Of a stretch of DNA of 64,000 nucleotides, positions 1 through 64,000 are shown piece after piece. This stretch comes from Streptomyces venezuelae (GTDB taxonomy: Bacteria; Actinomycetota; Actinomycetes; Streptomycetales; Streptomycetaceae). Within the stretch, counting starts at the first letter, position 1. Each line of letters begins with the position of its first letter. The DNA is taken from positions 310,001 to 374,000 of the forward strand of contig NZ_CP029190.1 of NCBI RefSeq assembly GCF_008642295.1, given 5' to 3'. The position numbers were made by a program, and so were the translations under genes. The notes below the pieces were generated by a model that saw only the letters and a list, made by a program, of their open reading frames with translations, made no database searches and had not been told where the DNA came from.

Positions 1-268
1 CCTGGTGGGCGCGGGCGGCCTCGACGAGCTCGCGGTCGCTGCTCGGCTCCGCGAGCGTGCGCTCCACGTACTCCGCGTCGGCGGCGAGCCACTCCTGCGT
101 GCGGCCGACCGCCTGGCTGTCGACGGTGACTGCGCGGGGCGTACCGCCGCGCCGGGGCAGCAGGTTCCGCTTCCAGGCCGCCGGCAGGACAAGGACGTCC
201 TCGTCCCTGCCCGTCGAAGTCTCGCCGACGTTTTCCAGGTGCTGCACGGCCCCTCCGCTTCCCCGCAT
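1..268 (-). CDS. Partial hypothetical protein (possible DUF4132-type N-terminus)
   Basis: Only the first 89 residues are inside the window; the gene runs off the left edge on the minus strand. The frame has Streptomyces-like codon use and reads as a soluble protein with 'WKRNLLPRRGG' near residue 32 and an acidic, Ala-rich helix after it. I chose the ATG at 268; the frame stays open a little further upstream, so a longer N-terminus is possible. The pattern faintly recalls large DUF4132 proteins, but that is a guess from memory. It is divergent from nothing: the next gene, a glucanase, is on the same strand and ends 124 bp upstream, so they could be co-transcribed but are more likely separate. 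Confidence 0.5.
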   Translation of the reverse strand, partial: MRGSGGAVQHLENVGETSTGRDEDVLVLPAAWKRNLLPRRGGTPRAVTVDSQAVGRTQEWLAADAEYVERTLAEPSSDRELVEAARAHQ

Positions 269-391
269 GATCAGTTGATCTGCACAGTAACGGGCGGCAC
301 TGACAACGCCGGAGTCGAGGGCCTTGCAAGGGGGTTCGGCAGAGGGTTCGCCCGGGGGCGGGCGCCGGGCGCGCCCGCCCCCGGGCGGTCA

Positions 392-1801
392 TCAGTGCCC
401 GAAGTCAAACCAGTTGACGTTCACGAAGTCGGCGGGCTGGCCGCTGGTGAAGGTCAGGTACACATCGTGGGTGCCGGTGACGGCGGAGATGTTCGCCGGA
501 ATGGTCCGCCAGCTCTGCCAGCCGCCGGTGCCTGCGACGGCGAAGCTGCCGACGGGGGCGTTGCTGCGGCTGTCGAGGCGTACCTCCACCAGTCCGCTGA
601 CTCCGCCGGCCGCACCGCTCGCCACCCGGGCGTGGAACTGGGTCGCCGGGGTGGCGCCGAAGTCGACCCCCTTGAACAGGGCCCAGTCGCCGTTGGCGGC
701 ACTGCCCACGTTCTGGCCGCCGCCGGTGTCGGTGGTGGTCTCGGTGCTCAACCCGGCCTGGCCGTCGTACGACTCGGCCTGGATGGCGGAGTACGCGTCC
801 CGGTTGCCCGGCGGGGGTGTGGTCGGCGGGGGTGTGGTCGGCGGGGTCGTGGGGCCGCCTCCGCCGCGCTGCCATACGGAGACGTAGTCGACGACCATCG
901 GCCGGCCGGGCTGGGTGCCCGCGTCCGGTCCGCCGCCGAAGGCGTCGACGAACCCGCCGCCCATGGCCACGTTCAGGATGAGGAAGTAGCCGTGGTTGGT
1001 GGCCGCCGCCCAGGTGGCGGCGTCGACCTGGTTCTCCCGTACGGTGTGGAACTGCCCGCCGTCCAGGTAGAAGCGCATCTCCTGCGGGCTGACGCCCTTG
1101 TCCCACTCGACGGCGTAGGTGTGGAAGCCCGCCTGGCAGGAGACCGGGGCGCAGACCCGGTGGCCGCCGATGCCCGAGGTCTCGTTGCAGGGTCCGCCGG
1201 GGCTGGTGCCGCAGTGCATGGTGGCCCAGACCTGGTTGATGCCCTGGACGTTCTCCAGGATGTCGAGCTCGCCGATGCCCGGCCAGTTCCACCAGTTGCC
1301 CCGGTAGGGTGCGCCGAGCATCCAGAACGCCGGCCAGTAGCCCCTGGCCGCCGGGCCCGTGACATCGGGCATCCGGATCCGCGCCTCCACGCGCAGCGCG
1401 CCGCCCGCCGGGGGCTGGAAGTCGGAGCGCCGGGTCTCGATGCGGCCCGAGGTCCACTGGCCGGCCGCGTCCCGCAGCGGGGTGATCCGCAGATGGCCGG
1501 CCCCGTCGAGCGAGACGTTCGCGGTGCTGGAGGTCATGGTCTCGATCTCGCCGGTGCCGAAGTTGGCGGGCCCGCCGGGGTAGCTGGTGCCGGTGGTGTA
1601 CTGCCAGTCGGCGGTGTTCACTCCGGAGCCGGCCGGGCCGTTGAAGTCGTCCTGGAAGACGGCGGTCCAGCCCGGCGGGTCGGCCGGTATGGAGGCGTTG
1701 GCGGGCAGGGAGACGAACACGGCGGCGGCCGGTACGAGCAGTGCGGCCATGGCGAGGGCTGCGCGCCGCAGGATCCCGCGTCCTAAGGGTGTGTCTCTCA
1801 T
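392..1801 (-). CDS. Secreted GH16 beta-glucanase with C-terminal CBM6-like module
   Basis: A 469-residue extracellular endo-beta-glucanase, probably 1,3- or 1,3-1,4-specific. Residues 1-37 form a signal peptide ending near 'ANA'. The GH16 domain spans about 40-300 and carries the family signature ELDILE at about 178-183, with the nucleophile and acid/base Glu present. A linker rich in Gly, Pro and Thr follows. The last ~130 residues resemble CBM6 and would bind glucan chains. The frame is open to 1960, but the ATG at 1801 has GAGAGGG about 6 bp upstream and is followed at once by the signal peptide, so I start there. A perfect palindrome at 1833-1848, just upstream, matches sites near the binding-protein and repressor genes of this locus. 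The enzyme would supply oligosaccharides to the adjacent transporter. Confidence 0.9.
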   Translation of the reverse strand: MRDTPLGRGILRRAALAMAALLVPAAAVFVSLPANASIPADPPGWTAVFQDDFNGPAGSGVNTADWQYTTGTSYPGGPANFGTGEIETMTSSTANVSLDGAGHLRITPLRDAAGQWTSGRIETRRSDFQPPAGGALRVEARIRMPDVTGPAARGYWPAFWMLGAPYRGNWWNWPGIGELDILENVQGINQVWATMHCGTSPGGPCNETSGIGGHRVCAPVSCQAGFHTYAVEWDKGVSPQEMRFYLDGGQFHTVRENQVDAATWAAATNHGYFLILNVAMGGGFVDAFGGGPDAGTQPGRPMVVDYVSVWQRGGGGPTTPPTTPPPTTPPPGNRDAYSAIQAESYDGQAGLSTETTTDTGGGQNVGSAANGDWALFKGVDFGATPATQFHARVASGAAGGVSGLVEVRLDSRSNAPVGSFAVAGTGGWQSWRTIPANISAVTGTHDVYLTFTSGQPADFVNVNWFDFGH

Positions 1802-1832
1802 CAGAACCCTCTCTCGGGGGTGGGGGGATGGG

Positions 1833-1848
1833 CTGAGAGCGCTCTCAG
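1833..1848. promoter_or_regulatory. LacI-type operator upstream of GH16 gene
   Basis: Perfect 16-bp palindrome CTGAGAGCGCTCTCAG, 32-47 bp upstream of the glucanase start, a position that should overlap its promoter. The 14-bp core recurs exactly at 7251-7266 and partly at 8441-8454. It resembles the alternating GAGCGCTC half-sites bound by actinobacterial sugar repressors such as CebR, so the LacI-family protein encoded at 7340-8362 is the likely ligand-responsive repressor. Confidence 0.8.
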
Positions 1849-1987
1849 AAGGGTGCGCGGCTACTCTGCTCCCCTCGCCGCCTCCAGGCAAGAGGTGAAG
1901 CCGGAATTCGGCACCGGGGGCCCGTGCATTCACCTTCCGAACGCGCCTTTCCGAATGCACCTGCCGAGGCAGGGGGCGGACGGCACG

Positions 1988-3385
1988 TCAGCCGGGCAGG
2001 CCACCGCGGGCGATGACGGCGGCGTACCAGCGCGCGCTGTCCTTCGGGGTCCGCCGCTGGGTCGCGAAATCGACGTGCACGATGCCGAACCGCTTGCTGT
2101 ACCCGTACGCCCACTCGAAGTTGTCCAGCAGGGACCAGAGGAAGTATCCGCGGACATCTGCCCCGTCCGCGATCGCCCGGTGGACCGCGGCGAGATGGCC
2201 GTGCAGGTACGCCACCCGCTCGGGGTCGCGGACCCGGCCCTCCGGGTCCGCGTAGTCCTCGTAGGCCGCACCGTTCTCGGTGACCAGGAGCGGGACCCCC
2301 GGCAGCTCGTCGCGCAGCCGGCTCAGCAGCTCGTACAGGCCTTGTGCGTCGACCGGCCAGTCCATGGCGGTCCGGGGACCGGGGGTCCTGGGGAAGCCGA
2401 CGTGGGGCTCCGTCGTGGGCCAGGGCGAGGGGGCTTCGGACCGGCCGGCCTCGACCGTGGCCGGGGCGTAGTAGTTGACGCCCAGCGAATCGACGGGGGT
2501 GGAGGCCACCGCCAGGTCGCCGTCCTCGACGAAGGACCAGTCGGTGACCGAGGCGGTGTCGCGGACCAGGTCCCCGGGCAGCCGGCCGTGGAAGACCGGG
2601 TCGAGGAAGAGCCGGTTGCCCAGGGCGTCGATCCGGCGGGCCGCCTCCCGGTCGGCGGCGGAGTCCGTGCGCAGGCGCAGGCTGTGGAGGTTGAGGGTGA
2701 GGGAGACCTCGCTCTCCGCCGGGAGGGCGGCGCGCAGTGCCTGGACGGCCCGTCCGTGGGCGAGGTTGAGGTGGTGGGCGGCCCGCAGGGCGGCCACCGG
2801 GCTGGTCAGGCCGGGGGCGTGCACTCCGGCGGCGTATCCGAGGAAGGCCACGCACCAGGGCTCGTTGAGGGTGGTCCAGGTCGCCACCCGGTCGCCGAGC
2901 GCCTCGGCCGTGAGCGAGGCGAACTCCGCGAACCGCTCGGCCGTTTCGCGCCGCGGCCAGCCGCCCGCGGTCTCCAGCTCCTGCGGCAGGTCCCAGTGGT
3001 AGAGGGTGGCGACGGGCCGGATGCCGGCGTCCCGGAGCTCGTCGACGAGCCGCCGGTAGAAGTCGAGCCCCTTCTGGACGGCGGGTCCGCGGCCGGTGGG
3101 CTGGATCCGGGGCCAGGCCACGGAGAACCGGTAGTCGGTGACACCGAGGGAGCTGAGCAGGGCTATGTCCTCGGACATCCGGTGGTAGTGGTCGGCGGCG
3201 ATGTCACCGGTGTCTCCGTTGCGGACCTTGCCCGGGGTCCTGCTGAAGGTGTCCCAGATGGACGGGGTGCGTCCGTCCTCGTCGGCGGCTCCTTCGATCT
3301 GGTAGGCGGCGGTGGCGGTACCCCAGCGGAATCCCGCGGGGAAGGCCATGACCGCGGGGGCGGGGGCGGGGGCGGGTGTGGTCAT
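1988..3385 (-). CDS. GH1 beta-glucosidase
   Basis: A 465-residue family 1 glycoside hydrolase of usual length, predicted cytoplasmic because it lacks a signal peptide. It hydrolyses terminal beta-glucosyl residues from imported oligosaccharides. The acid/base motif TLNEPW lies near residue 175 and the nucleophile motif TENG near residue 370; the N-terminal '[15 protein letters not shown]' is the GH1 signature. The frame extends to 3559 without recognisable sequence, so the ATG at 3385, directly before the Pro/Ala-rich lead-in, is preferred. It lies downstream of the two permease genes on the same strand after a 288-bp gap and upstream of the glucanase. Together with the transporter it completes a glucan-to-glucose route. 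Confidence 0.93.
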
Positions 3386-3673
3386 CAGGACGGCTCCAGG
3401 GGGTCGGGGCCGCGGCGCGCGTGGCGCTCCGCGGGCGGTGGGAGGTGGCACGGAACAGCGGGAACGGCAGGCCGGGGCGACGCCCAGCCCGTGATGGGCC
3501 CGGCCCATGGCGGGCCGCACGCCCACGCCGAGGCCGGCCCGGGGCGGGGCCCGGTCCAAGGGCGAGGGTCAGCCCAGGGCGAGGCCCAGTCGAATGCCGA
3601 GGCTCAGCCCAAGGGCGGGGCTCGGCACATGGCGGGGCCCGGGTCACGGCCGGTGCGGAGCGCATCGCGGGGC
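3386..3673. other. Low-complexity GC-rich spacer
   Basis: Gap between permease and beta-glucosidase genes filled with degenerate short copies of GCCCAG and GGCCCGG motifs. I see no convincing coding sequence, promoter or operator in it. Frames crossing it lack conserved features. Confidence 0.4.
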
Positions 3674-4501
3674 TCAGCCCTTGACCGCGCCCTGCATGAT
3701 GCCGCCGACGATCTGGCGGCCCAGCAGTCCGAAGACGAGCAGCACGGGCAAGGTGCCGAGCAGGGTGCCGGCCATGATCACTGACTGGTCGTGGACATAG
3801 CCCCCGCCGAGCTGCCGCAGCGCGACCTGGACGGTCGGTTCCTGCGAGGAGAGGGCCACCACCGGCCAGAAGAAGTCGTTCCATGCGGTCATGAAGGTGA
3901 GCAGGCCGAGCACGGCCATCGCGGGCCTCGCGACCGGCACGACGATCGACCAGAAGATCCGCCGGGTGGAGGCGCCGTCGATACGGGCCGCCTCGATCAG
4001 CTCGTCCGGCAGCGACTGGGCCAGGAACTGCCGCATGAAGAAGACCCCGAAGGCGGAGACGAGTCCGGGCAGGATGACCGCCTGCAGCTGGTTCACCCAG
4101 TGGAGCCGGGCGATCAGCATGAACAGCGGGATCACCCCGAGCTGCGGCGGGATCATCATGGTGGCGACGGTGAGGGACAGCAGCAGTCCGCGTCCGCGGA
4201 AGCGGAGTTTGGCGAAGGCGAAGCCGGCGAGGGTGGAGCAGAGTACGGTGCCGACGGTGATGGACCCGGACACGATCAGGGAGTTCAGCAGCGCCTTGCC
4301 GATATCGGCCTCCGCCAGCACCTGGCGGAAGTTGTCCATCAGGTGGGGTCCGGGCAGCAGCGACGGGGGTACCCGGGCGAGGTCGGCGTTGGAGCGGCTG
4401 GCGGCGACGGCCGTCCAGTAGAGCGGGAAGGCCGAGACCAGTACGGCGAGGATCAGGACGCCGTACGCAAGCCGGCCCGGCCGCCGTACGCGAGCGGTCA
4501 T
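3674..4501 (-). CDS. Sugar ABC transporter permease (MalG-type)
   Basis: A 275-residue inner-membrane permease of the carbohydrate uptake (CUT1) class with six predicted membrane segments. The cytoplasmic EAA loop 'EAARIDGASTRRIFWSIVVP' is present; it contacts the ATPase. The start overlaps the stop of the preceding permease by 4 bp (ATGA), so the two are translationally coupled and should form a heterodimer. No ABC ATPase is encoded nearby. Streptomyces usually serve such transporters with the shared ATPase MsiK, which probably applies here. The substrate is inferred to be a beta-glucan oligosaccharide from the flanking GH16 and GH1 genes. Confidence 0.93.
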   Translation of the reverse strand: MTARVRRPGRLAYGVLILAVLVSAFPLYWTAVAASRSNADLARVPPSLLPGPHLMDNFRQVLAEADIGKALLNSLIVSGSITVGTVLCSTLAGFAFAKLRFRGRGLLLSLTVATMMIPPQLGVIPLFMLIARLHWVNQLQAVILPGLVSAFGVFFMRQFLAQSLPDELIEAARIDGASTRRIFWSIVVPVARPAMAVLGLLTFMTAWNDFFWPVVALSSQEPTVQVALRQLGGGYVHDQSVIMAGTLLGTLPVLLVFGLLGRQIVGGIMQGAVKG

Positions 4502-5463
4502 CGTGCCGCCTCCTTGCGGGAACGCCGGGCCGCCGCCAGGGCGTTGGCGCCGACCAGCAACAGGATCAGCAGGAACATCACCCAGGCGATGGCGGCGGCC
4601 CGCCCCAGGTGGAAGAAGCCCCAGCCCTGTTCGTAGAGGTAGAGGCCGAGGGTCTGGTACTGGTGCGAGATGCCCCCTGAGACGGAGCCTTCGAAGAGCA
4701 GGGGCTCGCCGAAGAGCTGGGTGGCACCGATGGTGGAGACCACGGTGGTGAAGACGATCGTGGGCCGCAGGCCGGGGAGCGTGACATGGCGGAACTGCTG
4801 CCACGGTGAGGCCCCGTCCATCTCGGCCGCCTCGTACAGCTCGGCCGGGATGGTCTGCATGCCGGCCAGGTAGATCAGGGCGTTGTAGCCGGTCCAGCGC
4901 CAGATCACGATCGAGGACACGGCGATCTGCGAGGCGGTGGTGCCGGTCTGCCAGTCCACCGGCCCGATGCCGATCAGGCCCAGGAACTGGTTGACGAGGC
5001 CGAAGTCGCGGCCGTAGAGCTGGGCGAAGACCAGGGTGGCCGCGGCCACGGAAGTGGCGTACGGGAGCAGCATGGCGGTCCGGAAGAAGGTCCGCCCGCG
5101 CAGCCGGTGGTTGAGGAAGTGCGCCAGGGCCAGGGCCATGGCGAGCTGGGGGACGGTGGAGAGGACTCCGATGGTGAAGGTGTTGCGCAGCGCGGTCCAG
5201 AAGAACGGGTCCGTGAACACGGCGGTGTAGTTGCCGAATCCGCGCCATTCCATGGTTCCGGGGGTCTGGAGTTCGACGCGGTGGACGGAGACGAAGGCCG
5301 TGTAGAGGAGCGGGAAGATCCCGAAGGCGGCGAAGAGGGTGAAGAAGGGGACGAGGTAGGTGTACGGGGAGACTGCCTGCCGGAGCGGCCGGCGGCGGGG
5401 TGGGCGGGGTGCCCGGGCCGGCCGGGCCCGCGGTGGTGCTGCTGTGGTGTCGGTACGGGTCAT
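4498..5463 (-). CDS. Sugar ABC transporter permease (MalF-type)
   Basis: A 321-residue CUT1 permease partner. It begins with a ~45-residue Arg/Pro/Ala-rich cytoplasmic tail, followed by six predicted membrane helices and an EAA loop 'EAAEMDGASPWQQFRHVTLP'. The frame is open well upstream, but that part is proline/arginine noise from the repeat-rich spacer. The ATG at 5463 is the first start giving a family-like protein. The gene overlaps the next permease by 4 bp and is separated from the binding-protein gene by a 426-bp spacer holding a tandem array. Confidence 0.92.
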   Translation of the reverse strand: MTRTDTTAAPPRARPARAPRPPRRRPLRQAVSPYTYLVPFFTLFAAFGIFPLLYTAFVSVHRVELQTPGTMEWRGFGNYTAVFTDPFFWTALRNTFTIGVLSTVPQLAMALALAHFLNHRLRGRTFFRTAMLLPYATSVAAATLVFAQLYGRDFGLVNQFLGLIGIGPVDWQTGTTASQIAVSSIVIWRWTGYNALIYLAGMQTIPAELYEAAEMDGASPWQQFRHVTLPGLRPTIVFTTVVSTIGATQLFGEPLLFEGSVSGGISHQYQTLGLYLYEQGWGFFHLGRAAAIAWVMFLLILLLVGANALAAARRSRKEAAR

Positions 5464-5688
5464 GGTGCGGCGCCCTTCGGGACGTGACGGCGGGGCGGGG
5501 GCGGGGGCGGTGTGAGCGGCCGAGGGCCGGCGGGGCGGGCGGAGCCGGGCCCGGCGAGGGCCGGCGCGCGGGGCCGGAGCGGGGGCCGGCCCGGAGCGGG
5601 GGTCGGGAACCGGCCCGGGCGCCCGGCAGGCCGGGTGCCCGACGGGCCGGGCCCGGAGCCGAGCCGGGAGCCTAAGCGGGCGGGGCCC

Positions 5689-5811
5689 GGCCGGCGGGCC
5701 GGGAGCGGGGGCCGGGAACCGGACCGGGTGGCCGGCGGGCCGGGAGCGGGGGCCGGGAACCGGACCGGGTGGCCGGCGGGCCGGGAGCGGGGGCCGGGAA
5801 CCGGACCGGGT
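5689..5811. repeat. Tandem repeat, 3 perfect copies of a 41-bp unit
   Basis: Three identical 41-bp units (5689-5729, 5730-5770, 5771-5811), each starting GGCCGGCGGGCCGGGAGCGG and ending CCGGACCGGGT. A degenerate relative lies at about 5588-5623. The array fills much of the 426-bp spacer between the binding-protein gene (upstream in transcription) and the permeases. Units are rich in self-complementary GGCC/CCGG, so the transcript should fold strongly. There are no spacers between units, so this is not CRISPR. Confidence 0.95.
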
Positions 5812-5889
5812 GCCCGGCCGGGAGGGCCCCGGGCGCCCGGTGGGAGGGGGCCCGGTTCCCGGGTCCGCTCCCCCGGCCGGGGCCACGGC

Positions 5890-7191
5890 TCAGCCGGTGG
5901 CGTTCTTCACTCCCCGCCGGGCCGTCTCCCAGGCGTCCTTCGATGACGTGCCCTTGCGTTCGACCTCGCTGAGCGCATTGGTGATCTGATCGGCGATCGT
6001 CTTGTCGTCGACGCCGAGCACCTGGACGGGTGCGGCCTTGGCGGCGTCGCCGAAGATCCGGCCGATGGGCGCGTCGGAGAAGTAGGGGTCCTTGGCGTCC
6101 GAGACCTCGGCGATGGCCGCGACCGCCGACGGGAACTGGCCCTGCTCGCGGAAGAGTCTGGCCTGCTGCTCGGGCGCGGTCAGCCAGCGGATGAGCTCGT
6201 AGGCCTCCTGCTTGTGGCGGGCGGCGCGCGGTACGGCGAGGTACGAACCGCCCCAGTTGCCGGCGCTGCCGGGCAGCCGGGCCACGTCCCACTTGCCCCG
6301 GCCGGCATCGCCGGCCTGGCCCTTGATGTAGCCGAGCATCCAGGCGGGGCAGGGGATGGTGGCGAAGGAGCCGGCGGCGAAGGCCTGGTTCCACGGCGGT
6401 GACCACTGGTCGAGTTCGGCGCTGAGGCCGTCCGCGGCTGCCGTGACCGAGGTGTCCCAGGCGGTCCGGACGGCCGGGTTGCTCTCGTAGACCAGCTTTC
6501 CGGTGCTGTCGTAGTACCGCTCGGCGGCCTGGCCGGTCATCACCGCGTACAGGCTGCCGACGCTGTCCAGCCAGGCCGTCTTGGCGGGGGCGTGCTGCTT
6601 GTACTGGCGTCCCAGGTCGAGGTAGCCCTGCCAGGTGGACCACTTCTGGGCGAGGACCTCGCGGTCGGTGGGGAGGCCGGCCGCGCGGAGCAGGTCGGTG
6701 CGGTAGCACATGGCCTCGGGGCCGACGTCCGTCCCCAGGCCCAGCACCTTGCCGTCCTTGGTGGTGGCGGCCGACCACTTGGCGTCGGCGAAGGCGCTCT
6801 TCAGTGCCGCCGCACCGAACTTGTTCAGGTCTTCGAAGCGGTCCGCCTGCTCCTGGGTGACGGAGGCGATCCGTCCCACCTCGATGGCCTGTACGTCGGC
6901 CAGACCCGCGCCGCCCGCGAGTCTGGTCTGGAGCGACTTCCAGTAGTCCTGCTCGTCCTCGGTGTCGGTCTGCTTGATCCTGATGTTCGGGTGGAGCTTC
7001 TCGTACTCGGCGTAGAGGCCGGCTTCCTGGTAGCCGAACGAGCCGAACAGGTCGACGGTCAGGGTGATTTCGCCTCCCGCCGGTGCAGCGGAGTCACAGG
7101 CGGCCAGCAGGCTCCCGGCAAGTGCGACCGCACCCAGGCGGACGGCGACTCTCCGGGCGGCAGCGCTCCGGACGGCTCGGACAATCGGCAT
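5890..7191 (-). CDS. Extracellular sugar-binding lipoprotein of the ABC transporter
   Basis: A 433-residue solute-binding protein (family 1 type). The N-terminus is a lipoprotein signal with lipobox LLAAC, the modified Cys at residue 32, so it is anchored outside the membrane and delivers sugar to the two permeases. The mature part has the usual cluster 'FGSFGYQEAGLYAEYEKLHPNI' near its start (split here: FGSFGYQ, then EYEKLHPN). The start at 7191 precedes a basic signal region; longer frames upstream are not signal-like. A palindromic operator lies 60-75 bp upstream. First gene of the transporter operon; the permeases follow after the 41-bp repeat array, which may lower their expression relative to this abundant component. 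Confidence 0.93.
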   Translation of the reverse strand: MPIVRAVRSAAARRVAVRLGAVALAGSLLAACDSAAPAGGEITLTVDLFGSFGYQEAGLYAEYEKLHPNIRIKQTDTEDEQDYWKSLQTRLAGGAGLADVQAIEVGRIASVTQEQADRFEDLNKFGAAALKSAFADAKWSAATTKDGKVLGLGTDVGPEAMCYRTDLLRAAGLPTDREVLAQKWSTWQGYLDLGRQYKQHAPAKTAWLDSVGSLYAVMTGQAAERYYDSTGKLVYESNPAVRTAWDTSVTAAADGLSAELDQWSPPWNQAFAAGSFATIPCPAWMLGYIKGQAGDAGRGKWDVARLPGSAGNWGGSYLAVPRAARHKQEAYELIRWLTAPEQQARLFREQGQFPSAVAAIAEVSDAKDPYFSDAPIGRIFGDAAKAAPVQVLGVDDKTIADQITNALSEVERKGTSSKDAWETARRGVKNATG

Positions 7192-7250
7192 GGCGGTCTC
7201 CCTGGTAACTGGACGCTGGTCGCTGGACGCTGGTCGAACCCTGATCGGGA

Positions 7251-7266
7251 TTGAGAGCGCTCTCAA
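7251..7266. promoter_or_regulatory. LacI-type operator upstream of binding-protein gene
   Basis: Perfect 16-bp palindrome TTGAGAGCGCTCTCAA in the 148-bp gap between the repressor stop and the transporter start. It shares the 14-bp core TGAGAGCGCTCTCA with the site before the glucanase gene. Binding of the adjacent LacI-family repressor is inferred. Confidence 0.8.
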
Positions 7267-7339
7267 GAGTGCGACTGGAGCGTGCCCGGCACGACGGCCC
7301 GCCGTCAATACCCCGGTACCCGGGGGCTGTTGTGGAGGC

Positions 7340-8362
7340 TCAGGCGGAGGCGCGCCGGACCAGCCGGGTCGGCGTGACAACCGAGGACGGCAGGGCGTCG
7401 GCGCGGTCCTTGTCGAGGCGGCGCAGCAACAGCCGGGCCATCAGCCGGCCCATCCCCTCGATGTCCTGGTGGACGGTGGTCAGCGGCGGTTCGGCGCACT
7501 CCGCGACCGACCGCAGGTCGTCGAAACCGATCACCGCGACCTGGTCCGGGACGCTCCGGCCGTGCTCGCGCAGCACCCGGAGCGCACCGACCGCCGCCAG
7601 GTCGTTGGCGGCGAACACCGCGTCGAGGTCGGGCCGGCGCTCCAACAGGACGCCCATGGCGCGGGCCCCGCCCGCCACGGTGAAGTCGCCCTCGGCCACC
7701 AGCAACGGATCGCCGTCGATCAGTACGTCCCGGTAGCCGGCGAGCCGGTCGGCCGCCGAGGTCTGGTCGGCGGGGCCGGTGATGTGCGCGATGGCCGACC
7801 GCCCCTGTTCGGCGAGGAACTGGACGGCGGCCCGGGCGCCGCCGCGGTTGTCCGCGTCCACGTACGCCACCGGGCCCGGCCCTTCCGGCCGGCCGCCGTA
7901 GACCGTGGGCAGGCCGATCCGCTGAACGATCCCGGGCAATGGATCGTCGGTGTGCAGGGAGAAGGCCAGTGCTCCGTCCACGTGTCCGCCGGCCAGGTAG
8001 CGGCCGATCCGGTCGTAGTCCCCCGGGCCCTCCAGCAGCAGGAGCACCAACTGAGTGTCGTGGGCGGTGAGTTCCTTGCTGATCCCGCGGAGCTGCTGGG
8101 AGAAGAAGGGATCGGAGAAGATCCGGACCTCCGGTTCGGGGATGATCACCGCAACGGCTCCGGTACGCCGGGTGACCAGCGTACGGGCGGCCGGGTTGGG
8201 CAGGTAGCCCAGCTCGTCGACGGCCCGGCGCACCTTGTCCACCACCGGCTGCCGGACCCCGGCACCGCCGTTGACCACCCGTGAGGCCGTGGCCCGGGAA
8301 ACCCCGGCCCGCGCCGCCACGGCTTCCAGCGTCGGACGGCGGCCGGACGGCTGCTCGGGCAC
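7340..8362 (-). CDS. LacI-family transcriptional repressor of the glucan locus
   Basis: A 340-residue regulator. Residues ~10-30 form the LacI helix-turn-helix ('TLEAVAARAGVSRATASRVV'), followed by the hinge helix 'NPAARTLVTRRT' and a periplasmic-binding-protein-like effector domain of normal length ending 'DEDIEGMGRLM..LL' type sequence near the C-terminus. It lies directly upstream of the transporter operon on the same strand. A degenerate copy of the operator (8441-8454) sits 79 bp before its start, suggesting weak autoregulation. The effector is probably a beta-glucan oligosaccharide such as cellobiose or laminaribiose; the sequence does not tell which. Confidence 0.92.
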   Translation of the reverse strand: MPEQPSGRRPTLEAVAARAGVSRATASRVVNGGAGVRQPVVDKVRRAVDELGYLPNPAARTLVTRRTGAVAVIIPEPEVRIFSDPFFSQQLRGISKELTAHDTQLVLLLLEGPGDYDRIGRYLAGGHVDGALAFSLHTDDPLPGIVQRIGLPTVYGGRPEGPGPVAYVDADNRGGARAAVQFLAEQGRSAIAHITGPADQTSAADRLAGYRDVLIDGDPLLVAEGDFTVAGGARAMGVLLERRPDLDAVFAANDLAAVGALRVLREHGRSVPDQVAVIGFDDLRSVAECAEPPLTTVHQDIEGMGRLMARLLLRRLDKDRADALPSSVVTPTRLVRRASA

Positions 8363-8440
8363 GGCTCACTCCTCGGAGCGCAGCCGGACGGCGGGTAACG
8401 CTGCTGCGCCGCCCGCCAGGATATCCGCCGGGCGTCCGAC

Positions 8441-8454
8441 TGAGAGCGCTCCAC
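8441..8454. promoter_or_regulatory. Degenerate LacI-type operator before the repressor gene
   Basis: TGAGAGCGCTCCAC matches the first 11 of 14 positions of the core palindrome found at 1833-1848 and 7251-7266; the second half-site is degraded. Location fits autoregulation at lower affinity. Confidence 0.55.
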
Positions 8455-8489
8455 CCCAGGCTCGGGTACCGCAGCCAGCCGGACCGGCG

Positions 8490-9734
8490 CTACGCGCGGA
8501 TCCCGTCGCAGGCGACGTGCAGATGACGCGGACCGCGCAGGACCGCATTCTGACGGTACGGGGGCGGGTCCTCCAGCAGCCGCGGATTCTCCAGCCGGCG
8601 GGCCAGTTCGGAGAGCGCGAGCTGGGCCTCCAGGCGGGCCAGCGGGGCGCCGAAGCAGCTGTGGATGCCGCTGCCCAGGCCGAGGTGCTCGATGTCCTTG
8701 CGGTACGGGTCGAACCGGTCGGGGTCCGGGAACCGCTGCGGGTCCCGGTTGCCGGCGGCCAGGACCAGCCACAGCGAGGAGCCCTTGGGGATGGTGACCC
8801 CGTGCACCTCGATGTCGGCCAGCGTGGACCGCTGCGGGACCAGCTGCACCGGCGGTTCGTAGCGCAGCAGTTCCTCGACCAGCGGGGCGGCCAGCCCGGG
8901 GTCCTCGCGCAGCTTCTCCAGGTACTCCGGGTGGCGCAGCAGGGTGAGCATGCCATTGGTGATCAGGTTGACGGTGGTCTCGTGGCCGGCGATCAGCAGC
9001 AGCGCGGAGGTGCTGAGCAGCTCCATCGTGGTCATGGTCTCGTCCTGGCCGTATCCGGCGGCCAGTTGGGAGAGCATGTCGTCCTTGGGGTTCTTGTGCC
9101 GTTCCTCGATCAGCCCGGCCAGGTACATGCCGAGTTCCATCCGGGCGGCCTGGGTCACCTGGTTGCGTTCCTCGAGGTCGTCGCCCGGGGCGGGGTCGAG
9201 GCTCGCGGCGAGGGTGTCCGCCCAGACGTGGAAGCGGGCCTCGTCCTCGCGGGGCACGCCGAGCAGGCGGCAGATCACGGTGACCGGGAAGGGGTACGAG
9301 ACCTGCTCGACCAGGTCGACGTTGTCCGGGTCGGTGATGCCGTCGATCAGGTCCTTGACGATCTCGTCCAGTTCGCCGCGCATGCCGTCCACCCGGCGCG
9401 GGGAGTGCGGCGGGCCGAAGGGACGGTTGGTGATGCGGCGCAGCCGGTCGTGCTCGGGCGGGTCCAGCCGCAGGAAACCGGGCGGGAGCGCGGCCGGCTC
9501 CTCCTGCTCGGACCCGGCCAGCGGGTCGTTCGCGGTCGAGGCCAGGTTGCGGGCGTCGGAGCTGACCCGCGGGTCGTGGAGCAGGCTGAGGATGTCGTAG
9601 TAGTGGCTGATGACGTACGGCCCGTCGGCGTCGTGGTAGACGGGCGTCTCGCGCAGCTCCGCGTACAGCGGGTAGGGGTTGGCGCGGTTCTTGTGGTCGA
9701 TGATCCGGCGCAGGATGGAGTCGGACTCGGTCAT
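8490..9734 (-). CDS. Cytochrome P450
   Basis: A 414-residue soluble bacterial class I P450. The oxygen-binding helix reads LLIAGHETT at about 247-254, the ExxR motif lies in the K helix, and the heme-binding loop 'LGSGIHSCFGAPLARLE' carries the Cys ligand near residue 360. The ATG at 9734 gives a standard N-terminus. It is the last gene of a same-strand trio with a ferredoxin reductase and a ferredoxin, a complete electron-transfer chain. The 'FLRLDPPEHDRLR' stretch is typical of macrolide and terpene-type actinobacterial P450s, but the substrate cannot be read from sequence and no biosynthetic genes adjoin it. Confidence 0.95.
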   Translation of the reverse strand: MTESDSILRRIIDHKNRANPYPLYAELRETPVYHDADGPYVISHYYDILSLLHDPRVSSDARNLASTANDPLAGSEQEEPAALPPGFLRLDPPEHDRLRRITNRPFGPPHSPRRVDGMRGELDEIVKDLIDGITDPDNVDLVEQVSYPFPVTVICRLLGVPREDEARFHVWADTLAASLDPAPGDDLEERNQVTQAARMELGMYLAGLIEERHKNPKDDMLSQLAAGYGQDETMTTMELLSTSALLLIAGHETTVNLITNGMLTLLRHPEYLEKLREDPGLAAPLVEELLRYEPPVQLVPQRSTLADIEVHGVTIPKGSSLWLVLAAGNRDPQRFPDPDRFDPYRKDIEHLGLGSGIHSCFGAPLARLEAQLALSELARRLENPRLLEDPPPYRQNAVLRGPRHLHVACDGIRA

Positions 9735-9772
9735 GACGGCGGTTCCTCCGGGGTACGCGGGTCTGCCTCGGG

Positions 9773-11161
9773 TCAGCGCCCGGGGGTGAACGTCATCCGC
9801 CGGTCGGCCGGCGAGTATCCGCTGAGGGTCACGGTCGGTCCGTGCGTGGGCACCGACGGGTCGGGGAAGTCCGCGGGCATCGCCTGCCGGCCCTCGGGGC
9901 GGCGGTCGACGTTGTCGAAGGTGGGCGGGAACGGCGCGGTGGTCTCGATCAGCTTCTCGTAGAAGGGCAGCCAGCGGGCGTTGTCGAAGGTGACGGCGCC
10001 GATCACACGGCCCTGGTAGCCGTACACGCCCGTGAAGCGGCGCTCGGCGCGGGAGCCCTGGGAGATGACGATCTCGGTGCCCATCGACGGCACGCCCACG
10101 GACTTGATGTTCACGCCGAACTGGGTAGACCAGAAGGCCGGCACCCAGATGTGCGGGCGGCGTTCCGTGCTCTCGCTGAGCATGTTGTGGGCGGCTGTCT
10201 CCGCCTGGGAGACGGCGTTCCCCCAGTGTTCCAGGGAGAGGAACTGGTAGCCGAACAGCGGGTGGGGGGAGCGGGCCACGTCACCGGCCACGTAGATGTC
10301 GTCGGTGACGATGCCGCGGATGTCGAAGGCCCGGCAGCCGGCGTCGCAGGCGATGCCACGGGGTCCGGCACCGAGGCCGGAGCCGGCCAGCCATTCGGTG
10401 TTGCGGGTGGCCCCGAGGGAGACGACCACGATCTCGGCCTCGATGGTGCTGCCGTCGGACAGGTGGGCGCAGCGGACCCGGCCCGCGCTGTCCCCTTCGA
10501 GGCCGGTGACCATCACCCCGGTGCGCAGGTCGACGCCGTTCTCCCGCTGGAGTTCGGCGGCGACGGCGCCGACCACGCCGCCGAGGGCGCCGACGAGCGG
10601 GGCGTCGCCGCGTTCGGCGACGGTGACGTCCAGCCGGCGCTCGCGGCATGCCGAGGCGATCTCGGAGCCGGTGAACCCGGCGCCGATGACCAGGACCCGG
10701 CGGGGTCCGTCGGCCATCCGCCGGGCGAGCGCGGCCCCGTCGTCGCGGGTGCGCAGCACGAACACCCCGTCGAGTTCGGCTTCGGCCGGGTGCGGCCAGG
10801 GGCGGGCCCGTACGCCGGTGGCGATCAGCAGCCGGTCGTACGGCACCTCGTCCCCGTCGGCCAGGCGGACCCGGCGGGCGGCCATGTCGAGGCCGGTCGC
10901 GGCCGATCCGAGCCGCCACTCGGCGTCGATGTCGCGGCGGCGGGGCAGCGCGGTGTGCTCGGCGGGCGACCGGCCCAGCAGGACCTGCTTGGACAGCGGC
11001 GGCCGGTCGTACGGCTGGTGCGGCTCGTCCCCGATCATGGTGAGCGTGCCCGTGAACCCCTTCTCGCGGAGGGTTTCGGCGGCGCGGAGCCCGGCCAGTG
11101 AGGCTCCCACGACAACGATCCGGCCGGAGCGCTTGAGCTGCTCGAGGGTGCTGTCATGCAT
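9773..11161 (-). CDS. FAD-dependent ferredoxin reductase
   Basis: A 462-residue pyridine-nucleotide-disulphide-oxidoreductase fold protein of the rhodocoxin/putidaredoxin reductase type. It has two Rossmann motifs, VVVGASLAGLRAAE near residue 16 (FAD) and VLVIGAGFTGSEIA near the middle (NAD(P)H), and the late 'DDIYVAGDVA' FAD motif. The C-terminus runs about 50 residues beyond the usual reductase domain, which is slightly long. It passes electrons from NAD(P)H to the ferredoxin encoded immediately upstream, whose gene it overlaps by 8 bp. Two nested ATGs occur at the start; the ATG at 11161 is in frame. Confidence 0.93.
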   Translation of the reverse strand: MHDSTLEQLKRSGRIVVVGASLAGLRAAETLREKGFTGTLTMIGDEPHQPYDRPPLSKQVLLGRSPAEHTALPRRRDIDAEWRLGSAATGLDMAARRVRLADGDEVPYDRLLIATGVRARPWPHPAEAELDGVFVLRTRDDGAALARRMADGPRRVLVIGAGFTGSEIASACRERRLDVTVAERGDAPLVGALGGVVGAVAAELQRENGVDLRTGVMVTGLEGDSAGRVRCAHLSDGSTIEAEIVVVSLGATRNTEWLAGSGLGAGPRGIACDAGCRAFDIRGIVTDDIYVAGDVARSPHPLFGYQFLSLEHWGNAVSQAETAAHNMLSESTERRPHIWVPAFWSTQFGVNIKSVGVPSMGTEIVISQGSRAERRFTGVYGYQGRVIGAVTFDNARWLPFYEKLIETTAPFPPTFDNVDRRPEGRQAMPADFPDPSVPTHGPTVTLSGYSPADRRMTFTPGR

Positions 11162-11441
11162 CGGCTGCCTCCCCGGGGGCCTCGGCTGCGGCGGTACCTC
11201 CGGACCCGGCAGAGCCCTGGGCTCCGCCCGAGGGTGCGGCGGCCAGGTCCAGCTCGTCCACCAGGATCGCCTGGACGGGGCAGGCCGCGACGGCCTGCGC
11301 GAGGCGGGCCCGCTGCGCCTCCTCGGCCTGCGGGTCGTAGAGCAGTCCCTCGTCCCCGTGCATCGCGAAGACGTCGGGCGCCAGGAAGGCACACTGCGCG
11401 TATCCCTGACAGCGGTTGAGATCGACGACAAGCCTCAGCAA
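11154..11441 (-). CDS. 3Fe-4S-type ferredoxin
   Basis: A 95-residue P450 redox partner. Cys11 and Cys17 (RCQGYAQC) with a later 'ACPVQAI' give the C-x5-C...CP pattern typical of [3Fe-4S] ferredoxins in actinobacterial P450 operons; 'APDVF' after the second Cys is also typical. The start is probably TTG at 11441, preceded by AAAGGA at 7 bp; no ATG or GTG fits as well, and the longer frame from 11474 would skip this ribosome site. The C-terminal 25 residues are an Ala/Gly-rich tail. First gene of the ferredoxin-reductase-P450 operon. Confidence 0.9.
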   Translation of the reverse strand: MLRLVVDLNRCQGYAQCAFLAPDVFAMHGDEGLLYDPQAEEAQRARLAQAVAACPVQAILVDELDLAAAPSGGAQGSAGSGGTAAAEAPGEAADA

Positions 11442-11577
11442 GGTGCGGTCCTTTCGTGGCCCCGGGGTTCCCACGGGTCCAGCCTGCGCCGGGGAGCCGG
11501 GCCCGGCCCGCTCCGGCGGGCCGTTGGGGTGACGCCGGCCGGGAGGCCACGACGACCGGTCCGGCTCAGTCGGCGGC

Positions 11578-12252
11578 TCAGCCGGCGCGGCGGGCGGCCC
11601 GGAGGATGTGGATGCTGAGGACCAGGGACCAGGCCGGGAAGACCAGCTCGGACCAGGGGGCCGCGGTGCCCACGACCAGCAGGACCAGGCCCACCGCGTA
11701 GCCGAAGACGGTGAGCGGGCGGGGAAGGACTCCGAGCCGCCGTCCGATGGTCGCGGTCGCGAGGGCGAAGACGGCGGCCATCCGCATGGCGTAGGTCATC
11801 AGCAGCGTGTACGCGTAGTGGCGGCCGAACTCCGAGCTGGTGTCCTCGCCCAGTACGGTGCCGGCGGCGGCTGCGGAGCCGAAGAGGGTGGCGACGAAGA
11901 TCAGTCCGCTGCCGAGGAAGACGGTGGCCAGGAACCGGTCCTCGGCCTCTCCCGTGTGCTCGCGGAGGGCGCCCATGAACCAGAGGAAGGCGATGCCGGC
12001 GAAGGGGACGAGGGTGAGGGCGGTGGTCACCCGGGACTGCTCGCCGGAGTCCAGCCGGGCATCGCCGGCGCCACCGGCGGGCAGGGCCGTCCGGACGAGC
12101 ACGATGGCCGTGCCCAGCAGGACGGCGAAGACGATCCCGGCCACGCCGGCGGCCCGTGGCGTCCGCAGCCGTCGGTCGCCGGCGGCTCCCGATGCGCTCT
12201 GTCCCGCCCGTTCCGGCTGCCCAGTCCGTCCCGCCCGTCCCATCCGTCTCAT
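11578..12252 (-). CDS. Six-helix membrane protein of unknown function
   Basis: About 224 residues with six predicted transmembrane segments after a ~33-residue basic, Ala/Arg-rich N-terminus. A short acidic loop 'REHTGEAEDRF' lies between helices 2 and 3. I do not recognise the family with certainty; similar hypothetical membrane proteins are common in Streptomyces. The start is uncertain: ATG at 12252 has a weak upstream TGGA; a GTG at 12297 would add 15 residues. It stands alone between the P450 operon and a GNAT gene on the same strand. Confidence 0.75.
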   Translation of the reverse strand: MRRMGRAGRTGQPERAGQSASGAAGDRRLRTPRAAGVAGIVFAVLLGTAIVLVRTALPAGGAGDARLDSGEQSRVTTALTLVPFAGIAFLWFMGALREHTGEAEDRFLATVFLGSGLIFVATLFGSAAAAGTVLGEDTSSEFGRHYAYTLLMTYAMRMAAVFALATATIGRRLGVLPRPLTVFGYAVGLVLLVVGTAAPWSELVFPAWSLVLSIHILRAARRAG

Positions 12253-12348
12253 TCGTCCAGCAAGCCGGGCTGGGGGCGGGGGTGCCAGCCGGGGCACCCG
12301 CCCGGGTGACAGACGGTCACGGGCGGGGACGGCTACGGGCGGGGGCCG

Positions 12349-13005
12349 CTACGCGCGGGGGCGGAGGAGGACCTCGCTGCCGATCGGGGTGAAGCCGACG
12401 GCGAGGAAGGCGCGCAGGGAGCGGGCGTTGCCCGGGGAGACGGCGGCGAAGACGGGCTCGCCCTCGGGGATGAGGGTGAGGGCGTCGAGGAGCAGGGAGC
12501 GGCCGAGGCCCCGGCCGGCCTTCTGGCCCGCCTCCTCGTCGAGCGCGATGCCGATCTCCCGACGTCCGGCGAGGCCGCGCCCGACCGTGACGAAGCCGCG
12601 CTCGTCCCCATAGACACGTACGTCGTTCCGTACGGAGCGGGCGTGCCGGACCCGGGGGTGGTCGTCGACGTCATGGCGTTCGGCGAGCCGGCCGGCGGTG
12701 TCGGGGGTGCCGGACCCGCGGGCGACGAGGCTGGCGTCGGTGACGCCGATCCAGCCGCCGGGACCGGCGAGGTGGCGCAGGAAGTCGGGGGCCAGGGAGA
12801 GGCCGAAGCCGTCCGGGCCCTGGGCGAGGACCTCTTCGGCGGGGAGGCGGGTGACGACGAAGGCGTGACCGGTGAAGGCGAAGGAGCACTCCAGCCCGCC
12901 CTCGAAGGGCGGCAGCACGGTCACGCCGCCGTCTATGTCGGGGAACCGCCCGTCCGCAGCCGCGAGCAGGTGGGCGAGCAGGGGGTGGGTATCGCTGTTG
13001 GTCAT
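12349..13005 (-). CDS. GNAT-family N-acetyltransferase
   Basis: A 218-residue protein. The second half carries the acetyl-CoA-binding pattern: 'KAGRGLGRSLLLDAL' is the Q/RxxGxG/A motif and 'VSPGNARSLRAFLAVGF' the motif B region. The first ~110 residues have a separate alpha/beta part that is not standard GNAT and may recognise the substrate. ATG at 13005 is chosen over an upstream start at 13035 because it follows directly on the intergenic stretch. The substrate is unknown. It is separated from the FUSC-type gene upstream by only 26 bp, so the two may share a transcript. Confidence 0.82.
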   Translation of the reverse strand: MTNSDTHPLLAHLLAAADGRFPDIDGGVTVLPPFEGGLECSFAFTGHAFVVTRLPAEEVLAQGPDGFGLSLAPDFLRHLAGPGGWIGVTDASLVARGSGTPDTAGRLAERHDVDDHPRVRHARSVRNDVRVYGDERGFVTVGRGLAGRREIGIALDEEAGQKAGRGLGRSLLLDALTLIPEGEPVFAAVSPGNARSLRAFLAVGFTPIGSEVLLRPRA

Positions 13006-13031
13006 GCGGGGAACGGTATCCGGGGCGTTGA

Positions 13032-15821
13032 TCAAGGGTGCGAGCGGGGCTGGGCGGCATCTTGGCCGTCGGCCTGCCCGTCGGCCCGGCCGTCAGCCTG
13101 CCCGTCAGCCTGCCCGTCAGCCCGGCCGGGTGCGCTCCGCAGGCTGGCGGTGATGCCGTCGAGGTCGGCCGCGAGGGAGCCCAGCCAGGAGACGGCGGCG
13201 TAGAACTCCCGCGGGGCGCCGGGGGGCTCGGCGTCGAACCCGGCACCCGGCGGGCCAGTGGCGGCGGTCGCGGGGTCCGGAGCGGGGGCCTCGACACCGG
13301 GGTCCAGGGGGGCGGGGTCGAGGGCGGCGGCGGTGAGCAGCATGCCGGCCGCGACCCGCTCGCCGAGGCGCATCAGGGTGACGGCGGCCTCGCTCTCCAG
13401 CGGCGGCGCAGGGGGCGGGGCCGGAGTCCCGGTCTCCCCGGGAGGCGGGCCGGGCGGGGTCAGCAGGCGCCGGGCGCCCCACAGGGTGTGATGGCCGGCC
13501 ATCAGCGCCGCCTGCCAGTCGGCCATGGGCCGGCTGCCCGGGCCGCCCAGGCCGGTCCGGGCGCCGACGGGCTCGATCTGGTACTGCGCGAAGGCCGATT
13601 CCGCGAGGATCAGGTCGTGCTGTACCGAGCGGTGGGCGGGTGGCGGCAGGGCCTGCCGGGGGCCGCCCGCCACCACGGCGGCCGTGGTGGCCACCGCCAC
13701 CTCGGCGGTACTGCGCAGCAGCACGGCCACCGAGCGGCGCAGTTCCTCGTGGGCGCCGCGGGGCCAGGCGAGCAGGCCGAAGACGGCGCCGATGGCGCTG
13801 CCGATGAACACGTCGACGACCCGCAGCTCAGCGAGCTGCCAGGTGGCGGGGGCCAGCTGGGCGAAGGCCAGGGCGACGACCAGGGTGAACAGGCCCTGGG
13901 CCCAGCCCACGCCCTTGACCGGGCCGAGGGTGAAGGCGCTGAGCATCAGCAGGGGCAGGGCGACGGCGTACACCGTGGTGTGGGTGCCGACCAGGGTGAG
14001 CACCAGGGCGGCGACCAGGGCACCGAGCAGGGTGCCGATCAGTGCGTTGCGGATGGTCGTACGGGTCTCGGTGACCGTGGTACGGGTCAGGGTGAGGGTG
14101 GCCAGCATGGCCCAGAACCCGTGCGGCAGGGTGTCGAGGCCGGCGACGGCCCGGGCGGCGGCGAGCGCCAGGCTGATGCGTACGGCGTTCTGGAAGAACA
14201 CCGAGCGGCGGCCGGCGTGGCCGATCAGGCGGCGCCACCACAGCTGCGGGGCCTTCAGGTGCGCGTACCAGAACCGCCCGGGGTCGGTGCCGGCCGCTGC
14301 GGCGCGCCCGCGGACCGCGATGCCGGTTCCGGTGGAGAGGGTGAGCGCGGCGTCCGCAAGCTCGATGAGCGCGGCCTGGCGGCGCAGGGCCGCCGGGGGG
14401 TCGGACGGGCCCGCGGCGGGGGCGGGAGCGGGGGCCGCGATGGCCGCCCGGCTCCGGAGCAGGGCGGTGCGGGCCTCGCCGGGCGAGGTGGTGCTGCGGG
14501 CTTCGCCGCGCAGGGTGACCGCGCTTTCGGCGGCCACCTGCCGGATGTCGTGCAGCAGGCCGGTCCCGGCGCCGGGCGGGGCCGGGCCGGAGCCGGGGGG
14601 CGGGGCGGGCAGCCGGGACAGCCGGTCCAGCAGGGTACGGGTGGCCAGCCCGGTGTGCGCCAGGGCCCGCTCCCGTACGGAGGGCCCGGCGGGGCGGTCC
14701 GCATCGGGCACCCGGGAGGGGCGCAGGGCCTGCCCCGCGTCCCGGGCGGCCTGGCGGGCAGCGGCGGTCAGGGCGTACGGCGGCCGGCTCAGCTCGTCCG
14801 CGCAGCGGGCGGCGGTGTCGGCGGCGCGGGCGGCGAGCTGCCGGTAGGAGGTGCCGGGCGGATCGGGGAAGAGGTACGCCTCGGCGAGGATCAGCAGGCC
14901 GATGCCGAGGGTGGCGCCGATGAGGCGCTCGTCGAGGGTGTCCGGGGCGTACGGGGGGAAGCAGGGCAGGATGTAGAGCAGCTGGAGGCCGGGCGCGGCC
15001 CCGGCGGGCCGGGGTCCGCCGACGGCGATGAAGGCCAGGGCGAACCCGATCACCAGCATTCCGGCCACCGCGGTCCAGGTGCTCACGGCGAGGAAGGTGC
15101 CGATGACCACGAGCAGCCAGCAGGCGGGCACCAGGCGCAGGATGGCGGCGGCGCGCTGGCGGCCGGTGCCTGGAATCCGGGAGAGGCCGGCGAGGGAGAC
15201 CGCGGCGAAGAGGGCGTAGGTGGCGGCGATGGTCTGGCCGAAGCCGTAGAGCATGAGGAAGAACCCGGCACAGGCGGCAAGCGTGACCCGAGCCGACCGC
15301 CGAGCGGCCCCCCGATATGCCTCCCACCACCGCCCAGAACCGACGCGATGCCCGCTGGCCGGCCCGACGCCATGCCCGGCGGCGGGAGCGGAGCCCGGGC
15401 CGGTGCCCGCGCCTCCCTTGGCGGCGCCGCCGGCCGAGACAGTACCTGGGCCCGCAGCCGGGCCCGGGCTGCCACCGGCCGAGCCGGCGCCCGCGCCGGT
15501 GCCTGGGCCGGTGCCCGGGCCCGGAGCCGAGCCTCCCCCGGCGGTGCCGCTGGCCGAGCCGGTGCCCGGTCCCAAAGCCGGGGCCGAGCCTCCCCCGGCT
15601 GCGCCAGCGCCCGGGCCGGTGCCCGAGCTGGTGCCCGGGCTGGTGCCCGGGCCCGGAGCCGAGGTCGGGGGTCCCCCGGCTTCGCCGGGGACAGTGTCGC
15701 CGCCTGCGCCGAGGGCTGGGGCTTCGGCGGCGCCGCAGGCCGCGCCCCTGGTCAGGCCGCTGGCTGGGCCGGGGGCCGGGGTGACGGCCGGGGGGTCGCC
15801 GGGGTCGTGCTCAGCGGACAT
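13032..15821 (-). CDS. FUSC-family membrane protein with long low-complexity N-terminus
   Basis: A 929-residue inner-membrane protein. Residues ~1-165 are almost pure Gly/Ala/Pro/Ser/Thr. After that come two sets of clustered membrane helices (about 185-300 and 540-680) separated by a large cytoplasmic part, the layout of the FUSC (fusaric-acid-resistance) and aromatic-acid-exporter families. The C-terminus ends in a repeated Ala-Asp-Gly-Gln/Arg tail encoded by 12-bp repeats. The start is taken at the ATG at 15821 with GGAGG only 1 bp away, which is too close for a normal site; the true start may be an internal codon in the low-complexity part. A role in efflux is family-based inference. Confidence 0.8.
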   Translation of the reverse strand: MSAEHDPGDPPAVTPAPGPASGLTRGAACGAAEAPALGAGGDTVPGEAGGPPTSAPGPGTSPGTSSGTGPGAGAAGGGSAPALGPGTGSASGTAGGGSAPGPGTGPGTGAGAGSAGGSPGPAAGPGTVSAGGAAKGGAGTGPGSAPAAGHGVGPASGHRVGSGRWWEAYRGAARRSARVTLAACAGFFLMLYGFGQTIAATYALFAAVSLAGLSRIPGTGRQRAAAILRLVPACWLLVVIGTFLAVSTWTAVAGMLVIGFALAFIAVGGPRPAGAAPGLQLLYILPCFPPYAPDTLDERLIGATLGIGLLILAEAYLFPDPPGTSYRQLAARAADTAARCADELSRPPYALTAAARQAARDAGQALRPSRVPDADRPAGPSVRERALAHTGLATRTLLDRLSRLPAPPPGSGPAPPGAGTGLLHDIRQVAAESAVTLRGEARSTTSPGEARTALLRSRAAIAAPAPAPAAGPSDPPAALRRQAALIELADAALTLSTGTGIAVRGRAAAAGTDPGRFWYAHLKAPQLWWRRLIGHAGRRSVFFQNAVRISLALAAARAVAGLDTLPHGFWAMLATLTLTRTTVTETRTTIRNALIGTLLGALVAALVLTLVGTHTTVYAVALPLLMLSAFTLGPVKGVGWAQGLFTLVVALAFAQLAPATWQLAELRVVDVFIGSAIGAVFGLLAWPRGAHEELRRSVAVLLRSTAEVAVATTAAVVAGGPRQALPPPAHRSVQHDLILAESAFAQYQIEPVGARTGLGGPGSRPMADWQAALMAGHHTLWGARRLLTPPGPPPGETGTPAPPPAPPLESEAAVTLMRLGERVAAGMLLTAAALDPAPLDPGVEAPAPDPATAATGPPGAGFDAEPPGAPREFYAAVSWLGSLAADLDGITASLRSAPGRADGQADGQADGRADGQADGQDAAQPRSHP
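13061..13120. repeat. 12-bp tandem repeats encoding A-D-G-Q/R units
   Basis: About five copies of a 12-bp unit (best form CTGCCCGTCAGC on the + strand, exact at 13097-13108 and 13109-13120, variants before). They encode the C-terminal tetrapeptide tail of the FUSC-type protein and should be length-variable. Confidence 0.85.
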
Positions 15822-15831
15822 GCCTCCAGGA

Positions 15832-16326
15832 TCACGCCCCGGGCCCGGTACGGCGCGGCGGGGCCGGGCGGGGGGCCGGACGGTACGGGGCCACCGCGGC
15901 GGAGGGGTCGTCGGACGGGGTGGCCGTCCGACGGACGCGGGCGAAGCAGCGGGTGAAGGCGATCGCCTCGTCCAGGTGCAGGGCGGCGGGGGCGGACCCC
16001 GGGCCCGTACCCGTACCTGCGAGGCGGTACTTGGTGAGCTGGACGGATGGCTGCGGCTCGTACGGGGCGTTGTGCTCGACCTCCGCAAAGCCCTCGCCGC
16101 CAGGCCCCCACCGCCCCGACACCTGCCAGGTGTAGCGCAGCGCAAGGCGGCCCGGGCCGGGGCAATGCCAGCGGAAGCGGTCGACCGCCAGGACCGTGCT
16201 GATGCTCTCGAACCTGCTCCAGCCCCGCCCGTCGGCCAGGAACACGAGTTCGCTCGTCTCCATCGCGCCCACGTCAAAGGGCGCGCTGTGCCATATACCG
16301 AGCAGGCGGTCGTCCAGGAATGTCAT
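15832..16326 (-). CDS. Conserved hypothetical protein
   Basis: A 164-residue soluble protein, 10 bp upstream of the FUSC-type gene on the same strand. It opens 'MTFLDDRLLGIWHSAPFD' and continues as alternating beta-strands (for example 'ETSELVFLADGRGWSRFES' and 'ALRYTWQVSGRW'), which suggests a small beta-barrel, lipocalin-like fold. The last 20 residues are Pro/Arg-rich and may be unstructured. I do not assign a function. ATG at 16326 is the natural start. Confidence 0.72.
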   Translation of the reverse strand: MTFLDDRLLGIWHSAPFDVGAMETSELVFLADGRGWSRFESISTVLAVDRFRWHCPGPGRLALRYTWQVSGRWGPGGEGFAEVEHNAPYEPQPSVQLTKYRLAGTGTGPGSAPAALHLDEAIAFTRCFARVRRTATPSDDPSAAVAPYRPAPRPAPPRRTGPGA

Positions 16327-16420
16327 TTACTGATCATCCACGGTCGCCCTCGGGGGCCACCCGATCGTTCCGGCCCTCCCCAACCGCCGGCCGGCCCCCC
16401 GCAGGCGTACCCTCGGCCGA

Positions 16421-17041
16421 ATGGCGAAGTACTTTGACGTGCACCCCGAGAACCCCCAGCGGCGCACCATCGGCAATGTGGCGGACAGCATCCGTTCCGG
16501 CGCGCTCATCGCGTATCCGACCGATTCCTGTTTCGCGCTCGGCTGCCAGCTCGGCAACCGCGACGGGATCAACCGGATCCGGGCGATCCGCAACCTCGAC
16601 GACCGGCACCACTTCACCCTGGTGTGCGAGAACTTCGCGCAGCTGGGCCGGTTCGTGCACGTCGACAACGACGTGTTCCGCGCCATCAAGGCGGCGACCC
16701 CGGGCCCGTACACCTTCATCCTCCGGGCGACCGGCGAAGTGCCCCGCCAGCTGCTGCACCTGAAGAAGAAGACGGTGGGGGTCCGGATTCCCGACCACAC
16801 CGTCACCCAGGCCCTGCTCGCCGAGCTCGGCGAGCCGCTGCTCTCCAGCACTCTGCTGCTGCCCGACGAGGACGAGCCCCTGACCCAGGGCTGGGAGATC
16901 AAGGAGCGGCTCGACCACGTGGTGGACGCGGTGGTCGACTCGGGTGACTGCGGCACCCGGCCGACCACGGTCATCGACTTCTCCGAGGGCGAGGCCGAGA
17001 TCGTCCGGCGCGGGGCGGGGGACACGGCCCGCTTCGAGTGA
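16421..17041 (+). CDS. Sua5/YciO/YrdC-family protein
   Basis: A 206-residue YrdC-domain protein, the fold that makes threonylcarbamoyl-adenylate for tRNA t6A. Visible marks are 'GALIAYPTDSCFALGC' near residue 28, a 'RIRAIRNLDDRHHFTLVC' segment and 'RIPDHTVTQALLAELGEPLLSST'-type sequence (read as two parts) near residue 125. Length and the 'LKKKTVGVRIPDH' segment fit the YciO branch more than TsaC/Sua5, so it may be a paralogue rather than the essential t6A enzyme. It stands alone, divergent from the hypothetical gene at 15832-16326. Confidence 0.88.
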   Translation: MAKYFDVHPENPQRRTIGNVADSIRSGALIAYPTDSCFALGCQLGNRDGINRIRAIRNLDDRHHFTLVCENFAQLGRFVHVDNDVFRAIKAATPGPYTFILRATGEVPRQLLHLKKKTVGVRIPDHTVTQALLAELGEPLLSSTLLLPDEDEPLTQGWEIKERLDHVVDAVVDSGDCGTRPTTVIDFSEGEAEIVRRGAGDTARFE

Positions 17042-17089
17042 GGCCCCAGCCCACCCCCACGGGCCCCGCCCCGCCCCGCCCCGCCCCCG

Positions 17090-18631
17090 TCATGGCATGA
17101 GCTGGTACTCCGGGAAGTTGCCCGGCAGCCGTTCGCCGGCCGGCCCCTCGGTGACGGCGTGTACGAGCAGTTCGCCGCCGACGAACGCGCCCCGCCAGGA
17201 CGCACCGAAGCCCCCGAACAGCTCCTCCCGGTCCCCGCGCGAGCGGGGCGCGCCGTGGCCGATCTTGAAGGCCCGGATCTGCGGGGCGAGCCGGGTGAAG
17301 GTCTCCGGGGTGTCGGTGGACAGCGTGGCCACCAGCGCGCCGCCGGAGGCGTTCATCGCCGCCAGCAGCTCCGCCTCCGTGTCCACCAGGACCACGGTGT
17401 CGACCGGGCCGAAGGGTTCCGCGTGGTAGAGCGGCGAGGAGGTCGGCGGGTTGAGCAGGGTGAGCGGGGCCAGATAGGCGGAGGTGTCCTGGCCGGGCAG
17501 GAAGCGGTCCGGGTCGAGGGTGCCGCGGAACAGCGGTACGGCCCCGCGTTCCACGGCCTCGGCGGCGTGCTCGCCGAGTTCCTTGGCCTTGGCGGCGTTG
17601 ATGAGCGGGCCGAAGTCCAGCTCGGGCAGCGGGTCCGCCGGGTCGGCCACCGCGAGGGGGTGCCCGGTGCGGATCTGGCCGACAGCGGGCAGGTACGCGG
17701 CCAGGAAGGCGTCGAAGGCGCTGCGCTGGACGACGAAGCGGGGGTAGGCCGTGCAGCGCTGCTTGCCGTAGTCGAACAGTTTGGGGATGGCCGCGGAGAG
17801 GGCGGACCAGTCGGTGTGGTTCCACACGCCCCAGGTGTTGAGGCCTTCCTGCTCCAGGATGTGCCGCTTGCCGAGGTCGGTGACGGCGGTGGCGATCCGG
17901 GCGCCGGTGTCACGGCCCCCGACGAAGGAGACGCAGCCGATCTCGGGCGACCGGACGAGCGCCCCGGACAGTTCGGAGCCGCTGCCGCTGACCAGGGTGA
18001 CCGGGATGCCCTCGCGCCGGATCAGTGCGCAGGCGAGCGTCAGGCAGGCCAGCCCGCCGTCGGTGGGGGTCTTGGCGATGACCGCGTTGCCGGCCAGGGC
18101 CTGCACGAGCATCGCGTGGACCAGCACGGACATGGGGTAGTTCCAGCTGGCGATGTTGGAGACCGGGCCGGCGAGCGGGCTGCGGCCCTCGGTCATGGTG
18201 TCGATGTGCTCCAGGTACCAGCGGACTCCGTCCACGGCCCGGTCGACATCGGCCTGGGCGAGCCGCCAGGGCTTGCCGATCTCCCAGACGAGCAGCAGGG
18301 AGAGGAGTTCGCGGTGTTCGGCGAGGGCGTCGAGGGCGGCACCGACCCGGGCCCGGCGCTCGGGCAGCGGCACGTGCCGCCAGTCCCGGTGCTGGTCGAG
18401 GCTTGCCCGTACGGCCTGTTCGGCGGCGGCGGAGTCCAGCCGCGGCGGGCCGGCTATGGAGCTGCCGTCGACCGGACTGGTCGCGGGCAGGCTGTGGCCG
18501 TCGGGCTGCCAGGAGCCGGCCCAGAGGTTCAGCACGCGGTCGTCACGGAAGGCCTCGGGGGCGACGGTCAGGGCCCGCTGCCAGGCATCGGTCCAGGCGG
18601 TGCCGGGCTTGAGGGCGAGGGTGGGTGCCAT
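17090..18631 (-). CDS. Aldehyde dehydrogenase family protein (divergent)
   Basis: A 513-residue NAD(P)-dependent aldehyde dehydrogenase. The cofactor-binding 'SNIASWNYPMSVLVHAML' corresponds to the usual PWNFP motif, 'CVSFVGGRDTG' to the GS loop, and the catalytic Cys lies in 'KQRCTAYPRFV'. The general-base segment reads ILEQEGLNTW rather than LELGGK.P; the Glu is kept but the following Gly pair is not. The start at 18631 gives a normal N-terminus; upstream frame is noise. The substrate is unknown. It stands alone, 144 bp downstream of a small hypothetical gene. Confidence 0.88.
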   Translation of the reverse strand: MAPTLALKPGTAWTDAWQRALTVAPEAFRDDRVLNLWAGSWQPDGHSLPATSPVDGSSIAGPPRLDSAAAEQAVRASLDQHRDWRHVPLPERRARVGAALDALAEHRELLSLLLVWEIGKPWRLAQADVDRAVDGVRWYLEHIDTMTEGRSPLAGPVSNIASWNYPMSVLVHAMLVQALAGNAVIAKTPTDGGLACLTLACALIRREGIPVTLVSGSGSELSGALVRSPEIGCVSFVGGRDTGARIATAVTDLGKRHILEQEGLNTWGVWNHTDWSALSAAIPKLFDYGKQRCTAYPRFVVQRSAFDAFLAAYLPAVGQIRTGHPLAVADPADPLPELDFGPLINAAKAKELGEHAAEAVERGAVPLFRGTLDPDRFLPGQDTSAYLAPLTLLNPPTSSPLYHAEPFGPVDTVVLVDTEAELLAAMNASGGALVATLSTDTPETFTRLAPQIRAFKIGHGAPRSRGDREELFGGFGASWRGAFVGGELLVHAVTEGPAGERLPGNFPEYQLMP

Positions 18632-18775
18632 CTGTGGTTTTCTCCGCTCAGGGGGTGGGCGGGGCAGGGAGGTGGCTCGGATACGGAGTACGGGGGTCCG
18701 TGGACGAGTGCTGCGACCGTACGGGCCCTCCGTACAGCCTCGCTGGTGCCGCGGAGGTGCGGCGCTGCCCACCCG

Positions 18776-19078
18776 CTACCCGCGGGGCTCGGCCGGCTGC
18801 GGACGCCGGGCCGCGGTGACGGTTCTGACGAGGTATTCGGCGGCCTCGGCGAGCTCGTCGTGGCGGTCCTGTTCCGCGGTGAGCTCCATCTCGCCGCGCA
18901 GCGCCTGCTCCGTCCGCAGGACGGTCGCCCTCGGCACGGGCACGCGCTGGCCCGGCCGCTCGGTGAACGGCCGGAGTTCCGCCGCCAGGGCATGGGCGTC
19001 CGCCGACCGGGCGCGGCGCAGGGAGAGGAACAGGCGGGCGAGGCGGTCTGCCGGGATCTTCACCATCGGATCAGTCAT
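18776..19078 (-). CDS. Small hypothetical protein
   Basis: A 100-residue soluble protein, mainly predicted helical, with 'KIPADRLARLFLSLRRARSAD' (residues ~7-27) followed by acidic helices. The middle 'RATVLRTEQALRGEMELTAEQDRHDELAEAAEYL' region, about residues 50-83, has heptad-like spacing. ATG at 19078 is chosen because upstream frame is Arg/Pro-rich noise. I recognise no family. Confidence 0.6.
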   Translation of the reverse strand: MTDPMVKIPADRLARLFLSLRRARSADAHALAAELRPFTERPGQRVPVPRATVLRTEQALRGEMELTAEQDRHDELAEAAEYLVRTVTAARRPQPAEPRG

Positions 19079-19161
19079 ACCGATCTCAACGACACCGCCG
19101 GTCGGGCGTGGCGCCCAACCACCCGACCGGCACCGGAACGACCGGGGTGCAGGGCCTCGGC

Positions 19162-19593
19162 TCAGGGGCACTTGTGCTGGGTGGAGGCCGCCTTCGCCGC
19201 CTGGTCGAGCTTCTGGGCCTGCGGCTGGAGCTGGGTGACCGCCTGCTGGCCGGTGGTGTCGCCGGGCAGGTCCTCGTAGCCGGACTTCAGGTCGCCGGCC
19301 GCGTCCTCCAGGGCGTCCCGCTCCGCCTCCCGCAGATCGGCGGCCGACTTCTTGACGTTCTCCCAGTCCGTCTGGACGGCGTCATACGCGTCCTTCAGCT
19401 GGTCCTTGGTCGCGGAGGCCGGGTTGAGGGCGGTGAGCTTGGCCGTGTCCGCCTTGAGCAGGTTCAGATCCGTGCACAGTTGCTGCGCCGCCTGGGTGGC
19501 CTCCTCCTGGGGGCTGGAGTCGTCGGAGGTACAGGCGGACAGGGCGAGAGCGGCAGCCGCGACGGCGGCGGCGGTGACCGGGAAGCGCTTCAC
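19162..19593 (-). CDS. Small lipoprotein
   Basis: A 143-residue predicted lipoprotein with lipobox LSAC (Cys21), so exported and membrane-anchored. The mature part is helical and Ala/Gln/Lys/Asp-rich, with 'KDQLKDAYDAVQTDWENVKKS' (split) and later 'QPQAQKLDQAAKAAS', probably a coiled-coil. Two Cys outside the lipobox (near 40 and 142) could form a disulphide. GTG at 19593 is the start: AAGGTGG lies 5 bp upstream. Function unknown. Confidence 0.78.
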   Translation of the reverse strand: MKRFPVTAAAVAAAALALSACTSDDSSPQEEATQAAQQLCTDLNLLKADTAKLTALNPASATKDQLKDAYDAVQTDWENVKKSAADLREAERDALEDAAGDLKSGYEDLPGDTTGQQAVTQLQPQAQKLDQAAKAASTQHKCP

Positions 19594-19712
19594 GGATTCC
19601 ACCTTCTGGTGAGGGGGTGTGTCCCGTTCAACCTGGCACGGGGTCCCGGGCTCCGCATCCGCGTGCCACCCGAACGGTCCCCCCGACGCGACCACCGGCC
19701 GGATCATCCGGC

Positions 19713-19811
19713 CATGCGTTCGGGATGACGCCGCGCGACTACCGCCGCGTGACCGGGGCCGACGCCATGCACGGATGGACAACACTCCTGCACTGTCGTC
19801 CAAGGCCGTGA
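19713..19811 (+). pseudogene. Possible relic of an AraC-family regulator C-terminus
   Basis: A short open stretch encodes 'HAFGMTPRDYRRVTGADA' and then unrelated sequence to a stop. 'FGMTPRDYRR' is the ending typical of AraC-family DNA-binding domains. No helix-turn-helix is found upstream in any frame, so this would be a fragment at most. It lies in the 289-bp gap between the lipoprotein and the small secreted gene. Chance resemblance is quite possible. Confidence 0.25.
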
Positions 19812-19882
19812 GCCGGACGGGGCGGTTGACTGAGGCCACGCAAGGTTCGGCGACGCCGGACACGAAGACCAGGGAGGGAAAC

Positions 19883-20125
19883 ATGCGTACACGAATCTGG
19901 GCCTCGGGGATCGCGCTGGGGGCCGCTTTACTGGTGGGCGGAACCACCGCTGCCACCGCGCAGACGGCGCCGGCGGCAGCGTCCGTCGCGGTCGTTCCGG
20001 CCGACGAGGTGTTCATCGGTTACTACCCCAGCAGCACGGCGTGCCACATCGCCGGGTCGTCGATGTCCGACGACTACACGTGCATACGCAAGGGCACCCG
20101 ATGGGCCCTGTACATCTACGTGTAG
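19883..20125 (+). CDS. Small secreted protein
   Basis: An 80-residue protein with a clear signal peptide (residues 1-26, cut near 'ATA'). The mature ~54 residues contain two Cys ('TACHIAG' and 'YTCIRKG') that probably form a disulphide, and end 'RWALYIYV'. A strong AGGGAGGG ribosome site lies about 5 bp upstream of the ATG. I recognise no family; such small secreted Streptomyces proteins are common. The MITE-like element begins 11 bp after its stop. Confidence 0.75.
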   Translation: MRTRIWASGIALGAALLVGGTTAATAQTAPAAASVAVVPADEVFIGYYPSSTACHIAGSSMSDDYTCIRKGTRWALYIYV

Positions 20126-20135
20126 CGCCTCCGCT

Positions 20136-20302
20136 CTAGGCCGTCTCTTCCGGATCTAGCCGGGCCCGCGCCGCCCGGCACCGCACCTCGCTGCGTTGTC
20201 GAGGCGCCCAAGTACGCCCAGTACAAGGGCGCCTCTCCGCCTTGCGATGCACGGCGCCGGACGACGCGGGCTCACCGGCAAGATCCGAAAGAGACGGCCT
20301 AG
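20136..20302. mobile_element. MITE-like element with 22-bp terminal inverted repeats and CTAG ends
   Basis: The left end (from 20136) CTAGGCCGTCTCTTCCGGAT and the right end (to 20302) are inverted repeats over 22 bp with one mismatch; the whole is 167 bp. CTAG at both ends could be a target duplication or part of the repeat. There is no transposase inside. Ends and target fit a non-autonomous derivative of an IS630- or IS5-like element; which one is inference. It lies between convergent genes: the TAG stop of the M15 peptidase gene is the right-end CTAG. Confidence 0.82.
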
Positions 20303-20985
20303 TCGCCGTTGGCGGAGAAGTGCTGGTAGTCCGGGTTGGTCCAGCGTCCGCCCCAGTGCCAGCCGATCTCGCGGAAGGCCGTCGTGACGGCGTCGCCCGC
20401 GACGATGGTGCCGGGGCGGTCGGGGGTGCGGGTGAGGTAGGCGCGGCCTTCGGCGGGGTGGACGACGCCCTGGCGGTCCACATAGGGGTTCTCGACCGGG
20501 TTGATGTCCACCGCGTCGCCCCAGGCGTGCTGGGAGAGCTGACGCGCGTCCCCCGTGACCCGGCGGCAGTTGAATCCCGAGGTGTTGTCCTCGGCCATCG
20601 CCCTCCCGTCGTCGCCGCCGTATTCCGCCATCACCCGCATCCGGCGGATCGGGAACCTCGCCTCGAAGGCCTTGCCGAAGGCGTGGATCAGGGGCCGGAC
20701 GGCATTGCGGTGGACGATCAGCTCGCCGCGGTGGATCTGACCGTCGAAACCCCAGTGGTTCATCCGGATGAGTCGCAGCCGCTCGGCGGGGACCGGGCAG
20801 CCCGGCCGGTGGCTGTCGCCCAGCTTGTCCTGCGGTACGGCGGTGACCTGTGCGGACAGGGCCGGCAGGGCCGGGGCCTGGAACCGGGCCTTCGGGGGCT
20901 GTGCGGTGCAGGACAGCGTCGCGGTCGTGCCCAGGAGCAGGGCGGCGGCAGCGGCGGTGGCTGAGGAAGTGCGCACGCGAATCAC
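20299..20985 (-). CDS. M15-family D-Ala-D-Ala carboxypeptidase-like protein
   Basis: A 228-residue exported peptidase of the Peptidase_M15_4 type. Zinc ligands are visible as 'SQHAWGDAVDIN' (His and Asp) and 'GWHWGGRW' (His), near residues 152-160 and 215. These enzymes cut D-Ala peptides or cell-wall cross-bridges. The N-terminus is an export signal with a Cys at residue 26 in a poor lipobox, so soluble secretion is as likely as lipidation. Start is GTG at 20985; another GTG four codons on is possible. Its TAG stop coincides with the end of the MITE-like element. Confidence 0.88.
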   Translation of the reverse strand: MIRVRTSSATAAAAALLLGTTATLSCTAQPPKARFQAPALPALSAQVTAVPQDKLGDSHRPGCPVPAERLRLIRMNHWGFDGQIHRGELIVHRNAVRPLIHAFGKAFEARFPIRRMRVMAEYGGDDGRAMAEDNTSGFNCRRVTGDARQLSQHAWGDAVDINPVENPYVDRQGVVHPAEGRAYLTRTPDRPGTIVAGDAVTTAFREIGWHWGGRWTNPDYQHFSANGD

Positions 20986-21177
20986 GGTACGGCCGACTCG
21001 TTGTGCTCACCACTGGTGACGAGGGGAATTCACGAGGTGATCAAAGGGTGAATCTTCTACTGAATTCCCGTCAATAACCCTCGGCCGATTATTTCGATTG
21101 CATAACGACGCCGCCCGAAAAGGCCTGGACCAATGCGCGCAACGCGCGTAACTCCCCTGTTTTTCAAAGGAGTTGAG

Positions 21178-21204
21178 ATGTCATCAGATTCTGCGGTCAG
21201 GTAA
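21178..21204 (+). other. Eight-codon upstream reading frame with strong ribosome site
   Basis: AAAGGAG at 21166-21172, 5 bp spacing, ATG at 21178, then seven sense codons (MSSDSAVR) and TAA. It ends 105 bp before the start of the metalloprotease gene, in an unusually AT-rich upstream region (20986-21309) that otherwise holds no gene. Could be a leader peptide; I have no evidence of translation. Confidence 0.35.
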
Positions 21205-21309
21205 CGGAACGGATTCTTGCGACAGGCTCCGCTTTGTCCGAATTCTCCGGCGGGATGGTCTGGCAGGCTTCCGCGCACCCACTCTCCTGACCAAGGAATT
21301 GAGGTGCGC

Positions 21310-23418
21310 ATGTCTAAACATCGAAGACTGAATGACCGTCAACGGCGCCCGCGCCGCGGACGCTTCATAGGCATCACCGCCGCCATGGCCGTGGCGGCGG
21401 TGGTTGCAGGAGGCTTCGCCTACGAGGCCGGCCGGTCGGACTCCGACGGGGCTGCTGTCGCCCGGCTGGGAGCCCATTCGGCCGATATCGCCGTACCGGC
21501 CGCCGCACCGGCCCGGGACGAGGAACCGAAGCCGATCGAGAAGAAGCCGGCCAACGAGCCGGCCCGGGGCATGGTCTACGACGGGCTCAAGGTCGCGCCC
21601 AAGGGAGACCGCTGCGTCGGCGTCTACAGCACCGATGCCGGCCACTGCACACACGGCCCCGATGCGCCGCCCAAGGGCGTCGACATCAAGAAGGACACCC
21701 CGCCCGCGGTCAAGACCACGGCAGCGGCGGCCGACCCGGCCAAGCCGGCGACACAGGACCCGGCCCCCGGGCAGGACGGCGAGCGTTCTCAGGACACGCC
21801 CGCCGTCGACGCCCAGGCCGCAGCCGTAGCGGCTGCCGCGAGCCCCTCCGCCCCGCCCCGGCCCGCCGCCGGCGCCGCCGGTACCGCACCGGCCGCCCCG
21901 CAGGCCGCCCCGGCCGGCCAGGCCGTCCAGTGCGACGGCGACGGCAGCACCGGCAACCGCGTCCAGGTGGTGTACGTCCACGGGCCCGGCCGCGACCGGT
22001 TCTCCCAGTACGTCGCCTCCTTCCGCAAATGGGCCGCCGACGCCGACCTCATCTACTCGGCAAGCGCCCAGGAGACCGGCGGCACCCGCCACATCCGGTA
22101 CGTGACGGCGGCGGACTGCACGCCCACCGTGCTCAACATCGAACTCCCGGACTCCGCGCTGGCCGAATTCAGCGCCACCAACCGGGCGCTGGCCGGCAAG
22201 GGCCTGGACCGCCGCGACCGCAAGTACATGATCTTCGCCGACAGCCAGGTCTACTGCGGCATCGGCACCTTCAACGGGGACGAGCGGCCCGGCCAGTCCA
22301 ACCTCAGCAACTTCGGCCCCTCCTACGGGCGCACCGACACCGGCTGCTGGGGCGGCCACACCGCCGCCCACGAACTCGGCCACAACCTGGGCGCGGTGAA
22401 CAACAGCGCCCCCAACACCAGCCGGGGCGCGCACTGTACGGACGAGTGGGACGTCATGTGCTACTCGGACAGCCCGCACTACCCGAAGATGCGCAACGTC
22501 TGCACCAACCGTGCGGCCGAGAACATCCTCGACTGCAACCATGACGACTACTTCCACACCAGCCCGAAACCGGGCAGCTATCTGGCCACCCACTGGAACA
22601 TCGCCGACAACCAGTTCCTGATGCGGACCAAGGGCGGCGGCGGTACGGACCCGGGTCCGGGCCCGAACCCCAAGCCGACTCCCAGCCCGAAGCCGACGCC
22701 CTCGCCGACCGCACCCCGGCCCGGCAGCGGCCCGGATGTGACCGTGGGGCAGATCCAGCCGGACTCGGTCGTGGTGAGCTGGCCGCAGGTCACGGGTGCC
22801 GCCTGGTACCAGGTGCAGTTCAACGGCAAGCACCTCACCTGGGTGCAGGGCACCGCGCTGCGGATCTACAACCTGCGCCCCGACACCTCGTACACCGTCG
22901 CGGTCTCGGTACGTGATGCCCAGGGCCGGGACAGCGGTCCCGGCAAGACCGCGTCCTTCCGCACCTCCGGCCCGGGCGGCAGCACCACCGCTCCCGGCAC
23001 CCGTTACCTGCTGGCCAACGGCAGCACCGGGATGAACGCCGAGCTGTGGGGCGGCCGTTCGGCCGACGGCACGGTGCTGGTCGGCTCGCAGGGCAACGGC
23101 TACGCACAGCAGCAGTGGTACTTCGAGGACGCGGGCAACGGGCTGGTCCGTATCAAGTCCGCCGCCTCCGGCAAGTGCCTGCAGCCCGGCGGCACCCCTG
23201 CCGACGGCATGTGGGTGGCCCAGCAGCCCTGTGCGGCCGGCAACGGCGCCCAGCAGTGGAAGCTGGCCGCGAAGGGGGCCTCGGTCACGGTCACCGACCG
23301 CAGCGGAGCGTACGCGCTGACCGTCAGCAGCCGCCCGTACTACGGCGCCCGGCTGCTGGACCTCCAGCGGGTGGACGGGCGTCCGTCCCAGGTCTGGACG
23401 GTCCGCAAGGCCGGCTGA
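21310..23418 (+). CDS. Secreted metzincin-like metalloprotease with FnIII and ricin-lectin domains
   Basis: A 702-residue exported protein. Residues ~22-41 are a signal or anchor helix after a basic stretch; ~42-215 is Ala/Pro/Lys-rich propeptide-like sequence. The catalytic region has HELGHNLGAVN with His354, Glu355, His358 and Asn364, then 'DVMCYSD' as a Met-turn. The third metal ligand would be Asn364 instead of His or Asp, which is odd. A PKPTPSPKPTPSP linker leads to an FnIII domain (~476-560) and a ricin-type beta-trefoil (~565-702, QxW motifs 'QQW'). Start ATG 21310 has GAGG 5-6 bp upstream. Probably degrades or binds polymers outside the cell. Confidence 0.85.
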   Translation: MSKHRRLNDRQRRPRRGRFIGITAAMAVAAVVAGGFAYEAGRSDSDGAAVARLGAHSADIAVPAAAPARDEEPKPIEKKPANEPARGMVYDGLKVAPKGDRCVGVYSTDAGHCTHGPDAPPKGVDIKKDTPPAVKTTAAAADPAKPATQDPAPGQDGERSQDTPAVDAQAAAVAAAASPSAPPRPAAGAAGTAPAAPQAAPAGQAVQCDGDGSTGNRVQVVYVHGPGRDRFSQYVASFRKWAADADLIYSASAQETGGTRHIRYVTAADCTPTVLNIELPDSALAEFSATNRALAGKGLDRRDRKYMIFADSQVYCGIGTFNGDERPGQSNLSNFGPSYGRTDTGCWGGHTAAHELGHNLGAVNNSAPNTSRGAHCTDEWDVMCYSDSPHYPKMRNVCTNRAAENILDCNHDDYFHTSPKPGSYLATHWNIADNQFLMRTKGGGGTDPGPGPNPKPTPSPKPTPSPTAPRPGSGPDVTVGQIQPDSVVVSWPQVTGAAWYQVQFNGKHLTWVQGTALRIYNLRPDTSYTVAVSVRDAQGRDSGPGKTASFRTSGPGGSTTAPGTRYLLANGSTGMNAELWGGRSADGTVLVGSQGNGYAQQQWYFEDAGNGLVRIKSAASGKCLQPGGTPADGMWVAQQPCAAGNGAQQWKLAAKGASVTVTDRSGAYALTVSSRPYYGARLLDLQRVDGRPSQVWTVRKAG

Positions 23419-23438
23419 TCCGGCATCCACCAGCGGGT

Positions 23439-23468
23439 CGGGCGGGCCGTCACGGGGCGGCCCGCCCG
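23439..23468 (+). terminator. Likely terminator after metalloprotease gene
   Basis: Inverted repeat with an 11-bp GC stem (arm GGGCGGGCCG and complement) and an 8-nt loop, 20 bp after the protease stop and before the next gene. No T-run follows, as is usual in Streptomyces. Confidence 0.5.
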
Positions 23469-23494
23469 GCCGGCCGTCACATCGGAGGATGTGC

Positions 23495-24160
23495 ATGCGC
23501 AGAACAGTCAGCAGAACAGCCCGCAGAACCGCCGGCAGAACCGTCCTGCTGCCGGTGCTGCCGGTGCTGGCCGGCGCCCTGGCCCTCGGCGTTCCGGCCC
23601 CCGCCGCCGCCCACGGCGACACCCTGAAGGTGGTCGTCACCGGGCACCGGGAGGGACATGTCACCACCCAGGTGACCTGGGAGAACGACGGGGACCCGGT
23701 GGAGGGTCCGGTCGCGGCCACGGTCAACGCGGTGAGCGGCGACGGCACCCGTACCGCGGGCCCGTGGAAACTCGTCCGCGACGGCGGTACGGGAGGGGCC
23801 GACGGCACGGCCTGGTCCACCGCGGAGGCACTGCCGGCCGGGCAGTGGAAGGTCACCGTGGAGGCGGGTTTCCCCGGGCTGGGGCGGGGTGAACGCGAGC
23901 TCACCGTCACGGCGCCGGGCCCGGTCGCCGCCCCCGCCGCGCCCGCCCCCGCCGCCCCTGCCGCCCCCGCGTCCGCTGCTCCCTCAACCCCGCCCGCCGC
24001 TCCCCCGCCCTCGGAACCGGGCCGGGCAGCGGCACAGGAGGCGGACGGCGGCGGCTCGCGCTGGATCGCGGTGGCCGGGGTCGGCGTGGCGGCCCTCGCC
24101 GGGGCCGGCATCGGCCTGTGGGTACGACGTTCCCGGGAGCGGCGCCGACGGCTCGGCTGA
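23495..24160 (+). CDS. Membrane-anchored exported protein of unknown function
   Basis: A 221-residue protein with a signal peptide (1-~38, ending 'AAA' before HGDTLKVVV), a ~100-residue beta-rich extracellular domain, an Ala/Pro linker (~145-185), and a C-terminal helix followed by 'RRSRERRRRLG' inside the cell. The mature N-terminus begins with His, as in copper-binding CopC-like domains, but no clear metal motif is seen. A start at 23489 is possible; ATG 23495 has GGAGG at the better spacing of 6 bp. It follows the metalloprotease gene after a likely terminator. Confidence 0.75.
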   Translation: MRRTVSRTARRTAGRTVLLPVLPVLAGALALGVPAPAAAHGDTLKVVVTGHREGHVTTQVTWENDGDPVEGPVAATVNAVSGDGTRTAGPWKLVRDGGTGGADGTAWSTAEALPAGQWKVTVEAGFPGLGRGERELTVTAPGPVAAPAAPAPAAPAAPASAAPSTPPAAPPPSEPGRAAAQEADGGGSRWIAVAGVGVAALAGAGIGLWVRRSRERRRRLG

Positions 24161-24218
24161 CGGCCGGGCTGACGGCTCGGCCGTACGGGCCGGATCCGGT
24201 CGGGGGGGCCGGGCCCGG

Positions 24219-25055
24219 CTACATGTACTCCGGGACGAACGGCAGGTAGTCCTCGGTCCCGGAGGGAATCACGGCGTAGCTGCCCTCGGGGAGCTCGTTC
24301 CACACACCGGGCAGGTATCCCAGGGGCTCGGAGACGATCAGCCGGGTGGCCTCCGAGACCCCGCGCAGGAAGTCCACCTCGGGATGCAGCTGCCGAACCG
24401 TTTCAGCGCGGCTGCTGTAGAACAGTGACCGCGATTTACGCTCGCTGGAGTACCGGAATGCCCAGACCCGCTCGCCGTCGGCCACCGCCACGGTCATCTG
24501 GAGCGGGTTCGGCACTCCGTGCTCCTTGCCGAGCCGCTCCACCAGACCGGCCATCCGGGCCACCGAGCCGGGCACGTCCTGGTCCAGTCCGTAGGTGACG
24601 GCCAGGTAGAACATCACCTCGGAGTCCGTCGACCCCTCGATCGAGGGGAAGAGGGCCGGATCGACCGCCATGCACAGGTCCCGGCGGAGCCGGTGGAAGT
24701 CGGTGATGGAGCCGTTGTGCATCCACATCCAGCGCCCGTGCCGGAAGGGATGGCAGTTGGTCTGCTGGATGGCGGTGCCGGTCGAGGCCCGGACATGTGC
24801 GAAGAACAGCCGGGACCGGACGTGGGCGGAGAGTTCCAGCAGGTTGCGGTTGTTCCAGGCGGGGCCGATGTCCCGGAAGACCGCTGGGGTGCCGTCCCCG
24901 TCGGCGCTGTACCAGCCGAGGCCGAAGCCGTCCCCGTTGGTGGTCTCGACACCCATCCGGGCGTGCAGGCTCTGGTTGATCAGGGAGTGTTCCGGGCGGT
25001 ACAGGACCGTGTCGAGCAGGATCGGCGATCCCGAGTAGGCGAGCCAACGGCACAT
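24219..25055 (-). CDS. Class II glutamine amidotransferase
   Basis: A 278-residue Ntn-type amidotransferase domain protein. The nucleophile is Cys2, directly after the initiator Met (MCRWLAYSG), which fixes the start at 25055. 'NGDGFGLGWY', 'FAHVRASTG' and 'WMWMHNGSI' are the substrate-pocket motifs. It resembles the YafJ and EgtC group that hydrolyses gamma-glutamyl bonds. No ergothioneine genes adjoin it, so EgtC function is not supported; the role is unknown. Confidence 0.9.
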   Translation of the reverse strand: MCRWLAYSGSPILLDTVLYRPEHSLINQSLHARMGVETTNGDGFGLGWYSADGDGTPAVFRDIGPAWNNRNLLELSAHVRSRLFFAHVRASTGTAIQQTNCHPFRHGRWMWMHNGSITDFHRLRRDLCMAVDPALFPSIEGSTDSEVMFYLAVTYGLDQDVPGSVARMAGLVERLGKEHGVPNPLQMTVAVADGERVWAFRYSSERKSRSLFYSSRAETVRQLHPEVDFLRGVSEATRLIVSEPLGYLPGVWNELPEGSYAVIPSGTEDYLPFVPEYM

Positions 25056-25183
25056 GACCGGCCATCCCTTTCCCCGCCCCTGTTCGAGGGTAGCGCCGCG
25101 CCGGTCGGGATGCCGGGTGGCGCGCCATGCGGCCCCGGGGCCCAGTACGCCCCGGCCCGGCCGCACGGCCCGCTACGGGCCGG

Positions 25184-26434
25184 CTACGGGCCGGCGGGGG
25201 TGCCGGCCGGGAACCCGGCGAGGGCGGTCCGGGCGGCGGAGACCAGGGCCCGCACGCCCGCCGGCAGCGCGGTCCTGGGGTCGGGGGCGAAGTCCGGAGC
25301 GTGGTTCGCGGGCAGGGCGGCGAGCTTCTCGGCCGCGGTGGCGCCCGGGGCGGCGGCCCAGGCGGCGGGGCCGATGGTGCCGAACATCCAGTAGGCCAGC
25401 CGGATGCCGTCGCCGCCGTAGTGGGCGAAGTCCTCGGTGGCCAGGGTGGGCGGCCACATCGCGACCCGTTCGGCACCGAACTCGGCCGCGTGGGCGGCCC
25501 GGACCGCGGCCGTGGCCGCCGGGTCCGGGTGGGTGACCGGGGAGGCGGACACCCGGTCGATCTCCGGCTCCCGGGGGCAGGCGGCAGCCGCGCATTCGGC
25601 TCGGACGATGCGTTCGACCGCGTCCGCTGCGGCGGCCAGCGCGCGCTCGCCCACCGCGCGGACGGTGATGCCGAGTTCCGCCCGGCCTGGGATCACGTTC
25701 GCCCGGTCGCCGGCCCGGAAGGAGCCGACGGTGACGGCGACGGGTTCACTGGGTGCCGCCTCCCGGGCCACCACCGTCTGGAGCCGGGTGACCACGTGGG
25801 CGGCCGTGACCACGGGGTCGACGGCCAGGTGGGGGGCGCCGGCATGGCCGCCCCGGCCGTGCACGACCACCCGGAAGGTGACGCTGCCCGCGGTCATGGG
25901 CCCGTATCCGTGCGCCACCATGCCCGCGGGCAGCGGTGCCGCATGCTGGGCGAGCACGGTGTCCGGGCGGCCGAACCGCTCGTAGAGTCCGTCGTCGAGC
26001 AGGGCGCGGGCTCCGGTGAGGGTTTCCTCGGCCGGCTGGCCGGCCACCAGCAGGGTGCCCCGCCAGTCGGTACGGGAGCCGGCGAGCAGCGAGGCGGCGC
26101 CGGCCGCGGCGGCCAGGTGCAGGTCGTGGCCGCAGGCGTGGGCGGCCTCGCCCTCGCTCGCGTAGGGCAGGCCGGTGGTTTCGCGCATCGGCAGCGCGTC
26201 GAGTTCGGCCCGCAGCAGGACGGTGGGGCCGTCCCCGTTGCGCAGGGCTCCGACCGCGCCGTGTCCGCCGATCCCGCGGGTGACCTCGTACCCGGCCCCG
26301 GTCAGCCAGTCGGCGAACCGCCCGGCGGTGCGTTCCTCGGCGCCGGACAGTTCGGGGTGCCGGTGCAGGTCCAGGTAGAGGGTGGTGAGGGGCCGCAGCA
26401 GCTCGCGGAGCGGGGCGGCGGAGGCGGAGGTCAT
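25184..26434 (-). CDS. M20-family amidohydrolase / metallopeptidase
   Basis: A 416-residue M20D-type hydrolase (hippurate or indole-acetyl-amino-acid hydrolase group). Metal-site motifs are 'HACGHDLH' near residue 105, 'QPAEET' near 145 and 'TEDFAHY' near 360; 'LDLHRHPELSG' is the N-terminal signature. It removes acyl or amide groups from amino-acid conjugates. ATG at 26434 has GGAG 5 bp upstream; a start at 26443 is less likely. It is divergent from the RiPP precursor gene and shares a 160-bp control region with it, so membership of the peptide cluster is possible but unproven. Confidence 0.9.
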   Translation of the reverse strand: MTSASAAPLRELLRPLTTLYLDLHRHPELSGAEERTAGRFADWLTGAGYEVTRGIGGHGAVGALRNGDGPTVLLRAELDALPMRETTGLPYASEGEAAHACGHDLHLAAAAGAASLLAGSRTDWRGTLLVAGQPAEETLTGARALLDDGLYERFGRPDTVLAQHAAPLPAGMVAHGYGPMTAGSVTFRVVVHGRGGHAGAPHLAVDPVVTAAHVVTRLQTVVAREAAPSEPVAVTVGSFRAGDRANVIPGRAELGITVRAVGERALAAAADAVERIVRAECAAAACPREPEIDRVSASPVTHPDPAATAAVRAAHAAEFGAERVAMWPPTLATEDFAHYGGDGIRLAYWMFGTIGPAAWAAAPGATAAEKLAALPANHAPDFAPDPRTALPAGVRALVSAARTALAGFPAGTPAGP

Positions 26435-26470
26435 ACGCTCCATGATCGGGGCGGGCCGCCGGGGCGGCTC

Positions 26471-26497
26471 TGACAGGTCACTGACACCTTGTGTCAG
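26471..26497. promoter_or_regulatory. Possible SARP box / dyad upstream of the precursor gene
   Basis: Two heptamers, TGACAGG (26471-26477) and TGACACC (26482-26488), start 11 bp apart, the spacing of SARP direct repeats. The second overlaps a dyad CTGACAC-CTT-GTGTCAG (26481-26497). A SARP-type regulator is encoded at the far end of the cluster. The M20 gene is divergent, so the site could serve either or both genes. I see no clear -10 box. Confidence 0.5.
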
Positions 26498-26594
26498 CGG
26501 CTCGCGGGGGGAGGTGACGGCGGCCCGGGATCTGATGGGTGCGGGCACCGGCCGGTGCCCGCACGCCGCTTCCGCCTCTGCACAGGGAGTCATC

Positions 26595-26768
26595 ATGGAG
26601 AAGTCCCCGCTGGCCTCGCTCGCCGACGAGATCCTCGAGCTGGAGTCCGAGACCTTCGAGATCTCCGACTACTCGGACGCCAGCGAGGTCGTGCTCGCCG
26701 GTTCCACCAGCTGCAGCTCGACCTCGACCTGTTCCTCCACCACCAGCACCACCTCCTGCTCGGCCTGA
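26595..26768 (+). CDS. Precursor peptide of a Ser/Thr/Cys-rich azole RiPP
   Basis: A 57-residue precursor. The leader (1-36) is acidic and contains 'ELESETFEISDYSD', resembling thiazolylpeptide-type bacteriocin leaders, and ends 'EVVLAG'. The predicted core (37-57) is 10 Ser, 7 Thr, 3 Cys and one final Ala; residues 39-57 read SCSSTSTCSSTTSTTSCSA. Cys and some Ser/Thr would become azoles and other Ser/Thr dehydro-residues, using the enzymes of the facing operon. ATG 26595 has AGGGAG 7 bp upstream. A strong hairpin follows the stop, and the operon converges on it. The cleavage point after Gly36 is an inference; Ser39-Cys40 would also make a typical thiopeptide-like start. Confidence 0.93.
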   Translation: MEKSPLASLADEILELESETFEISDYSDASEVVLAGSTSCSSTSTCSSTTSTTSCSA

Positions 26769-26797
26769 CGGCCTGAAGCCTGTCGGCCCGGGATACG

Positions 26798-26838
26798 CGG
26801 ATGCCTCCGGCCCCTGTCACAGGGGCCGGAGGCATCCG
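26798..26838. terminator. Bidirectional terminator between precursor and biosynthetic operon
   Basis: Perfect inverted repeat of 20 bp per arm (left arm 26798-26817, right arm 26819-26838) with essentially no loop. It lies 30 bp after the precursor stop and 17 bp beyond the end of the convergent operon. Confidence 0.9.
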
Positions 26839-26854
26839 GCGTTAAGGGAACGGG

Positions 26855-28798
26855 TTACGGGAACGGGTGCGGCACCATCCGGATCTCGTCGTCCGCGAGG
26901 TCGTGGGCGCGCAGGCCGCCGCGCCGGGCCGCCGTCCGCAGTCTCGGCATGAAGGGGGCCCGCTGCCGGGACCAGCCGAAGTCGATGGGCAGCAGCCCCG
27001 GAACCAGCGCGCACACGGTGCGCAGTCCGATCCTGCGCTGTTCCGGGGTGGTCTGGTCCACGACGATCACATCGTGCCCGGCCCCGGTGAGCTCCCCCAC
27101 CACGGACAGCAGGTCCTCGCGGAGGTCGGTGGTGGCCGGCCGGTCGCCGTACAGCTCGTCGAGGGTGCGTATGCCCGTGGGTTCCAGATAGCTGCGGGCA
27201 TGTTCGGCCATGGCGGGCAGCCCGTAGAGCTGGGCATGGTCCTTCAGATGGCGGACCTTGCCGAAGTCGGCTGCCATCGCCTCCAGTTCGGTACGGCGTT
27301 CGGCGACCTGCCCGGGCAGGTGCGGGATGTAGGTGAGGACCTCCGAGAGGGCCGCCTCGACGGCCGCCGCCGGGTCCAGGGCGGCGCCCGCGCCGAAGGA
27401 GTACAGTCCCGGGCCCCCGTCGCGGCGCACCGCCAGGGCCGTCACCACCGGGACGGCCAGGTCGATCCGGTTGTCGAAGGCGTGCACCTCGTAGCCCTGG
27501 AGGGCGGCCCGGTCCGCCATGGTGCGGACCGCCGGGCCGGGTACGGAGTCCAGGTCGATGGCGGTCAGCCGCTGGCCGCCGTACCAGGCGAGGAGGAAGG
27601 CGTCGCGTTCGACGAGTTCGAGGAGGGCGCCGAGCAGCGCCTCCTCGGTGCAGCTGCCGATCGCGCAGCCGTTGGAGCATTCGAAGACGAAGTTGTCGGC
27701 GGCCAGTCCGGCGCTGTAGTGGACCAGCCGGGCCGGCACCAAGACCGGCCGGTCGTCGCGGAGGGAGTGCCCGTACACCCAGGGGATGGGGCGGTCGGGG
27801 TCGAAGGGGGACAGCAGGGGGTCGTCCCGGTAGGTCTGCGCGGGGTAGAGCCCGCAGGCTGCCGGGTGCAGGGCGCGGTCCCCGAGCTCGGTGTAGGAGG
27901 CGGTGAGGAGGGTGCTGCCGGTGCGGCGGTGGGTGCCGGCGTACCGTTCCAGGCCCTCCAGGTGGGCGAGGTCGCGGCTGGCCGCGAAGCTGTTGGCCTG
28001 CCCGCTCCAGGTGACGTCGGTCAGGCCGGCGTACCCGCGCATGAACACGCTGCCCGCGACCGGGGCGGTGGTGGGCGAGGTGACGTTGATCCAGGTGCCG
28101 CCGCCCAGGACCCCGGTGACGGGGTTGGCGAGCGCCGTGTACGGCATCGGATAGGAGGAGGCGGGGCGCAGCCGGGCGGCGCCGGGGGCGGGTTTGGGCC
28201 GGGACTGCGGGGTGAAGGGCGCGGGGGCGTCGGTGCCGCGCGGCCCGCAGTCGGGGCAGAGCGGGTCGGCGAGCAGCGGGTGGGTGCGCACCGCGTATGT
28301 CTTCAGGTCCAGCCGGGTGACCTGGGGCAGGGCCCGGTCGGCGGGCTCGGGTCCGGGGGCCCGGACGGCGGTTCCGTCGCCGTGACCGTGGCCGTTGGCG
28401 TGGCCGTTGCCGTGGCCGTCGAACACGGCCGTGTGCAGCGCATGGGCGGCGTCGAGTGCGAAGGCGGGCAGCCGGGGCCAGTCTCCGGCCACCGTGGTCG
28501 GGGCGCCCGTCCCGGTCTCCAGAGCGTCGCGCTCGCTGCGGCTGCGCAGCCGCTGCCAGCGCATGGCCAGGCAGCGTCCGCAGGCGGGGGCGGTGCCGTC
28601 GCCGCCCCAGGGGCCGATGAGGACGGCCTGGGCGGTGAGATGGACGGTGGCGGTCGCCCGGGTGGCGGCGTACGGGTCGGCGGCGCGCGGCCCGAGGGCG
28701 TCGTGCACGCCGACCGTGACCACGTCCGCTCCGGTGCCGCGGTCGGCCAGGGCCTGGGCGAGCTGGGTCCTGGCGGCTTCCAACGGGGCGGTGGTCAT
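26855..28798 (-). CDS. YcaO-domain cyclodehydratase (copy A)
   Basis: A 647-residue azoline-forming enzyme: it activates backbone amides with ATP so Cys, Ser or Thr side chains cyclise. The N-terminal ~230 residues hold paired Cys, 'CGRCLAMRW' and 'CPDCG', a likely zinc tetrathiolate site. The YcaO part has 'LEGLERYAG' and 'ELVERDAFLL', contributing the ATP/Mg Glu/Arg residues, and ends exactly in PHPFP, the C-terminal catalytic motif of this family. A His/Gly-rich insert lies near residue 130. Last gene of the operon; its start overlaps the ABC permease stop by 4 bp. A second, full-length YcaO lies at 37221-39185. Confidence 0.93.
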   Translation of the reverse strand: MTTAPLEAARTQLAQALADRGTGADVVTVGVHDALGPRAADPYAATRATATVHLTAQAVLIGPWGGDGTAPACGRCLAMRWQRLRSRSERDALETGTGAPTTVAGDWPRLPAFALDAAHALHTAVFDGHGNGHANGHGHGDGTAVRAPGPEPADRALPQVTRLDLKTYAVRTHPLLADPLCPDCGPRGTDAPAPFTPQSRPKPAPGAARLRPASSYPMPYTALANPVTGVLGGGTWINVTSPTTAPVAGSVFMRGYAGLTDVTWSGQANSFAASRDLAHLEGLERYAGTHRRTGSTLLTASYTELGDRALHPAACGLYPAQTYRDDPLLSPFDPDRPIPWVYGHSLRDDRPVLVPARLVHYSAGLAADNFVFECSNGCAIGSCTEEALLGALLELVERDAFLLAWYGGQRLTAIDLDSVPGPAVRTMADRAALQGYEVHAFDNRIDLAVPVVTALAVRRDGGPGLYSFGAGAALDPAAAVEAALSEVLTYIPHLPGQVAERRTELEAMAADFGKVRHLKDHAQLYGLPAMAEHARSYLEPTGIRTLDELYGDRPATTDLREDLLSVVGELTGAGHDVIVVDQTTPEQRRIGLRTVCALVPGLLPIDFGWSRQRAPFMPRLRTAARRGGLRAHDLADDEIRMVPHPFP

Positions 28799-29550
28799 GG
28801 CCGGTTGCTCCAGCGGAAGGTCTTCAGCCCGATGGCGCCGAAGAGCAGCGCGAAGCCGAGCAGGGCGGCACAGCCCAGGCCGATGGTGCCCAGGGAGCCG
28901 CTGCCGGTGAGGGCGCCGGTTGCGGCGTCGTTGAGGTAGCGCAGCGGCAGGACCCGGGAGACCTGCTTCAGCCAGTCGGGCATCATGTCGAGCGGCAGGA
29001 ACGAGCCGGACAGGAACGCCATGGGCACCATCAGGCAGTTGGCGATCGCGGCGACCGCCTCCGGGGTGTTGGCGTAGGTGCCGACGATCACGCCTATGGC
29101 CATGAAGGCGGTGATACCGAGGACCAGGGCGGGCAGCACCAGCGGCCAGCGCCCGTCCAGCCGGAGTCCGAAGCCGGGGAGCATGGCCACCGCGACGAAC
29201 ACGGCGGCCTGCACCACGCCCACGACGAGGGCCAGCACGTACCGGGAGGCCAGCACGGTGGTGAGGGGGGTGGGGGTGAGCCGGATGAGCCGCAGCAGGT
29301 CGTCGCGCCGCCACTGCATCAGGGTGAAGGCGATGCCGAAGACGGCCGCGTTGGCGACGCCCCAGGACATCACTCCGGGGGCGATGTACGAGATGTAGGG
29401 GCGGCCGGACTCCTCCACGTCCTGGCCGCTGAAGATCAGGCCGAAGACGACGAGGAAGAGGAGGGGGAAGGCGAAGGTGAAGAACAGGGTGGCCTTGTCC
29501 CGGACCTGTGCCCGGTAGCCGGCGGCCGTGAGGACCGTGTACGCGCTCAT
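28795..29550 (-). CDS. ABC-2-type exporter permease
   Basis: A 251-residue membrane permease with six predicted helices, ABC-2 type (NodJ/DrrB-like), including 'LDMMPDWLKQVSRVLPLRYLNDA' (read as two parts) in the last extracellular loop. It pairs with the ATPase encoded immediately upstream (4-bp overlaps both sides) to export the modified peptide and give self-protection. No other immunity gene is recognisable in the cluster. Confidence 0.92.
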   Translation of the reverse strand: MSAYTVLTAAGYRAQVRDKATLFFTFAFPLLFLVVFGLIFSGQDVEESGRPYISYIAPGVMSWGVANAAVFGIAFTLMQWRRDDLLRLIRLTPTPLTTVLASRYVLALVVGVVQAAVFVAVAMLPGFGLRLDGRWPLVLPALVLGITAFMAIGVIVGTYANTPEAVAAIANCLMVPMAFLSGSFLPLDMMPDWLKQVSRVLPLRYLNDAATGALTGSGSLGTIGLGCAALLGFALLFGAIGLKTFRWSNRP

Positions 29551-30521
29551 GCCTGGTACTCCGTGACCGTGGTGGGGGTTTCCGGTGCGCCGTCGGACGT
29601 GGGGGCCGCGCCGGTGAGTTCGAGGTAGACGTCTTCGAGGGTGGCGGTGCGGGTCAGTACGCCGTCGAGCCCGGTGAGGGCGTCGACGGCCTGGAGGACC
29701 CGGCCGGGGACGGCGGTCTCCAGGACCAGCGAGCCTCCCTGGACACTGGCCCGGTCCACCCCGGGCAGCGCAGCCGCCTGCCCGAGGTCGATCCGGCCGG
29801 CGGGCAGCAGCAGCCGGGACGGTGCTCCGGCTGCCGTGACCAGCCGGTGCGGGGTGTCCAGGGCGGCGATCCGGCCGCCGACGAGGATGGCGACGCGGTC
29901 GCACAGCGCCTCGGCCTCGTCGAGGTGGTGGGTGGTGTACACGATGGTGCGGCCCTGGCTCTTCAGTCCGCGCAGCACCTCCCACAGGTCGCGGCGGGCC
30001 TGCGGGTCCAGTGCGGCGGTCGGCTCGTCCAGGAAGATCAGCTCGGGCTCGTGGACCAGGGCGGACGCGATGGCCAGGCGCTGGCGCTGGCCGCCGGACA
30101 GGTTCTCGACGAGTACGTCCTGCTGTCCGGTGAGTCCGACCGCCGCGAGGGTCCGGTCGGCGGCGGCGCGGTCGGCCCGGTACAGGCCGGCGACGGTGAC
30201 CAGGTGTTCCCGTGCGGTCTGCCGGACGAAGAAGGCCGAGGCCTGGGTCTGTACGCCGATCCGTGGCAGCAGGGTGGTGTTGCGCGGCCAGGGGCTGTGG
30301 CCGAGCACCCGGACGGTGCCGGAGTCGGCCTCGCGCAGCCCCTCCATGATCTCGATGAGGGTGGTCTTGCCGGCGCCGTTCGGGCCGAGCAGGCCGAGGA
30401 ACTCGCCGTGCCGGACGTCGAGGGAGATGCCGTCCACGGCCTGGCGGTCGCCGTAGCGTTTGCGTACGTCGGTGACGGTGATGGCCGCGGGGTGCTCGGG
30501 CGGGATGCTGTCAGTGGTCAT
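29547..30521 (-). CDS. ABC exporter ATP-binding protein
   Basis: A 324-residue DrrA/CcmA-like ATPase. Walker A GPNGAGKTT (residues ~50-58), signature LSGGQRQRLAIA, Walker B LIFLDEP and H-loop 'TTHHLDEA' are intact. The ~100-residue C-terminal extension is typical of drug-exporter ATPases. The 4-bp overlap with the permease gene shows coupling. Starts at the ATG 30521, 72 bp after the M50 protease stop. Confidence 0.95.
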   Translation of the reverse strand: MTTDSIPPEHPAAITVTDVRKRYGDRQAVDGISLDVRHGEFLGLLGPNGAGKTTLIEIMEGLREADSGTVRVLGHSPWPRNTTLLPRIGVQTQASAFFVRQTAREHLVTVAGLYRADRAAADRTLAAVGLTGQQDVLVENLSGGQRQRLAIASALVHEPELIFLDEPTAALDPQARRDLWEVLRGLKSQGRTIVYTTHHLDEAEALCDRVAILVGGRIAALDTPHRLVTAAGAPSRLLLPAGRIDLGQAAALPGVDRASVQGGSLVLETAVPGRVLQAVDALTGLDGVLTRTATLEDVYLELTGAAPTSDGAPETPTTVTEYQA

Positions 30522-30592
30522 GGGTGGTGCGTCCCTCGGTGTGGTGACGGGTGGGGTCGGTGGCGGTGGCGGGGTCTGCGGTGGCGGGGAGG

Positions 30593-31705
30593 TCAGCGGG
30601 TGGCGGCGTACCAGAGCGCGGCGGCGAGTCCGGCGGCGAGCAGCAGCACGAGCAGCGCGGAGCCGATGCCGTAGGCCAGGTAGATGCGGCGGGCCCGGGC
30701 CGGGTAGGCGGCTGCGGCGGCCCGGTCCCGCATCCGCAGCCGCAGGTACGCGGAGCCGGCCGGGGCGAGCCGGGTCACCCGCAGGGCGTGGCCGAGCAGG
30801 GTGTACCCGTCCAGCGGGGGCAGCGGGAGGAGGTTGACCAGGGCCTGCGCGGTGCCGAGCAGCAGCAGCGCGGACAGCACCCGGCCGGTGGGGTCGGCGG
30901 CGGGCAGGGCGGCCCGCCAGGCGAGGAAGGGGAGCAGGAACAGCAGGTTGGCGAAGGCGCCCGCGGCGGCGACGGCCAGCTGGTCCCGGCGGCGGGGCAG
31001 GTAGCGGTAGTTGTCGACCCGGCAGTACATGATGGCGACGGGCAGCCGCCAGCGCAGGCCGATCTCGCCGACCGTGCCGCCGACGTGGCGGGCGGCGACT
31101 CCGTGCGCGAACTCGTGCAGGGCCGTGCTCAGCCACAGCAGGGTGGCGACGGCGAGCAGCGGGACCGGCCGGCGGAGGGTCCAGGCGAGTCCGTCGGCCA
31201 GCCGGGGCAGGTCCGCGGTGAGGACGGCCACCATGGCCAGGCAGACCGCCAGGAGCAGGCCGAGCACGGCCGGGTGCAGCAGCGGGCGCAGTATCCGGTG
31301 GAGCCGGGCGGTGGCCGCGTCGGCGTCCGCGACCAGGCGGAGGCTGCCGCGGAGCAGGCCGCCGGTGAGCGGTGACGGGTTCGGTTCGGGGGCGACCGGC
31401 GGCGGGCCGCCGGCCAGCAGCCGGCGGGTGCCGAGGAGGGTCAGCAGCTGCTGCCAGTTCCGCTCGTCCAGCCGTCGGCCGAAGGCCTGCCCGTACTGGC
31501 CGCCGATCTCCGCGAGGCTGCGGGTGCCGTCGAGCCGGGAGACCAGGAAGTGTTCCCTGGCGCCGATCTCGAAGGCGGCTCCGGTGACCGGGTCCTTGAC
31601 CAGGTGGACGGTGGCGGGTCCGTTGAGCAGGGGCGGTGAGAGCAGGATCTCCGGGCGCAGGGCCGGCCGGTGGTCCAGCAGGGAGGGGGACGGGCCGCCG
31701 GTCAC
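30593..31705 (-). CDS. M50-family membrane protease with PqqD-like N-terminal domain
   Basis: A 370-residue protein. Residues ~45-110 look like a PqqD-like winged helix ('FLVSRLDGTRSLAEIGGQYG'), the fold that binds RiPP leaders. Then come five or six membrane helices with HEFAH near residue 197 (zinc site) and 'LLPLPPLDGY', the second M50 motif. Such proteins may cleave the leader or couple cleavage to export. Start is GTG at 31705, overlapping the preceding stop by 4 bp (GTGA). The combination in one polypeptide is a strong hint that it acts on the precursor. Confidence 0.88.
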   Translation of the reverse strand: MTGGPSPSLLDHRPALRPEILLSPPLLNGPATVHLVKDPVTGAAFEIGAREHFLVSRLDGTRSLAEIGGQYGQAFGRRLDERNWQQLLTLLGTRRLLAGGPPPVAPEPNPSPLTGGLLRGSLRLVADADAATARLHRILRPLLHPAVLGLLLAVCLAMVAVLTADLPRLADGLAWTLRRPVPLLAVATLLWLSTALHEFAHGVAARHVGGTVGEIGLRWRLPVAIMYCRVDNYRYLPRRRDQLAVAAAGAFANLLFLLPFLAWRAALPAADPTGRVLSALLLLGTAQALVNLLPLPPLDGYTLLGHALRVTRLAPAGSAYLRLRMRDRAAAAAYPARARRIYLAYGIGSALLVLLLAAGLAAALWYAATR

Positions 31706-32769
31706 GGCGCGACCTCGTGTTCCGGCTGCGCCGGCGCTTCGCGCAGGACCCGGCCCAGCAGGTGGGCGAGGTAGGCCTCGTCGCGGATGGTGACGTGGAG
31801 CCGGTTGTTGGTCATGTGGAGGTACGGGGAGAGCAGCCGCGGGAGGGCTTCGGCGGGGTCGGTGACCGGCTCGTCGCGGGTGCCGTCCCAGGACCGGAAG
31901 ACCAGGTTTCCGGAGCGGGCCAGTGCCTGGGCGCGGTCGCGCAGTTCGCGGCAGTGGCCGGCCCAGCCGGCGAGGAACTCGGGGAGCCGGCCGGTCTCGC
32001 CGGAGGACAGGGCCGCGCGGACGGCGGCAAAGCGGCGGGCCAGGCCGGGTGCGGTGTCGGCATAGCTGCGGTCGTACTCGGTGGAGCCGATGAAGCCGGT
32101 TCCGGGGAACGCCTTGTGCCAGAACTCGTAGTACGAGTCGAGATAGTCGGCGAGTTCCTCCCGGTCGGGCAGGAAGGTGGCCGCCATCACCATCATGAGC
32201 TGGGCGGAGGTGCCGAGCAGCACCGTGCGCAGATGGAGGTTCATCCGGCCCAGGGCGTCCATCACCAGGTCGCTGGAATGCGCGAAATGCCATTCGGCCA
32301 GCTCGATTCCGAGCGGGCCGCCGTATTTCCCGTATTCGGGCTCGTAGGGTTCGCGGGAGTACGAATTGTTGGGGCGCAGGTTCATCCGGCCGTCGGGGCC
32401 GGTGAATGCTCCGCGGTCGCCGTCGGGGAATTCTATGTCGAACAGGGTGTTGTAGAACTCGTTGAGGAATCCCGAATCGACCTCGTAGAGCGCGGGGCGG
32501 GCGGTGAGGAAGGCGGCCACGGACTCCTCGGCCCGGCGCCGGACCTCTGCTTCGGCGGCCGGGGTGACCGGCCGCAGGCGCAGTCGCACATGCGGGCCCT
32601 CCAGCCAGTAGTTGATGAAGAAGTGCCCGTCGATCAGGCCGTCGGCGGTGAGGCCGTCGATCAGCGGGCGCACGCATTTCACCAGCAGGGGCTGGGGGTT
32701 GGCGGCGTAGAAGATGTGCAGGGCCTGCCAGGCTCCGCGGGTCCGGGTCAGGTCCGTCGGCTCGGTCAT
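31702..32769 (-). CDS. SpaB-C-domain protein (elimination or pyridine-synthase type)
   Basis: A 355-residue 'thiopeptide-type bacteriocin biosynthesis' domain protein. It opens with the SpaB-C pattern 'WQALHIFYAANPQPLLVKCV', then 'FFINYWLEGPHVRLRLRP' and 'YEPEYGKYGGPLGIELAEWH'. In split LanB systems this domain removes glutamate from glutamylated Ser/Thr to give dehydro-residues; in thiopeptides a paralogue performs the [4+2] cyclisation. Only one copy is present, and its neighbour supplies glutamylation, so elimination is the likelier role. It overlaps genes on both sides by 4 bp. Confidence 0.9.
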   Translation of the reverse strand: MTEPTDLTRTRGAWQALHIFYAANPQPLLVKCVRPLIDGLTADGLIDGHFFINYWLEGPHVRLRLRPVTPAAEAEVRRRAEESVAAFLTARPALYEVDSGFLNEFYNTLFDIEFPDGDRGAFTGPDGRMNLRPNNSYSREPYEPEYGKYGGPLGIELAEWHFAHSSDLVMDALGRMNLHLRTVLLGTSAQLMMVMAATFLPDREELADYLDSYYEFWHKAFPGTGFIGSTEYDRSYADTAPGLARRFAAVRAALSSGETGRLPEFLAGWAGHCRELRDRAQALARSGNLVFRSWDGTRDEPVTDPAEALPRLLSPYLHMTNNRLHVTIRDEAYLAHLLGRVLREAPAQPEHEVAP

Positions 32770-35573
32770 CCGGCGTCGCCCTTCTGGTCTCGGGGGGATC
32801 GGGAGGAGGGGTCGAGGGTGGTGGTGGTCGTGGTGAAGGTCTCCACGGCCAGTTCGGCGACATGGGCGCCGCGGTCGGACCGGGTGTGCAGGCCGCCCGG
32901 CTCGGGGAGCGGTTCGCGGAAGACCACCCGGTGGGCGGGGTCCTGGAGCAGCGCCTCGAAGGCGGCGAGCGACAGCAGGGCGGCGAAGTCGACGAAGACG
33001 GGTTTGGCTCCGGGAGCCCCCGGGGTCGCGGAGACGGTGGCGTACACCTGCTCCGGCAGGCCGTGGGCGCGGCGCCAGCGCTGCCAGTCCAGGAAGTGGC
33101 CGGCCTCCTGGGCGCCCCGGACGGGCAGGGCTCCGGCGGTGGTGGTCCAGCTGCGCCGGCTGAGGACCACGTCCCGGTGGACGACCCGGGGGCGTACGGT
33201 CACATCGCCGCGGGCCGGGCCCTCGGGGACGCCCGCCCACACGTCGAGGGGGGACATCGAGGACGGCGAGAGCAGCAGCAGGGTGCGCGGGATCGCGGGC
33301 AGTGCCAGCGGCACCAGATAGCCGAGGTAGACGGGGATGACCTCGCGGCCCAGCCGGTGCGAGCGCAGGGTGACCCGGGCGGTCGCCGGGTCGTGCTCGG
33401 CGTAGAGGTCGTCCAGGTGCAGTTGCCGGTCCTCGGGCAGGGTGCCGGTCTCGCCGGGGCAGACGATCTCGTAGTCGGTGAGCTGTCCGTGCAGGTTCAG
33501 GTTGGTGGTGACCGGGCCGCCGGTGACCTCGGCGAGGACGGCGCCCTCGGGGACGGTGCGGGCGGCGGTGGCGCGCAGGTCGTCGGAGAGCCCGGTGCCG
33601 GTGCCGGCGCCGGTGTCCGGGGGGTCGTAGACGTGGGTGAACCGGCTGAAGGGGAAGGAGAGTCCGCCGTAGGACCGGTTGAGTACCGTGCGCGGCCGGC
33701 CGGTTGCGGGGTCGCGGGCCGGCTGGATGTGGTGGCAGCGCGGCGCGTAGGAGGGGGCGAGCGGTGCCAGCGGCTCGGCAACCGCCTCGATGTCGGCCTC
33801 CTCCAGGCGGAGTTCGTCTGCGCAGGAGGGGTCGGCGTACCCGTCCCAGGCCTGCCGCATCCGGGCGGTGAAGGTGCGCCGGGCCTCGTCCAGGGCGCGG
33901 ATGCCGGGCAGGCCCAGCCAGTTCTCCTCGGGCACGTAGGTGCCGTGTTCGTCGAAGGGCCGGCGCCGTGCGGTGAAGGACAGGTACTGGTCGAAGAAGT
34001 CCTCGTGGAAGTCGTGCACCAGGCCGAGGAGGTCTTCGCAGCGACCGCCGGAGCCGTAGCGGGCGGTGAAGAACCCTTCGAAGGTGATCCGCTGGGCCAG
34101 GGTCAGGTCGAAGGCGGGCAGGATCCGTTCGACGGAGCGCAGCCCGGCCCAGTCGGGTGCCGGGCAGGGCAGGGCGCGGCCCGCGCTGACGTCCTCGTAG
34201 AGCAGGGTCTGCGGCAGCGGGGCGTCCGCCGGCGCCCCGAGCTCCTCCTGGGCGCGGCGCAGGCCGGAGCGCAGGACCCGCAGCAGGTCCAGGCGTTCGG
34301 CGCGGCCGGCGGCGGGATAGCGTTCCAGCGCTTCGGCGGGCGCCTGAAGGAGGGCCGCCAGCCGGTCGGCCCAGGGGGTGCCCAGGTCGGTGAGGGCCTG
34401 CCGGAAGGAGCGCAGCGGGTCGGTGCTGTGGACCTCGGTGTCGAGGAGGGGCACCCGGACGATGCCGAGCCGGCGCAGGGCGGTCAGGTACGCCTCGCCG
34501 TCCTCGGGGCCCGCGCCGTGCTCGGCTGCGAGCCAGTCGGCCAGTTCCTGGTGGCGGAGCTCGGTGTGTTCGGCGAACCGGTCCAGCAGCCGCTCCAGGG
34601 TGCCGCTGCGGCGGAGGAAGAACAGCCGGTCGGAGGCGGCGTCGAAGGTGACGGCGGCCGAGTCGTCGCCGGCGGTGACCGAACGGCGTACGTACCGGAT
34701 CCGGTCGCCGTCGCGGCCCCAGCCGGAGGCGGCGCGCAGCGGCAGGTCGCGGCGGCGGACCGGGTCGGCGAGGATCAGCTCGGCCAGCCGGGCCAGGACC
34801 ACCACATTGAGCCGGACATGGCTGGTCCAGGTGTCGTCGACACGGATGGCGGCGGCTGCGGCGGCTCCCGGGGCGGCGGGGTCGGTGAAGGTGCCGGTGG
34901 CGATGCCCGTGAGGGTGCTGAACGGGCTGGTCTTGCAGGCCGTGCGGTAGACGTACGAGAGCACCGAGCGCTCCGCCTTGCGGGCCCGGCCGTTCGGTAT
35001 GCCGGTCGCCGCGGTGTAGGCGTCGAGCTGGCTCTCCAGGACCGGGGAGGCGAGCAGCAGCCCGAGCCTCAGCCAGTCGTCGGCGAGCAGTGCGCGCAGT
35101 GCGGCCCGGGCGCGGGCGAGGTCGGCGGCGAGCCGGGGCGGTCCGTCGGCGCGCAGTTCCTCCAGCCGGCCGCGCCGGTGCAGCCAGGCCGTGAGCTCCT
35201 CGCCGGCCGCCGCGTCGAAGGCCTTGAGCGCGGCGACGGCCTCTTCGGTCCGGTCCGGCAGCCGGTCGTTGTGGATCTGCCGGCGCAGCCGCAGCAGGGC
35301 GCGGCGCTGGGCGGCGCCCGGCCCGTCGGGCGCCGGGTCGGTGGCGCCGACCGCGTGGTGGAGCAGGTCACCGAGGCGTTCGGCCCCGGCGCGCAGGGCC
35401 TCTTCGGCGGTGAGGACCTCCTCGGCCCAGCGGCCGGTGCCGGGGCAGCGCAGTGCTTCGACCGAACCGGCCGGAAGTCCGGCCACGCGCAGCATGAAAC
35501 GGTCGCCCGCCTGCCAGCGGGTGGTGCGCCGAGGTGCGGTCTCGGTGGTGTCCGTGGTGTCCGTGGTGCTCAT
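32766..35573 (-). CDS. LanB-type dehydratase, glutamylation (N-terminal) domain
   Basis: A 935-residue lantibiotic-dehydratase N-terminal-type protein, cytoplasmic. It transfers glutamate from Glu-tRNA to Ser/Thr hydroxyls of the precursor. Markers are 'SVLSYVYRTACKTSPFSTLTGI' (split; near residue 205-225), the region 'HLDDLYAEHD', and 'VHRDVVLSRRSWTT' near the C-terminus. The elimination half is a separate gene directly downstream, a split arrangement as in thiopeptide and goadsporin clusters. The start at 35573 follows a 23-bp gap from the dehydrogenase stop and begins with a Thr/Asp-rich tail. Confidence 0.92.
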   Translation of the reverse strand: MSTTDTTDTTETAPRRTTRWQAGDRFMLRVAGLPAGSVEALRCPGTGRWAEEVLTAEEALRAGAERLGDLLHHAVGATDPAPDGPGAAQRRALLRLRRQIHNDRLPDRTEEAVAALKAFDAAAGEELTAWLHRRGRLEELRADGPPRLAADLARARAALRALLADDWLRLGLLLASPVLESQLDAYTAATGIPNGRARKAERSVLSYVYRTACKTSPFSTLTGIATGTFTDPAAPGAAAAAAIRVDDTWTSHVRLNVVVLARLAELILADPVRRRDLPLRAASGWGRDGDRIRYVRRSVTAGDDSAAVTFDAASDRLFFLRRSGTLERLLDRFAEHTELRHQELADWLAAEHGAGPEDGEAYLTALRRLGIVRVPLLDTEVHSTDPLRSFRQALTDLGTPWADRLAALLQAPAEALERYPAAGRAERLDLLRVLRSGLRRAQEELGAPADAPLPQTLLYEDVSAGRALPCPAPDWAGLRSVERILPAFDLTLAQRITFEGFFTARYGSGGRCEDLLGLVHDFHEDFFDQYLSFTARRRPFDEHGTYVPEENWLGLPGIRALDEARRTFTARMRQAWDGYADPSCADELRLEEADIEAVAEPLAPLAPSYAPRCHHIQPARDPATGRPRTVLNRSYGGLSFPFSRFTHVYDPPDTGAGTGTGLSDDLRATAARTVPEGAVLAEVTGGPVTTNLNLHGQLTDYEIVCPGETGTLPEDRQLHLDDLYAEHDPATARVTLRSHRLGREVIPVYLGYLVPLALPAIPRTLLLLSPSSMSPLDVWAGVPEGPARGDVTVRPRVVHRDVVLSRRSWTTTAGALPVRGAQEAGHFLDWQRWRRAHGLPEQVYATVSATPGAPGAKPVFVDFAALLSLAAFEALLQDPAHRVVFREPLPEPGGLHTRSDRGAHVAELAVETFTTTTTTLDPSSRSPRDQKGDAG

Positions 35574-35596
35574 GGTGTCGGCTCTCCTCGGGCGGT

Positions 35597-37192
35597 TCAG
35601 GCGATCTCGTGCCGGAAGTCGGCGGGTCGCGGGCGCTCGTGGCCGAGCAGCATGATCAGCAGCGGTGCCTCGTCGGTGCCGGTGAGCCCGAGCTGCTCGA
35701 TGTGGGAGATGTTGTCGAAGCCGAGGGCCACGCCCGCGCCGAGGCCGAGGGCTGCGGCCGTGGTGTAGAAGGTCTGGGCGACGGCCCCGACGGTGCCGTT
35801 GACCAGCCGGTAGCCGCGGTCGCCGACGGCGTCCAGCACGGCGGTGGTGCGGACGGTCGGGACGAGGACGGCGGCGGCCTGTTCCAGGTTGTAGTTGGAG
35901 AGGAAGTAGTTGCGCTGGAGGAACGGTCCGGGCGGGCCCGGTACCAGCAGCCGCAGGGTGGGTCCGGCGGGGTCGTCGGGATCGTAGGCGTAGGTGCCGG
36001 GTGCCACGCCTACGACATGGTTGACGAAGACGTACAGGCTGGTCAGGCGCGGCCCGTCCGGGCCCTCGGCCTCGGAGCCGAGCGAGGTGGCGGCGCAGTC
36101 GGCCAGGGTGGCGGCCAGCTCGGCCGCGGTGACCGGGCGGCCGGCCTCGAACCGGCCGAAGCTGCTGCGCCGGGCGCGCAGCGCAGCCGCGGGGCCGAGC
36201 CGGGCCGGTGCCGGGGCGGGCAGCGGCACCGGTGGCTGCCCGGTGGCGCGGGCCGGGAGGGCCGCGGCCGGGGCGAGGGCGCCGGGTGCCGGACGGTCGG
36301 CGGCGCGGCCGAGGGTGGCGGTGTGGATCCGGCGCAGGGTCTCGAACTCCAGGACGGTACGGGAGCGTTCGCTGTCGCGGTGCCCGACCGCGGGAGGCTC
36401 GCCGGGCGGCCCGTCAGTCGGAACGGCAGCCGGAACGGCACCGGAGGAGCCCGCCCACTCCAGCGGGATCACCGCGAAGAAGCCCTCGTCCTCGGGTGCC
36501 ACCCCGATCAGCCGCGCCAGCCGCTCCTCGTCGAACCACATCACCGGGGCGATCCGCAGGCCCTGTTCCGCGGCCCAGAGCCGCCAGGTCTGGATCAGCG
36601 CGCCGACGTCCATGCTGACGGCGTGAAAGGAGAAGCTGTTGTACTTGAAGGCGTTCTGCCAGTACTTGACGCCGAGGATCAGGTACTGGCCGCCGCCCGG
36701 AACGCCTGCTCCGGCGCCGAGGGCCGCATGCACCTCCGCGGTCACGTCTCCGGCCAGCAGCCGCCGCATCCCGTGCTGATGGGGTGTGTAGTGGTACAGC
36801 CCCGGTACCACGGGCGCGCCGGCCCCGGCGGCCCAGTAGACGCCGACCGGGTACAGGCCGCCGCCGGAGGCCGTGCCCCGGGACCAGTTGGCGTGCGTGT
36901 AGTGCGGCAGGGCGGCCAGGTCGGTGTTGGCCTGGACGGCCAGCCGGCGGCCGGTGAACCCGTAGCTGTCCTGGAGCATCCCGCCGAGCAGCGGCAGGGT
37001 GAACCCCTCCCCCGGGCCCGCGGCGGCACCGGGCACGGCAGTGGGGGCGGTGGGCAGGGTCAGCAGCTCGGTTCCCGGGTAGTACTTCGCCTTCCGGGGC
37101 CGGTCCGCCCAGTCGGGCACGAAGTCGACGGGCTCCATGGGGATCCGGCCGCGGTGCATGATGTCGTGCGCGTAGTCATGGGCGTAGCCCAT
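35597..37192 (-). CDS. Double SagB-like FMN azoline dehydrogenase
   Basis: A 531-residue nitroreductase-fold protein, predicted to oxidise azolines to aromatic azoles with FMN. Two nitroreductase-like halves are visible. The first has 'SRGTASGGGLYPVGVYWAAG' near residue 105 and 'LGVKYWQNAFKYNSFSFHAV' later; the second starts near 'ALRARRSSFGRFEAGRPVT' (~345). The Pro/Ala linker between them is long. Translation starts with GGAGGACCC before the ATG at 37192. It lies between the second YcaO and the dehydratase in the operon. Confidence 0.9.
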   Translation of the reverse strand: MGYAHDYAHDIMHRGRIPMEPVDFVPDWADRPRKAKYYPGTELLTLPTAPTAVPGAAAGPGEGFTLPLLGGMLQDSYGFTGRRLAVQANTDLAALPHYTHANWSRGTASGGGLYPVGVYWAAGAGAPVVPGLYHYTPHQHGMRRLLAGDVTAEVHAALGAGAGVPGGGQYLILGVKYWQNAFKYNSFSFHAVSMDVGALIQTWRLWAAEQGLRIAPVMWFDEERLARLIGVAPEDEGFFAVIPLEWAGSSGAVPAAVPTDGPPGEPPAVGHRDSERSRTVLEFETLRRIHTATLGRAADRPAPGALAPAAALPARATGQPPVPLPAPAPARLGPAAALRARRSSFGRFEAGRPVTAAELAATLADCAATSLGSEAEGPDGPRLTSLYVFVNHVVGVAPGTYAYDPDDPAGPTLRLLVPGPPGPFLQRNYFLSNYNLEQAAAVLVPTVRTTAVLDAVGDRGYRLVNGTVGAVAQTFYTTAAALGLGAGVALGFDNISHIEQLGLTGTDEAPLLIMLLGHERPRPADFRHEIA

Positions 37193-37220
37193 GGGTCCTC
37201 CAGCGGGGGAAGCAGCGGAA

Positions 37221-39185
37221 TCAGGGGAAGGGGTGCGGCGCCGGGTTGAACTCGGCTGGCTCCAGGTCGCGTTCGCGCAGACCGGCGGCGTGCAGGGCGG
37301 TGCGCAGCCGCGGCATGCCGAGGGCCCGTTGCCGGGACCAGCCGAAGTCGATGGGCAGCAGCCCGGGGACGAGGACGCTCACCGTGTGCAGGCCCAGCGC
37401 CCGCTGTTCCGGCAGCGTCTGGTCGACCGCCACCACGTCGAAGCCCTCGGCCGTCACGGCCGCGACGCACCGGTCGAGGTCCTCGCGTACGTCCGCGGAG
37501 ACGGCGGGTGCGCCGGGCGCCGCGGCGTCCGGCCAGGCCAGCTCGGCGACCGTGCGCATCCGGGACTGCGGGGCCCGCAGCAGGAAGTCGGCGTGCCGTC
37601 CCATCTCGGGGACCCCGTACACGAGGGGGTGGTCGTGCAAGGCGGTGACCAGATCGAAGTCGGCCGCCATGGCGCGCAGCCGGGCCTCGTCCCGCTGGGT
37701 GCGCCCCGGCAGGTTCACGGCGTCGGTGGCGATCTCGCAGAGTGCGGAGTCGAGGGCCGATTCGGGGTCGAGTCCGGCGCCGGCGCCGAAGCACATCCGG
37801 CCGGTGCCGCCGTCGAACCGTTCGGCCACGGCGGTCACCACCGGGATCGGGAAGGTGATCCGGGTGTCGAAGAACCGGGCCCGGTAGCCGTACATGGCCA
37901 GCCGGTCGGCCATGGCCCGGGTGGCCGGCCGGGCGCTGCTCGCCGGGTCGATCTCCGGCAGCGGCTGGCGTCCGTACCAGGTCAGCAGGAAGGCGTCCCG
38001 CTCCACGACCTCCATCAGGCCGAAGTAGACAGCCTCGGCCAGACTCCCGCCGGAGGCACAGCCGTTGGAGCTCTCCTGAACGAACCGGTTCTCCAGACCG
38101 GGTGCGTGATAGTACGTCAGGATCTCCGGTACCAGGCGGGGAACCCGGTCGCGCAGCGACCAGCCCCAGACCCAGGGGATCTCCCGGTCCGGATCGAAGG
38201 GCCGCACCCGCGGGTTGTCGCGGTGGAAGCGTTCGCTGTAGAGCCCGACGTCACGCGGGTCGACGGCGTCCGCGCCGAAGCTCTTGAGGGTGCCGGACAC
38301 GCTGGTGGTCCGGGACCGGGCCCGCATGCCGGCGTACCGTTCCAGCCCTTCCAGCACGCCCACCCGGGCACTGCGGTCGAAGGAGTCGGTGTGGCCGCCC
38401 CAGAACGTCTCGCGCAGGTACTCGCCCGAGCGCATGGAGAAACAGCCGATGGTTGCGGAGGTGCTGGTGGAGGAGATGTCCTGCACCAGGGAAGGTCCCA
38501 GGGCGCCGCACAGCGGATTGGCGAACGCGGCCACCTCGATCCCGTACGACTCCAGGGGCCGGGTCCGGAACACTCCGGGCCGGTACTTGGGGGCGGCCGT
38601 CAGCTCCGGCTCGGCCGGGGCGTCCGTGCCGGGCGTGGCGCAGACCGGGCACTCCGGGTCCGGGACCAGCGGATAGCGCCGTACGGTGCCACTGCGCAGG
38701 TCCAGCAGCCGTACCTGGCGGAACGGGCCGGCGGGCGACGGCACGGCTGCGTCAACCGGTGTCGGAGCCGCAGCGGCAGCGGCCGTGACGACGGCCGCCA
38801 GCTGCCCGGCAGCGAACGGGTGCGCGTACGGCCAGGGCCCGGCCGGGCGGGTGCCGCCGCCCAGCTCCAGCGCATCGCGCAGCGCCACCGAGCGGACGGC
38901 CTGCCAGCGCCGCTCCAGGCACCGTGCACAGCCGTCCGAGGTGCCGATCACCACATGGTGGCCGTACAGGTGGACGGGGACGGTGGCCTGGTGCTGCCCG
39001 GCGGCTTCGGGCGGGGGCGTGCGGAACGCGTCCCGCAGGCCCAGCACCGACAGGCTGACCCGCGGGCCGTTCAGGGCCCGGAGGGCGGCGGCGAGCAGGC
39101 CGGCGAACCGCTCGGCGGCCTCCGGCCCGAGGCCTTCGGCCAGGCCGTCGGCCAGGACGGCGGGCGCCGGGTGATCAGGCGTCAT
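37221..39185 (-). CDS. YcaO-domain cyclodehydratase (copy B)
   Basis: A 654-residue YcaO with the same layout as copy A: an N-terminal region with 'CARCLERRWQ' and 'CPVC' zinc-type Cys pairs, then 'LEGLERYAG', 'EVVERDAFLLTWYG' and a terminal PHPFP. It overlaps the ThiF-like gene by 11 bp and is therefore the natural partner of that protein. The two copies share the signature blocks but differ clearly elsewhere, so they look like diverged paralogues, not a recent duplication. Division of work (Cys versus Ser/Thr, or different positions) is plausible and untested. Confidence 0.93.
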   Translation of the reverse strand: MTPDHPAPAVLADGLAEGLGPEAAERFAGLLAAALRALNGPRVSLSVLGLRDAFRTPPPEAAGQHQATVPVHLYGHHVVIGTSDGCARCLERRWQAVRSVALRDALELGGGTRPAGPWPYAHPFAAGQLAAVVTAAAAAAPTPVDAAVPSPAGPFRQVRLLDLRSGTVRRYPLVPDPECPVCATPGTDAPAEPELTAAPKYRPGVFRTRPLESYGIEVAAFANPLCGALGPSLVQDISSTSTSATIGCFSMRSGEYLRETFWGGHTDSFDRSARVGVLEGLERYAGMRARSRTTSVSGTLKSFGADAVDPRDVGLYSERFHRDNPRVRPFDPDREIPWVWGWSLRDRVPRLVPEILTYYHAPGLENRFVQESSNGCASGGSLAEAVYFGLMEVVERDAFLLTWYGRQPLPEIDPASSARPATRAMADRLAMYGYRARFFDTRITFPIPVVTAVAERFDGGTGRMCFGAGAGLDPESALDSALCEIATDAVNLPGRTQRDEARLRAMAADFDLVTALHDHPLVYGVPEMGRHADFLLRAPQSRMRTVAELAWPDAAAPGAPAVSADVREDLDRCVAAVTAEGFDVVAVDQTLPEQRALGLHTVSVLVPGLLPIDFGWSRQRALGMPRLRTALHAAGLRERDLEPAEFNPAPHPFP

Positions 39186-41442
39186 GGCCCGGCTCCTGCA
39201 CCGCCGTCAGCAGCACCCGTACGGTGTGGATCCCGGCCTCGGTCAGGTCCGCCGGGCCGGTCGGCACCAGATAGGCGTCCCGCCCGGCCGCCCGCAGCCG
39301 CTCCAGCACCTCCGGCCAGTCCGCGACCGGTGCGCCCGGCAGTCCGGGCGCGGTTCCCGAGACGGTGAGCGTACGGGCGTCCAGGTCCCGCAGCAGCGGA
39401 TCCCCGGTGTCCGCGACGACTCCGGCCGCGCTACCGGACGTGGTTCCGGCGGTTGCCTCGTCGCGCTCGTACTGGACGGCGCCGATCAGGTCCCGGAGCG
39501 CGGCCACGGCAGCCGCCTGCCGGTCCGGGTCGCTGCCGATCGCCCAGCGCCCGCCGGAGCGGGCCAGCAGCACCTGGATGCCGCTGTGGGCCGCCTCGCC
39601 GAGGTCGAGCAGCTCGACCGGCAGGTCCAGGCGCTCCGCCGACCGGATCAGGAAGGCGACTTCGGGGTCGGTCTCCCCGGCCGTGGGCACGATACGGGCC
39701 GCCCTGCCGCGGACGGTGCGCAGCAGGGCGTCGTGGGCGAGGGCGGAGAGCAGTCCGGCGGCTGCCGCATCGGCCGGGGCGGGCCCGGCTCCGGCTCCCG
39801 CCCGGGTGCGTTCGAACAGGCGGGTGGTGTTGTGCGGGCCGAAGGGACGCACGGCTCCGGCCGGGACCAGGACGGGCTCCTTGGTGAGCAGCGAGACGCC
39901 CTGTTGGTGGGCGACCGGTGCGGAGCCGGCCGCCGCCCCCGAGGCAACGGTGAGCGGGGGCGCCACCGGCCGGCCGGGGCCGGGAGTGACCAGGTGCCGG
40001 GCGGGTGCCACGTGTTCGGCGTACACGATCGCGGCGGCGTCCAGGGCTCGCATCCGGGCGCCGGCGACATGGTGGACGTCGAAGGCGGCCACGGACCGTC
40101 GGCCGGTGTGGCCGATGCCGAGCTCGACCGCGCTCAGCTTCAGCGGTATCTGGGTCAGCGGCTCGTCCGCGTAGCGGGTGAACACCCCGGCGTGCGGCCG
40201 GACCAGGACCGCGCGCCGGTTGAGCTCCTCGACGAGGGCGTCGGCGTCCCGGGCGGTGTCCAGGGTCGGCAGTCCGGGCCTGCCGGAGGTGCCGGCGGCC
40301 GACAGGTCCACGGGGGTGACGGCGGCCGGCTCCTGCGCGGTCTTCTCGGTGTGCCGGGCGCAGAACGGGCAGGCCGGGTGCGGGAGCAGCGGTTCCGCGG
40401 TGACGTCCAGGGATTCCAGGTCCTGGACCAGGATCTGCCCTGCCGTCTCGGCGGGCAGCGCACCGGAGGCGGCGCGGAAGAGCTCGTAGCCGAGCAGGTT
40501 GCCGATCATCGCCGCCTGCGGGCCGCCCGGCACGGCCGTGCCCGGCACGGCCGTGCCCGGCCCGCCTGCGCCCGGGAGTGCCAGCGTGCTCCACAGCTCG
40601 GCCGCGGCGGCGGCCCCGCCCTCGGTCGCGCCGGCTCCCAGCCGCAGTGCGGCGCAGGCCCAGCAGCCTGCCGCGCCGGACCGGGTCTGCGGACCGATGA
40701 CGGCGTACGAGCCGAACGTCCAGGCGGGCAGCAGCAGTTGCCCACCGGGCAGGCCGGCGCGGAGCAGCGGCAGCAGTCGGGCCGGGGCGGACTGCCCGCC
40801 GCCGGTGACCACGACGGCCTGGTAGCCGTCCAGTGCGGCCGGGTCCAACGGCTCTCCCGGCGCGCCGGGCAGACGGCCGATCACGGCCGGGCACCCGTCG
40901 GCGGCGGCTTCGGCGGCCTCGGCCTCGGCCTGCGCGGTGTCCAGGCCCGGCAGTACCCCGATGGCGGCGCAGCCGTTGCGGACCAGGCTGAGCACGCACC
41001 AGCGGGCGATCTCGTCGTCGCCGAGGACGGCGACCCGGGTGTCGCGGAAGCTCCGGAACCGGGCCTCGGCGTCGTCGGAGTAGTGGTCGGCGTAGGCGAT
41101 CTGCGGGGCGTAGCGGCGGGCCACGTCCTCGGGCAGCACCGGTTCGGCGGCGGGGCGGGCCGGGACGGGGCGGGCGAAGTCCCGTTCGTACAGGGTCTTC
41201 ACGAGTTCGCAGACCATTCTGCGCTGGGCGTCGCCCAGCCCCGTACAGAGTTCGGCCACCGTGTGGTCGCCGTTGAGGTGAGGGACGATCAGGGTGGCGA
41301 AACGGTAGGCCGATGCGGCGGTGAGGCGGAATCCGCCGTCGGCGTTGTGGAACAGGACGCCGTCCGGTGTCTCGGTGAAGAGCACATCCCGGCGGATCCG
41401 GGGGCGGGTCGGGGAGAGGGTTTCGTACGTCGTCTGGGCCAT
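39175..41442 (-). CDS. Ocin-ThiF-like leader-binding partner of the cyclodehydratase
   Basis: A 755-residue fused E1-like/PqqD-type protein. Residues ~25-90 ('FHNADGGFRLTAASAYRF', 'HTVAELCTGLG') form the winged-helix leader-recognition element. Next comes a degenerate Rossmann-like E1 region ('VAVLGDDEIARW', then CWAC and CPFC zinc-type pairs), and a C-terminal part of unknown fold. Proteins of this class hand the precursor to YcaO. It is the first biosynthetic gene after the SARP regulator and overlaps YcaO copy B by 11 bp. Short direct duplications (GTAVPGTAVPG) near residue 300 indicate a flexible loop. Confidence 0.9.
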   Translation of the reverse strand: MAQTTYETLSPTRPRIRRDVLFTETPDGVLFHNADGGFRLTAASAYRFATLIVPHLNGDHTVAELCTGLGDAQRRMVCELVKTLYERDFARPVPARPAAEPVLPEDVARRYAPQIAYADHYSDDAEARFRSFRDTRVAVLGDDEIARWCVLSLVRNGCAAIGVLPGLDTAQAEAEAAEAAADGCPAVIGRLPGAPGEPLDPAALDGYQAVVVTGGGQSAPARLLPLLRAGLPGGQLLLPAWTFGSYAVIGPQTRSGAAGCWACAALRLGAGATEGGAAAAAELWSTLALPGAGGPGTAVPGTAVPGGPQAAMIGNLLGYELFRAASGALPAETAGQILVQDLESLDVTAEPLLPHPACPFCARHTEKTAQEPAAVTPVDLSAAGTSGRPGLPTLDTARDADALVEELNRRAVLVRPHAGVFTRYADEPLTQIPLKLSAVELGIGHTGRRSVAAFDVHHVAGARMRALDAAAIVYAEHVAPARHLVTPGPGRPVAPPLTVASGAAAGSAPVAHQQGVSLLTKEPVLVPAGAVRPFGPHNTTRLFERTRAGAGAGPAPADAAAAGLLSALAHDALLRTVRGRAARIVPTAGETDPEVAFLIRSAERLDLPVELLDLGEAAHSGIQVLLARSGGRWAIGSDPDRQAAAVAALRDLIGAVQYERDEATAGTTSGSAAGVVADTGDPLLRDLDARTLTVSGTAPGLPGAPVADWPEVLERLRAAGRDAYLVPTGPADLTEAGIHTVRVLLTAVQEPGHDA

Positions 41443-41465
41443 GGGACACCCCTGGGTGCGGTCTG

Positions 41466-41555
41466 GGTGGGAGGGGAGGCGGTACGAGGGAGGGAAAGAG
41501 GCAGGAGGCAGGAGAGGGGAGGGAGCGGAGAGGGGAGGGCAGGGTGGGACGGATG
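41466..41555 (-). promoter_or_regulatory. Pyrimidine-rich leader between SARP and biosynthetic genes
   Basis: In the 130-bp gap after the SARP stop, the + strand is about 88% purine over ~90 bp, so the operon transcript (minus) is C/U-rich and poor in G. Such C-rich, weakly folded RNA resembles Rho-utilisation sites. It could limit read-through from the regulator gene, or act as an unusual leader for the biosynthetic genes. No function is shown. Confidence 0.4.
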
Positions 41556-41572
41556 GAACGGAGCCGGCCGGG

Positions 41573-43474
41573 TCAGCGCGTGACCGCGGGAGGGGCCGTG
41601 GTCTGACGGGTGGGGCGGGTCGGGCGGGCGCGCCGACGCGCGTAGAGGTGAAGCAGCGGATGCATCCGGTAGGGGCCGGGCGGACCGTCTTCCAGCAGTC
41701 CTGCCTCGACGAGCTGTTCGAGGACGCCCTCGGTGTCGGACGGGTCGAGGCCGGTCCCGGCGGCGTGCGCGCCCAGCCGGAGGAAGGCCTCGCGGAGCTC
41801 CGGCGGAAGGGAGTCGACGGCCTGCCCGAAGACCGCGGGCACGGACATCCGGGGGTCCTCGGCGAGCGCGAGCCGGCCGGCCGGGTCCTCGGCGAGCCAG
41901 TCCGCGCAGTGCGCCACGGACAGGCCGGGCCGAGTCAGCAGCCGGCCGGCGGCGATCCGCAGGGCCAGCGGCAAATAGCCGCACACCGCGGCCAGTTCAC
42001 CGGCCGCAGCGGCTTCCGCGGCGATCCGGTCGGCCCCGACCAGGCCGGCCAGCAGCTCGTAGGCCTCCTCGGGAGCGAGGAGATCCAGGCGGTGGACGGC
42101 GCCGCCGTGGGTGGCGACCACGGCCGCCAGTCCGCGCCGGCTGGTGACCACGACCGTGGCGTTCCCAGCCGTGGCGGCGGGCAGCAGGGGGAGGACCTGC
42201 CCGGCGCCGGCGGCATCGTCGAGGAGCACCAGCCGGCGCCCTCCGGCGGGTTCGGGCAGCAGCTTGCGGGCCTCTTCGACGGTGACCGGGGTTCCGTCCG
42301 GGCGGGCGAGGGGGACGGCGAAGACCCCGCCGGGGAAGGCCTCGCGGGCGTCGTACGCACAACGCAGCGCGAGGGCCGACTTGCCGATGCCGGGGGCGCC
42401 GGACACCACGATCAGCCGGGGCCCGTCGGGGGCGGTCAGCTGTGCGGCCATCGCGGCCCGGCCGGCGGCCCGCCCGGCGAATCCGGGGGGCGGCAGCACG
42501 GTTTCCGCGGACGCACCGGGAAGGGCCGGGCGGACGGGAGCGGGAGCGGCTTCAACGGCGGCAGCGGTGGCGACAGCAGCTGTGGCCGTGGCATCCATGG
42601 GAAGCGCGGGTGCGGCGGGCAGCGCCGGGTCCTCGGAGGTTCCGCCGGCCGCGGAGGCTATTCGGGCTGCCGGCAGTTCGGGTATCCGGGCCGGTACCGG
42701 CTGCGCCAGGACCTGGCGGGGTATCCGGACGCCGCCCAGCTCCTCGGCCCGCAGGATCGCCAGTTCCAGCCGCCGCAGGCCCGGGCCGGGGTCGATGCCG
42801 AGCTCCTCGCGGAGCCGGTCCCGTACGGTCCGGTACTCGGCGAGGGCTTCGGCCTGCCGGCCGGTGCGGTAGAGGGCCTCGATGAGCTGCTCGGTGAACC
42901 GCTCGCGGACCGGGTGCCGGCGGGCGATGTCATAGAGGTCGACCAGGACCTGGTGGCAGTTCCCGGCGGCCAGTTCGAGATCGCAGACCCGTTCCAGCAC
43001 GCGCAGCCGCTCCTGCTCGAGCGTGGGTACGGCGTCCCGCTGCAACAGCCGGGAGGCCACGTTCGCGAGGGGCTGGCCGTGCCAGAGGGACAGCGCCTCC
43101 CGCAGCCGGTACAGCTCCTCGCCGGGGCCGGTCGCGGCCGGGGCCCGGCCGGCGAGGGCACGGAAGGCGACCAGGTCGAGGCTGTCGGCATCGGCGTGCA
43201 GGCGGTAGCCGCCGGGGACGGCCTCGATGGTGGTGGCGGATATCCCGTACTTGGCGAAGATCCGGCGCAGTCGCAGGACACAGGTCTGGAGGGCGGCCCG
43301 CGCGGTGGCGGGCGGCTCCTCGTCCCACAGGGCGCGCAGGAGGTAACCGGTGGAGACCACCGCACCGGGGTGCAGCAGGAGGGCGGCGAGCAGGCTGGTC
43401 GGTTTCGATGGAGTGAGAACGACGGTTTCGGGGCCGTGCGCAATACTCAGAGGCCCCAGGAGCTGGAACCGCAT
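41573..43474 (-). CDS. SARP/AfsR-type regulator with NB-ARC ATPase domain
   Basis: A 633-residue pathway-specific activator. Residues 1-90 are an OmpR-like winged helix ('FQLLGPLSI', 'LRALWDEEPPATARAALQT'). Residues ~95-245 are the BTAD domain ending 'LAEYRTVRDRLREELGIDPGP'. After an Ala/Pro linker comes an NB-ARC ATPase with Walker A GAPGIGKSALAL and Walker B LVLLDDA. AfsR's TPR tail is missing, so it is a medium-length type. It likely activates the RiPP operon and precursor. It is the first gene of the minus-strand series, with a 348-bp regulatory gap before it. Confidence 0.93.
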   Translation of the reverse strand: MRFQLLGPLSIAHGPETVVLTPSKPTSLLAALLLHPGAVVSTGYLLRALWDEEPPATARAALQTCVLRLRRIFAKYGISATTIEAVPGGYRLHADADSLDLVAFRALAGRAPAATGPGEELYRLREALSLWHGQPLANVASRLLQRDAVPTLEQERLRVLERVCDLELAAGNCHQVLVDLYDIARRHPVRERFTEQLIEALYRTGRQAEALAEYRTVRDRLREELGIDPGPGLRRLELAILRAEELGGVRIPRQVLAQPVPARIPELPAARIASAAGGTSEDPALPAAPALPMDATATAAVATAAAVEAAPAPVRPALPGASAETVLPPPGFAGRAAGRAAMAAQLTAPDGPRLIVVSGAPGIGKSALALRCAYDAREAFPGGVFAVPLARPDGTPVTVEEARKLLPEPAGGRRLVLLDDAAGAGQVLPLLPAATAGNATVVVTSRRGLAAVVATHGGAVHRLDLLAPEEAYELLAGLVGADRIAAEAAAAGELAAVCGYLPLALRIAAGRLLTRPGLSVAHCADWLAEDPAGRLALAEDPRMSVPAVFGQAVDSLPPELREAFLRLGAHAAGTGLDPSDTEGVLEQLVEAGLLEDGPPGPYRMHPLLHLYARRRARPTRPTRQTTAPPAVTR

Positions 43475-43822
43475 GGTTGATCCCCCGGACGCGTGCGGGG
43501 GCTGCGGTCCGGACCGATAACCGGCCGGGATCCGCCCCCCGTTGGGCGGTATTGAAAGGAACCCTACATAACGGATCTTGCCGAAGCGAACCGTTCACTC
43601 ACCGGTTACTACCGGCGGTAGCTTTTATCCCCTCTCCGTAACCTGGGTGTTTCGTGGAGTTACTGAACACCCGTCAATACCGTTCATGCATAAACGAATT
43701 ACGCGGGGACATGCTGTCCCATGACCGGCTCGTAGGGAACACCATGGCCCGAATTCGCCCTCAGAGTCGACATCCGGCCAGTGGTATGGCCGAAAAGAAA
43801 AGCCCGGAGGCCGGCGTCCGCG
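43475..43822. other. Control region upstream of the SARP gene
   Basis: 348 bp without a supported gene, noticeably AT-richer than its surroundings. It holds the dyad at 43645-43672 and an 'ACCGGTTACT/ACCGGCGGTA' direct repeat near 43595-43615. A 33-codon frame at 43744-43845 (+) has a weak ribosome site and no RiPP-like features. It should hold the SARP promoter. Confidence 0.6.
43645..43672. promoter_or_regulatory. Dyad GGGTGTT-N14-AACACCC upstream of SARP
   Basis: Two perfect 7-bp inverted arms, 171-198 bp upstream of the SARP start in the AT-rich control region. The spacing of arm centres, 21 bp, puts both on one DNA face, as for a dimeric repressor. Regulator unknown. Confidence 0.45.
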
Positions 43823-44542
43823 TCATTCCTCGGCGCGGGCGGTGACCGGGGCGTCGGTGCGGTCGCCGAGGAACTCGTACCAGCAGTGCCGCAGCGACAG
43901 GTAGCGGGTGTCCGCCTCGACCAGGGCGAGGAAGGACTCGATGGTCGAGCCCAGGCGTTCGCCGAGACCTCGATCGGTCAGGGCGCCCTCGTCGGTGAAC
44001 GCCTGGTGGGCCATGGCCAGGCTGAACATGTCCGGGTAGACACGCGCCCCCAGGTGCTCCAGCGGGACACGGAGCGCCCACAGGCCCCGGTTGCCACCCA
44101 CCAGCGAGGGCGAGGCCGAGACCAGCAGGGCCTGCTTGTCCTTGAAGGGCTGGGGCCGGAGCCGGGACACCCAGTCGATCGCGTTCTTCAGTACTCCCGG
44201 CACCGAGGCGTTGTACTCGGGCGAGGCGATGACCAGTGCGTGCGCCGCATCCACCCGGGCGCTCAACGCCAGGGCACCGGGCGGCAGCCCCTGCTCGGCC
44301 TCGGCGTCCCCGTCGAACGGGGGCATGGCGAACTCGCCGAGGGTCGCCAGGTCCGCCTCGGCGCCGGATTGCGCCACCATCTCGGCGACCAGGGCCGCCA
44401 GGCGCTGGTTGACCGAGCCGCTGCGCGAGGAACCTGACAGCACCATCACCCGCAATGAGGAACGGCCGTCGAGCGGTTTCCCGTCCCAGGGCGGGGCGGC
44501 GGGATCCACCGGGAACGGGCTCTGGGCGGACGGGCTGGTCAC
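43823..44542 (-). CDS. NAD(P)H-dependent FMN reductase
   Basis: A 239-residue flavodoxin-fold reductase. 'LSGSSRSGSVNQRLA' near residue 35 is the FMN phosphate loop, and 'ASPEYNASVPGVLKNAIDWV' the second flavin motif. It has an extra ~25-residue N-terminus and a ~20-residue acidic C-terminus. Start is GTG at 44542; the next gene upstream is on the same strand with a 65-bp gap. It may supply reduced flavin, but a link to the peptide cluster is not shown. Confidence 0.9.
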   Translation of the reverse strand: MTSPSAQSPFPVDPAAPPWDGKPLDGRSSLRVMVLSGSSRSGSVNQRLAALVAEMVAQSGAEADLATLGEFAMPPFDGDAEAEQGLPPGALALSARVDAAHALVIASPEYNASVPGVLKNAIDWVSRLRPQPFKDKQALLVSASPSLVGGNRGLWALRVPLEHLGARVYPDMFSLAMAHQAFTDEGALTDRGLGERLGSTIESFLALVEADTRYLSLRHCWYEFLGDRTDAPVTARAEE

Positions 44543-44607
44543 TGCGGTCTCCTTCGGACGGATGCCGGACGGGTGGCTCAGGAGGGATGTGGCTCAGGGC
44601 GGGTGGC

Positions 44608-45084
44608 TCAGGACTGGTGGCCGGCCCAGGGCGGTACGGCCATGGGGCGGCCGGTCTCCAGGTACGTCTTGAGGTTCGACAGGACCATCGACCAGCCCTC
44701 CGCGGCCTTGCGGCTCTCCTCCTCGTCGCGGAGGTGCTCGTGGGTGACGGTGAGCCGTACGCCGCCGGAGTGCGGTGTGATCTCCAGGGTGACCTGCGAG
44801 GTGGTTTCCGGGCGCTCGTCACCGGGATCGGACCAGGTGGACACCAGGCGGCGCGGGGGCGTGGCCGCCACGACCGTGCCCACCACGTCCGCGATGCCCG
44901 AGCCGTCCGTACGGCGGTGCTCCCAGGGCGAACCCGGCTGCCAGTCCGACACGTTGGCGTGGCCCCAGTAGGCGGCGGTCGCCTCCTCGTCGGTCAGCGC
45001 CCGCCACACCGCCTCCGGCGTGGACTGGATGTACGTGGTGTAAGCGCACGCGGGTGCGGCCGACGGTGCGGACGGTGCGGTCAC
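44608..45084 (-). CDS. SRPBCC (AHSA1-like) domain protein
   Basis: A 158-residue START-fold protein. 'YTTYIQSTPEAVWRALTDEEATAAYW' (split) opens the helix-grip fold and 'VRLTVTHEHLRDEEESRKAAEGWSMVL' (split) is the long C-terminal helix region of AHSA1 proteins, which bind hydrophobic ligands or Hsp90-like partners. GTG at 45084 is preferred: GGAG lies 5 bp upstream, whereas the longer frame is Arg/Ser noise. Part of a same-strand run with 43823-46010. Confidence 0.87.
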   Translation of the reverse strand: MTAPSAPSAAPACAYTTYIQSTPEAVWRALTDEEATAAYWGHANVSDWQPGSPWEHRRTDGSGIADVVGTVVAATPPRRLVSTWSDPGDERPETTSQVTLEITPHSGGVRLTVTHEHLRDEEESRKAAEGWSMVLSNLKTYLETGRPMAVPPWAGHQS

Positions 45085-45112
45085 GGGTGCTCCGGTGCTC
45101 TGTCGCGGGCGG

Positions 45113-45598
45113 TCATTCGGGGCTGCGGCCCTCCCCCACCATGAAGCGCCAGACCAGCGCATGGGCCAGGACCACCAGGAGGATCAGCAGCAGGGCCTCC
45201 GCCTGGATCGGGCGGAGCCCGATGGCCCCCGCGAGCTCGGGTGCCGCGCCGACCACCGCCACCAGGGCGTACACCAGGGCCGCCCCGGCCTGCGGGCCGC
45301 GCAGCGAGCGGTGGACCCGGTCGCCGTCCACGCTGAGCAGGCTCAGCGTCGACAGACAGCCGATCACGGCCACCACCAGGAAGCTCGCCCGCCACACCTG
45401 TGGCTGTTCCGTACCGCCGACCTGCGCGAACAGACCCATCAGCGCGGGCAGCAGGAAGGAGAGGTAGATTCCGCCGACCACCCGGCGCAGTCCCCGTCGC
45501 CGCATCCACTCCGGGTGGCTCTGGACCACGTTCCACCACAGGCCGACGAGAGTGAAGCAGGTCGCCGAGAACAGGGCATAGAAGGTGTTGACGTCCAT
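45113..45598 (-). CDS. Small four- to five-helix membrane protein
   Basis: A 161-residue inner-membrane protein with four or five hydrophobic segments; residues 1-20 form the first. 'QSHPEWMRRRGLRRVVGG' is a basic cytoplasmic loop. I recognise no family. It lies 28 bp upstream of the AHSA1-like gene and 4 bp from the YCII-like gene, so these probably form one operon. Confidence 0.75.
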   Translation of the reverse strand: MDVNTFYALFSATCFTLVGLWWNVVQSHPEWMRRRGLRRVVGGIYLSFLLPALMGLFAQVGGTEQPQVWRASFLVVAVIGCLSTLSLLSVDGDRVHRSLRGPQAGAALVYALVAVVGAAPELAGAIGLRPIQAEALLLILLVVLAHALVWRFMVGEGRSPE

Positions 45599-45602
45599 CC
45601 GG

Positions 45603-46010
45603 CTATTCCGGGCCCTCCCCGACGGGACGGATCACCACAGGGTATGCGGTGGAGCCTGCCGGGACAGGGCACTGGGTGATGCGGGCGGCGATCTCCGTGA
45701 CCCGCTCCAGGCTCGCGCATTCGAGGAGCCAGTAGCCGGCGATCTGCGGGTCGGAGTCGGCGTACGGCCGGTCGGTGACGACCGGCTCGTTGCCGGGCAG
45801 GGCGCTGACGAAACGGGCCTTGGCCGGCTCGGCGAAGCCCTGGGCGTCGATGAATTCACCCGAGGTGATCAGTTCGTTGTTGATCTCCGTCATGAAGCCG
45901 AACATGGCCTGGAGCTCGTCCGGGCTCCAGGCCGGGCTGCCGGGCGAGGGTCTGCCGGACATGGCGTCGTAGTCGGCCTGGCTGCCCTGGACCGTCACGA
46001 AGAACTTCAT
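45603..46010 (-). CDS. YCII-related (DGPF-type) protein
   Basis: A 135-residue protein with the ferredoxin-like YCII fold: 'MKFFVTVQGSQADYDAM', 'MFGFMTEINNELITSGEF', 'VTDRPYADSDPQIAGYWLLE' and 'ERVTEIAARI'. Such proteins are of uncertain biochemical role, often next to ECF sigma factors; none adjoins this one. ATG 46010 gives the standard start. Its stop is 4 bp before the membrane-protein start. Confidence 0.87.
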   Translation of the reverse strand: MKFFVTVQGSQADYDAMSGRPSPGSPAWSPDELQAMFGFMTEINNELITSGEFIDAQGFAEPAKARFVSALPGNEPVVTDRPYADSDPQIAGYWLLECASLERVTEIAARITQCPVPAGSTAYPVVIRPVGEGPE

Positions 46011-46157
46011 TGCTCCAGGCAAGGCCTGTGGGGCCGGTCGGATGTGGAGCATCGCGGGAGCGGGGTCCGCGAACCACCCGGTTGGCCCCTGGACCGGCCG
46101 GGGCCGACCGGGGCCGACCGGTCTCTTGGCTGCGCTGCGAGTGACGGCGGGGGCTCC

Positions 46158-46189
46158 GGGGTTGCCGGGGTCAGGGGTTGCCGGGGTCA
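46158..46189. repeat. Two tandem 16-bp repeats
   Basis: GGGGTTGCCGGGGTCA twice in a row. The TGA stop of the following minus-strand gene (46187-46456) lies in the second copy. Confidence 0.8.
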
Positions 46190-46456
46190 GGGGCTGTCTC
46201 CGTGCCAGTCGAAGCGGGACGGGTTTCCGGGGCGGGGCTTGTACTGGGCACGGCCACCGGGGCCGTACCGGCCGATCTCCGTCATCAACAGGGCACCCTC
46301 GGCTCGCTCGCCGACGGTCCAGCCGGTGACGTCCAGGAGCAGGCCGTCGAGCGGGCCACCGACCAGTTCGGCGTAGTCGTGCCCGGGACGCGGTCCCGGG
46401 TCGGGGTCGTCGTGGTCGGCGCCGTAAACACGGCCGCGCATGATCTGCTCGTCCAT
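46187..46456 (-). CDS. Small hypothetical protein
   Basis: An 89-residue soluble protein rich in Asp, Gly and Pro at its start ('DHDDPDPGPRPGHDYAELVGG', split) with a short hydrophobic strand 'GLLLDVTGW'. Codon use and conservation-like features (DGLLLDVTGW, YGPGGRAQYK) look genuine. No family is recognised. Confidence 0.6.
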   Translation of the reverse strand: MDEQIMRGRVYGADHDDPDPGPRPGHDYAELVGGPLDGLLLDVTGWTVGERAEGALLMTEIGRYGPGGRAQYKPRPGNPSRFDWHGDSP

Positions 46457-46574
46457 ACCGCCACCATGCCAGCCGCCACTGACAGTCCGGTGCGTTCCGA
46501 TACCGGTCCGGTCACATCCGGCGGGCAGACCGTTGCCCCGGCCGCCGTGCCGAGTTGGGCAGGATGTGAACGAT

Positions 46575-46895
46575 GTGAGCTACGCCGTGCTCGACGGCGC
46601 GTACTGGGCCGGGCCGCACGACGAGGACTGCCCGCGCTGCGCCCGGGTGCGCAGCGCGGGTACGTCTACGCGTACAGATGCCGGCGCCGGGGACCTGGAC
46701 GACGGGGACGCTCCCCCGGACACCGGCCGGCCGACGACGGCAGTGACGGCAACGGCGACGGGGACGGCGGCCCGCTGGGTGGACTCGCTCCAGGACGCCC
46801 TGGTGGACACCGACCACCCGCGGCTGCGCACCGCGCTGCTCATCGGTTCGGTCACCACCGTCCTCGCCGGAGCGGCTGCTACCAGATGGAGTTGA
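46575..46895 (+). CDS. Small hypothetical protein with C-terminal hydrophobic helix
   Basis: About 106 residues beginning 'SYAVLDGAYWAGPHDEDCPRC' (split). A CPRC pair near residue 20 could bind metal; the tail 'ALLIGSVTTVLAGAAA' is hydrophobic and may anchor it. The GTG at 46575 has AGGA 10 bp upstream; GTG 46566 is an alternative. Its end overlaps the convergent nuclease gene by 17 bp. Reality is moderately supported. Confidence 0.5.
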   Translation: MSYAVLDGAYWAGPHDEDCPRCARVRSAGTSTRTDAGAGDLDDGDAPPDTGRPTTAVTATATGTAARWVDSLQDALVDTDHPRLRTALLIGSVTTVLAGAAATRWS

Positions 46896-47712
46896 CCCAC
46901 TCCGGGTGGTCGATGAACGGGTTGCGGTTGTGCTGGTAGGTGTCGTAGATGACCTGGTTGCGGCGCTGTTCGAAGGCGTCCGGCGGGTCCTGCTGGTGCC
47001 ACTGCTTCAGCACGCTGATCCGCCCCTGGAGGGGCAGTGAACCGTTGTTGACCTTGTCGTTCATCTCCAGGTTGGCGAAACCGTCGCCGCCTTCGTAGCG
47101 GACCGCCATGTACAGCAGCATGCGCGCCACATCGCCCTTGACCGCATTGCGCGGCTCGAAGGAGTCGGCGTCGGTCCTGCTCCCCGGGGCCTCGGACACC
47201 GGGCTGCCGCCGAGGTCGAAGTCCTTGTTGCCGCGGGTGCTGTTGACCGTGACGTCCTCGGGGCGCAGGTGGTGGAGGTCGGTGCCGGGGCCGGTGGCTG
47301 TGCCGAAGTTCCCGTGGCTCTTGGCCCAGACGTGCTCCCGGTTCCAGTCGTTGACGCCACCGCCGTTGCCGGACTTGGACTGGGAGCGGCCCGAGTAGAG
47401 CAGGATCACGTTGTTGCGGTTGGCGGGGTCCTCGTCGGTGACCTTCAGCGCGGTCCAGACCTGGTCGTAGCCGATCTTCGACTGGTTCTTGATGATGCCG
47501 TGCAGCGCGCTCTTGAGCGCGGCGCCGGTCTTGCCCTCGGCTGCGGCGTAGTACGAGTCGATGCCGGCGGAGGCAGCGGCGTACGGGGCCGGGGCGGGGG
47601 CGGCTTCGGGCGTCGGGGCGGTGGCCGAGGCGGCGGCTGGGACGAGGAGCAGCAGCGCGGCCGTCACCGCGAGCCCGGCAGCCCAGGGAGCCGGGCGTGA
47701 GAATCTCTTCAC
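46879..47712 (-). CDS. Secreted endonuclease-I-family nuclease
   Basis: A 277-residue exported DNase. Residues 1-30 are a signal peptide. The catalytic His-Cys-type beta-beta-alpha-metal motif appears as 'DWNREHVWAKSHGNFG' near residue 130, followed by 'DLHHLRPEDVTVNSTRGNKDFD' (split), the pattern of E. coli EndA and BsnI. The C-terminal 'HPEWVNSIW' is conserved in bacterial members. GTG at 47712 is the start of the signal peptide. Probably used for nucleotide scavenging or developmental DNA breakdown. Confidence 0.9.
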   Translation of the reverse strand: MKRFSRPAPWAAGLAVTAALLLLVPAAASATAPTPEAAPAPAPYAAASAGIDSYYAAAEGKTGAALKSALHGIIKNQSKIGYDQVWTALKVTDEDPANRNNVILLYSGRSQSKSGNGGGVNDWNREHVWAKSHGNFGTATGPGTDLHHLRPEDVTVNSTRGNKDFDLGGSPVSEAPGSRTDADSFEPRNAVKGDVARMLLYMAVRYEGGDGFANLEMNDKVNNGSLPLQGRISVLKQWHQQDPPDAFEQRRNQVIYDTYQHNRNPFIDHPEWVNSIW

Positions 47713-47873
47713 GTGGGGGGTCCTCTCCACACGCACCGCTCCCGCCAGTGGAGTTGGCGGGGTGTCAGGTGGCAGAGCGAGGCTCACATTGTCATGTGCC
47801 GTACAGATGAAGACCACATGTCGGGCACGCAGATCTTCACCCCCGCACCCACCCCGCCCTCAACTCTCGATAC

Positions 47874-47890
47874 TTGACCGGTCGTTCCAA
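47874..47890. promoter_or_regulatory. TetR operator before the regulator gene
   Basis: TTGACCGGTCGTTCCAA, whose reverse complement matches 48539-48555 at 14 of 17 positions. It lies 21-37 bp upstream of the TetR-type gene, so autoregulation is likely. Confidence 0.75.
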
Positions 47891-47910
47891 ATTGATCTAG
47901 AGTTCCGGGC

Positions 47911-48495
47911 ATGGCGAGGACCAAGGAATTCGATCCGGATGCGGCACTGCGGGCAGCGCTCGAGCTGTTCTGGCGGCGCGGATACGAGGCGACGTCGATG
48001 GCGGACCTCGTGGAGCATCTCGGGATCGGCCGGGCCAGTCTCTACGCGACCTTCGGGAACAAGCACGAGCTGTTCCTGAAGGCCCTGGACCGGTACGCGG
48101 AAGAACGCGGCCCACTGCTGCTGGAAGAACTGTCCGGGCCCGGCCCGGCACTGCCGGCCGTACGGGCGGTGGTGCGCAGGTTCGCCGCCGAGGCCGGCGC
48201 CGACGAAACCCGGCTGACCGGCTGCCTGGTCACCAACACCGCCGCCGAACTGGCTCCGCACGACAGCACCGCCGCCCGGCGGGTCGAGCTGAGCTGGGAG
48301 CACGTCGAGACCCTGCTGCACTCGGCGCTGGTGCGCGCACGGGCGCAGGGCGAACTGCCCGAGGGCCGCGATCCGCAGGCCCTGGCCCGGATGCTGCTGG
48401 TGCTGATGCAGGGCATCCGGGTGGTCGGCAAGGCCTCCGCAGACCCGGCGCGGGTCCGGGACGCGGCCGAGCAGGCGCTGTCGTTGCTGGACTGA
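47911..48495 (+). CDS. TetR-family transcriptional repressor
   Basis: A 194-residue regulator. The helix-turn-helix is 'TSMADLVEHLGIGRASLYATF' (split), residues ~29-50, followed by the helical ligand domain ('CLVTNTAAEL', 'LVLMQGIRVVGKA') typical of the AcrR/ComR branch. It precedes an MFS exporter on the same strand; matching operators lie before both genes, so it should repress itself and the exporter until a drug or metabolite binds. Confidence 0.92.
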   Translation: MARTKEFDPDAALRAALELFWRRGYEATSMADLVEHLGIGRASLYATFGNKHELFLKALDRYAEERGPLLLEELSGPGPALPAVRAVVRRFAAEAGADETRLTGCLVTNTAAELAPHDSTAARRVELSWEHVETLLHSALVRARAQGELPEGRDPQALARMLLVLMQGIRVVGKASADPARVRDAAEQALSLLD

Positions 48496-48538
48496 CCGTC
48501 GCGTCACACCGGGGGGCGTTCTGCTGCACGCCTCGATA

Positions 48539-48555
48539 TTGGAACGATCGGTCTT
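48539..48555. promoter_or_regulatory. TetR operator before the MFS gene
   Basis: TTGGAACGATCGGTCTT, an inverted near-copy of the site at 47874-47890, 14-30 bp upstream of the MFS start. Confidence 0.75.
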
Positions 48556-48568
48556 GAAAGAGGGGGAC

Positions 48569-49975
48569 ATGAACCGGGGACATACGACAGCCACGGCGGT
48601 TGCGACCGCACGGCAGGGCACCGGCCAGCCGACAGAACTGGCGTCCGGGTCCGGGTCCGGGTCCGGAATCGCGTTCGCGCTGCTGGGCTCCGTACAGGTC
48701 GTGCTGATCTTCACCCTCGCCGCTGTCGCCGTTCCGCTGCCCCGCATCGGCACAGAACTCGGCGTCAGCCGGGCCGGGCTGATCCTGCTCACCTCCGCCT
48801 ACGGCCTCACCTTCGCGGGACTCCTGCTGTTCGGCGGACGGCTCGCCGACCGGTACGGCGGGCGGCCGGTGCTCGCCGCCGGGCTGGCCGTCTTCGGCAT
48901 CGCCTCGGTGCTCGCGGCGCTGGCCCCCGGTTTCGAAGCACTGCTCGCCGCACGGCTGCTCCAGGGGGCCGGGGCGGCGGCCGTCGCCCCGGCCGGGATG
49001 GCCGTGCTGCGCGTCCTGTTCCCGGAGCCGGAGGCGTACGGCCGGGCCATGGCCACCTGGGGCGGGCTCTCCGTCCTCGGTGCCACCGCGGGCAATCTGG
49101 GGTCCGGCGTCATCTCGGCCGTACTGTCCTGGCGTTGGGCGTTCGCGGTGCCCGTGCTGGTGGCCGCGGTGGCCCTCGCCCTGGTCCGCCGGCTGCTGCC
49201 GGCCACTCCCCCGGTGCCCGGTCGCTCCCTCGACCTGCCGGGGGCGGTACTGGCCACCGCCGGGATCACCCTGGCCGGCGCCGGGCTGGTCCTCACCGAG
49301 GCCCACTCCTGGGGTTCGGCTCCGGTACTCGTACCGCTGGTGGCGGGTCTGGCCCTGCTGGCCGCGTTCCCGGCGGCCGAGCGCCGCCGGGCCGATCCGC
49401 TGCTGCCGCCGGGGTTCCTCGCGGACCGCTGGCGCCGGCTGGGGCTCGCCGCCATCGCCCTCTCCGCAGCGGGCACCGCGACCGTCTTCATCCTGCTGTC
49501 CCTCGCGCTCCAACAGCAGCGCGGGTACTCGGCCCTGCTCACCTCGGCCGCCTTCGTGCCGTTCGCGACCGCGCTGATCGGCGCCGGGCGCGCCGCACCG
49601 CCGCTGATCGGCCGGTACGGCCCCGAGCGGGTCACCGGAGCCGGGTTCGGCTGCGGGGCGATCGGGCTCGCCCTGCTCGCCGCCACCGGTTCCGAGCCGG
49701 ACCTGGCGTATGCGTACGCCCTGCTGCCGGGGCTCCTGCTGCTGCCCGCCGGCGTCGCCCTCTCCTTCGCGGGGGCGGCGGTGCTGGCCACATCGGGGGT
49801 GCCGGGCCGGCAGGCGGGGCTGGCCGGCGGGGTGCTCAACACCGCCATGGAGGCGGGCGCGACGGTGCTCTTCGCCGTCCTGCTCACGCTCGGCGGCGAC
49901 GCGGCGTCGCTGGCCGCGGCGTCCACGGCCTTCGCCGTGCTGGCCGCGGTCACCCTGGCCCCCCGCACCACCTGA
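48569..49975 (+). CDS. MFS drug-efflux transporter
   Basis: A 468-residue DHA2-like transporter with about 14 predicted helices after a ~30-residue Ser/Gly-rich cytoplasmic start. 'GGRLADRYGGRPVL' is the loop 2-3 motif A and 'LLQGAGAAAVAPAGMAVL' the motif of helix 4-5. ATG 48569 has AGGGGGAC just upstream. It is the likely target of the adjacent TetR-family repressor. Confidence 0.93.
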   Translation: MNRGHTTATAVATARQGTGQPTELASGSGSGSGIAFALLGSVQVVLIFTLAAVAVPLPRIGTELGVSRAGLILLTSAYGLTFAGLLLFGGRLADRYGGRPVLAAGLAVFGIASVLAALAPGFEALLAARLLQGAGAAAVAPAGMAVLRVLFPEPEAYGRAMATWGGLSVLGATAGNLGSGVISAVLSWRWAFAVPVLVAAVALALVRRLLPATPPVPGRSLDLPGAVLATAGITLAGAGLVLTEAHSWGSAPVLVPLVAGLALLAAFPAAERRRADPLLPPGFLADRWRRLGLAAIALSAAGTATVFILLSLALQQQRGYSALLTSAAFVPFATALIGAGRAAPPLIGRYGPERVTGAGFGCGAIGLALLAATGSEPDLAYAYALLPGLLLLPAGVALSFAGAAVLATSGVPGRQAGLAGGVLNTAMEAGATVLFAVLLTLGGDAASLAAASTAFAVLAAVTLAPRTT

Positions 49976-50028
49976 CCTCACCCGCCCATCCCATCCGTTC
50001 ATCCATCCCACGTTCAAGGAGTCATCCC

Positions 50029-50808
50029 ATGTCCCACGCCCTCTCCCCCGCTCCGCGCTTCGCCGGCAAGACGGCCCTGGTCACCGGTGCCGGCTCCGGA
50101 CTCGGCCGGGCCATCGCCCTCGCCTTCGCCGCGGAAGGGGCGAACGTGGTGGTCGCGGGCCGCCGCCCCGCCCCGCTCGACGAAACCGTCGCCCTGATCG
50201 GCCGGTCGGGCGGCACGGCCGCAGCCATCGCCGCCGATGTCTCCCACCCCGAGCAGGTACGGGATCTCGTCCGCGGGACGGTCGAGCGGTTCGGCGGACT
50301 CGACATCGCCGTGAACAACGCGGGGGTGTTCCGCGGCGGAGCGCCCGTCGCCGAACTTCCCTTGGCGGACTGGCAGTCCCTGCTCGACATCAATGTCACC
50401 GGGGTCCTGCTCGCCCTGCAGGCCGAGGTGGCCCATATGCGGGCCAACGGCGGCGGCGCCATTGTCAACATCTCCTCCAACCTGGGCGCGCACCGCCGGA
50501 TACCCGGTGTGGCCGGATACGCGGCGTCCAAGGCGGCCGTCAGCGCGCTCACCCGCGCCGCGGCGCTGGACCACATCGCGGACGGCGTCCGCATCAACGC
50601 GGTCAGCCCCGGCGCATCGGAGTCCTCGATGTCGCTGCTGCCCGGGGAGACCGAGGCGGACCGGGCCGTGCGGATGAAGCAGGACTCCCCGCTGGGCCGC
50701 ATCTCCTCGGCCTCGGAGGTCGCGGCGGCGGTGCTCTACCTGGCATCGGACGCGGCGGCCTCGGTCGTCGGCACGGACCTGGTCATCGACGGCGGCTCCT
50801 CGGCCTGA
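50029..50808 (+). CDS. Short-chain dehydrogenase/reductase
   Basis: A 259-residue classical SDR. Cofactor loop 'TGAGSGLGRAIA' near residue 20, 'NNAGV' near 98, catalytic Ser in 'NISSNLGAH' and Tyr-Lys in 'YAASKAAV'. It lies 53 bp after the efflux gene and may be co-transcribed. A substrate cannot be read from sequence. Confidence 0.94.
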   Translation: MSHALSPAPRFAGKTALVTGAGSGLGRAIALAFAAEGANVVVAGRRPAPLDETVALIGRSGGTAAAIAADVSHPEQVRDLVRGTVERFGGLDIAVNNAGVFRGGAPVAELPLADWQSLLDINVTGVLLALQAEVAHMRANGGGAIVNISSNLGAHRRIPGVAGYAASKAAVSALTRAAALDHIADGVRINAVSPGASESSMSLLPGETEADRAVRMKQDSPLGRISSASEVAAAVLYLASDAAASVVGTDLVIDGGSSA

Positions 50809-50845
50809 CCCTCCGGCAGCCGGCCGGCGGTGCCATGATGAGTTC

Positions 50846-51952
50846 GTGATCGCGGATGCGCAGGCCCGGGTCGACGGGATCGTCGGACGGCTGGTGGAAT
50901 CGGGCGAGGAAAGCGGCCTGCAGGTGGCCGCGTACCTGGACGGGGAGCTTGTCGTCGACGTCTGCGCCGGTGCAGCGGGCCAATCGGCCCTCCGGCCCGA
51001 TTCGCTGATCCACAGCTTTTCCACCGGCAAGGGCTTCACCACCACCCTCGTCCATGTCCTGGCCGAGCAGGGGCTGATCGACTACGACGCCCCGATCGCC
51101 CGATACTGGCCGGAGTTCGGCGCGCACGGCAAGGACCGGGCGACCGTACGCCATGCCCTCACCCACACCCTGGGCATCCCCCAGCTGCCGGCCGCCCTCA
51201 CCCCCGAGGAGCTGTGCGACTGGGACACCATGTGCGCGGTGGTCGCAGAGCTGGAGCCGCTGTGGGAGCCGGGTTCCGACAGCGGGTACCACGGGTGGAC
51301 CTTCGGGTGGATCCTCGGCGAGACCGTGCGCCGGGCCACCGGTCTGCCTCCGGACGAGGCGCTGCGCCGGTATGTGGCCGAGCCGCTCGGCGTGGCCGAC
51401 GAGCTGTTCTTCGGACTGCCCGAACCCGCACTGAACCGGACGGCGCCCCTGCTGGAGGGCGACTGGGCGGCGTACCTGGCGGCCCTGCCGCCGTCCGCCC
51501 CGTTCACGCGGCTGGTCGCGCCCAACCCCCGGCTGTGGACGACGGCCGAGCTGGCCAACCGCCGGGACTATCTGCTCGCCGACCTGCCGGCCTGCGGCAC
51601 CACCACCGCGCGGGCCGCGGCCCGGCTGTACGCGGCCCTGCTCGGCGAAGTGGACGGGGTGCGGCTGGTCTCGCCGGAGCGGGTGGCCCTCGCGGCGGCC
51701 CCTGCGGTCGAGGGGCGGGACCGGATGCTCCTCGGCCGGTTCTCCAAGGGGCTCGGCTACTTCCTCGGCCTGCCCGAGATGGCCGGGGAACGGAGCTCCT
51801 TCGGGCACCACGGCAGCGGCGGCAGCATCGCCTTCGCCGACCGGGCCCGGGGACTGTCCTTCGCCCTGACCCGTACCCGGCTGGTCGGCGGGGCCTCGGA
51901 CACGGCGGCCCGGCTGCTGGCCGACGAGCTCCGCTCCCTGTCCGGCCGTTAA
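50846..51952 (+). CDS. Serine beta-lactamase-fold hydrolase (EstB-like)
   Basis: A 368-residue penicillin-binding-protein-like hydrolase. The SxxK motif is 'STGK' near residue 58, with 'TLGIPQL' and 'GYHGWTFGW' (Tyr-containing second motif) and 'GHHGSGGS' as a KTG-like third motif. There is no signal peptide, which favours an esterase over a beta-lactamase. Start is GTG 50846, 37 bp after the SDR stop, so the two likely form one unit. Confidence 0.88.
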   Translation: MIADAQARVDGIVGRLVESGEESGLQVAAYLDGELVVDVCAGAAGQSALRPDSLIHSFSTGKGFTTTLVHVLAEQGLIDYDAPIARYWPEFGAHGKDRATVRHALTHTLGIPQLPAALTPEELCDWDTMCAVVAELEPLWEPGSDSGYHGWTFGWILGETVRRATGLPPDEALRRYVAEPLGVADELFFGLPEPALNRTAPLLEGDWAAYLAALPPSAPFTRLVAPNPRLWTTAELANRRDYLLADLPACGTTTARAAARLYAALLGEVDGVRLVSPERVALAAAPAVEGRDRMLLGRFSKGLGYFLGLPEMAGERSSFGHHGSGGSIAFADRARGLSFALTRTRLVGGASDTAARLLADELRSLSGR

Positions 51953-52044
51953 CGGCTGCGGTACCGGGGCAGACGCAGGGGACCGACCGATCGCCCCGGC
52001 CCCGGCCCCGGTCGGAGTGCAGAAGGAGAAGGAGGAGGATCGCG

Positions 52045-52269
52045 GTGACCAGCACGAACCCCGAGTTCGAGAACCCGCAGCCCGTTCCCGAGGACCCGGA
52101 CGCCCAGACCCCCGACCTGCCGCCGACCGGCCCCGACGACCCGGTTCCGGAACCGGTCGTGCCGGAGGAGCCGGTGGAACCCGAGACTCCGGACGACGAG
52201 CGCGTGGGCGGCGGGCACGGCCACCCCACCGGGCCGGGCAACGCTCCCGCCCAGGAACCGCCCGACTAG
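52045..52269 (+). CDS. Small acidic Pro-rich protein
   Basis: A 74-residue protein with 19 Pro and many Glu/Asp and no predicted fold; it ends with a Gly/His segment. The start at the GTG is supported by a strong GGAGGAGGA tract 5 bp upstream. Function unknown; probably disordered. Confidence 0.65.
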   Translation: MTSTNPEFENPQPVPEDPDAQTPDLPPTGPDDPVPEPVVPEEPVEPETPDDERVGGGHGHPTGPGNAPAQEPPD

Positions 52270-52309
52270 GAACCGTCCGCCGGGAACCGTCCGACCGGCA
52301 CCGTCCGGC

Positions 52310-52939
52310 TCAGGAGACGCCGCGGGGACGGAACTGGATGCTGATCCTGGGCCCGACCGCGCGGCTGGTCTTCGGGACGGCATGCTCCCAGGTGCGCTGG
52401 CAGGAGCCGCCCATCACCACCAGGTCGCCGTGTCCCAGCGGCAGCCGCAGGGCGGCGGCCCCGCCGCCGCGGGGGCGCAGAGCCAGATCGCGCGGGTCGC
52501 CCACGGACAGGATGGCCACCATGGTGTCCTCGTGCGCGGAGCGCCCGGTACGGTCCCCGTGCCAGGCCACGCTGTCCCGGCCGTCCCGGTAGAAGCAGAG
52601 GCCGGCGGAGACGAAGCCCTCCCCCAGTTCGGCGGCGTAGTGCGTGGACAGGGCCTCGCGGGCTTCCGTCAGGACCGGGTGCGGCAGGGGTTCGCCGTCG
52701 CCGTAGTGGGCGAGCAGACGGGGCACGGCCACCTCGTGGTCGTACATCTGCCGGCGTTCGGCGCGCCAGGGGACGGAACCGGCCAGTTCTTCGAACAACA
52801 GGTCGGAGCCGGTCAGCCAGCCGGGGAGCAGGTCCACCCAGGCACCACTGCCGAGCGCACGCCGCCGCAGGCCGCCCAGCGGGGCGAGTCCGATGGCGTC
52901 GGCCTGGTCGAAGAGCGAACCTTGCAGTGGGGCGTGCAT
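52310..52939 (-). CDS. AlkB-like 2-oxoglutarate/Fe(II) dioxygenase
   Basis: A 209-residue DNA/RNA demethylase-type enzyme of the AlkB family, which removes alkyl groups by oxidation. 'SVAWHGDRTG' holds His-x-Asp and 'QRTWEHAVPK' the second His; 'RISIQFR' carries the 2-oxoglutarate Arg. The length matches the family. It stands opposite the cupin gene and shares with it a 60-bp divergent promoter region. Confidence 0.92.
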   Translation of the reverse strand: MHAPLQGSLFDQADAIGLAPLGGLRRRALGSGAWVDLLPGWLTGSDLLFEELAGSVPWRAERRQMYDHEVAVPRLLAHYGDGEPLPHPVLTEAREALSTHYAAELGEGFVSAGLCFYRDGRDSVAWHGDRTGRSAHEDTMVAILSVGDPRDLALRPRGGGAAALRLPLGHGDLVVMGGSCQRTWEHAVPKTSRAVGPRISIQFRPRGVS

Positions 52940-52999
52940 GCGTCCACCGTACCGCGCCATTCGAACGTACGCCCGATTACAGCAGCCGAAGGAGTCGTC

Positions 53000-53368
53000 A
53001 TGGACACCGGAACGGAGCAGCAGGAGCGGCGGGCCGCCCCGGCCACCGTGCGGCTGGGCCGGCTCGCCGACGAGCACATCGCCGCGGCCAGGGCCGACGA
53101 GCACGGCCGGAGCGCCCTCCTGATCCTGCGCGAGGCCCCGCTGCGGCAGTCGGTCATCGCACTCGCGGCCGGGACCCGGCTGGGCGAGCACACCACCCCG
53201 CCGCCCGCCTCGCTCCAGGTGCTGCGCGGGACGGCGCGGGTGACCACCGACGATGCGGTGGTCGACCTGCCGGAGGGCGCCCTCTACCTGCTGCCGGACG
53301 ACCGGGCCCGGCACTCGGTGACCGCCCTGACCGACACGGCCGTGCTGCTGACCTCGGTCAACCTCTGA
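53000..53368 (+). CDS. Small cupin protein
   Basis: A 122-residue single-domain cupin. 'SLQVLRGTARVTTDDAVVDLPEG' (split) and 'LLPDDRARHSVTALTDTAVLLT' (split) are the two cupin blocks. Metal ligands are mostly missing: the first motif lacks the His pair, so it may bind sugars or act non-enzymatically. AAGGAG lies 6 bp upstream of the ATG. It is divergent from the AlkB-like gene. Confidence 0.83.
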   Translation: MDTGTEQQERRAAPATVRLGRLADEHIAAARADEHGRSALLILREAPLRQSVIALAAGTRLGEHTTPPPASLQVLRGTARVTTDDAVVDLPEGALYLLPDDRARHSVTALTDTAVLLTSVNL

Positions 53369-53387
53369 GTCCGCCGAGCCCTCCGGG

Positions 53388-54074
53388 TTACGACAGCTTG
53401 CCGTCGTAGTCCGGGAGCTTGAAGGTGCGCTCGGCGTGGCCGCCGACCAGGTCGCTCTGCTTGTTGCCGATGTTGGCGATGATCGTGTAGCCGCGGGCCT
53501 CGATCTCGGCGCGCTTGGCCGTCTTGTACGTGCTGACCTCCTCGAACAGGTCGGGGAGGTCGCGGACGTACAGGCCGGAGACCGGGTAGCCGACCGCCTT
53601 GAGGTTGTACTGGGTGAGCGAGTGGATGATGCCCGGCCGGGCGGTCACGAAGAAGATGGCGACACCGCGGGAGTGCGCGTACTGGGTGAGGTCGCGGACC
53701 TTGGCGATGGCCGGGGTCGGGAAGGTCCAGAAGTAGTGGAAGTCCGTCTCCAGCGAGGAGTTGTCGATGTCGAGCACGATCGCCGGCTTCTCGCCCGCGG
53801 GCGAGGCGGCGATGCGCTGCTCGACGTACGGGCGGGCCACGTCCAGGACGGCCGACACATCGCGCTGCCAGGTGCCGTAGTCGATGCCGAGCAGGGCGGC
53901 ATTGCCGCCCGGGGCCCAGGAGGTGGCGGCGGTGGCGGCGGGCGCCTGGGTGGGGGCCGGGGCCGCGGTGGCGGCGGTGGCGGGGACCAGCGTGAGGGCA
54001 GCGGCTGCTGCCGCAGCGACGGCCGCGGTGGCGGCCGTACGGGGCATCCGGGTGGGGATGTGGGGGGTGCGCAT
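53388..54074 (-). CDS. Secreted HAD acid phosphatase (class B-like)
   Basis: A 228-residue exported phosphatase with a signal peptide (1-38). The nucleophile region 'VLDIDNSSLETDFHY' matches the DxDxT/S motif (Asp nucleophile and acid), and 'FFVTARPG' motif II. Family members hydrolyse phosphomonoesters in the cell envelope. The stop is 20 bp from the cupin stop on the opposite strand, so the genes are convergent. Confidence 0.9.
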   Translation of the reverse strand: MRTPHIPTRMPRTAATAAVAAAAAAALTLVPATAATAAPAPTQAPAATAATSWAPGGNAALLGIDYGTWQRDVSAVLDVARPYVEQRIAASPAGEKPAIVLDIDNSSLETDFHYFWTFPTPAIAKVRDLTQYAHSRGVAIFFVTARPGIIHSLTQYNLKAVGYPVSGLYVRDLPDLFEEVSTYKTAKRAEIEARGYTIIANIGNKQSDLVGGHAERTFKLPDYDGKLS

Positions 54075-54221
54075 GGGGGCTCCTCGATCATGCGATGCAT
54101 GGCATGGACACGACCAAGCGTCAGCGTGATCAAGCCAAATGTCTACTGGTCGGTAGCAAACTTCTCGTAGACGTGCGATGAACCCCTGCCGAGGGTGACC
54201 CGGCGTCAGGACCCGGACGTG

Positions 54222-54261
54222 CCGGTGGGCCTGGACGGAATGCCCCGTCCAGGCCCACCGG
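54222..54261 (-). terminator. Terminator after the secreted repeat-protein pair
   Basis: Inverted repeat with two 17-bp arms (54222-54238 and 54245-54261) and a 6-nt loop, 29 bp after the stop of the glycine-rich gene. It ends the 57138-54290 transcript and separates it from the phosphatase gene. Confidence 0.85.
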
Positions 54262-54289
54262 ACCAGGTCACCGCCGCCTCAGGCCCGCC

Positions 54290-56026
54290 TCAGCCCCGGC
54301 ACTGGCCGGAGCGGGGTCCGGTCACCGTGGTGCCGGACAGCTGCGGAGCCGGCACATTGGCCTCGCAGCGCAGCGGGCCGGTGATCCGGCCGGCCACCAG
54401 CTCCACGCCGCCCGTGTTCCCCTCCAGGGTCACCGGACCGGTGAGGGTGTTGCCCGCGCAGCCCTCCGGCGTGTCCGCACCTGCTCCGATCCGGACCGGG
54501 CCGCCGGTCCGCTGCACACCGACCGGGCCGGTGACGGCCGAGCCGCAGAAGCGCAGGGCGAGTGCGCCGTCGGCGGACACCGGGCCGGTGATCCGGGCCT
54601 GCGATACGGCCAGGGCGCCACCGGGCTTCACCCGGACCGGGCCGGTCCAGGTGGCTCCGGCGGCCAGGCAGAGCGACTCGCCGGCGGCCACGGTGAGCGA
54701 CCCCGCCTGCGGCCCGGTCAGGCACGGCCGGCTGAACCCGACGGTCACCCCGGCGGGTTCGGCGGTGGCGGCGGGCTCGAAGGCCGGGTCACCGCCGAAG
54801 CGGGCCGTGATCGCATGGGAGCCGGGCCGGAGCGCACCGGTACGGAACCGGGCCCGGCCGTCCTCCAGGGGCACCTCGGCGAGCAGCACCGGCCCGTCCC
54901 GGAACTCGACGGTGCCGGTCGGGGTTCCGGCGCCCGGGTTCCCCGGGTCCACGGTGGCCGTGAAGGTGACGGGGTGTCCGAACAGCGGGGCTACGGTGTC
55001 CGGGACGACCCGTACCGAGCTGCCGTACCGGAAGGTCACCACCGCCCGCCCGTTGCCGGGGTTGACGCCGGGGCGCAGCGAGACCCCGGTCGCGGTGGGG
55101 GCTGCGTAGCCGCTGCCGCCGCCACCGCCCGCTCCCGGCAGGTTGTCCGGGTTGCCGCCGCCGGAGCCGCCGCCCCCGCCGAACCAGCCACCGCCACCGC
55201 CGCCCCCGCCGTTGCCGCCCCGGCTGCCGTTGCCGCCGGGGCCGCCGCTGCCCGGGTTGGGCAGGCCGGTGTTGGGGTCGATGTCGCTGCCTGCGATGCC
55301 GGGGCCGCCCAGGCGGGAGTTGGGGCTGCCGGAGCCGGGCCGGTCCTGGGTGCCACCGCCGCCCGCGACGCCGGAACCCTCGGGTCCGCCGCCCTGGCCG
55401 CCGGGTTCACCCGCGAGGCCGCCGCCGTGGCCGCCGCGGAGCAGCGGGCCGCCGTTGCCCGCTCCCCCTCCGCCGCCGGCCACCAGGACGCGGTCGGCCG
55501 GGCCGAAGGCGCCGGTCCGGACGTCGGAGGCGCCGCCGCCGGAACCGCCGCCGCCGTGGGCTCCGCCGCCGCCGGCTCCATGGCCGTGGCCGCCGGGCCG
55601 GGCGTACTCGCCGCGCCGGGAGCTGCCCGGGATGCCGGCGGCCCCCACGGTGATCCGGAGGGTCTGCCCGGGGCTGACGGCCAGGGTGGCGCGGGTTTCG
55701 CCACCGAGACCGCCGGGCGCGCCCTCGTTCGGCGGGTTGGGGGTGACGTATCCGGCCGCGCTGCCGCCCTCGGCCCCGTACAGGGCGATGGCGACGGAGC
55801 CGACCCCGGCGGGGGCCGTGAAAATGTCCGATCCCGTTCCGGTGTACGTACAGGTGGGCGGGGAGGCGGTGAAGGTACCGCCGGTACCGCAGGGCGACGG
55901 GAGCGTGGCGGGCGGGGGTGCGGGCGGTCCGGCCGGTTCCGTCGCGCTCGCGGTCAACGGGGTCAGTACGGCGGCCAGCAGGACGGCCGCCCCGGCCAGA
56001 TGCCGGACCCGCGCGGCCGGCCTCAT
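54290..56026 (-). CDS. Secreted glycine-rich protein with Ig-like and TGPV-repeat regions
   Basis: A 578-residue exported protein. Residues 1-28 are a signal peptide. Then ~65-320 is very Gly-rich, ~325-425 resembles a bacterial Ig-like domain ('VTFTATVDPGNPGAGTPTGTV', split), and ~430-578 contains a repeated Thr-Gly-Pro-Val motif roughly every 20 residues, with four Cys. This layout suggests a surface or matrix protein with a beta-helix-like tail. It overlaps the preceding gene by 4 bp (ATGA). I recognise no assigned family. Confidence 0.8.
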   Translation of the reverse strand: MRPAARVRHLAGAAVLLAAVLTPLTASATEPAGPPAPPPATLPSPCGTGGTFTASPPTCTYTGTGSDIFTAPAGVGSVAIALYGAEGGSAAGYVTPNPPNEGAPGGLGGETRATLAVSPGQTLRITVGAAGIPGSSRRGEYARPGGHGHGAGGGGAHGGGGSGGGASDVRTGAFGPADRVLVAGGGGGAGNGGPLLRGGHGGGLAGEPGGQGGGPEGSGVAGGGGTQDRPGSGSPNSRLGGPGIAGSDIDPNTGLPNPGSGGPGGNGSRGGNGGGGGGGGWFGGGGGSGGGNPDNLPGAGGGGGSGYAAPTATGVSLRPGVNPGNGRAVVTFRYGSSVRVVPDTVAPLFGHPVTFTATVDPGNPGAGTPTGTVEFRDGPVLLAEVPLEDGRARFRTGALRPGSHAITARFGGDPAFEPAATAEPAGVTVGFSRPCLTGPQAGSLTVAAGESLCLAAGATWTGPVRVKPGGALAVSQARITGPVSADGALALRFCGSAVTGPVGVQRTGGPVRIGAGADTPEGCAGNTLTGPVTLEGNTGGVELVAGRITGPLRCEANVPAPQLSGTTVTGPRSGQCRG

Positions 56027-57138
56027 TCGCCGTCGTCCGCACACAGCGCCCACACGTCGGTGTAGGTGTTCGGCGAGCTGCCGCCGCCGGTGTGGGTGGA
56101 CGCCGTCCAGTAGGCCGCCGTGGTGGCTCCGTCGGAGACCGGCGTACCGCCGGAGTCGCTCGGGAAGCTGCCGTTGAGGTGGTCGCCGACCGAGCCCGGG
56201 CCGGTGAAGTCGGTGGTGGTGACGCTGCCGCCGCTGATCGCGGCGCCGCCGCTGACCAGCTTTCCGTCCCCTTCGCCGCAGCCGACCGTCGCGGTCTGGC
56301 CGGAGGTCGCCGCGGTCGGTCCGCTCACCTCGCTGAAGCGGACGGTCACCGTGCTGCCGCTCACGTCGATGCCGTTGCCGCTGCAGATGGCGTACGCGTA
56401 CGTGGTGTTGTTGCTGTTGCCGCCGCCTCCGTTCCAGCCGACGGCGGCCCAGGAGTCGGGGTTGGTCGCGCCGTTCCCGGCGGCCTTCTGCCCGTAGTTG
56501 TGGGCGGAGTCGTTGAAGGTGGGGTAGCTGGCGATCGGCTTGAGGCTGCCGACGCTGGCCGGGGTGATGCGGGCGCCGCCGCCGATCAGGCGGGTGTTGG
56601 CCGGGCAGGTGGCGACGACCAGGCCGACGGTACCGCTGGTGGCCGGCCCGGCGATCTTGTTCATCACCACTTGGGTGTGGTTGATGAGACTGCTGGTGAA
56701 GCACATGGCGTACGGGGTGCTGGAGAAGGAGCCGTTGACGGCGCCTCCGCTGCCGCCGATGCCCAGCCAGTGTGTGACGTCGGTTCCGACCACTCCGGTG
56801 GAGCCGGTGTACTCGGTGCTGCCGTCGGGGCTGGGCGCGGTGCCGTTGACCTTGTTGCCGTTGGAGGAACTTCCGGTGCCGATGGTCTGGTTGATGCCGC
56901 CGCCGGAGATCAGCCCGGAACTGCAGTCCGCGTGGGTGGAGATCTCGGAGAAGGCGGAGACCGGGCCGGCGGTGGCGCCGGGGGTCTTCACGGTGACGCC
57001 CACCGTGTTGGCGTAGGCGATACCGGGTGCTGCGACGGCGAGCACGGCGGCCACGACCAGGATCTTGGCCCTGGTCTTCGTCGGAGTCTGCAACGGACTC
57101 TCCCTGTTGGATTCGGCTGCGGGCATGGCTGAGGACAT
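56023..57138 (-). CDS. Secreted repeat protein with Cys/Gly-Gly-Gly motifs
   Basis: A 371-residue exported protein. A hydrophobic segment lies at ~25-44, after a 20-residue polar start. The mature part contains three related blocks: 'DCSSGLISGGGINQTIG', 'CPANTRLIGGGARI' and 'CGEGDGKLVSGGAAI', each a Cys followed by a Gly-Gly-Gly/Ala turn. They are spaced about 100-110 residues apart. ATG 57138 and 57126 are both possible. It is coupled to the glycine-rich gene, so both likely work at the cell surface. Confidence 0.78.
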   Translation of the reverse strand: MSSAMPAAESNRESPLQTPTKTRAKILVVAAVLAVAAPGIAYANTVGVTVKTPGATAGPVSAFSEISTHADCSSGLISGGGINQTIGTGSSSNGNKVNGTAPSPDGSTEYTGSTGVVGTDVTHWLGIGGSGGAVNGSFSSTPYAMCFTSSLINHTQVVMNKIAGPATSGTVGLVVATCPANTRLIGGGARITPASVGSLKPIASYPTFNDSAHNYGQKAAGNGATNPDSWAAVGWNGGGGNSNNTTYAYAICSGNGIDVSGSTVTVRFSEVSGPTAATSGQTATVGCGEGDGKLVSGGAAISGGSVTTTDFTGPGSVGDHLNGSFPSDSGGTPVSDGATTAAYWTASTHTGGGSSPNTYTDVWALCADDGE

Positions 57139-57243
57139 GCCTGGGGGCGTGGCTGGGCAGCACGGGGCGCGCGATCACATCTGAGCCGCATCCATGGCGG
57201 AATACGCGTGAAAAACTTGCATCTGCCGTACTCGACAGTAGGG

Positions 57244-58890
57244 TCAGCGGCGGAAGATCTCCGCCAGGTGCCCGGCCAGGGCGGGCCCGGCCGGCGGCCG
57301 GAGGCGGGCCCCGAGATGGCCGTCCGGCCGTACGACGAACGCCGTCGTGCTCCGTACTCCGTACAGCCGGGCGAACTCGCCCCGGCTGTCCCGGTAGGCC
57401 GGCAGCGCCAGGCCGGGCGGGGGCGCCGGGCCGTCGGCCAGCAGCACGCAGGACTCCATCCGGCCACCGGAGAACTCGTGGGCCAGCGCCGCGAGTTCCT
57501 TGAGGTCGTGGGCACCGTCACCGTGGTGGTGGCGGCCGTCCCGGTACAGCAGCAGCACATGGTCGCGGCCCCGGAGCAGGTCGAACAGCCGCAGCGGATA
57601 GGCCGTGATGTCCCCGGTCAGGCCGCCGCAGTCCGGGGCACGCTCGCCAGGCCGGGGCCCGGCTGCGTCGTCCGCCGGATCCGCGGGGGTGACGATCGGG
57701 CTGCCGGGGTAGCCGACCAGCAACTGCGCCTCCCGCAGCATCAGGGTCTGCGGGTCCTCCGGATCGGCCTGGACGCCCTCGGCGGCATGCCGGACCGTCC
57801 GGCCGACGACCTCCTCGCCCACCGGCCGCCGCTCGGCGTCGTAGCTGGCCAGCAGGCCCGGTCCGGCCGCGTCCTCGACGGCGAGGGCCAGCTTCCAGGC
57901 CAGGTTGACCGCGTCCTGGATCCCGGTGTTCATCCCCTGCGCCCCGGTGGGCGGATGGATGTGCGCCGCGTCCCCGGCGACGAAGACCCGGCCGTCCCCG
58001 TAGCGGTCCACCAGCCGGTGGCTGATCCGGAACACCGAGGACCAGCGGAGGGCCGAGGCGGTGCCCGGGCGGGGCGCGAGCCGGTCCAGGACGGCCTGTA
58101 CGTGGTGCAGTTCGGGGCCCCGGCCGCCCTCGATGCCGTGCGCGATCTCGTCCCCGGCGCCGTCGGCGGCCGACAGCTCGGGCGGGACCAGCATCGACAT
58201 CCGGTACCTTCCCCGGCCGGGCAGCGGGATGCACACCAGCAGGTCGTCCATCGCGCCGTCGGCGTTGCGGTGCATGGCCCGCACCCCGTACCCCGCCGGC
58301 AGGTCCCAGTCGACCTCGACGTCGGCCAGCATGTACTCCTCGGGGAAGGCGCCACCCTCGAAGGCGAGCCCCAGGGTCTTGCGGACGGTGCTGTGCGCGC
58401 CGTCGCAGCCCACCAGGTACCGGGTGCGGACCTCCTCCTGCCCGCCGCCCGGCGTACCGAGGCGGGCCGTCACCCCGTCGGCGTCCTGGGTGAAGGACAG
58501 CAGCTCGGTGCCGCGCTCGATGCGGGTGCCGAACCGGGCCAGGTACTCCTCCAGCAGGCGTTCGGTCTCGTACTGGGGCAGGGCCGCGAAGTGGTAGGGC
58601 ACCTCCGGCGGCAGGGCCAGGTCGATGCGGGCCACCTCGGTCCCGTTGACGTACACCAGTTGGCCGCGCATCAGGACGGCCGCCTCCAGGGCCGGCCGGA
58701 CCAGGCCCATCCGGTCCCAGATCTCCAGGGTGCGCGGCTGGATGCCGACCGCCTTGGCGTACATCAGCCGGGCCGGGAGCCGGTCGACGATGCGGCAGCT
58801 CACTCCCCGCCGCCGCAGTTCCGCGGCTGCGGTCAGGCCGACCGGGCCGGCCCCGGCCACCAGGACGTCGGCTGCATCGTTGTGCGCCAC
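57244..58890 (-). CDS. FAD-dependent aromatic monooxygenase
   Basis: A 548-residue flavoprotein hydroxylase of the PheA/MhpA/RdmE-like group. FAD motif 'VLVAGAGPVGLTAAAELRRRG' (split) near residue 10, 'DGAHSTVRKTLGL' (DG motif) near 160, and 'GRVFVAGDAAHIHPPTGAQG' near 290 are all present. The C-terminal ~130 residues match the thioredoxin-like extension of this class. It adds oxygen to an aromatic or polyketide substrate. Start is GTG at 58890, next to the divergent dehydrogenase gene. Confidence 0.92.
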   Translation of the reverse strand: MAHNDAADVLVAGAGPVGLTAAAELRRRGVSCRIVDRLPARLMYAKAVGIQPRTLEIWDRMGLVRPALEAAVLMRGQLVYVNGTEVARIDLALPPEVPYHFAALPQYETERLLEEYLARFGTRIERGTELLSFTQDADGVTARLGTPGGGQEEVRTRYLVGCDGAHSTVRKTLGLAFEGGAFPEEYMLADVEVDWDLPAGYGVRAMHRNADGAMDDLLVCIPLPGRGRYRMSMLVPPELSAADGAGDEIAHGIEGGRGPELHHVQAVLDRLAPRPGTASALRWSSVFRISHRLVDRYGDGRVFVAGDAAHIHPPTGAQGMNTGIQDAVNLAWKLALAVEDAAGPGLLASYDAERRPVGEEVVGRTVRHAAEGVQADPEDPQTLMLREAQLLVGYPGSPIVTPADPADDAAGPRPGERAPDCGGLTGDITAYPLRLFDLLRGRDHVLLLYRDGRHHHGDGAHDLKELAALAHEFSGGRMESCVLLADGPAPPPGLALPAYRDSRGEFARLYGVRSTTAFVVRPDGHLGARLRPPAGPALAGHLAEIFRR

Positions 58891-58977
58891 ATCCCCATGG
58901 TGTCCCGGGGCTGCGGCTCCGGCCACCGGGGCGCCGTCCGCGTTGCGGTGCCGGAGACCAGACGGCACGGTCGAGGC

Positions 58978-60378
58978 ATGCCCATCGCCACAGTGAATCC
59001 CACGACCGGCCAGACCGTGCGCACCTTCGACGCCCTCGGCCCCGACGGCATCGAGCAGTGCCTGGCCGATGCCGAGGCCGCCTTCGCCGCCTACCGGACC
59101 ACCTCCTTCGCCGACCGGGCCGCCCTGCTGATGCGGGCCGCCGCCCTCCTGGAGGAGGAGTCGGAGGACGTCGCCCGGACCATGACCACGGAGATGGGCA
59201 AGCCGCTGGGGGCCGCCCGCGCCGAGGCCGCCAAATGCGTGAAGGCCATGCGCTGGTACGCCGCCCACGCCGAGGAACTGCTCGGCGACGAACAGCCCGC
59301 CGAGGCCGATGTCCGCGACTCCGGGGCCTCGGCCGTCCGGGCCCACTACCGGCCGCTCGGCGTGGTCCTGGCCGTGATGCCGTGGAACTTCCCGCTCTGG
59401 CAGGTGGTGCGCTTCGCCGCGCCCGCACTGATGGCCGGCAATGTGGGCCTGCTCAAACACGCATCGAACGTGCCGCAGACCGCGCTCTACCTCGGCGAGC
59501 TCTTCCGCCGGGCGGGCTTCCCGCACGGCTGTTTCCAGACCCTGCTGATCGAGTCGGGTGCGGTCGAGCGGGTCCTGCGGGACCCCCGGGTGGCCGCGGC
59601 CACCCTGACGGGCAGCGAGCCGGCCGGGCGGGCGGTGGCCTCGGTGGCCGGCGACGAGGTCAAGAAGACCGTGCTGGAGCTGGGCGGCAGCGACCCCTTC
59701 GTGGTGATGCCGTCGGCGGACCTGGCGCGGGCCGCGCAGACGGCGGTGACCGCCCGGGTCCAGAACAACGGGCAGTCCTGCATCGCGGCCAAGCGGTTCA
59801 TCGTGCACACCGACGTGTACGAGGAGTTCGCCGAGCGGTTCACGGCCGGCATGGCCGCGCTCCGGGTGGGCGACCCGATGGAGGACGGCACCGACGTGGG
59901 TCCGCTGGCCACCGAGAAGGGCCGGGCCGATCTGGAGGAGCTCGTCGACGACGCGGTACGGCACGGCGCCGGGGTGCTGTGCGGGGGCCGCCGCCCGGCC
60001 GGCTTCGACCGGGGCTGGTTCTACGAGCCGACCATCCTCTCCGATGTCACCCCGGCGATGCGGGTCGACCAGGAGGAGACCTTCGGGCCGGTGGCCACGC
60101 TGTACCGGGTGGCGGACCTGGACGAGGCGGTGCACCGCGCCAACCACACGCCGTTCGGCCTCAGTTCGAACGTCTGGACAAGGAACGACAGCGATGTCGA
60201 ACGCTTCGTGCGGGACATGCAGGCGGGCGGGATCTTCATCAACGGCATGACGGCCTCCCACCCGGCCCTGCCCTTCGGCGGGGTCAAACGTTCCGGCTAC
60301 GGGCGGGAGCTGTCGGGGCACGGGATCCGGGAGTTCTGCAACATCACCACGGTCTGGCGGGCCGCCGAGCACCACTGA
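58978..60378 (+). CDS. Succinate-semialdehyde-type aldehyde dehydrogenase
   Basis: A 466-residue NADP-type aldehyde dehydrogenase resembling GabD. 'MPWNFPLWQVVRF' (cofactor site), 'TLTGSEPAGRAV', general-base 'LELGGSDPF' near 235 and catalytic Cys in 'NNGQSCIAAKRF' near 265 are intact. It oxidises a semialdehyde to the acid. Divergent from the FAD monooxygenase; a shared regulator site is not visible. Confidence 0.93.
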   Translation: MPIATVNPTTGQTVRTFDALGPDGIEQCLADAEAAFAAYRTTSFADRAALLMRAAALLEEESEDVARTMTTEMGKPLGAARAEAAKCVKAMRWYAAHAEELLGDEQPAEADVRDSGASAVRAHYRPLGVVLAVMPWNFPLWQVVRFAAPALMAGNVGLLKHASNVPQTALYLGELFRRAGFPHGCFQTLLIESGAVERVLRDPRVAAATLTGSEPAGRAVASVAGDEVKKTVLELGGSDPFVVMPSADLARAAQTAVTARVQNNGQSCIAAKRFIVHTDVYEEFAERFTAGMAALRVGDPMEDGTDVGPLATEKGRADLEELVDDAVRHGAGVLCGGRRPAGFDRGWFYEPTILSDVTPAMRVDQEETFGPVATLYRVADLDEAVHRANHTPFGLSSNVWTRNDSDVERFVRDMQAGGIFINGMTASHPALPFGGVKRSGYGRELSGHGIREFCNITTVWRAAEHH

Positions 60379-60510
60379 CGCGAATCGCGCGAATCCGGCC
60401 ACACGGAACGGTGATTGCTGCCATCGTGTGTAACCGCCCGGCCGGGTGTGGCTCGCACCTGCCGGGGACCGAGGGGACCCCGGCAGGGGTCAGGGGAAGA
60501 GGGGGGAGCC

Positions 60511-62766
60511 ATGTCCCGTGTGGCCAGGATCGGGGAGATCCGGCGACGTCGTGAGCAGCAGGCCCGGCAACTCGATGTCGCCCGCACCTGGGTGACGGAG
60601 GTACTGGCGGGCCTGCGCCTGCTGGACTCGCTGCGCCTGGAGCTGCTGGGAGCGGTACCCGCCGAGGCGGAGGGCCGGCTGGCGGCCCTCGGCGTGGAGC
60701 TGGGCGAGCTGCTGGAGCAACTCCCGCTGGAGGCGGCGGAGATCGAAACGGTGGCGGCCCGCTTCCGCCGCCCGACACTGAACGTGGGGGTGATCGGCCG
60801 GGCCCGGCAGGGCAAGAGCCGGATGATCCGGAGCCTGACCGGCCTGACCGAGCAGGAGATCCCGACCGGTGACGGCAGTTTCTGCACCGGGGTGACCAGT
60901 GTGATCCGGCACGAGGACGGAGTGGACACGCAGGCGCAGGTGTTCCTGCACAGCGAACGCTCCTTCCTGCACGAGGTGATCGCCCCCTACTACGCCGAAC
61001 TCGGCCTGGGCACACCCCCGGCCACCCTCGACCGGTTCGCCGGCCCGCTGCCCGCCGAACCCGCCGGCCACAGCGCCGCGGACGGCAGCCGGTACGCACA
61101 CCTGGCCGGGTTCCACGAGGCGCTGCCCGCGTACCGGTCGCTGCTGCGCACCCCGTCCCCGCATCCCGTGCCGGCGGGCGGGATCCGCTCCTTCGTGGCG
61201 CAGGCCGACGAGGACGAAACCCCGCTGCACTCCTTCCGCGCGGTGCGCCACGTACGGATCACCACGCATTTCACGGAGCAGGACTGGACCGGGCTCGCGC
61301 TGATCGACCTGCCCGGGATCGGTGACACCAACCTGCAGGACGCCCAGCGGATCGTGGCCGCGCTGAAGGACGAGATCGACGTGGTGGTGTTCGTCCGCCG
61401 GCCGGACGCACTGGGCGACGGCATCGGCACCTACGACCACGACCTGTACGACCACGTCCGGGACGGCCTGTCGGACGTAGGGCTGGAGCAGTGCTCCTTC
61501 CTGATCGTCAACCGGTGCAGCGGGCCGAAGAACGACAATTCCGCGAATGCGGAGCGGATGCTCACCCAGTGGCTGCCGGCCTCGCGGTTCGAGGTGGCGG
61601 AGGCGCACATCGCCGACTGTTCGCAGCCGGCCGAGGTGGCCGCCGTGATGGACCGGGTGCTGGAGCACCTCCTCACCCATCTCGACGGCCTGGACGCCCA
61701 GCGCCTGGCGGCCCGGACCGAGAAGGCCGCGGAACTGCGCGAGCGGATCGCCCGGCTGCTCGCGCAGGCCGGCCGGCTCGCCGATCTGGCCCAGCCCAGC
61801 GAGGTCTGGTTCCTGCCGTTCACCACCCTGTTCAAGGAGGCCTCCGGCCGGCTGGCCACCGCCCTGGCCGCGTACGTCCGGGAGCTGCGCGAGGAACGGG
61901 AGTACGCCGACACCTCGCTGGCCGAGGCCGTGGACGCCATCCTGGACGCGGCGCAGAGCGACCCCGGGCATCCGTCGGTGGAACAGATCGTGGTACGCGC
62001 CGACGCCGAGGACGGCCTGAGCGTGGCGTACGGCAAGTACCTCAACGAATCCCGGGCCCGGATCTCCCGCCGCTTCCTGGAGTGCGACCTCGCCCTGCAC
62101 ACCCGTACCGAGCGGATGCAGCACCGGATCGCGGAGATCCTGAAGGGGCCGGGCGGGCTGGCGGCCCTCGGTCCGGCCGAGGGCGCGGAGTTCCTGCGCG
62201 CCCTCGCCGACCGCATCCCCAAGGTGCGGGAGCAGGGCGAGAGCGAGATCCGCTACGCGCTGGGGCTGCTGGCCGGGTTCCAGCTGTCCTACCGGGGCAT
62301 GCTGCAGCACCGGGTGCGGGGCTGTCTGGACGGGCTGCACGCCGACACCCCCGCCATGCGCTTCCCGGAGGGCCAGGTGCCGACGCCCGGGCAGGTGCGG
62401 GAGATGCTGGAGGTCTGCTACTCCGAGTCCCTGTACGCCTGCCGGGCCGAGCTCCACAAGGCGCTGGCCGAGCCGAGTGCCGCGGTGTTCGCGATCGTCG
62501 AGGAGTTCTACGACCGGGTGGTGTCGGCGGCGGGGGCTGCCGACGAGTGGCTGGTCTTCTACCAGGACGCGCGGGCGGAGATCTGGCCGGGCCGGTTCGC
62601 CGCCCTGGCGGAGGACGCCGCCCATCTGCGGCGCTGGTCCGAGACGGTGGGGACCGTCGCGGCGCTGCTGGAGGCGCCGCCGGGCACCGCGCCCGGCGCG
62701 CCCGGCGCGCCCGCCGATGTACCGGCCCCCCGGGCCCCGCACGCGCCCGAGGAGGCCGCACGATGA
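60511..62766 (+). CDS. Dynamin-like large GTPase
   Basis: A 751-residue protein. P-loop GRARQGKS lies near residue 97, 'LIDLPGIGD' (DxxG) near 269, and 'LIVNRCSG' replaces the usual NKxD base motif. The remaining ~430 residues are mostly helical with coiled-coil stretches (61690-62300), as in dynamin-like and SrfC-type GTPases. The first 70 residues are also helical. ATG 60511 follows GGGGGGAGCC. It overlaps the next GTPase gene by 4 bp. The job is unknown; context suggests a conflict or membrane-response system. Confidence 0.85.
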   Translation: MSRVARIGEIRRRREQQARQLDVARTWVTEVLAGLRLLDSLRLELLGAVPAEAEGRLAALGVELGELLEQLPLEAAEIETVAARFRRPTLNVGVIGRARQGKSRMIRSLTGLTEQEIPTGDGSFCTGVTSVIRHEDGVDTQAQVFLHSERSFLHEVIAPYYAELGLGTPPATLDRFAGPLPAEPAGHSAADGSRYAHLAGFHEALPAYRSLLRTPSPHPVPAGGIRSFVAQADEDETPLHSFRAVRHVRITTHFTEQDWTGLALIDLPGIGDTNLQDAQRIVAALKDEIDVVVFVRRPDALGDGIGTYDHDLYDHVRDGLSDVGLEQCSFLIVNRCSGPKNDNSANAERMLTQWLPASRFEVAEAHIADCSQPAEVAAVMDRVLEHLLTHLDGLDAQRLAARTEKAAELRERIARLLAQAGRLADLAQPSEVWFLPFTTLFKEASGRLATALAAYVRELREEREYADTSLAEAVDAILDAAQSDPGHPSVEQIVVRADAEDGLSVAYGKYLNESRARISRRFLECDLALHTRTERMQHRIAEILKGPGGLAALGPAEGAEFLRALADRIPKVREQGESEIRYALGLLAGFQLSYRGMLQHRVRGCLDGLHADTPAMRFPEGQVPTPGQVREMLEVCYSESLYACRAELHKALAEPSAAVFAIVEEFYDRVVSAAGAADEWLVFYQDARAEIWPGRFAALAEDAAHLRRWSETVGTVAALLEAPPGTAPGAPGAPADVPAPRAPHAPEEAAR

Positions 62767-63746
62767 CCACCCCCGAGCGGTACACCATCGAAGTGAGCAT
62801 GCTGGGGCCCTCGGGTGCCGGCAAGACCTCGCTGCTGGCCTCCATGTACGCCCAGTACTCCGATCTCATCGGGGCGACGGACCTGGAGCTGTCGCCGGTC
62901 GGGGACACGGCGGTGAAGCTCTCCGATGCGGTGGCCCGGCTGAAGGCGCTGTCCCGGTCCGTGCAGGTGCGGGACAGCGTGGACGGCACCGCCGCCGCGG
63001 GTCTGCACCGGTATCTGATCGCGGTGGGCCAGAAGGGCAAGAAGCCCAGGTTCACCCTGCGGTTCACCGACTACGCGGGCGGACTGCTGCGGGAGCGGGG
63101 CGGCGGCGGAGTCGGCGAGCAGGTCCAGCAGGCCCTGGCCAACAGCCCGGTGATCCTGCTGGCGGTGGACACCGCGGCCCTGCTCGAACAGGACGGCCTG
63201 TACCACGACCGGATCAATGCGCCGCACCTGATGTACGAGCAGATCAAAACCCTGCTCCAGGGGAACGAGCAGCACCGCCTGCTGGTCATCGTGCCGCTGA
63301 AGTGCGAGAAGTACGTGGGCACCGAAGCCGGGGCGCACCATCTGCTGGACCGGGTCCGGGAGGGCTACAAGCCGCTGCTGGACCATCTGGCGCATCAGGA
63401 GGTGCGGTCCCGGGTCGGCTGTGTGGTGGTGCCCGTGCAGACCACCGGGTCGATCGTGTTCTCCTCGATCACCGAGTCTGCGGAGGGCCGGCTCCAGTTC
63501 CATTACCGCAGCCGCCGGCCCGGGGCCCCGTACGCCCCGGTCGACACCGATCAGCCGCTGCGCTACGTGCTGCGGTTCGTGCTCAACGTCTACCGGCAGG
63601 ACCGGCGGGGGTTCTGGCGCGAGACCGTCGACGAGATGTTCAGCACCGACGACGCACTGCGGGCCGCGGTGAACACGTTCGCCTCCGGTACGGTCAGCCG
63701 GCCCGGCATCCGGGTCCTCCAGGACCATCCGCGGCTGGGGCGGTGA
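62763..63746 (+). CDS. Small P-loop GTPase-like protein
   Basis: A 327-residue TRAFAC-type GTPase. Walker A GPSGAGKTS at residues 15-23, 'FTDYAGG' (DxxG) near 103, and 'PLKCEK' as a divergent NKxD motif. It recalls the DO-GTPase families described in bacterial conflict systems, but this comes from memory of sequence style. Its ATG overlaps the stop of the large GTPase gene, and the next gene overlaps its stop, so three coupled genes form one operon. Confidence 0.87.
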   Translation: MTTPERYTIEVSMLGPSGAGKTSLLASMYAQYSDLIGATDLELSPVGDTAVKLSDAVARLKALSRSVQVRDSVDGTAAAGLHRYLIAVGQKGKKPRFTLRFTDYAGGLLRERGGGGVGEQVQQALANSPVILLAVDTAALLEQDGLYHDRINAPHLMYEQIKTLLQGNEQHRLLVIVPLKCEKYVGTEAGAHHLLDRVREGYKPLLDHLAHQEVRSRVGCVVVPVQTTGSIVFSSITESAEGRLQFHYRSRRPGAPYAPVDTDQPLRYVLRFVLNVYRQDRRGFWRETVDEMFSTDDALRAAVNTFASGTVSRPGIRVLQDHPRLGR

Positions 63747-64000
63747 CGGCGATGCCGGAGAGCAGTTGGTTCGTGGAAACACGCGGTTACCTGCCGGACC
63801 AGGACTACAGCTGGCAGCCGGCGGGGGCGGGCGGGCAGGATGCCCGGGCGGCGGCGGAGCTGCTGGCCCGGGGCTGCCGGGGCAGGTCTTTGTACGAGCT
63901 GATCGACGACTCCGCCTCCTCGCTGCTGCTGTACTGCGCCGACGGCGGTGCGGGCACATGGGCGGAGCCGGTCTGGCTGCTGCTGATCACCGGCTTCCGG
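63743..64000 (+). CDS. Third protein of the GTPase operon (partial)
   Basis: Only 86 residues are in the window. GTG 63743 overlaps the preceding stop by 4 bp (GTGA) and suggests coupling; ATG 63752 is an alternative. The sequence is rich in Ala and Trp ('SWFVETRGYLPDQDYSWQPAG', split) with a later 'ELIDDSASSLLLYCADGG'. It may be a GTPase-associated partner of unknown function. Confidence 0.7.
   Translation, partial: MTAMPESSWFVETRGYLPDQDYSWQPAGAGGQDARAAAELLARGCRGRSLYELIDDSASSLLLYCADGGAGTWAEPVWLLLITGFR

Follow-up and report, generated by a model that had tools for sequence, protein, structure and literature searches.

The window (64,000 nucleotides of Streptomyces venezuelae, contig NZ_CP029190.1, positions 310,001 to 374,000 of the forward strand) contains a RiPP gene cluster that probably encodes an F-protein-recruited pathway with two YcaO cyclodehydratases and a split LanB. 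Its predicted product is a linear peptide of azoles and dehydroamino acids, goadsporin-like with a thiopeptide-type precursor. All parts listed by the first-pass annotation (precursor, ThiF-like protein, two YcaO proteins, SagB, LanB, SpaB_C, M50 protease, ABC transporter and SARP) were recovered by family scans (Table 1).

Ten genes lie on the minus strand from 43474 to 26855 in the order SARP, ocin-ThiF, YcaO, double SagB, LanB, SpaB_C, M50, ABC ATPase, ABC permease and second YcaO. The operon had been described as tightly overlapping and facing the precursor gene; it is convergent with that plus-strand gene and its genes overlap at 5 of 9 junctions, with gaps of 23 to 130 bases at the remainder. 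The starts of the SpaB_C, M50, ABC and YcaO 1 genes were taken from the sequence, several of the first ORF calls being overlong. The hairpin between the precursor and operon 3' ends (z -6.77; equalled by 0 of 200 shuffles) is likely a shared terminator. Twenty flanking ORFs were scanned and encode ordinary metabolic, transport and regulatory proteins; among them no copy was seen of any obvious antibiotic target (e.g. EF-Tu, Ffh).

Table 1. Features of the cluster, with positions numbered from the first base of the window
Feature	Coordinates	Strand	Evidence
Precursor peptide gene, 57 aa	26595-26768	+	Direct reading; TIGR03892 49.5 bits (cut-off 25) and NF033400 41 bits, both above cut-off
Inverted repeat between convergent 3' ends; likely bidirectional terminator	26798-26838		Self-match on opposite strand 98%; fold -53.1 kcal/mol
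YcaO 1, fused leader-binding (TIGR03882) and SagD-family cyclodehydratase, 647 aa	26855-28798	-	Profile matches, motifs
ABC-2 permease, 251 aa	28795-29550	-	Pfam ABC2_membrane
ABC transporter ATPase, 324 aa	29547-30521	-	Pfam ABC_tran
Membrane M50 metalloprotease, 370 aa; candidate leader peptidase	30593-31705	-	Pfam M50; NF041824 98 bits (cut-off 300)
SpaB_C (Lant_dehydr_C), 355 aa; predicted TbtC-like glutamate eliminase	31702-32769	-	Pfam E 7e-43, scores, motifs, tree
LanB, predicted tRNA-dependent Ser/Thr glutamylation protein, 935 aa	32766-35573	-	Pfam Lant_dehydr_N E 2e-42
Double SagB-family FMN dehydrogenase, 531 aa	35597-37192	-	TIGR03605 above cut-off in 2 stretches; Pfam Nitroreductase in 2 stretches
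YcaO 2, fused leader-binding and SagD-family cyclodehydratase, 654 aa	37221-39185	-	Profile matches, motifs
Ocin-ThiF-like F protein, 755 aa, degenerate YcaO-like C-terminus; predicted leader recognition	39175-41442	-	TIGR03693, TIGR03882
SARP/AfsR-type regulator, 633 aa	41573-43474	-	BTAD, Trans_reg_C, NB-ARC

Related loci were collected by scanning contigs from one genome per species for the LanB protein, with patterns that favour close relatives. The scan gave 105 relatives, and 80 loci were kept, derived from Streptomyces (72), Actinacidiphila (4), Micromonospora (2), Sphaerimonospora (1) and an unassigned member of the Streptomycetaceae (1). All ten genes were found in the same order and on one strand in 60 of the 80 loci, a recurrence that places the gene set far beyond chance. 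The remaining 20 comprise 19 loci cut by contig ends (3.2 to 16.8 kb) and one full-length locus, L039, without the permease and, apparently, YcaO 1. Fifteen of these incomplete loci were flagged as differing in order, which was taken to mean that one YcaO is absent and that its paralogue was matched two times. Among 392 genomes drawn evenly from the genus of the window, presumably Streptomyces, 67 had a SpaB_C homologue at E <= 1e-60 (identity 41 to 100%), a figure that counts SpaB_C homologues, not whole operons; a pyridine synthase scored above cut-off in 10 of the 392. The cluster had been called unusual; by these counts it is common and constant in order.

The precursor leader ends ...SDASEVVLAG and is followed by a core of 21 residues, STSCSSTSTCSSTTSTTSCSA, made up almost wholly of Ser, Thr and Cys, the cleavage site between them being predicted. 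Homologues of the precursor numbered 155 at E <= 0.01, of which 120 were listed. In the window and the 80 loci, precursors were located with a pattern that required a conserved leader motif, and the last 21 residues were taken as the core. The pattern matched 65 of the 81 sequences; among the 16 without a precursor, 14 are cut by contig ends and two (L015 and L039) are full-length. The 65 sequences, window included, hold 68 precursor copies with 11 distinct cores, and the core of the window recurs unchanged in 35 of the 68. These 35 identical cores are encoded by 34 DNA sequences with a mean difference of 8.8 of 63 bases, necessarily all silent. Such silent variation around one unchanged peptide suggests that the peptide is under strong selection. 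So little change in the core is unusual for an antibiotic RiPP and may reflect a conserved target or signal. The name given to TIGR03892 by annotation pipelines, 'thiazolylpeptide-type bacteriocin', probably misleads about the product.

Residue use at each core position was compared in 134 listed proteins (of 155 and 415 matches) together with 11 locus cores. These gave 69 distinct 21-residue tails, of which 6 were dropped as unanchored and 63 were anchored at the C-terminus. Among the 63 distinct cores, which share ancestry and whose counts are not independent events, Cys is absent at positions 8, 11, 12, 15 and 18 and is seen at every other position from 7 to 20 (10 cores at position 7, 3 at 9, 49 at 10, 1 at 13, 8 at 14, 4 at 16, 2 at 17, 61 at 19 and 18 at 20). 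Ser occupies the positions without Cys in 62 (position 8), 62 (11), 55 (12), 63 (15) and 63 (18) of the cores, the other residues being Thr at 8 and 11 and, at 12, Ala (6), Thr (1) and Gly (1). In the 35 identical cores, the codons of Ser 11, 15 and 18 are mostly TCC or AGC, which a single base change would turn into Cys codons, and those of Thr 14, 16 and 17 are mostly ACC, which would need two changes, so that mutation alone would favour the reverse pattern.

Two classes of site may be read from these counts: positions at which Thr, Cys and Ser are interchangeable, as expected of azoles, and Ser positions that are never Cys, as expected of Dha. Their arrangement suggests azole-azole-Ser(Dha) repeats over positions 9-20, with azoles predicted at 9/10, 13/14, 16/17 and 19/20 and Dha at some of 8, 11, 12, 15 and 18. 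The pattern was found by inspection, not predicted, and holds cleanly only towards the C-terminus; it is less clean N-terminal of position 7, and some cores have Cys at 3, 5, 6 and 9. Exclusion of Cys from every core position divisible by three was rejected, being broken by remote cores with Cys at 3, 6 and 9. A simple rule of Ser before azole fails at Ser 11 (62 of 63 cores), which precedes no azole-class position; Ser 12, which does precede one, is replaced by Ala or Gly in 7 of the 63. Azole formation combined with dehydration, as proposed in the first-pass annotation, is supported both by the gene families and by the variable core residues.

YcaO 1 and YcaO 2 share 45% identity across 638 aligned columns, and both match TIGR03882 and TIGR03604 above cut-off. 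The motifs ER.AG, SNGCAxG, ERD and a C-terminal PxPxP are kept by both proteins in 60 of 60 complete loci. Read from these motifs, which we take to be functional, both YcaO proteins would be active cyclodehydratases. The YcaO motifs are missing from the ThiF proteins in 59 of the 60 complete loci; in the other, the frame matched as ThiF has the full set of YcaO motifs, the match probably being mis-assigned, so the true number of complete loci may be 59. The ThiF-like protein of the window matches TIGR03693 (E 1e-20, 73 bits, cut-off 562) and, above cut-off, TIGR03882. Pfam YcaO also matches it (E 6e-14), in a degenerate region that is the third YcaO-like one of the cluster. Neither it nor the M50 protein reaches the cut-off of its best NCBIfam model. 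The M50 proteins keep HExxH in all 60 complete loci and LDGY in all but one, both presumably functional motifs. The earlier label of M50/PqqD-like protease stands for its M50 part, matched by Pfam; the PqqD-like part of the window protein gave no Pfam match. For pearlins and epipeptides, PMC10885120 describes the release of the RiPP product by M50 proteases. The sole solved-sequence match of LanB was 6ec7, 'Lantibiotic dehydratase domain protein' (E 1.4e-34).

A single Lant_dehydr_C protein was found in the whole genome. The genome search, with a loose first pass by which a very diverged synthase could be missed, found no pyridine synthase; its one NF045556 match, under cut-off, is this same SpaB_C protein. 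If the lone SpaB_C carried out both glutamate elimination and [4+2] cyclisation, the product would be a pyridine macrocycle and the cluster that of a thiopeptide. This would suit a precursor in the thiazolylpeptide family TIGR03892 and a SpaB_C whose best NCBIfam and solved-sequence matches are pyridine synthases. We regard it as very improbable. Against the pyridine-synthase profile the protein scored 101.7 bits in one scan, where 325 are required, and 100.7 bits over positions 1-275 in another. Reference proteins were taken from ten genomes of the genus in which a pyridine synthase scored above cut-off, each cluster having two SpaB_C proteins. With the same profile the ten eliminase neighbours scored 43 to 103 bits, none extending beyond position 268; the ten synthases reached 396 to 482 bits, their matches covering 351 to 353 positions; the partial span of the window protein is like that of the eliminases. 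In pairwise comparison it was closer to the eliminase-type than to the synthase-type partner in 10 of 10 thiopeptide clusters (e.g. 120 vs 39 bits).

The motif PHxRLR was found in 10 of 10 eliminase-type proteins, 1 of 10 synthase-type proteins and all 16 checked members of the window's SpaB_C family. The spaced motif HxxxNR was found in 9 of 10 eliminase-type proteins and in 16 of 16 of the family, and a tighter HLNR takes its place in 6 of 10 synthase-type proteins. Both PHxRLR and HxxxNR are present in 60 of 60 complete loci. In a midpoint-rooted tree of stop-to-stop frames cut by the window-family profile, with three long end branches, 6 synthase rows split from 26 others at 100/100 and the window protein fell on the eliminase side; the tree kept 6 of the 10 synthases, as the profile output lacked D_L120 and D_L122 altogether and the scores of D_L118 and D_L121 were insufficient.

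Thiopeptides need Dha at core position 1. This residue is Ser in the window and Cys, which cannot become Dha, in 18 of the 63 distinct anchored cores and 7 of the 68 locus copies (the N-terminal register being less certain), which may argue against a pyridine. The identity suggested by best-match names was overturned by profile span, pairwise scores, motifs and tree: SpaB_C sides with the glutamate eliminases, and the cluster is probably not that of a thiopeptide. The claim that the gene set fits neither the textbook thiopeptide nor the simple LAP layout is supported by the absence of a pyridine synthase from the search results and the presence of a split LanB and two YcaO proteins.

In the linear azole and dehydroamino-acid pathway that we favour, the chemical steps are predicted from the gene families. 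The SARP would switch the operon on, and the ThiF-like F protein would bind the leader and present the precursor to both YcaO cyclodehydratases. These would close rings at Cys, Thr and some Ser, and the double SagB would oxidise the rings to azoles. LanB would add glutamate from Glu-tRNA to Ser residues adjoining azoles, and SpaB_C would then eliminate this glutamate, leaving Dha. Leader removal would fall to the M50 protease and export of the product to the ABC pair. Lacking a pyridine synthase, the pathway would form no pyridine. For the C-terminal half, azole-azole-Dha repeats would be the likeliest arrangement. Unmodified, the 21-residue core has a calculated mass of 1975.73 Da; losses of 20.026 per azole and 18.011 per Dha/Dhb would bring it, for instance, to 1723.45 with 9 azoles and 4 Dha or to 1623.32 with 14 azoles and 4 Dha. 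The split LanB and the Cys-rich core variants could also be explained if the dehydrated residues went into thioether (lanthionine-like) rings, with some Cys left unmodified. Two cyclodehydratases are present, however, and no LanC-type cyclase was found among the ten operon proteins; we consider thioether rings extremely unlikely. A bolder form of the azole and dehydroamino-acid reading, which we hold to be doubtful, is that the core, near-unchanged across actinomycete genera, is kept for one conserved purpose, not diversified as an antibiotic would be, and matures into an almost fully modified azole-azole-Dha rod. As many as 14 azoles and 4-6 Dha/Dhb would then fall within the 21 residues, and each YcaO would serve one azole of the pair.

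Streptomyces pacificus CWH03 produces spongiicolazolicin A, of 29 residues, and spongiicolazolicin B, of 28 (PMC8838263). The genome of CWH03 has the whole ten-gene cluster (L074), its 21-residue core being identical to that of the window, and 29 and 28 residues could be made to fit its precursor if leader residues are included. On this basis the spongiicolazolicins could come from the window's cluster type, which would then already be characterised; we judge this quite improbable. A second CWH03 locus contains one YcaO, an M50 protein, SpaB_C and a LanB-like frame, and its M50 protein gave a PqqD match under cut-off (E 9e-4). The second-locus precursor is goadsporin-like and ends GNCAGSASTAGSFSCPGGTIGSAGSASST, and peptides of 29 or 28 residues are also obtainable from it. 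Its core splits into tripeptides with the azole residue in the middle (X-azole-X), the pattern reported for spongiicolazolicins in the available part of PMC11583998. Because the second-locus core fits this pattern, the compounds more likely come from the second locus, and the identical CWH03 core was rejected as the mark of the spongiicolazolicin cluster.

A characterised cluster with the same gene order and a near-identical precursor was sought and none was found. The core letters gave no literature match, a paper located by the family name does no more than mention such a gene, and no such cluster was seen in the available part of a set of 96 refactored RiPP clusters. No characterised product was found for the cluster in a literature search that missed most subscription papers and is weak evidence that none exists. 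If our reading is right, the product encoded in many genomes annotated with a 'thiazolylpeptide-type bacteriocin' is instead linear and free of pyridine. With two paralogous YcaO proteins on one short Ser/Thr/Cys peptide, the division of azole and dehydration sites would be directly testable. Already known are the family itself, named by annotation pipelines, and the combination of two YcaO proteins and LanB without [4+2] chemistry in coryneazolisins.

Among known systems, goadsporin has GodD, GodE, GodF and GodG in the same roles. Its split LanB dehydrates Ser before azoles in an azole-dependent manner, the azoles having to be already installed (PMC5303826, available text). The window genes are like those of goadsporin in the YcaO, the flavin dehydrogenase and the split LanB pair, and no pyridine synthase was found with them. 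The goadsporin product is a linear azole/Dha peptide with no pyridine (PMC5303826, available text), as the predicted product of the window would be. Goadsporin differs in its core and in having one cyclodehydratase (GodD), with no F protein named in the same available text; its N-acetyltransferase GodH and peptidase-ABC GodB (PMC5303826) have no counterpart in the window operon. No GNAT N-acetyltransferase was assigned among the ten operon proteins, a match at E 0.019 inside the ABC ATPase being at chance level.

Thiopeptides share with the window the TIGR03892 precursor family and, in the clusters fetched, the fused YcaO, SagB and split LanB. The window differs from them in that a pyridine synthase was not found and that core position 1 is not always Ser across its family. 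The spongiicolazolicins are linear azole peptides, and their putative CWH03 locus shares M50, YcaO, LanB-like and SpaB_C proteins with the window cluster, unlike which it has a single YcaO and an unrelated core. Dehydrazoles combine azoles and Dha in one peptide and have a LanM-type DUF4135 dehydratase (PMC10676384, available text), in place of which the window has LanB. Membership of the dehydrazoles was rejected, as the operon proteins gave no DUF4135 match and Lant_dehydr_N was found.

Two YcaO proteins in one cluster are not unprecedented, since coryneazolisins and some thiopeptide clusters have an extra YcaO, in the latter an additional fused cyclodehydratase (PMC4603692, available text). 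The coryneazolisins, predicted from genomes, are like the window in their two YcaO proteins, LanB-like dehydratases and lack of a [4+2] enzyme, as far as the available text of PMC4603692 describes them, and likewise in a core of mostly Cys, Ser and Thr and in precursors nearly identical to each other. They differ in occurring in Corynebacterium, in having one discrete and one fused YcaO and in a core interrupted by Ile (PMC4603692, available text), whereas in the window both YcaO proteins carry a fused leader-binding domain and are accompanied by an F protein.

The C-terminal region of the ocin-ThiF-like (F) protein was found to be degenerate and YcaO-like, the third YcaO-like region in the operon, and the number of YcaO-related domains in the operon is therefore three. 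The 1056-aa protein, probably PutA-like, is unrelated to the azole-dehydropeptide cluster.

Features located in the window and in the Streptomyces CWH03 genome
Feature	Position	Strand	Content
F protein	window 39175-41442	-	
Large protein, 1056 aa	window 57208-60378		aldehyde dehydrogenase domain at C-terminus
L093, second azole/dehydration locus (CWH03)	about 8006-17797		one YcaO, M50, SpaB_C, goadsporin-like precursor

Among the related loci from other genomes, single operons were accompanied by two (L043) or three (L059) adjoining precursor copies with differing cores. The precursor of L025, L029, L041, L058 and L078, with a variant core carrying Cys at position 1, lies upstream of the SARP gene near the locus start, on the operon strand, and does not face the operon end.

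The M50 protein of L093 gave a PqqD match below cut-off. The goadsporin-like precursor of this locus matched NF033482 ('thiocillin family RiPP') at 55.7 bits, above cut-off. L093 is the probable spongiicolazolicin locus of CWH03.
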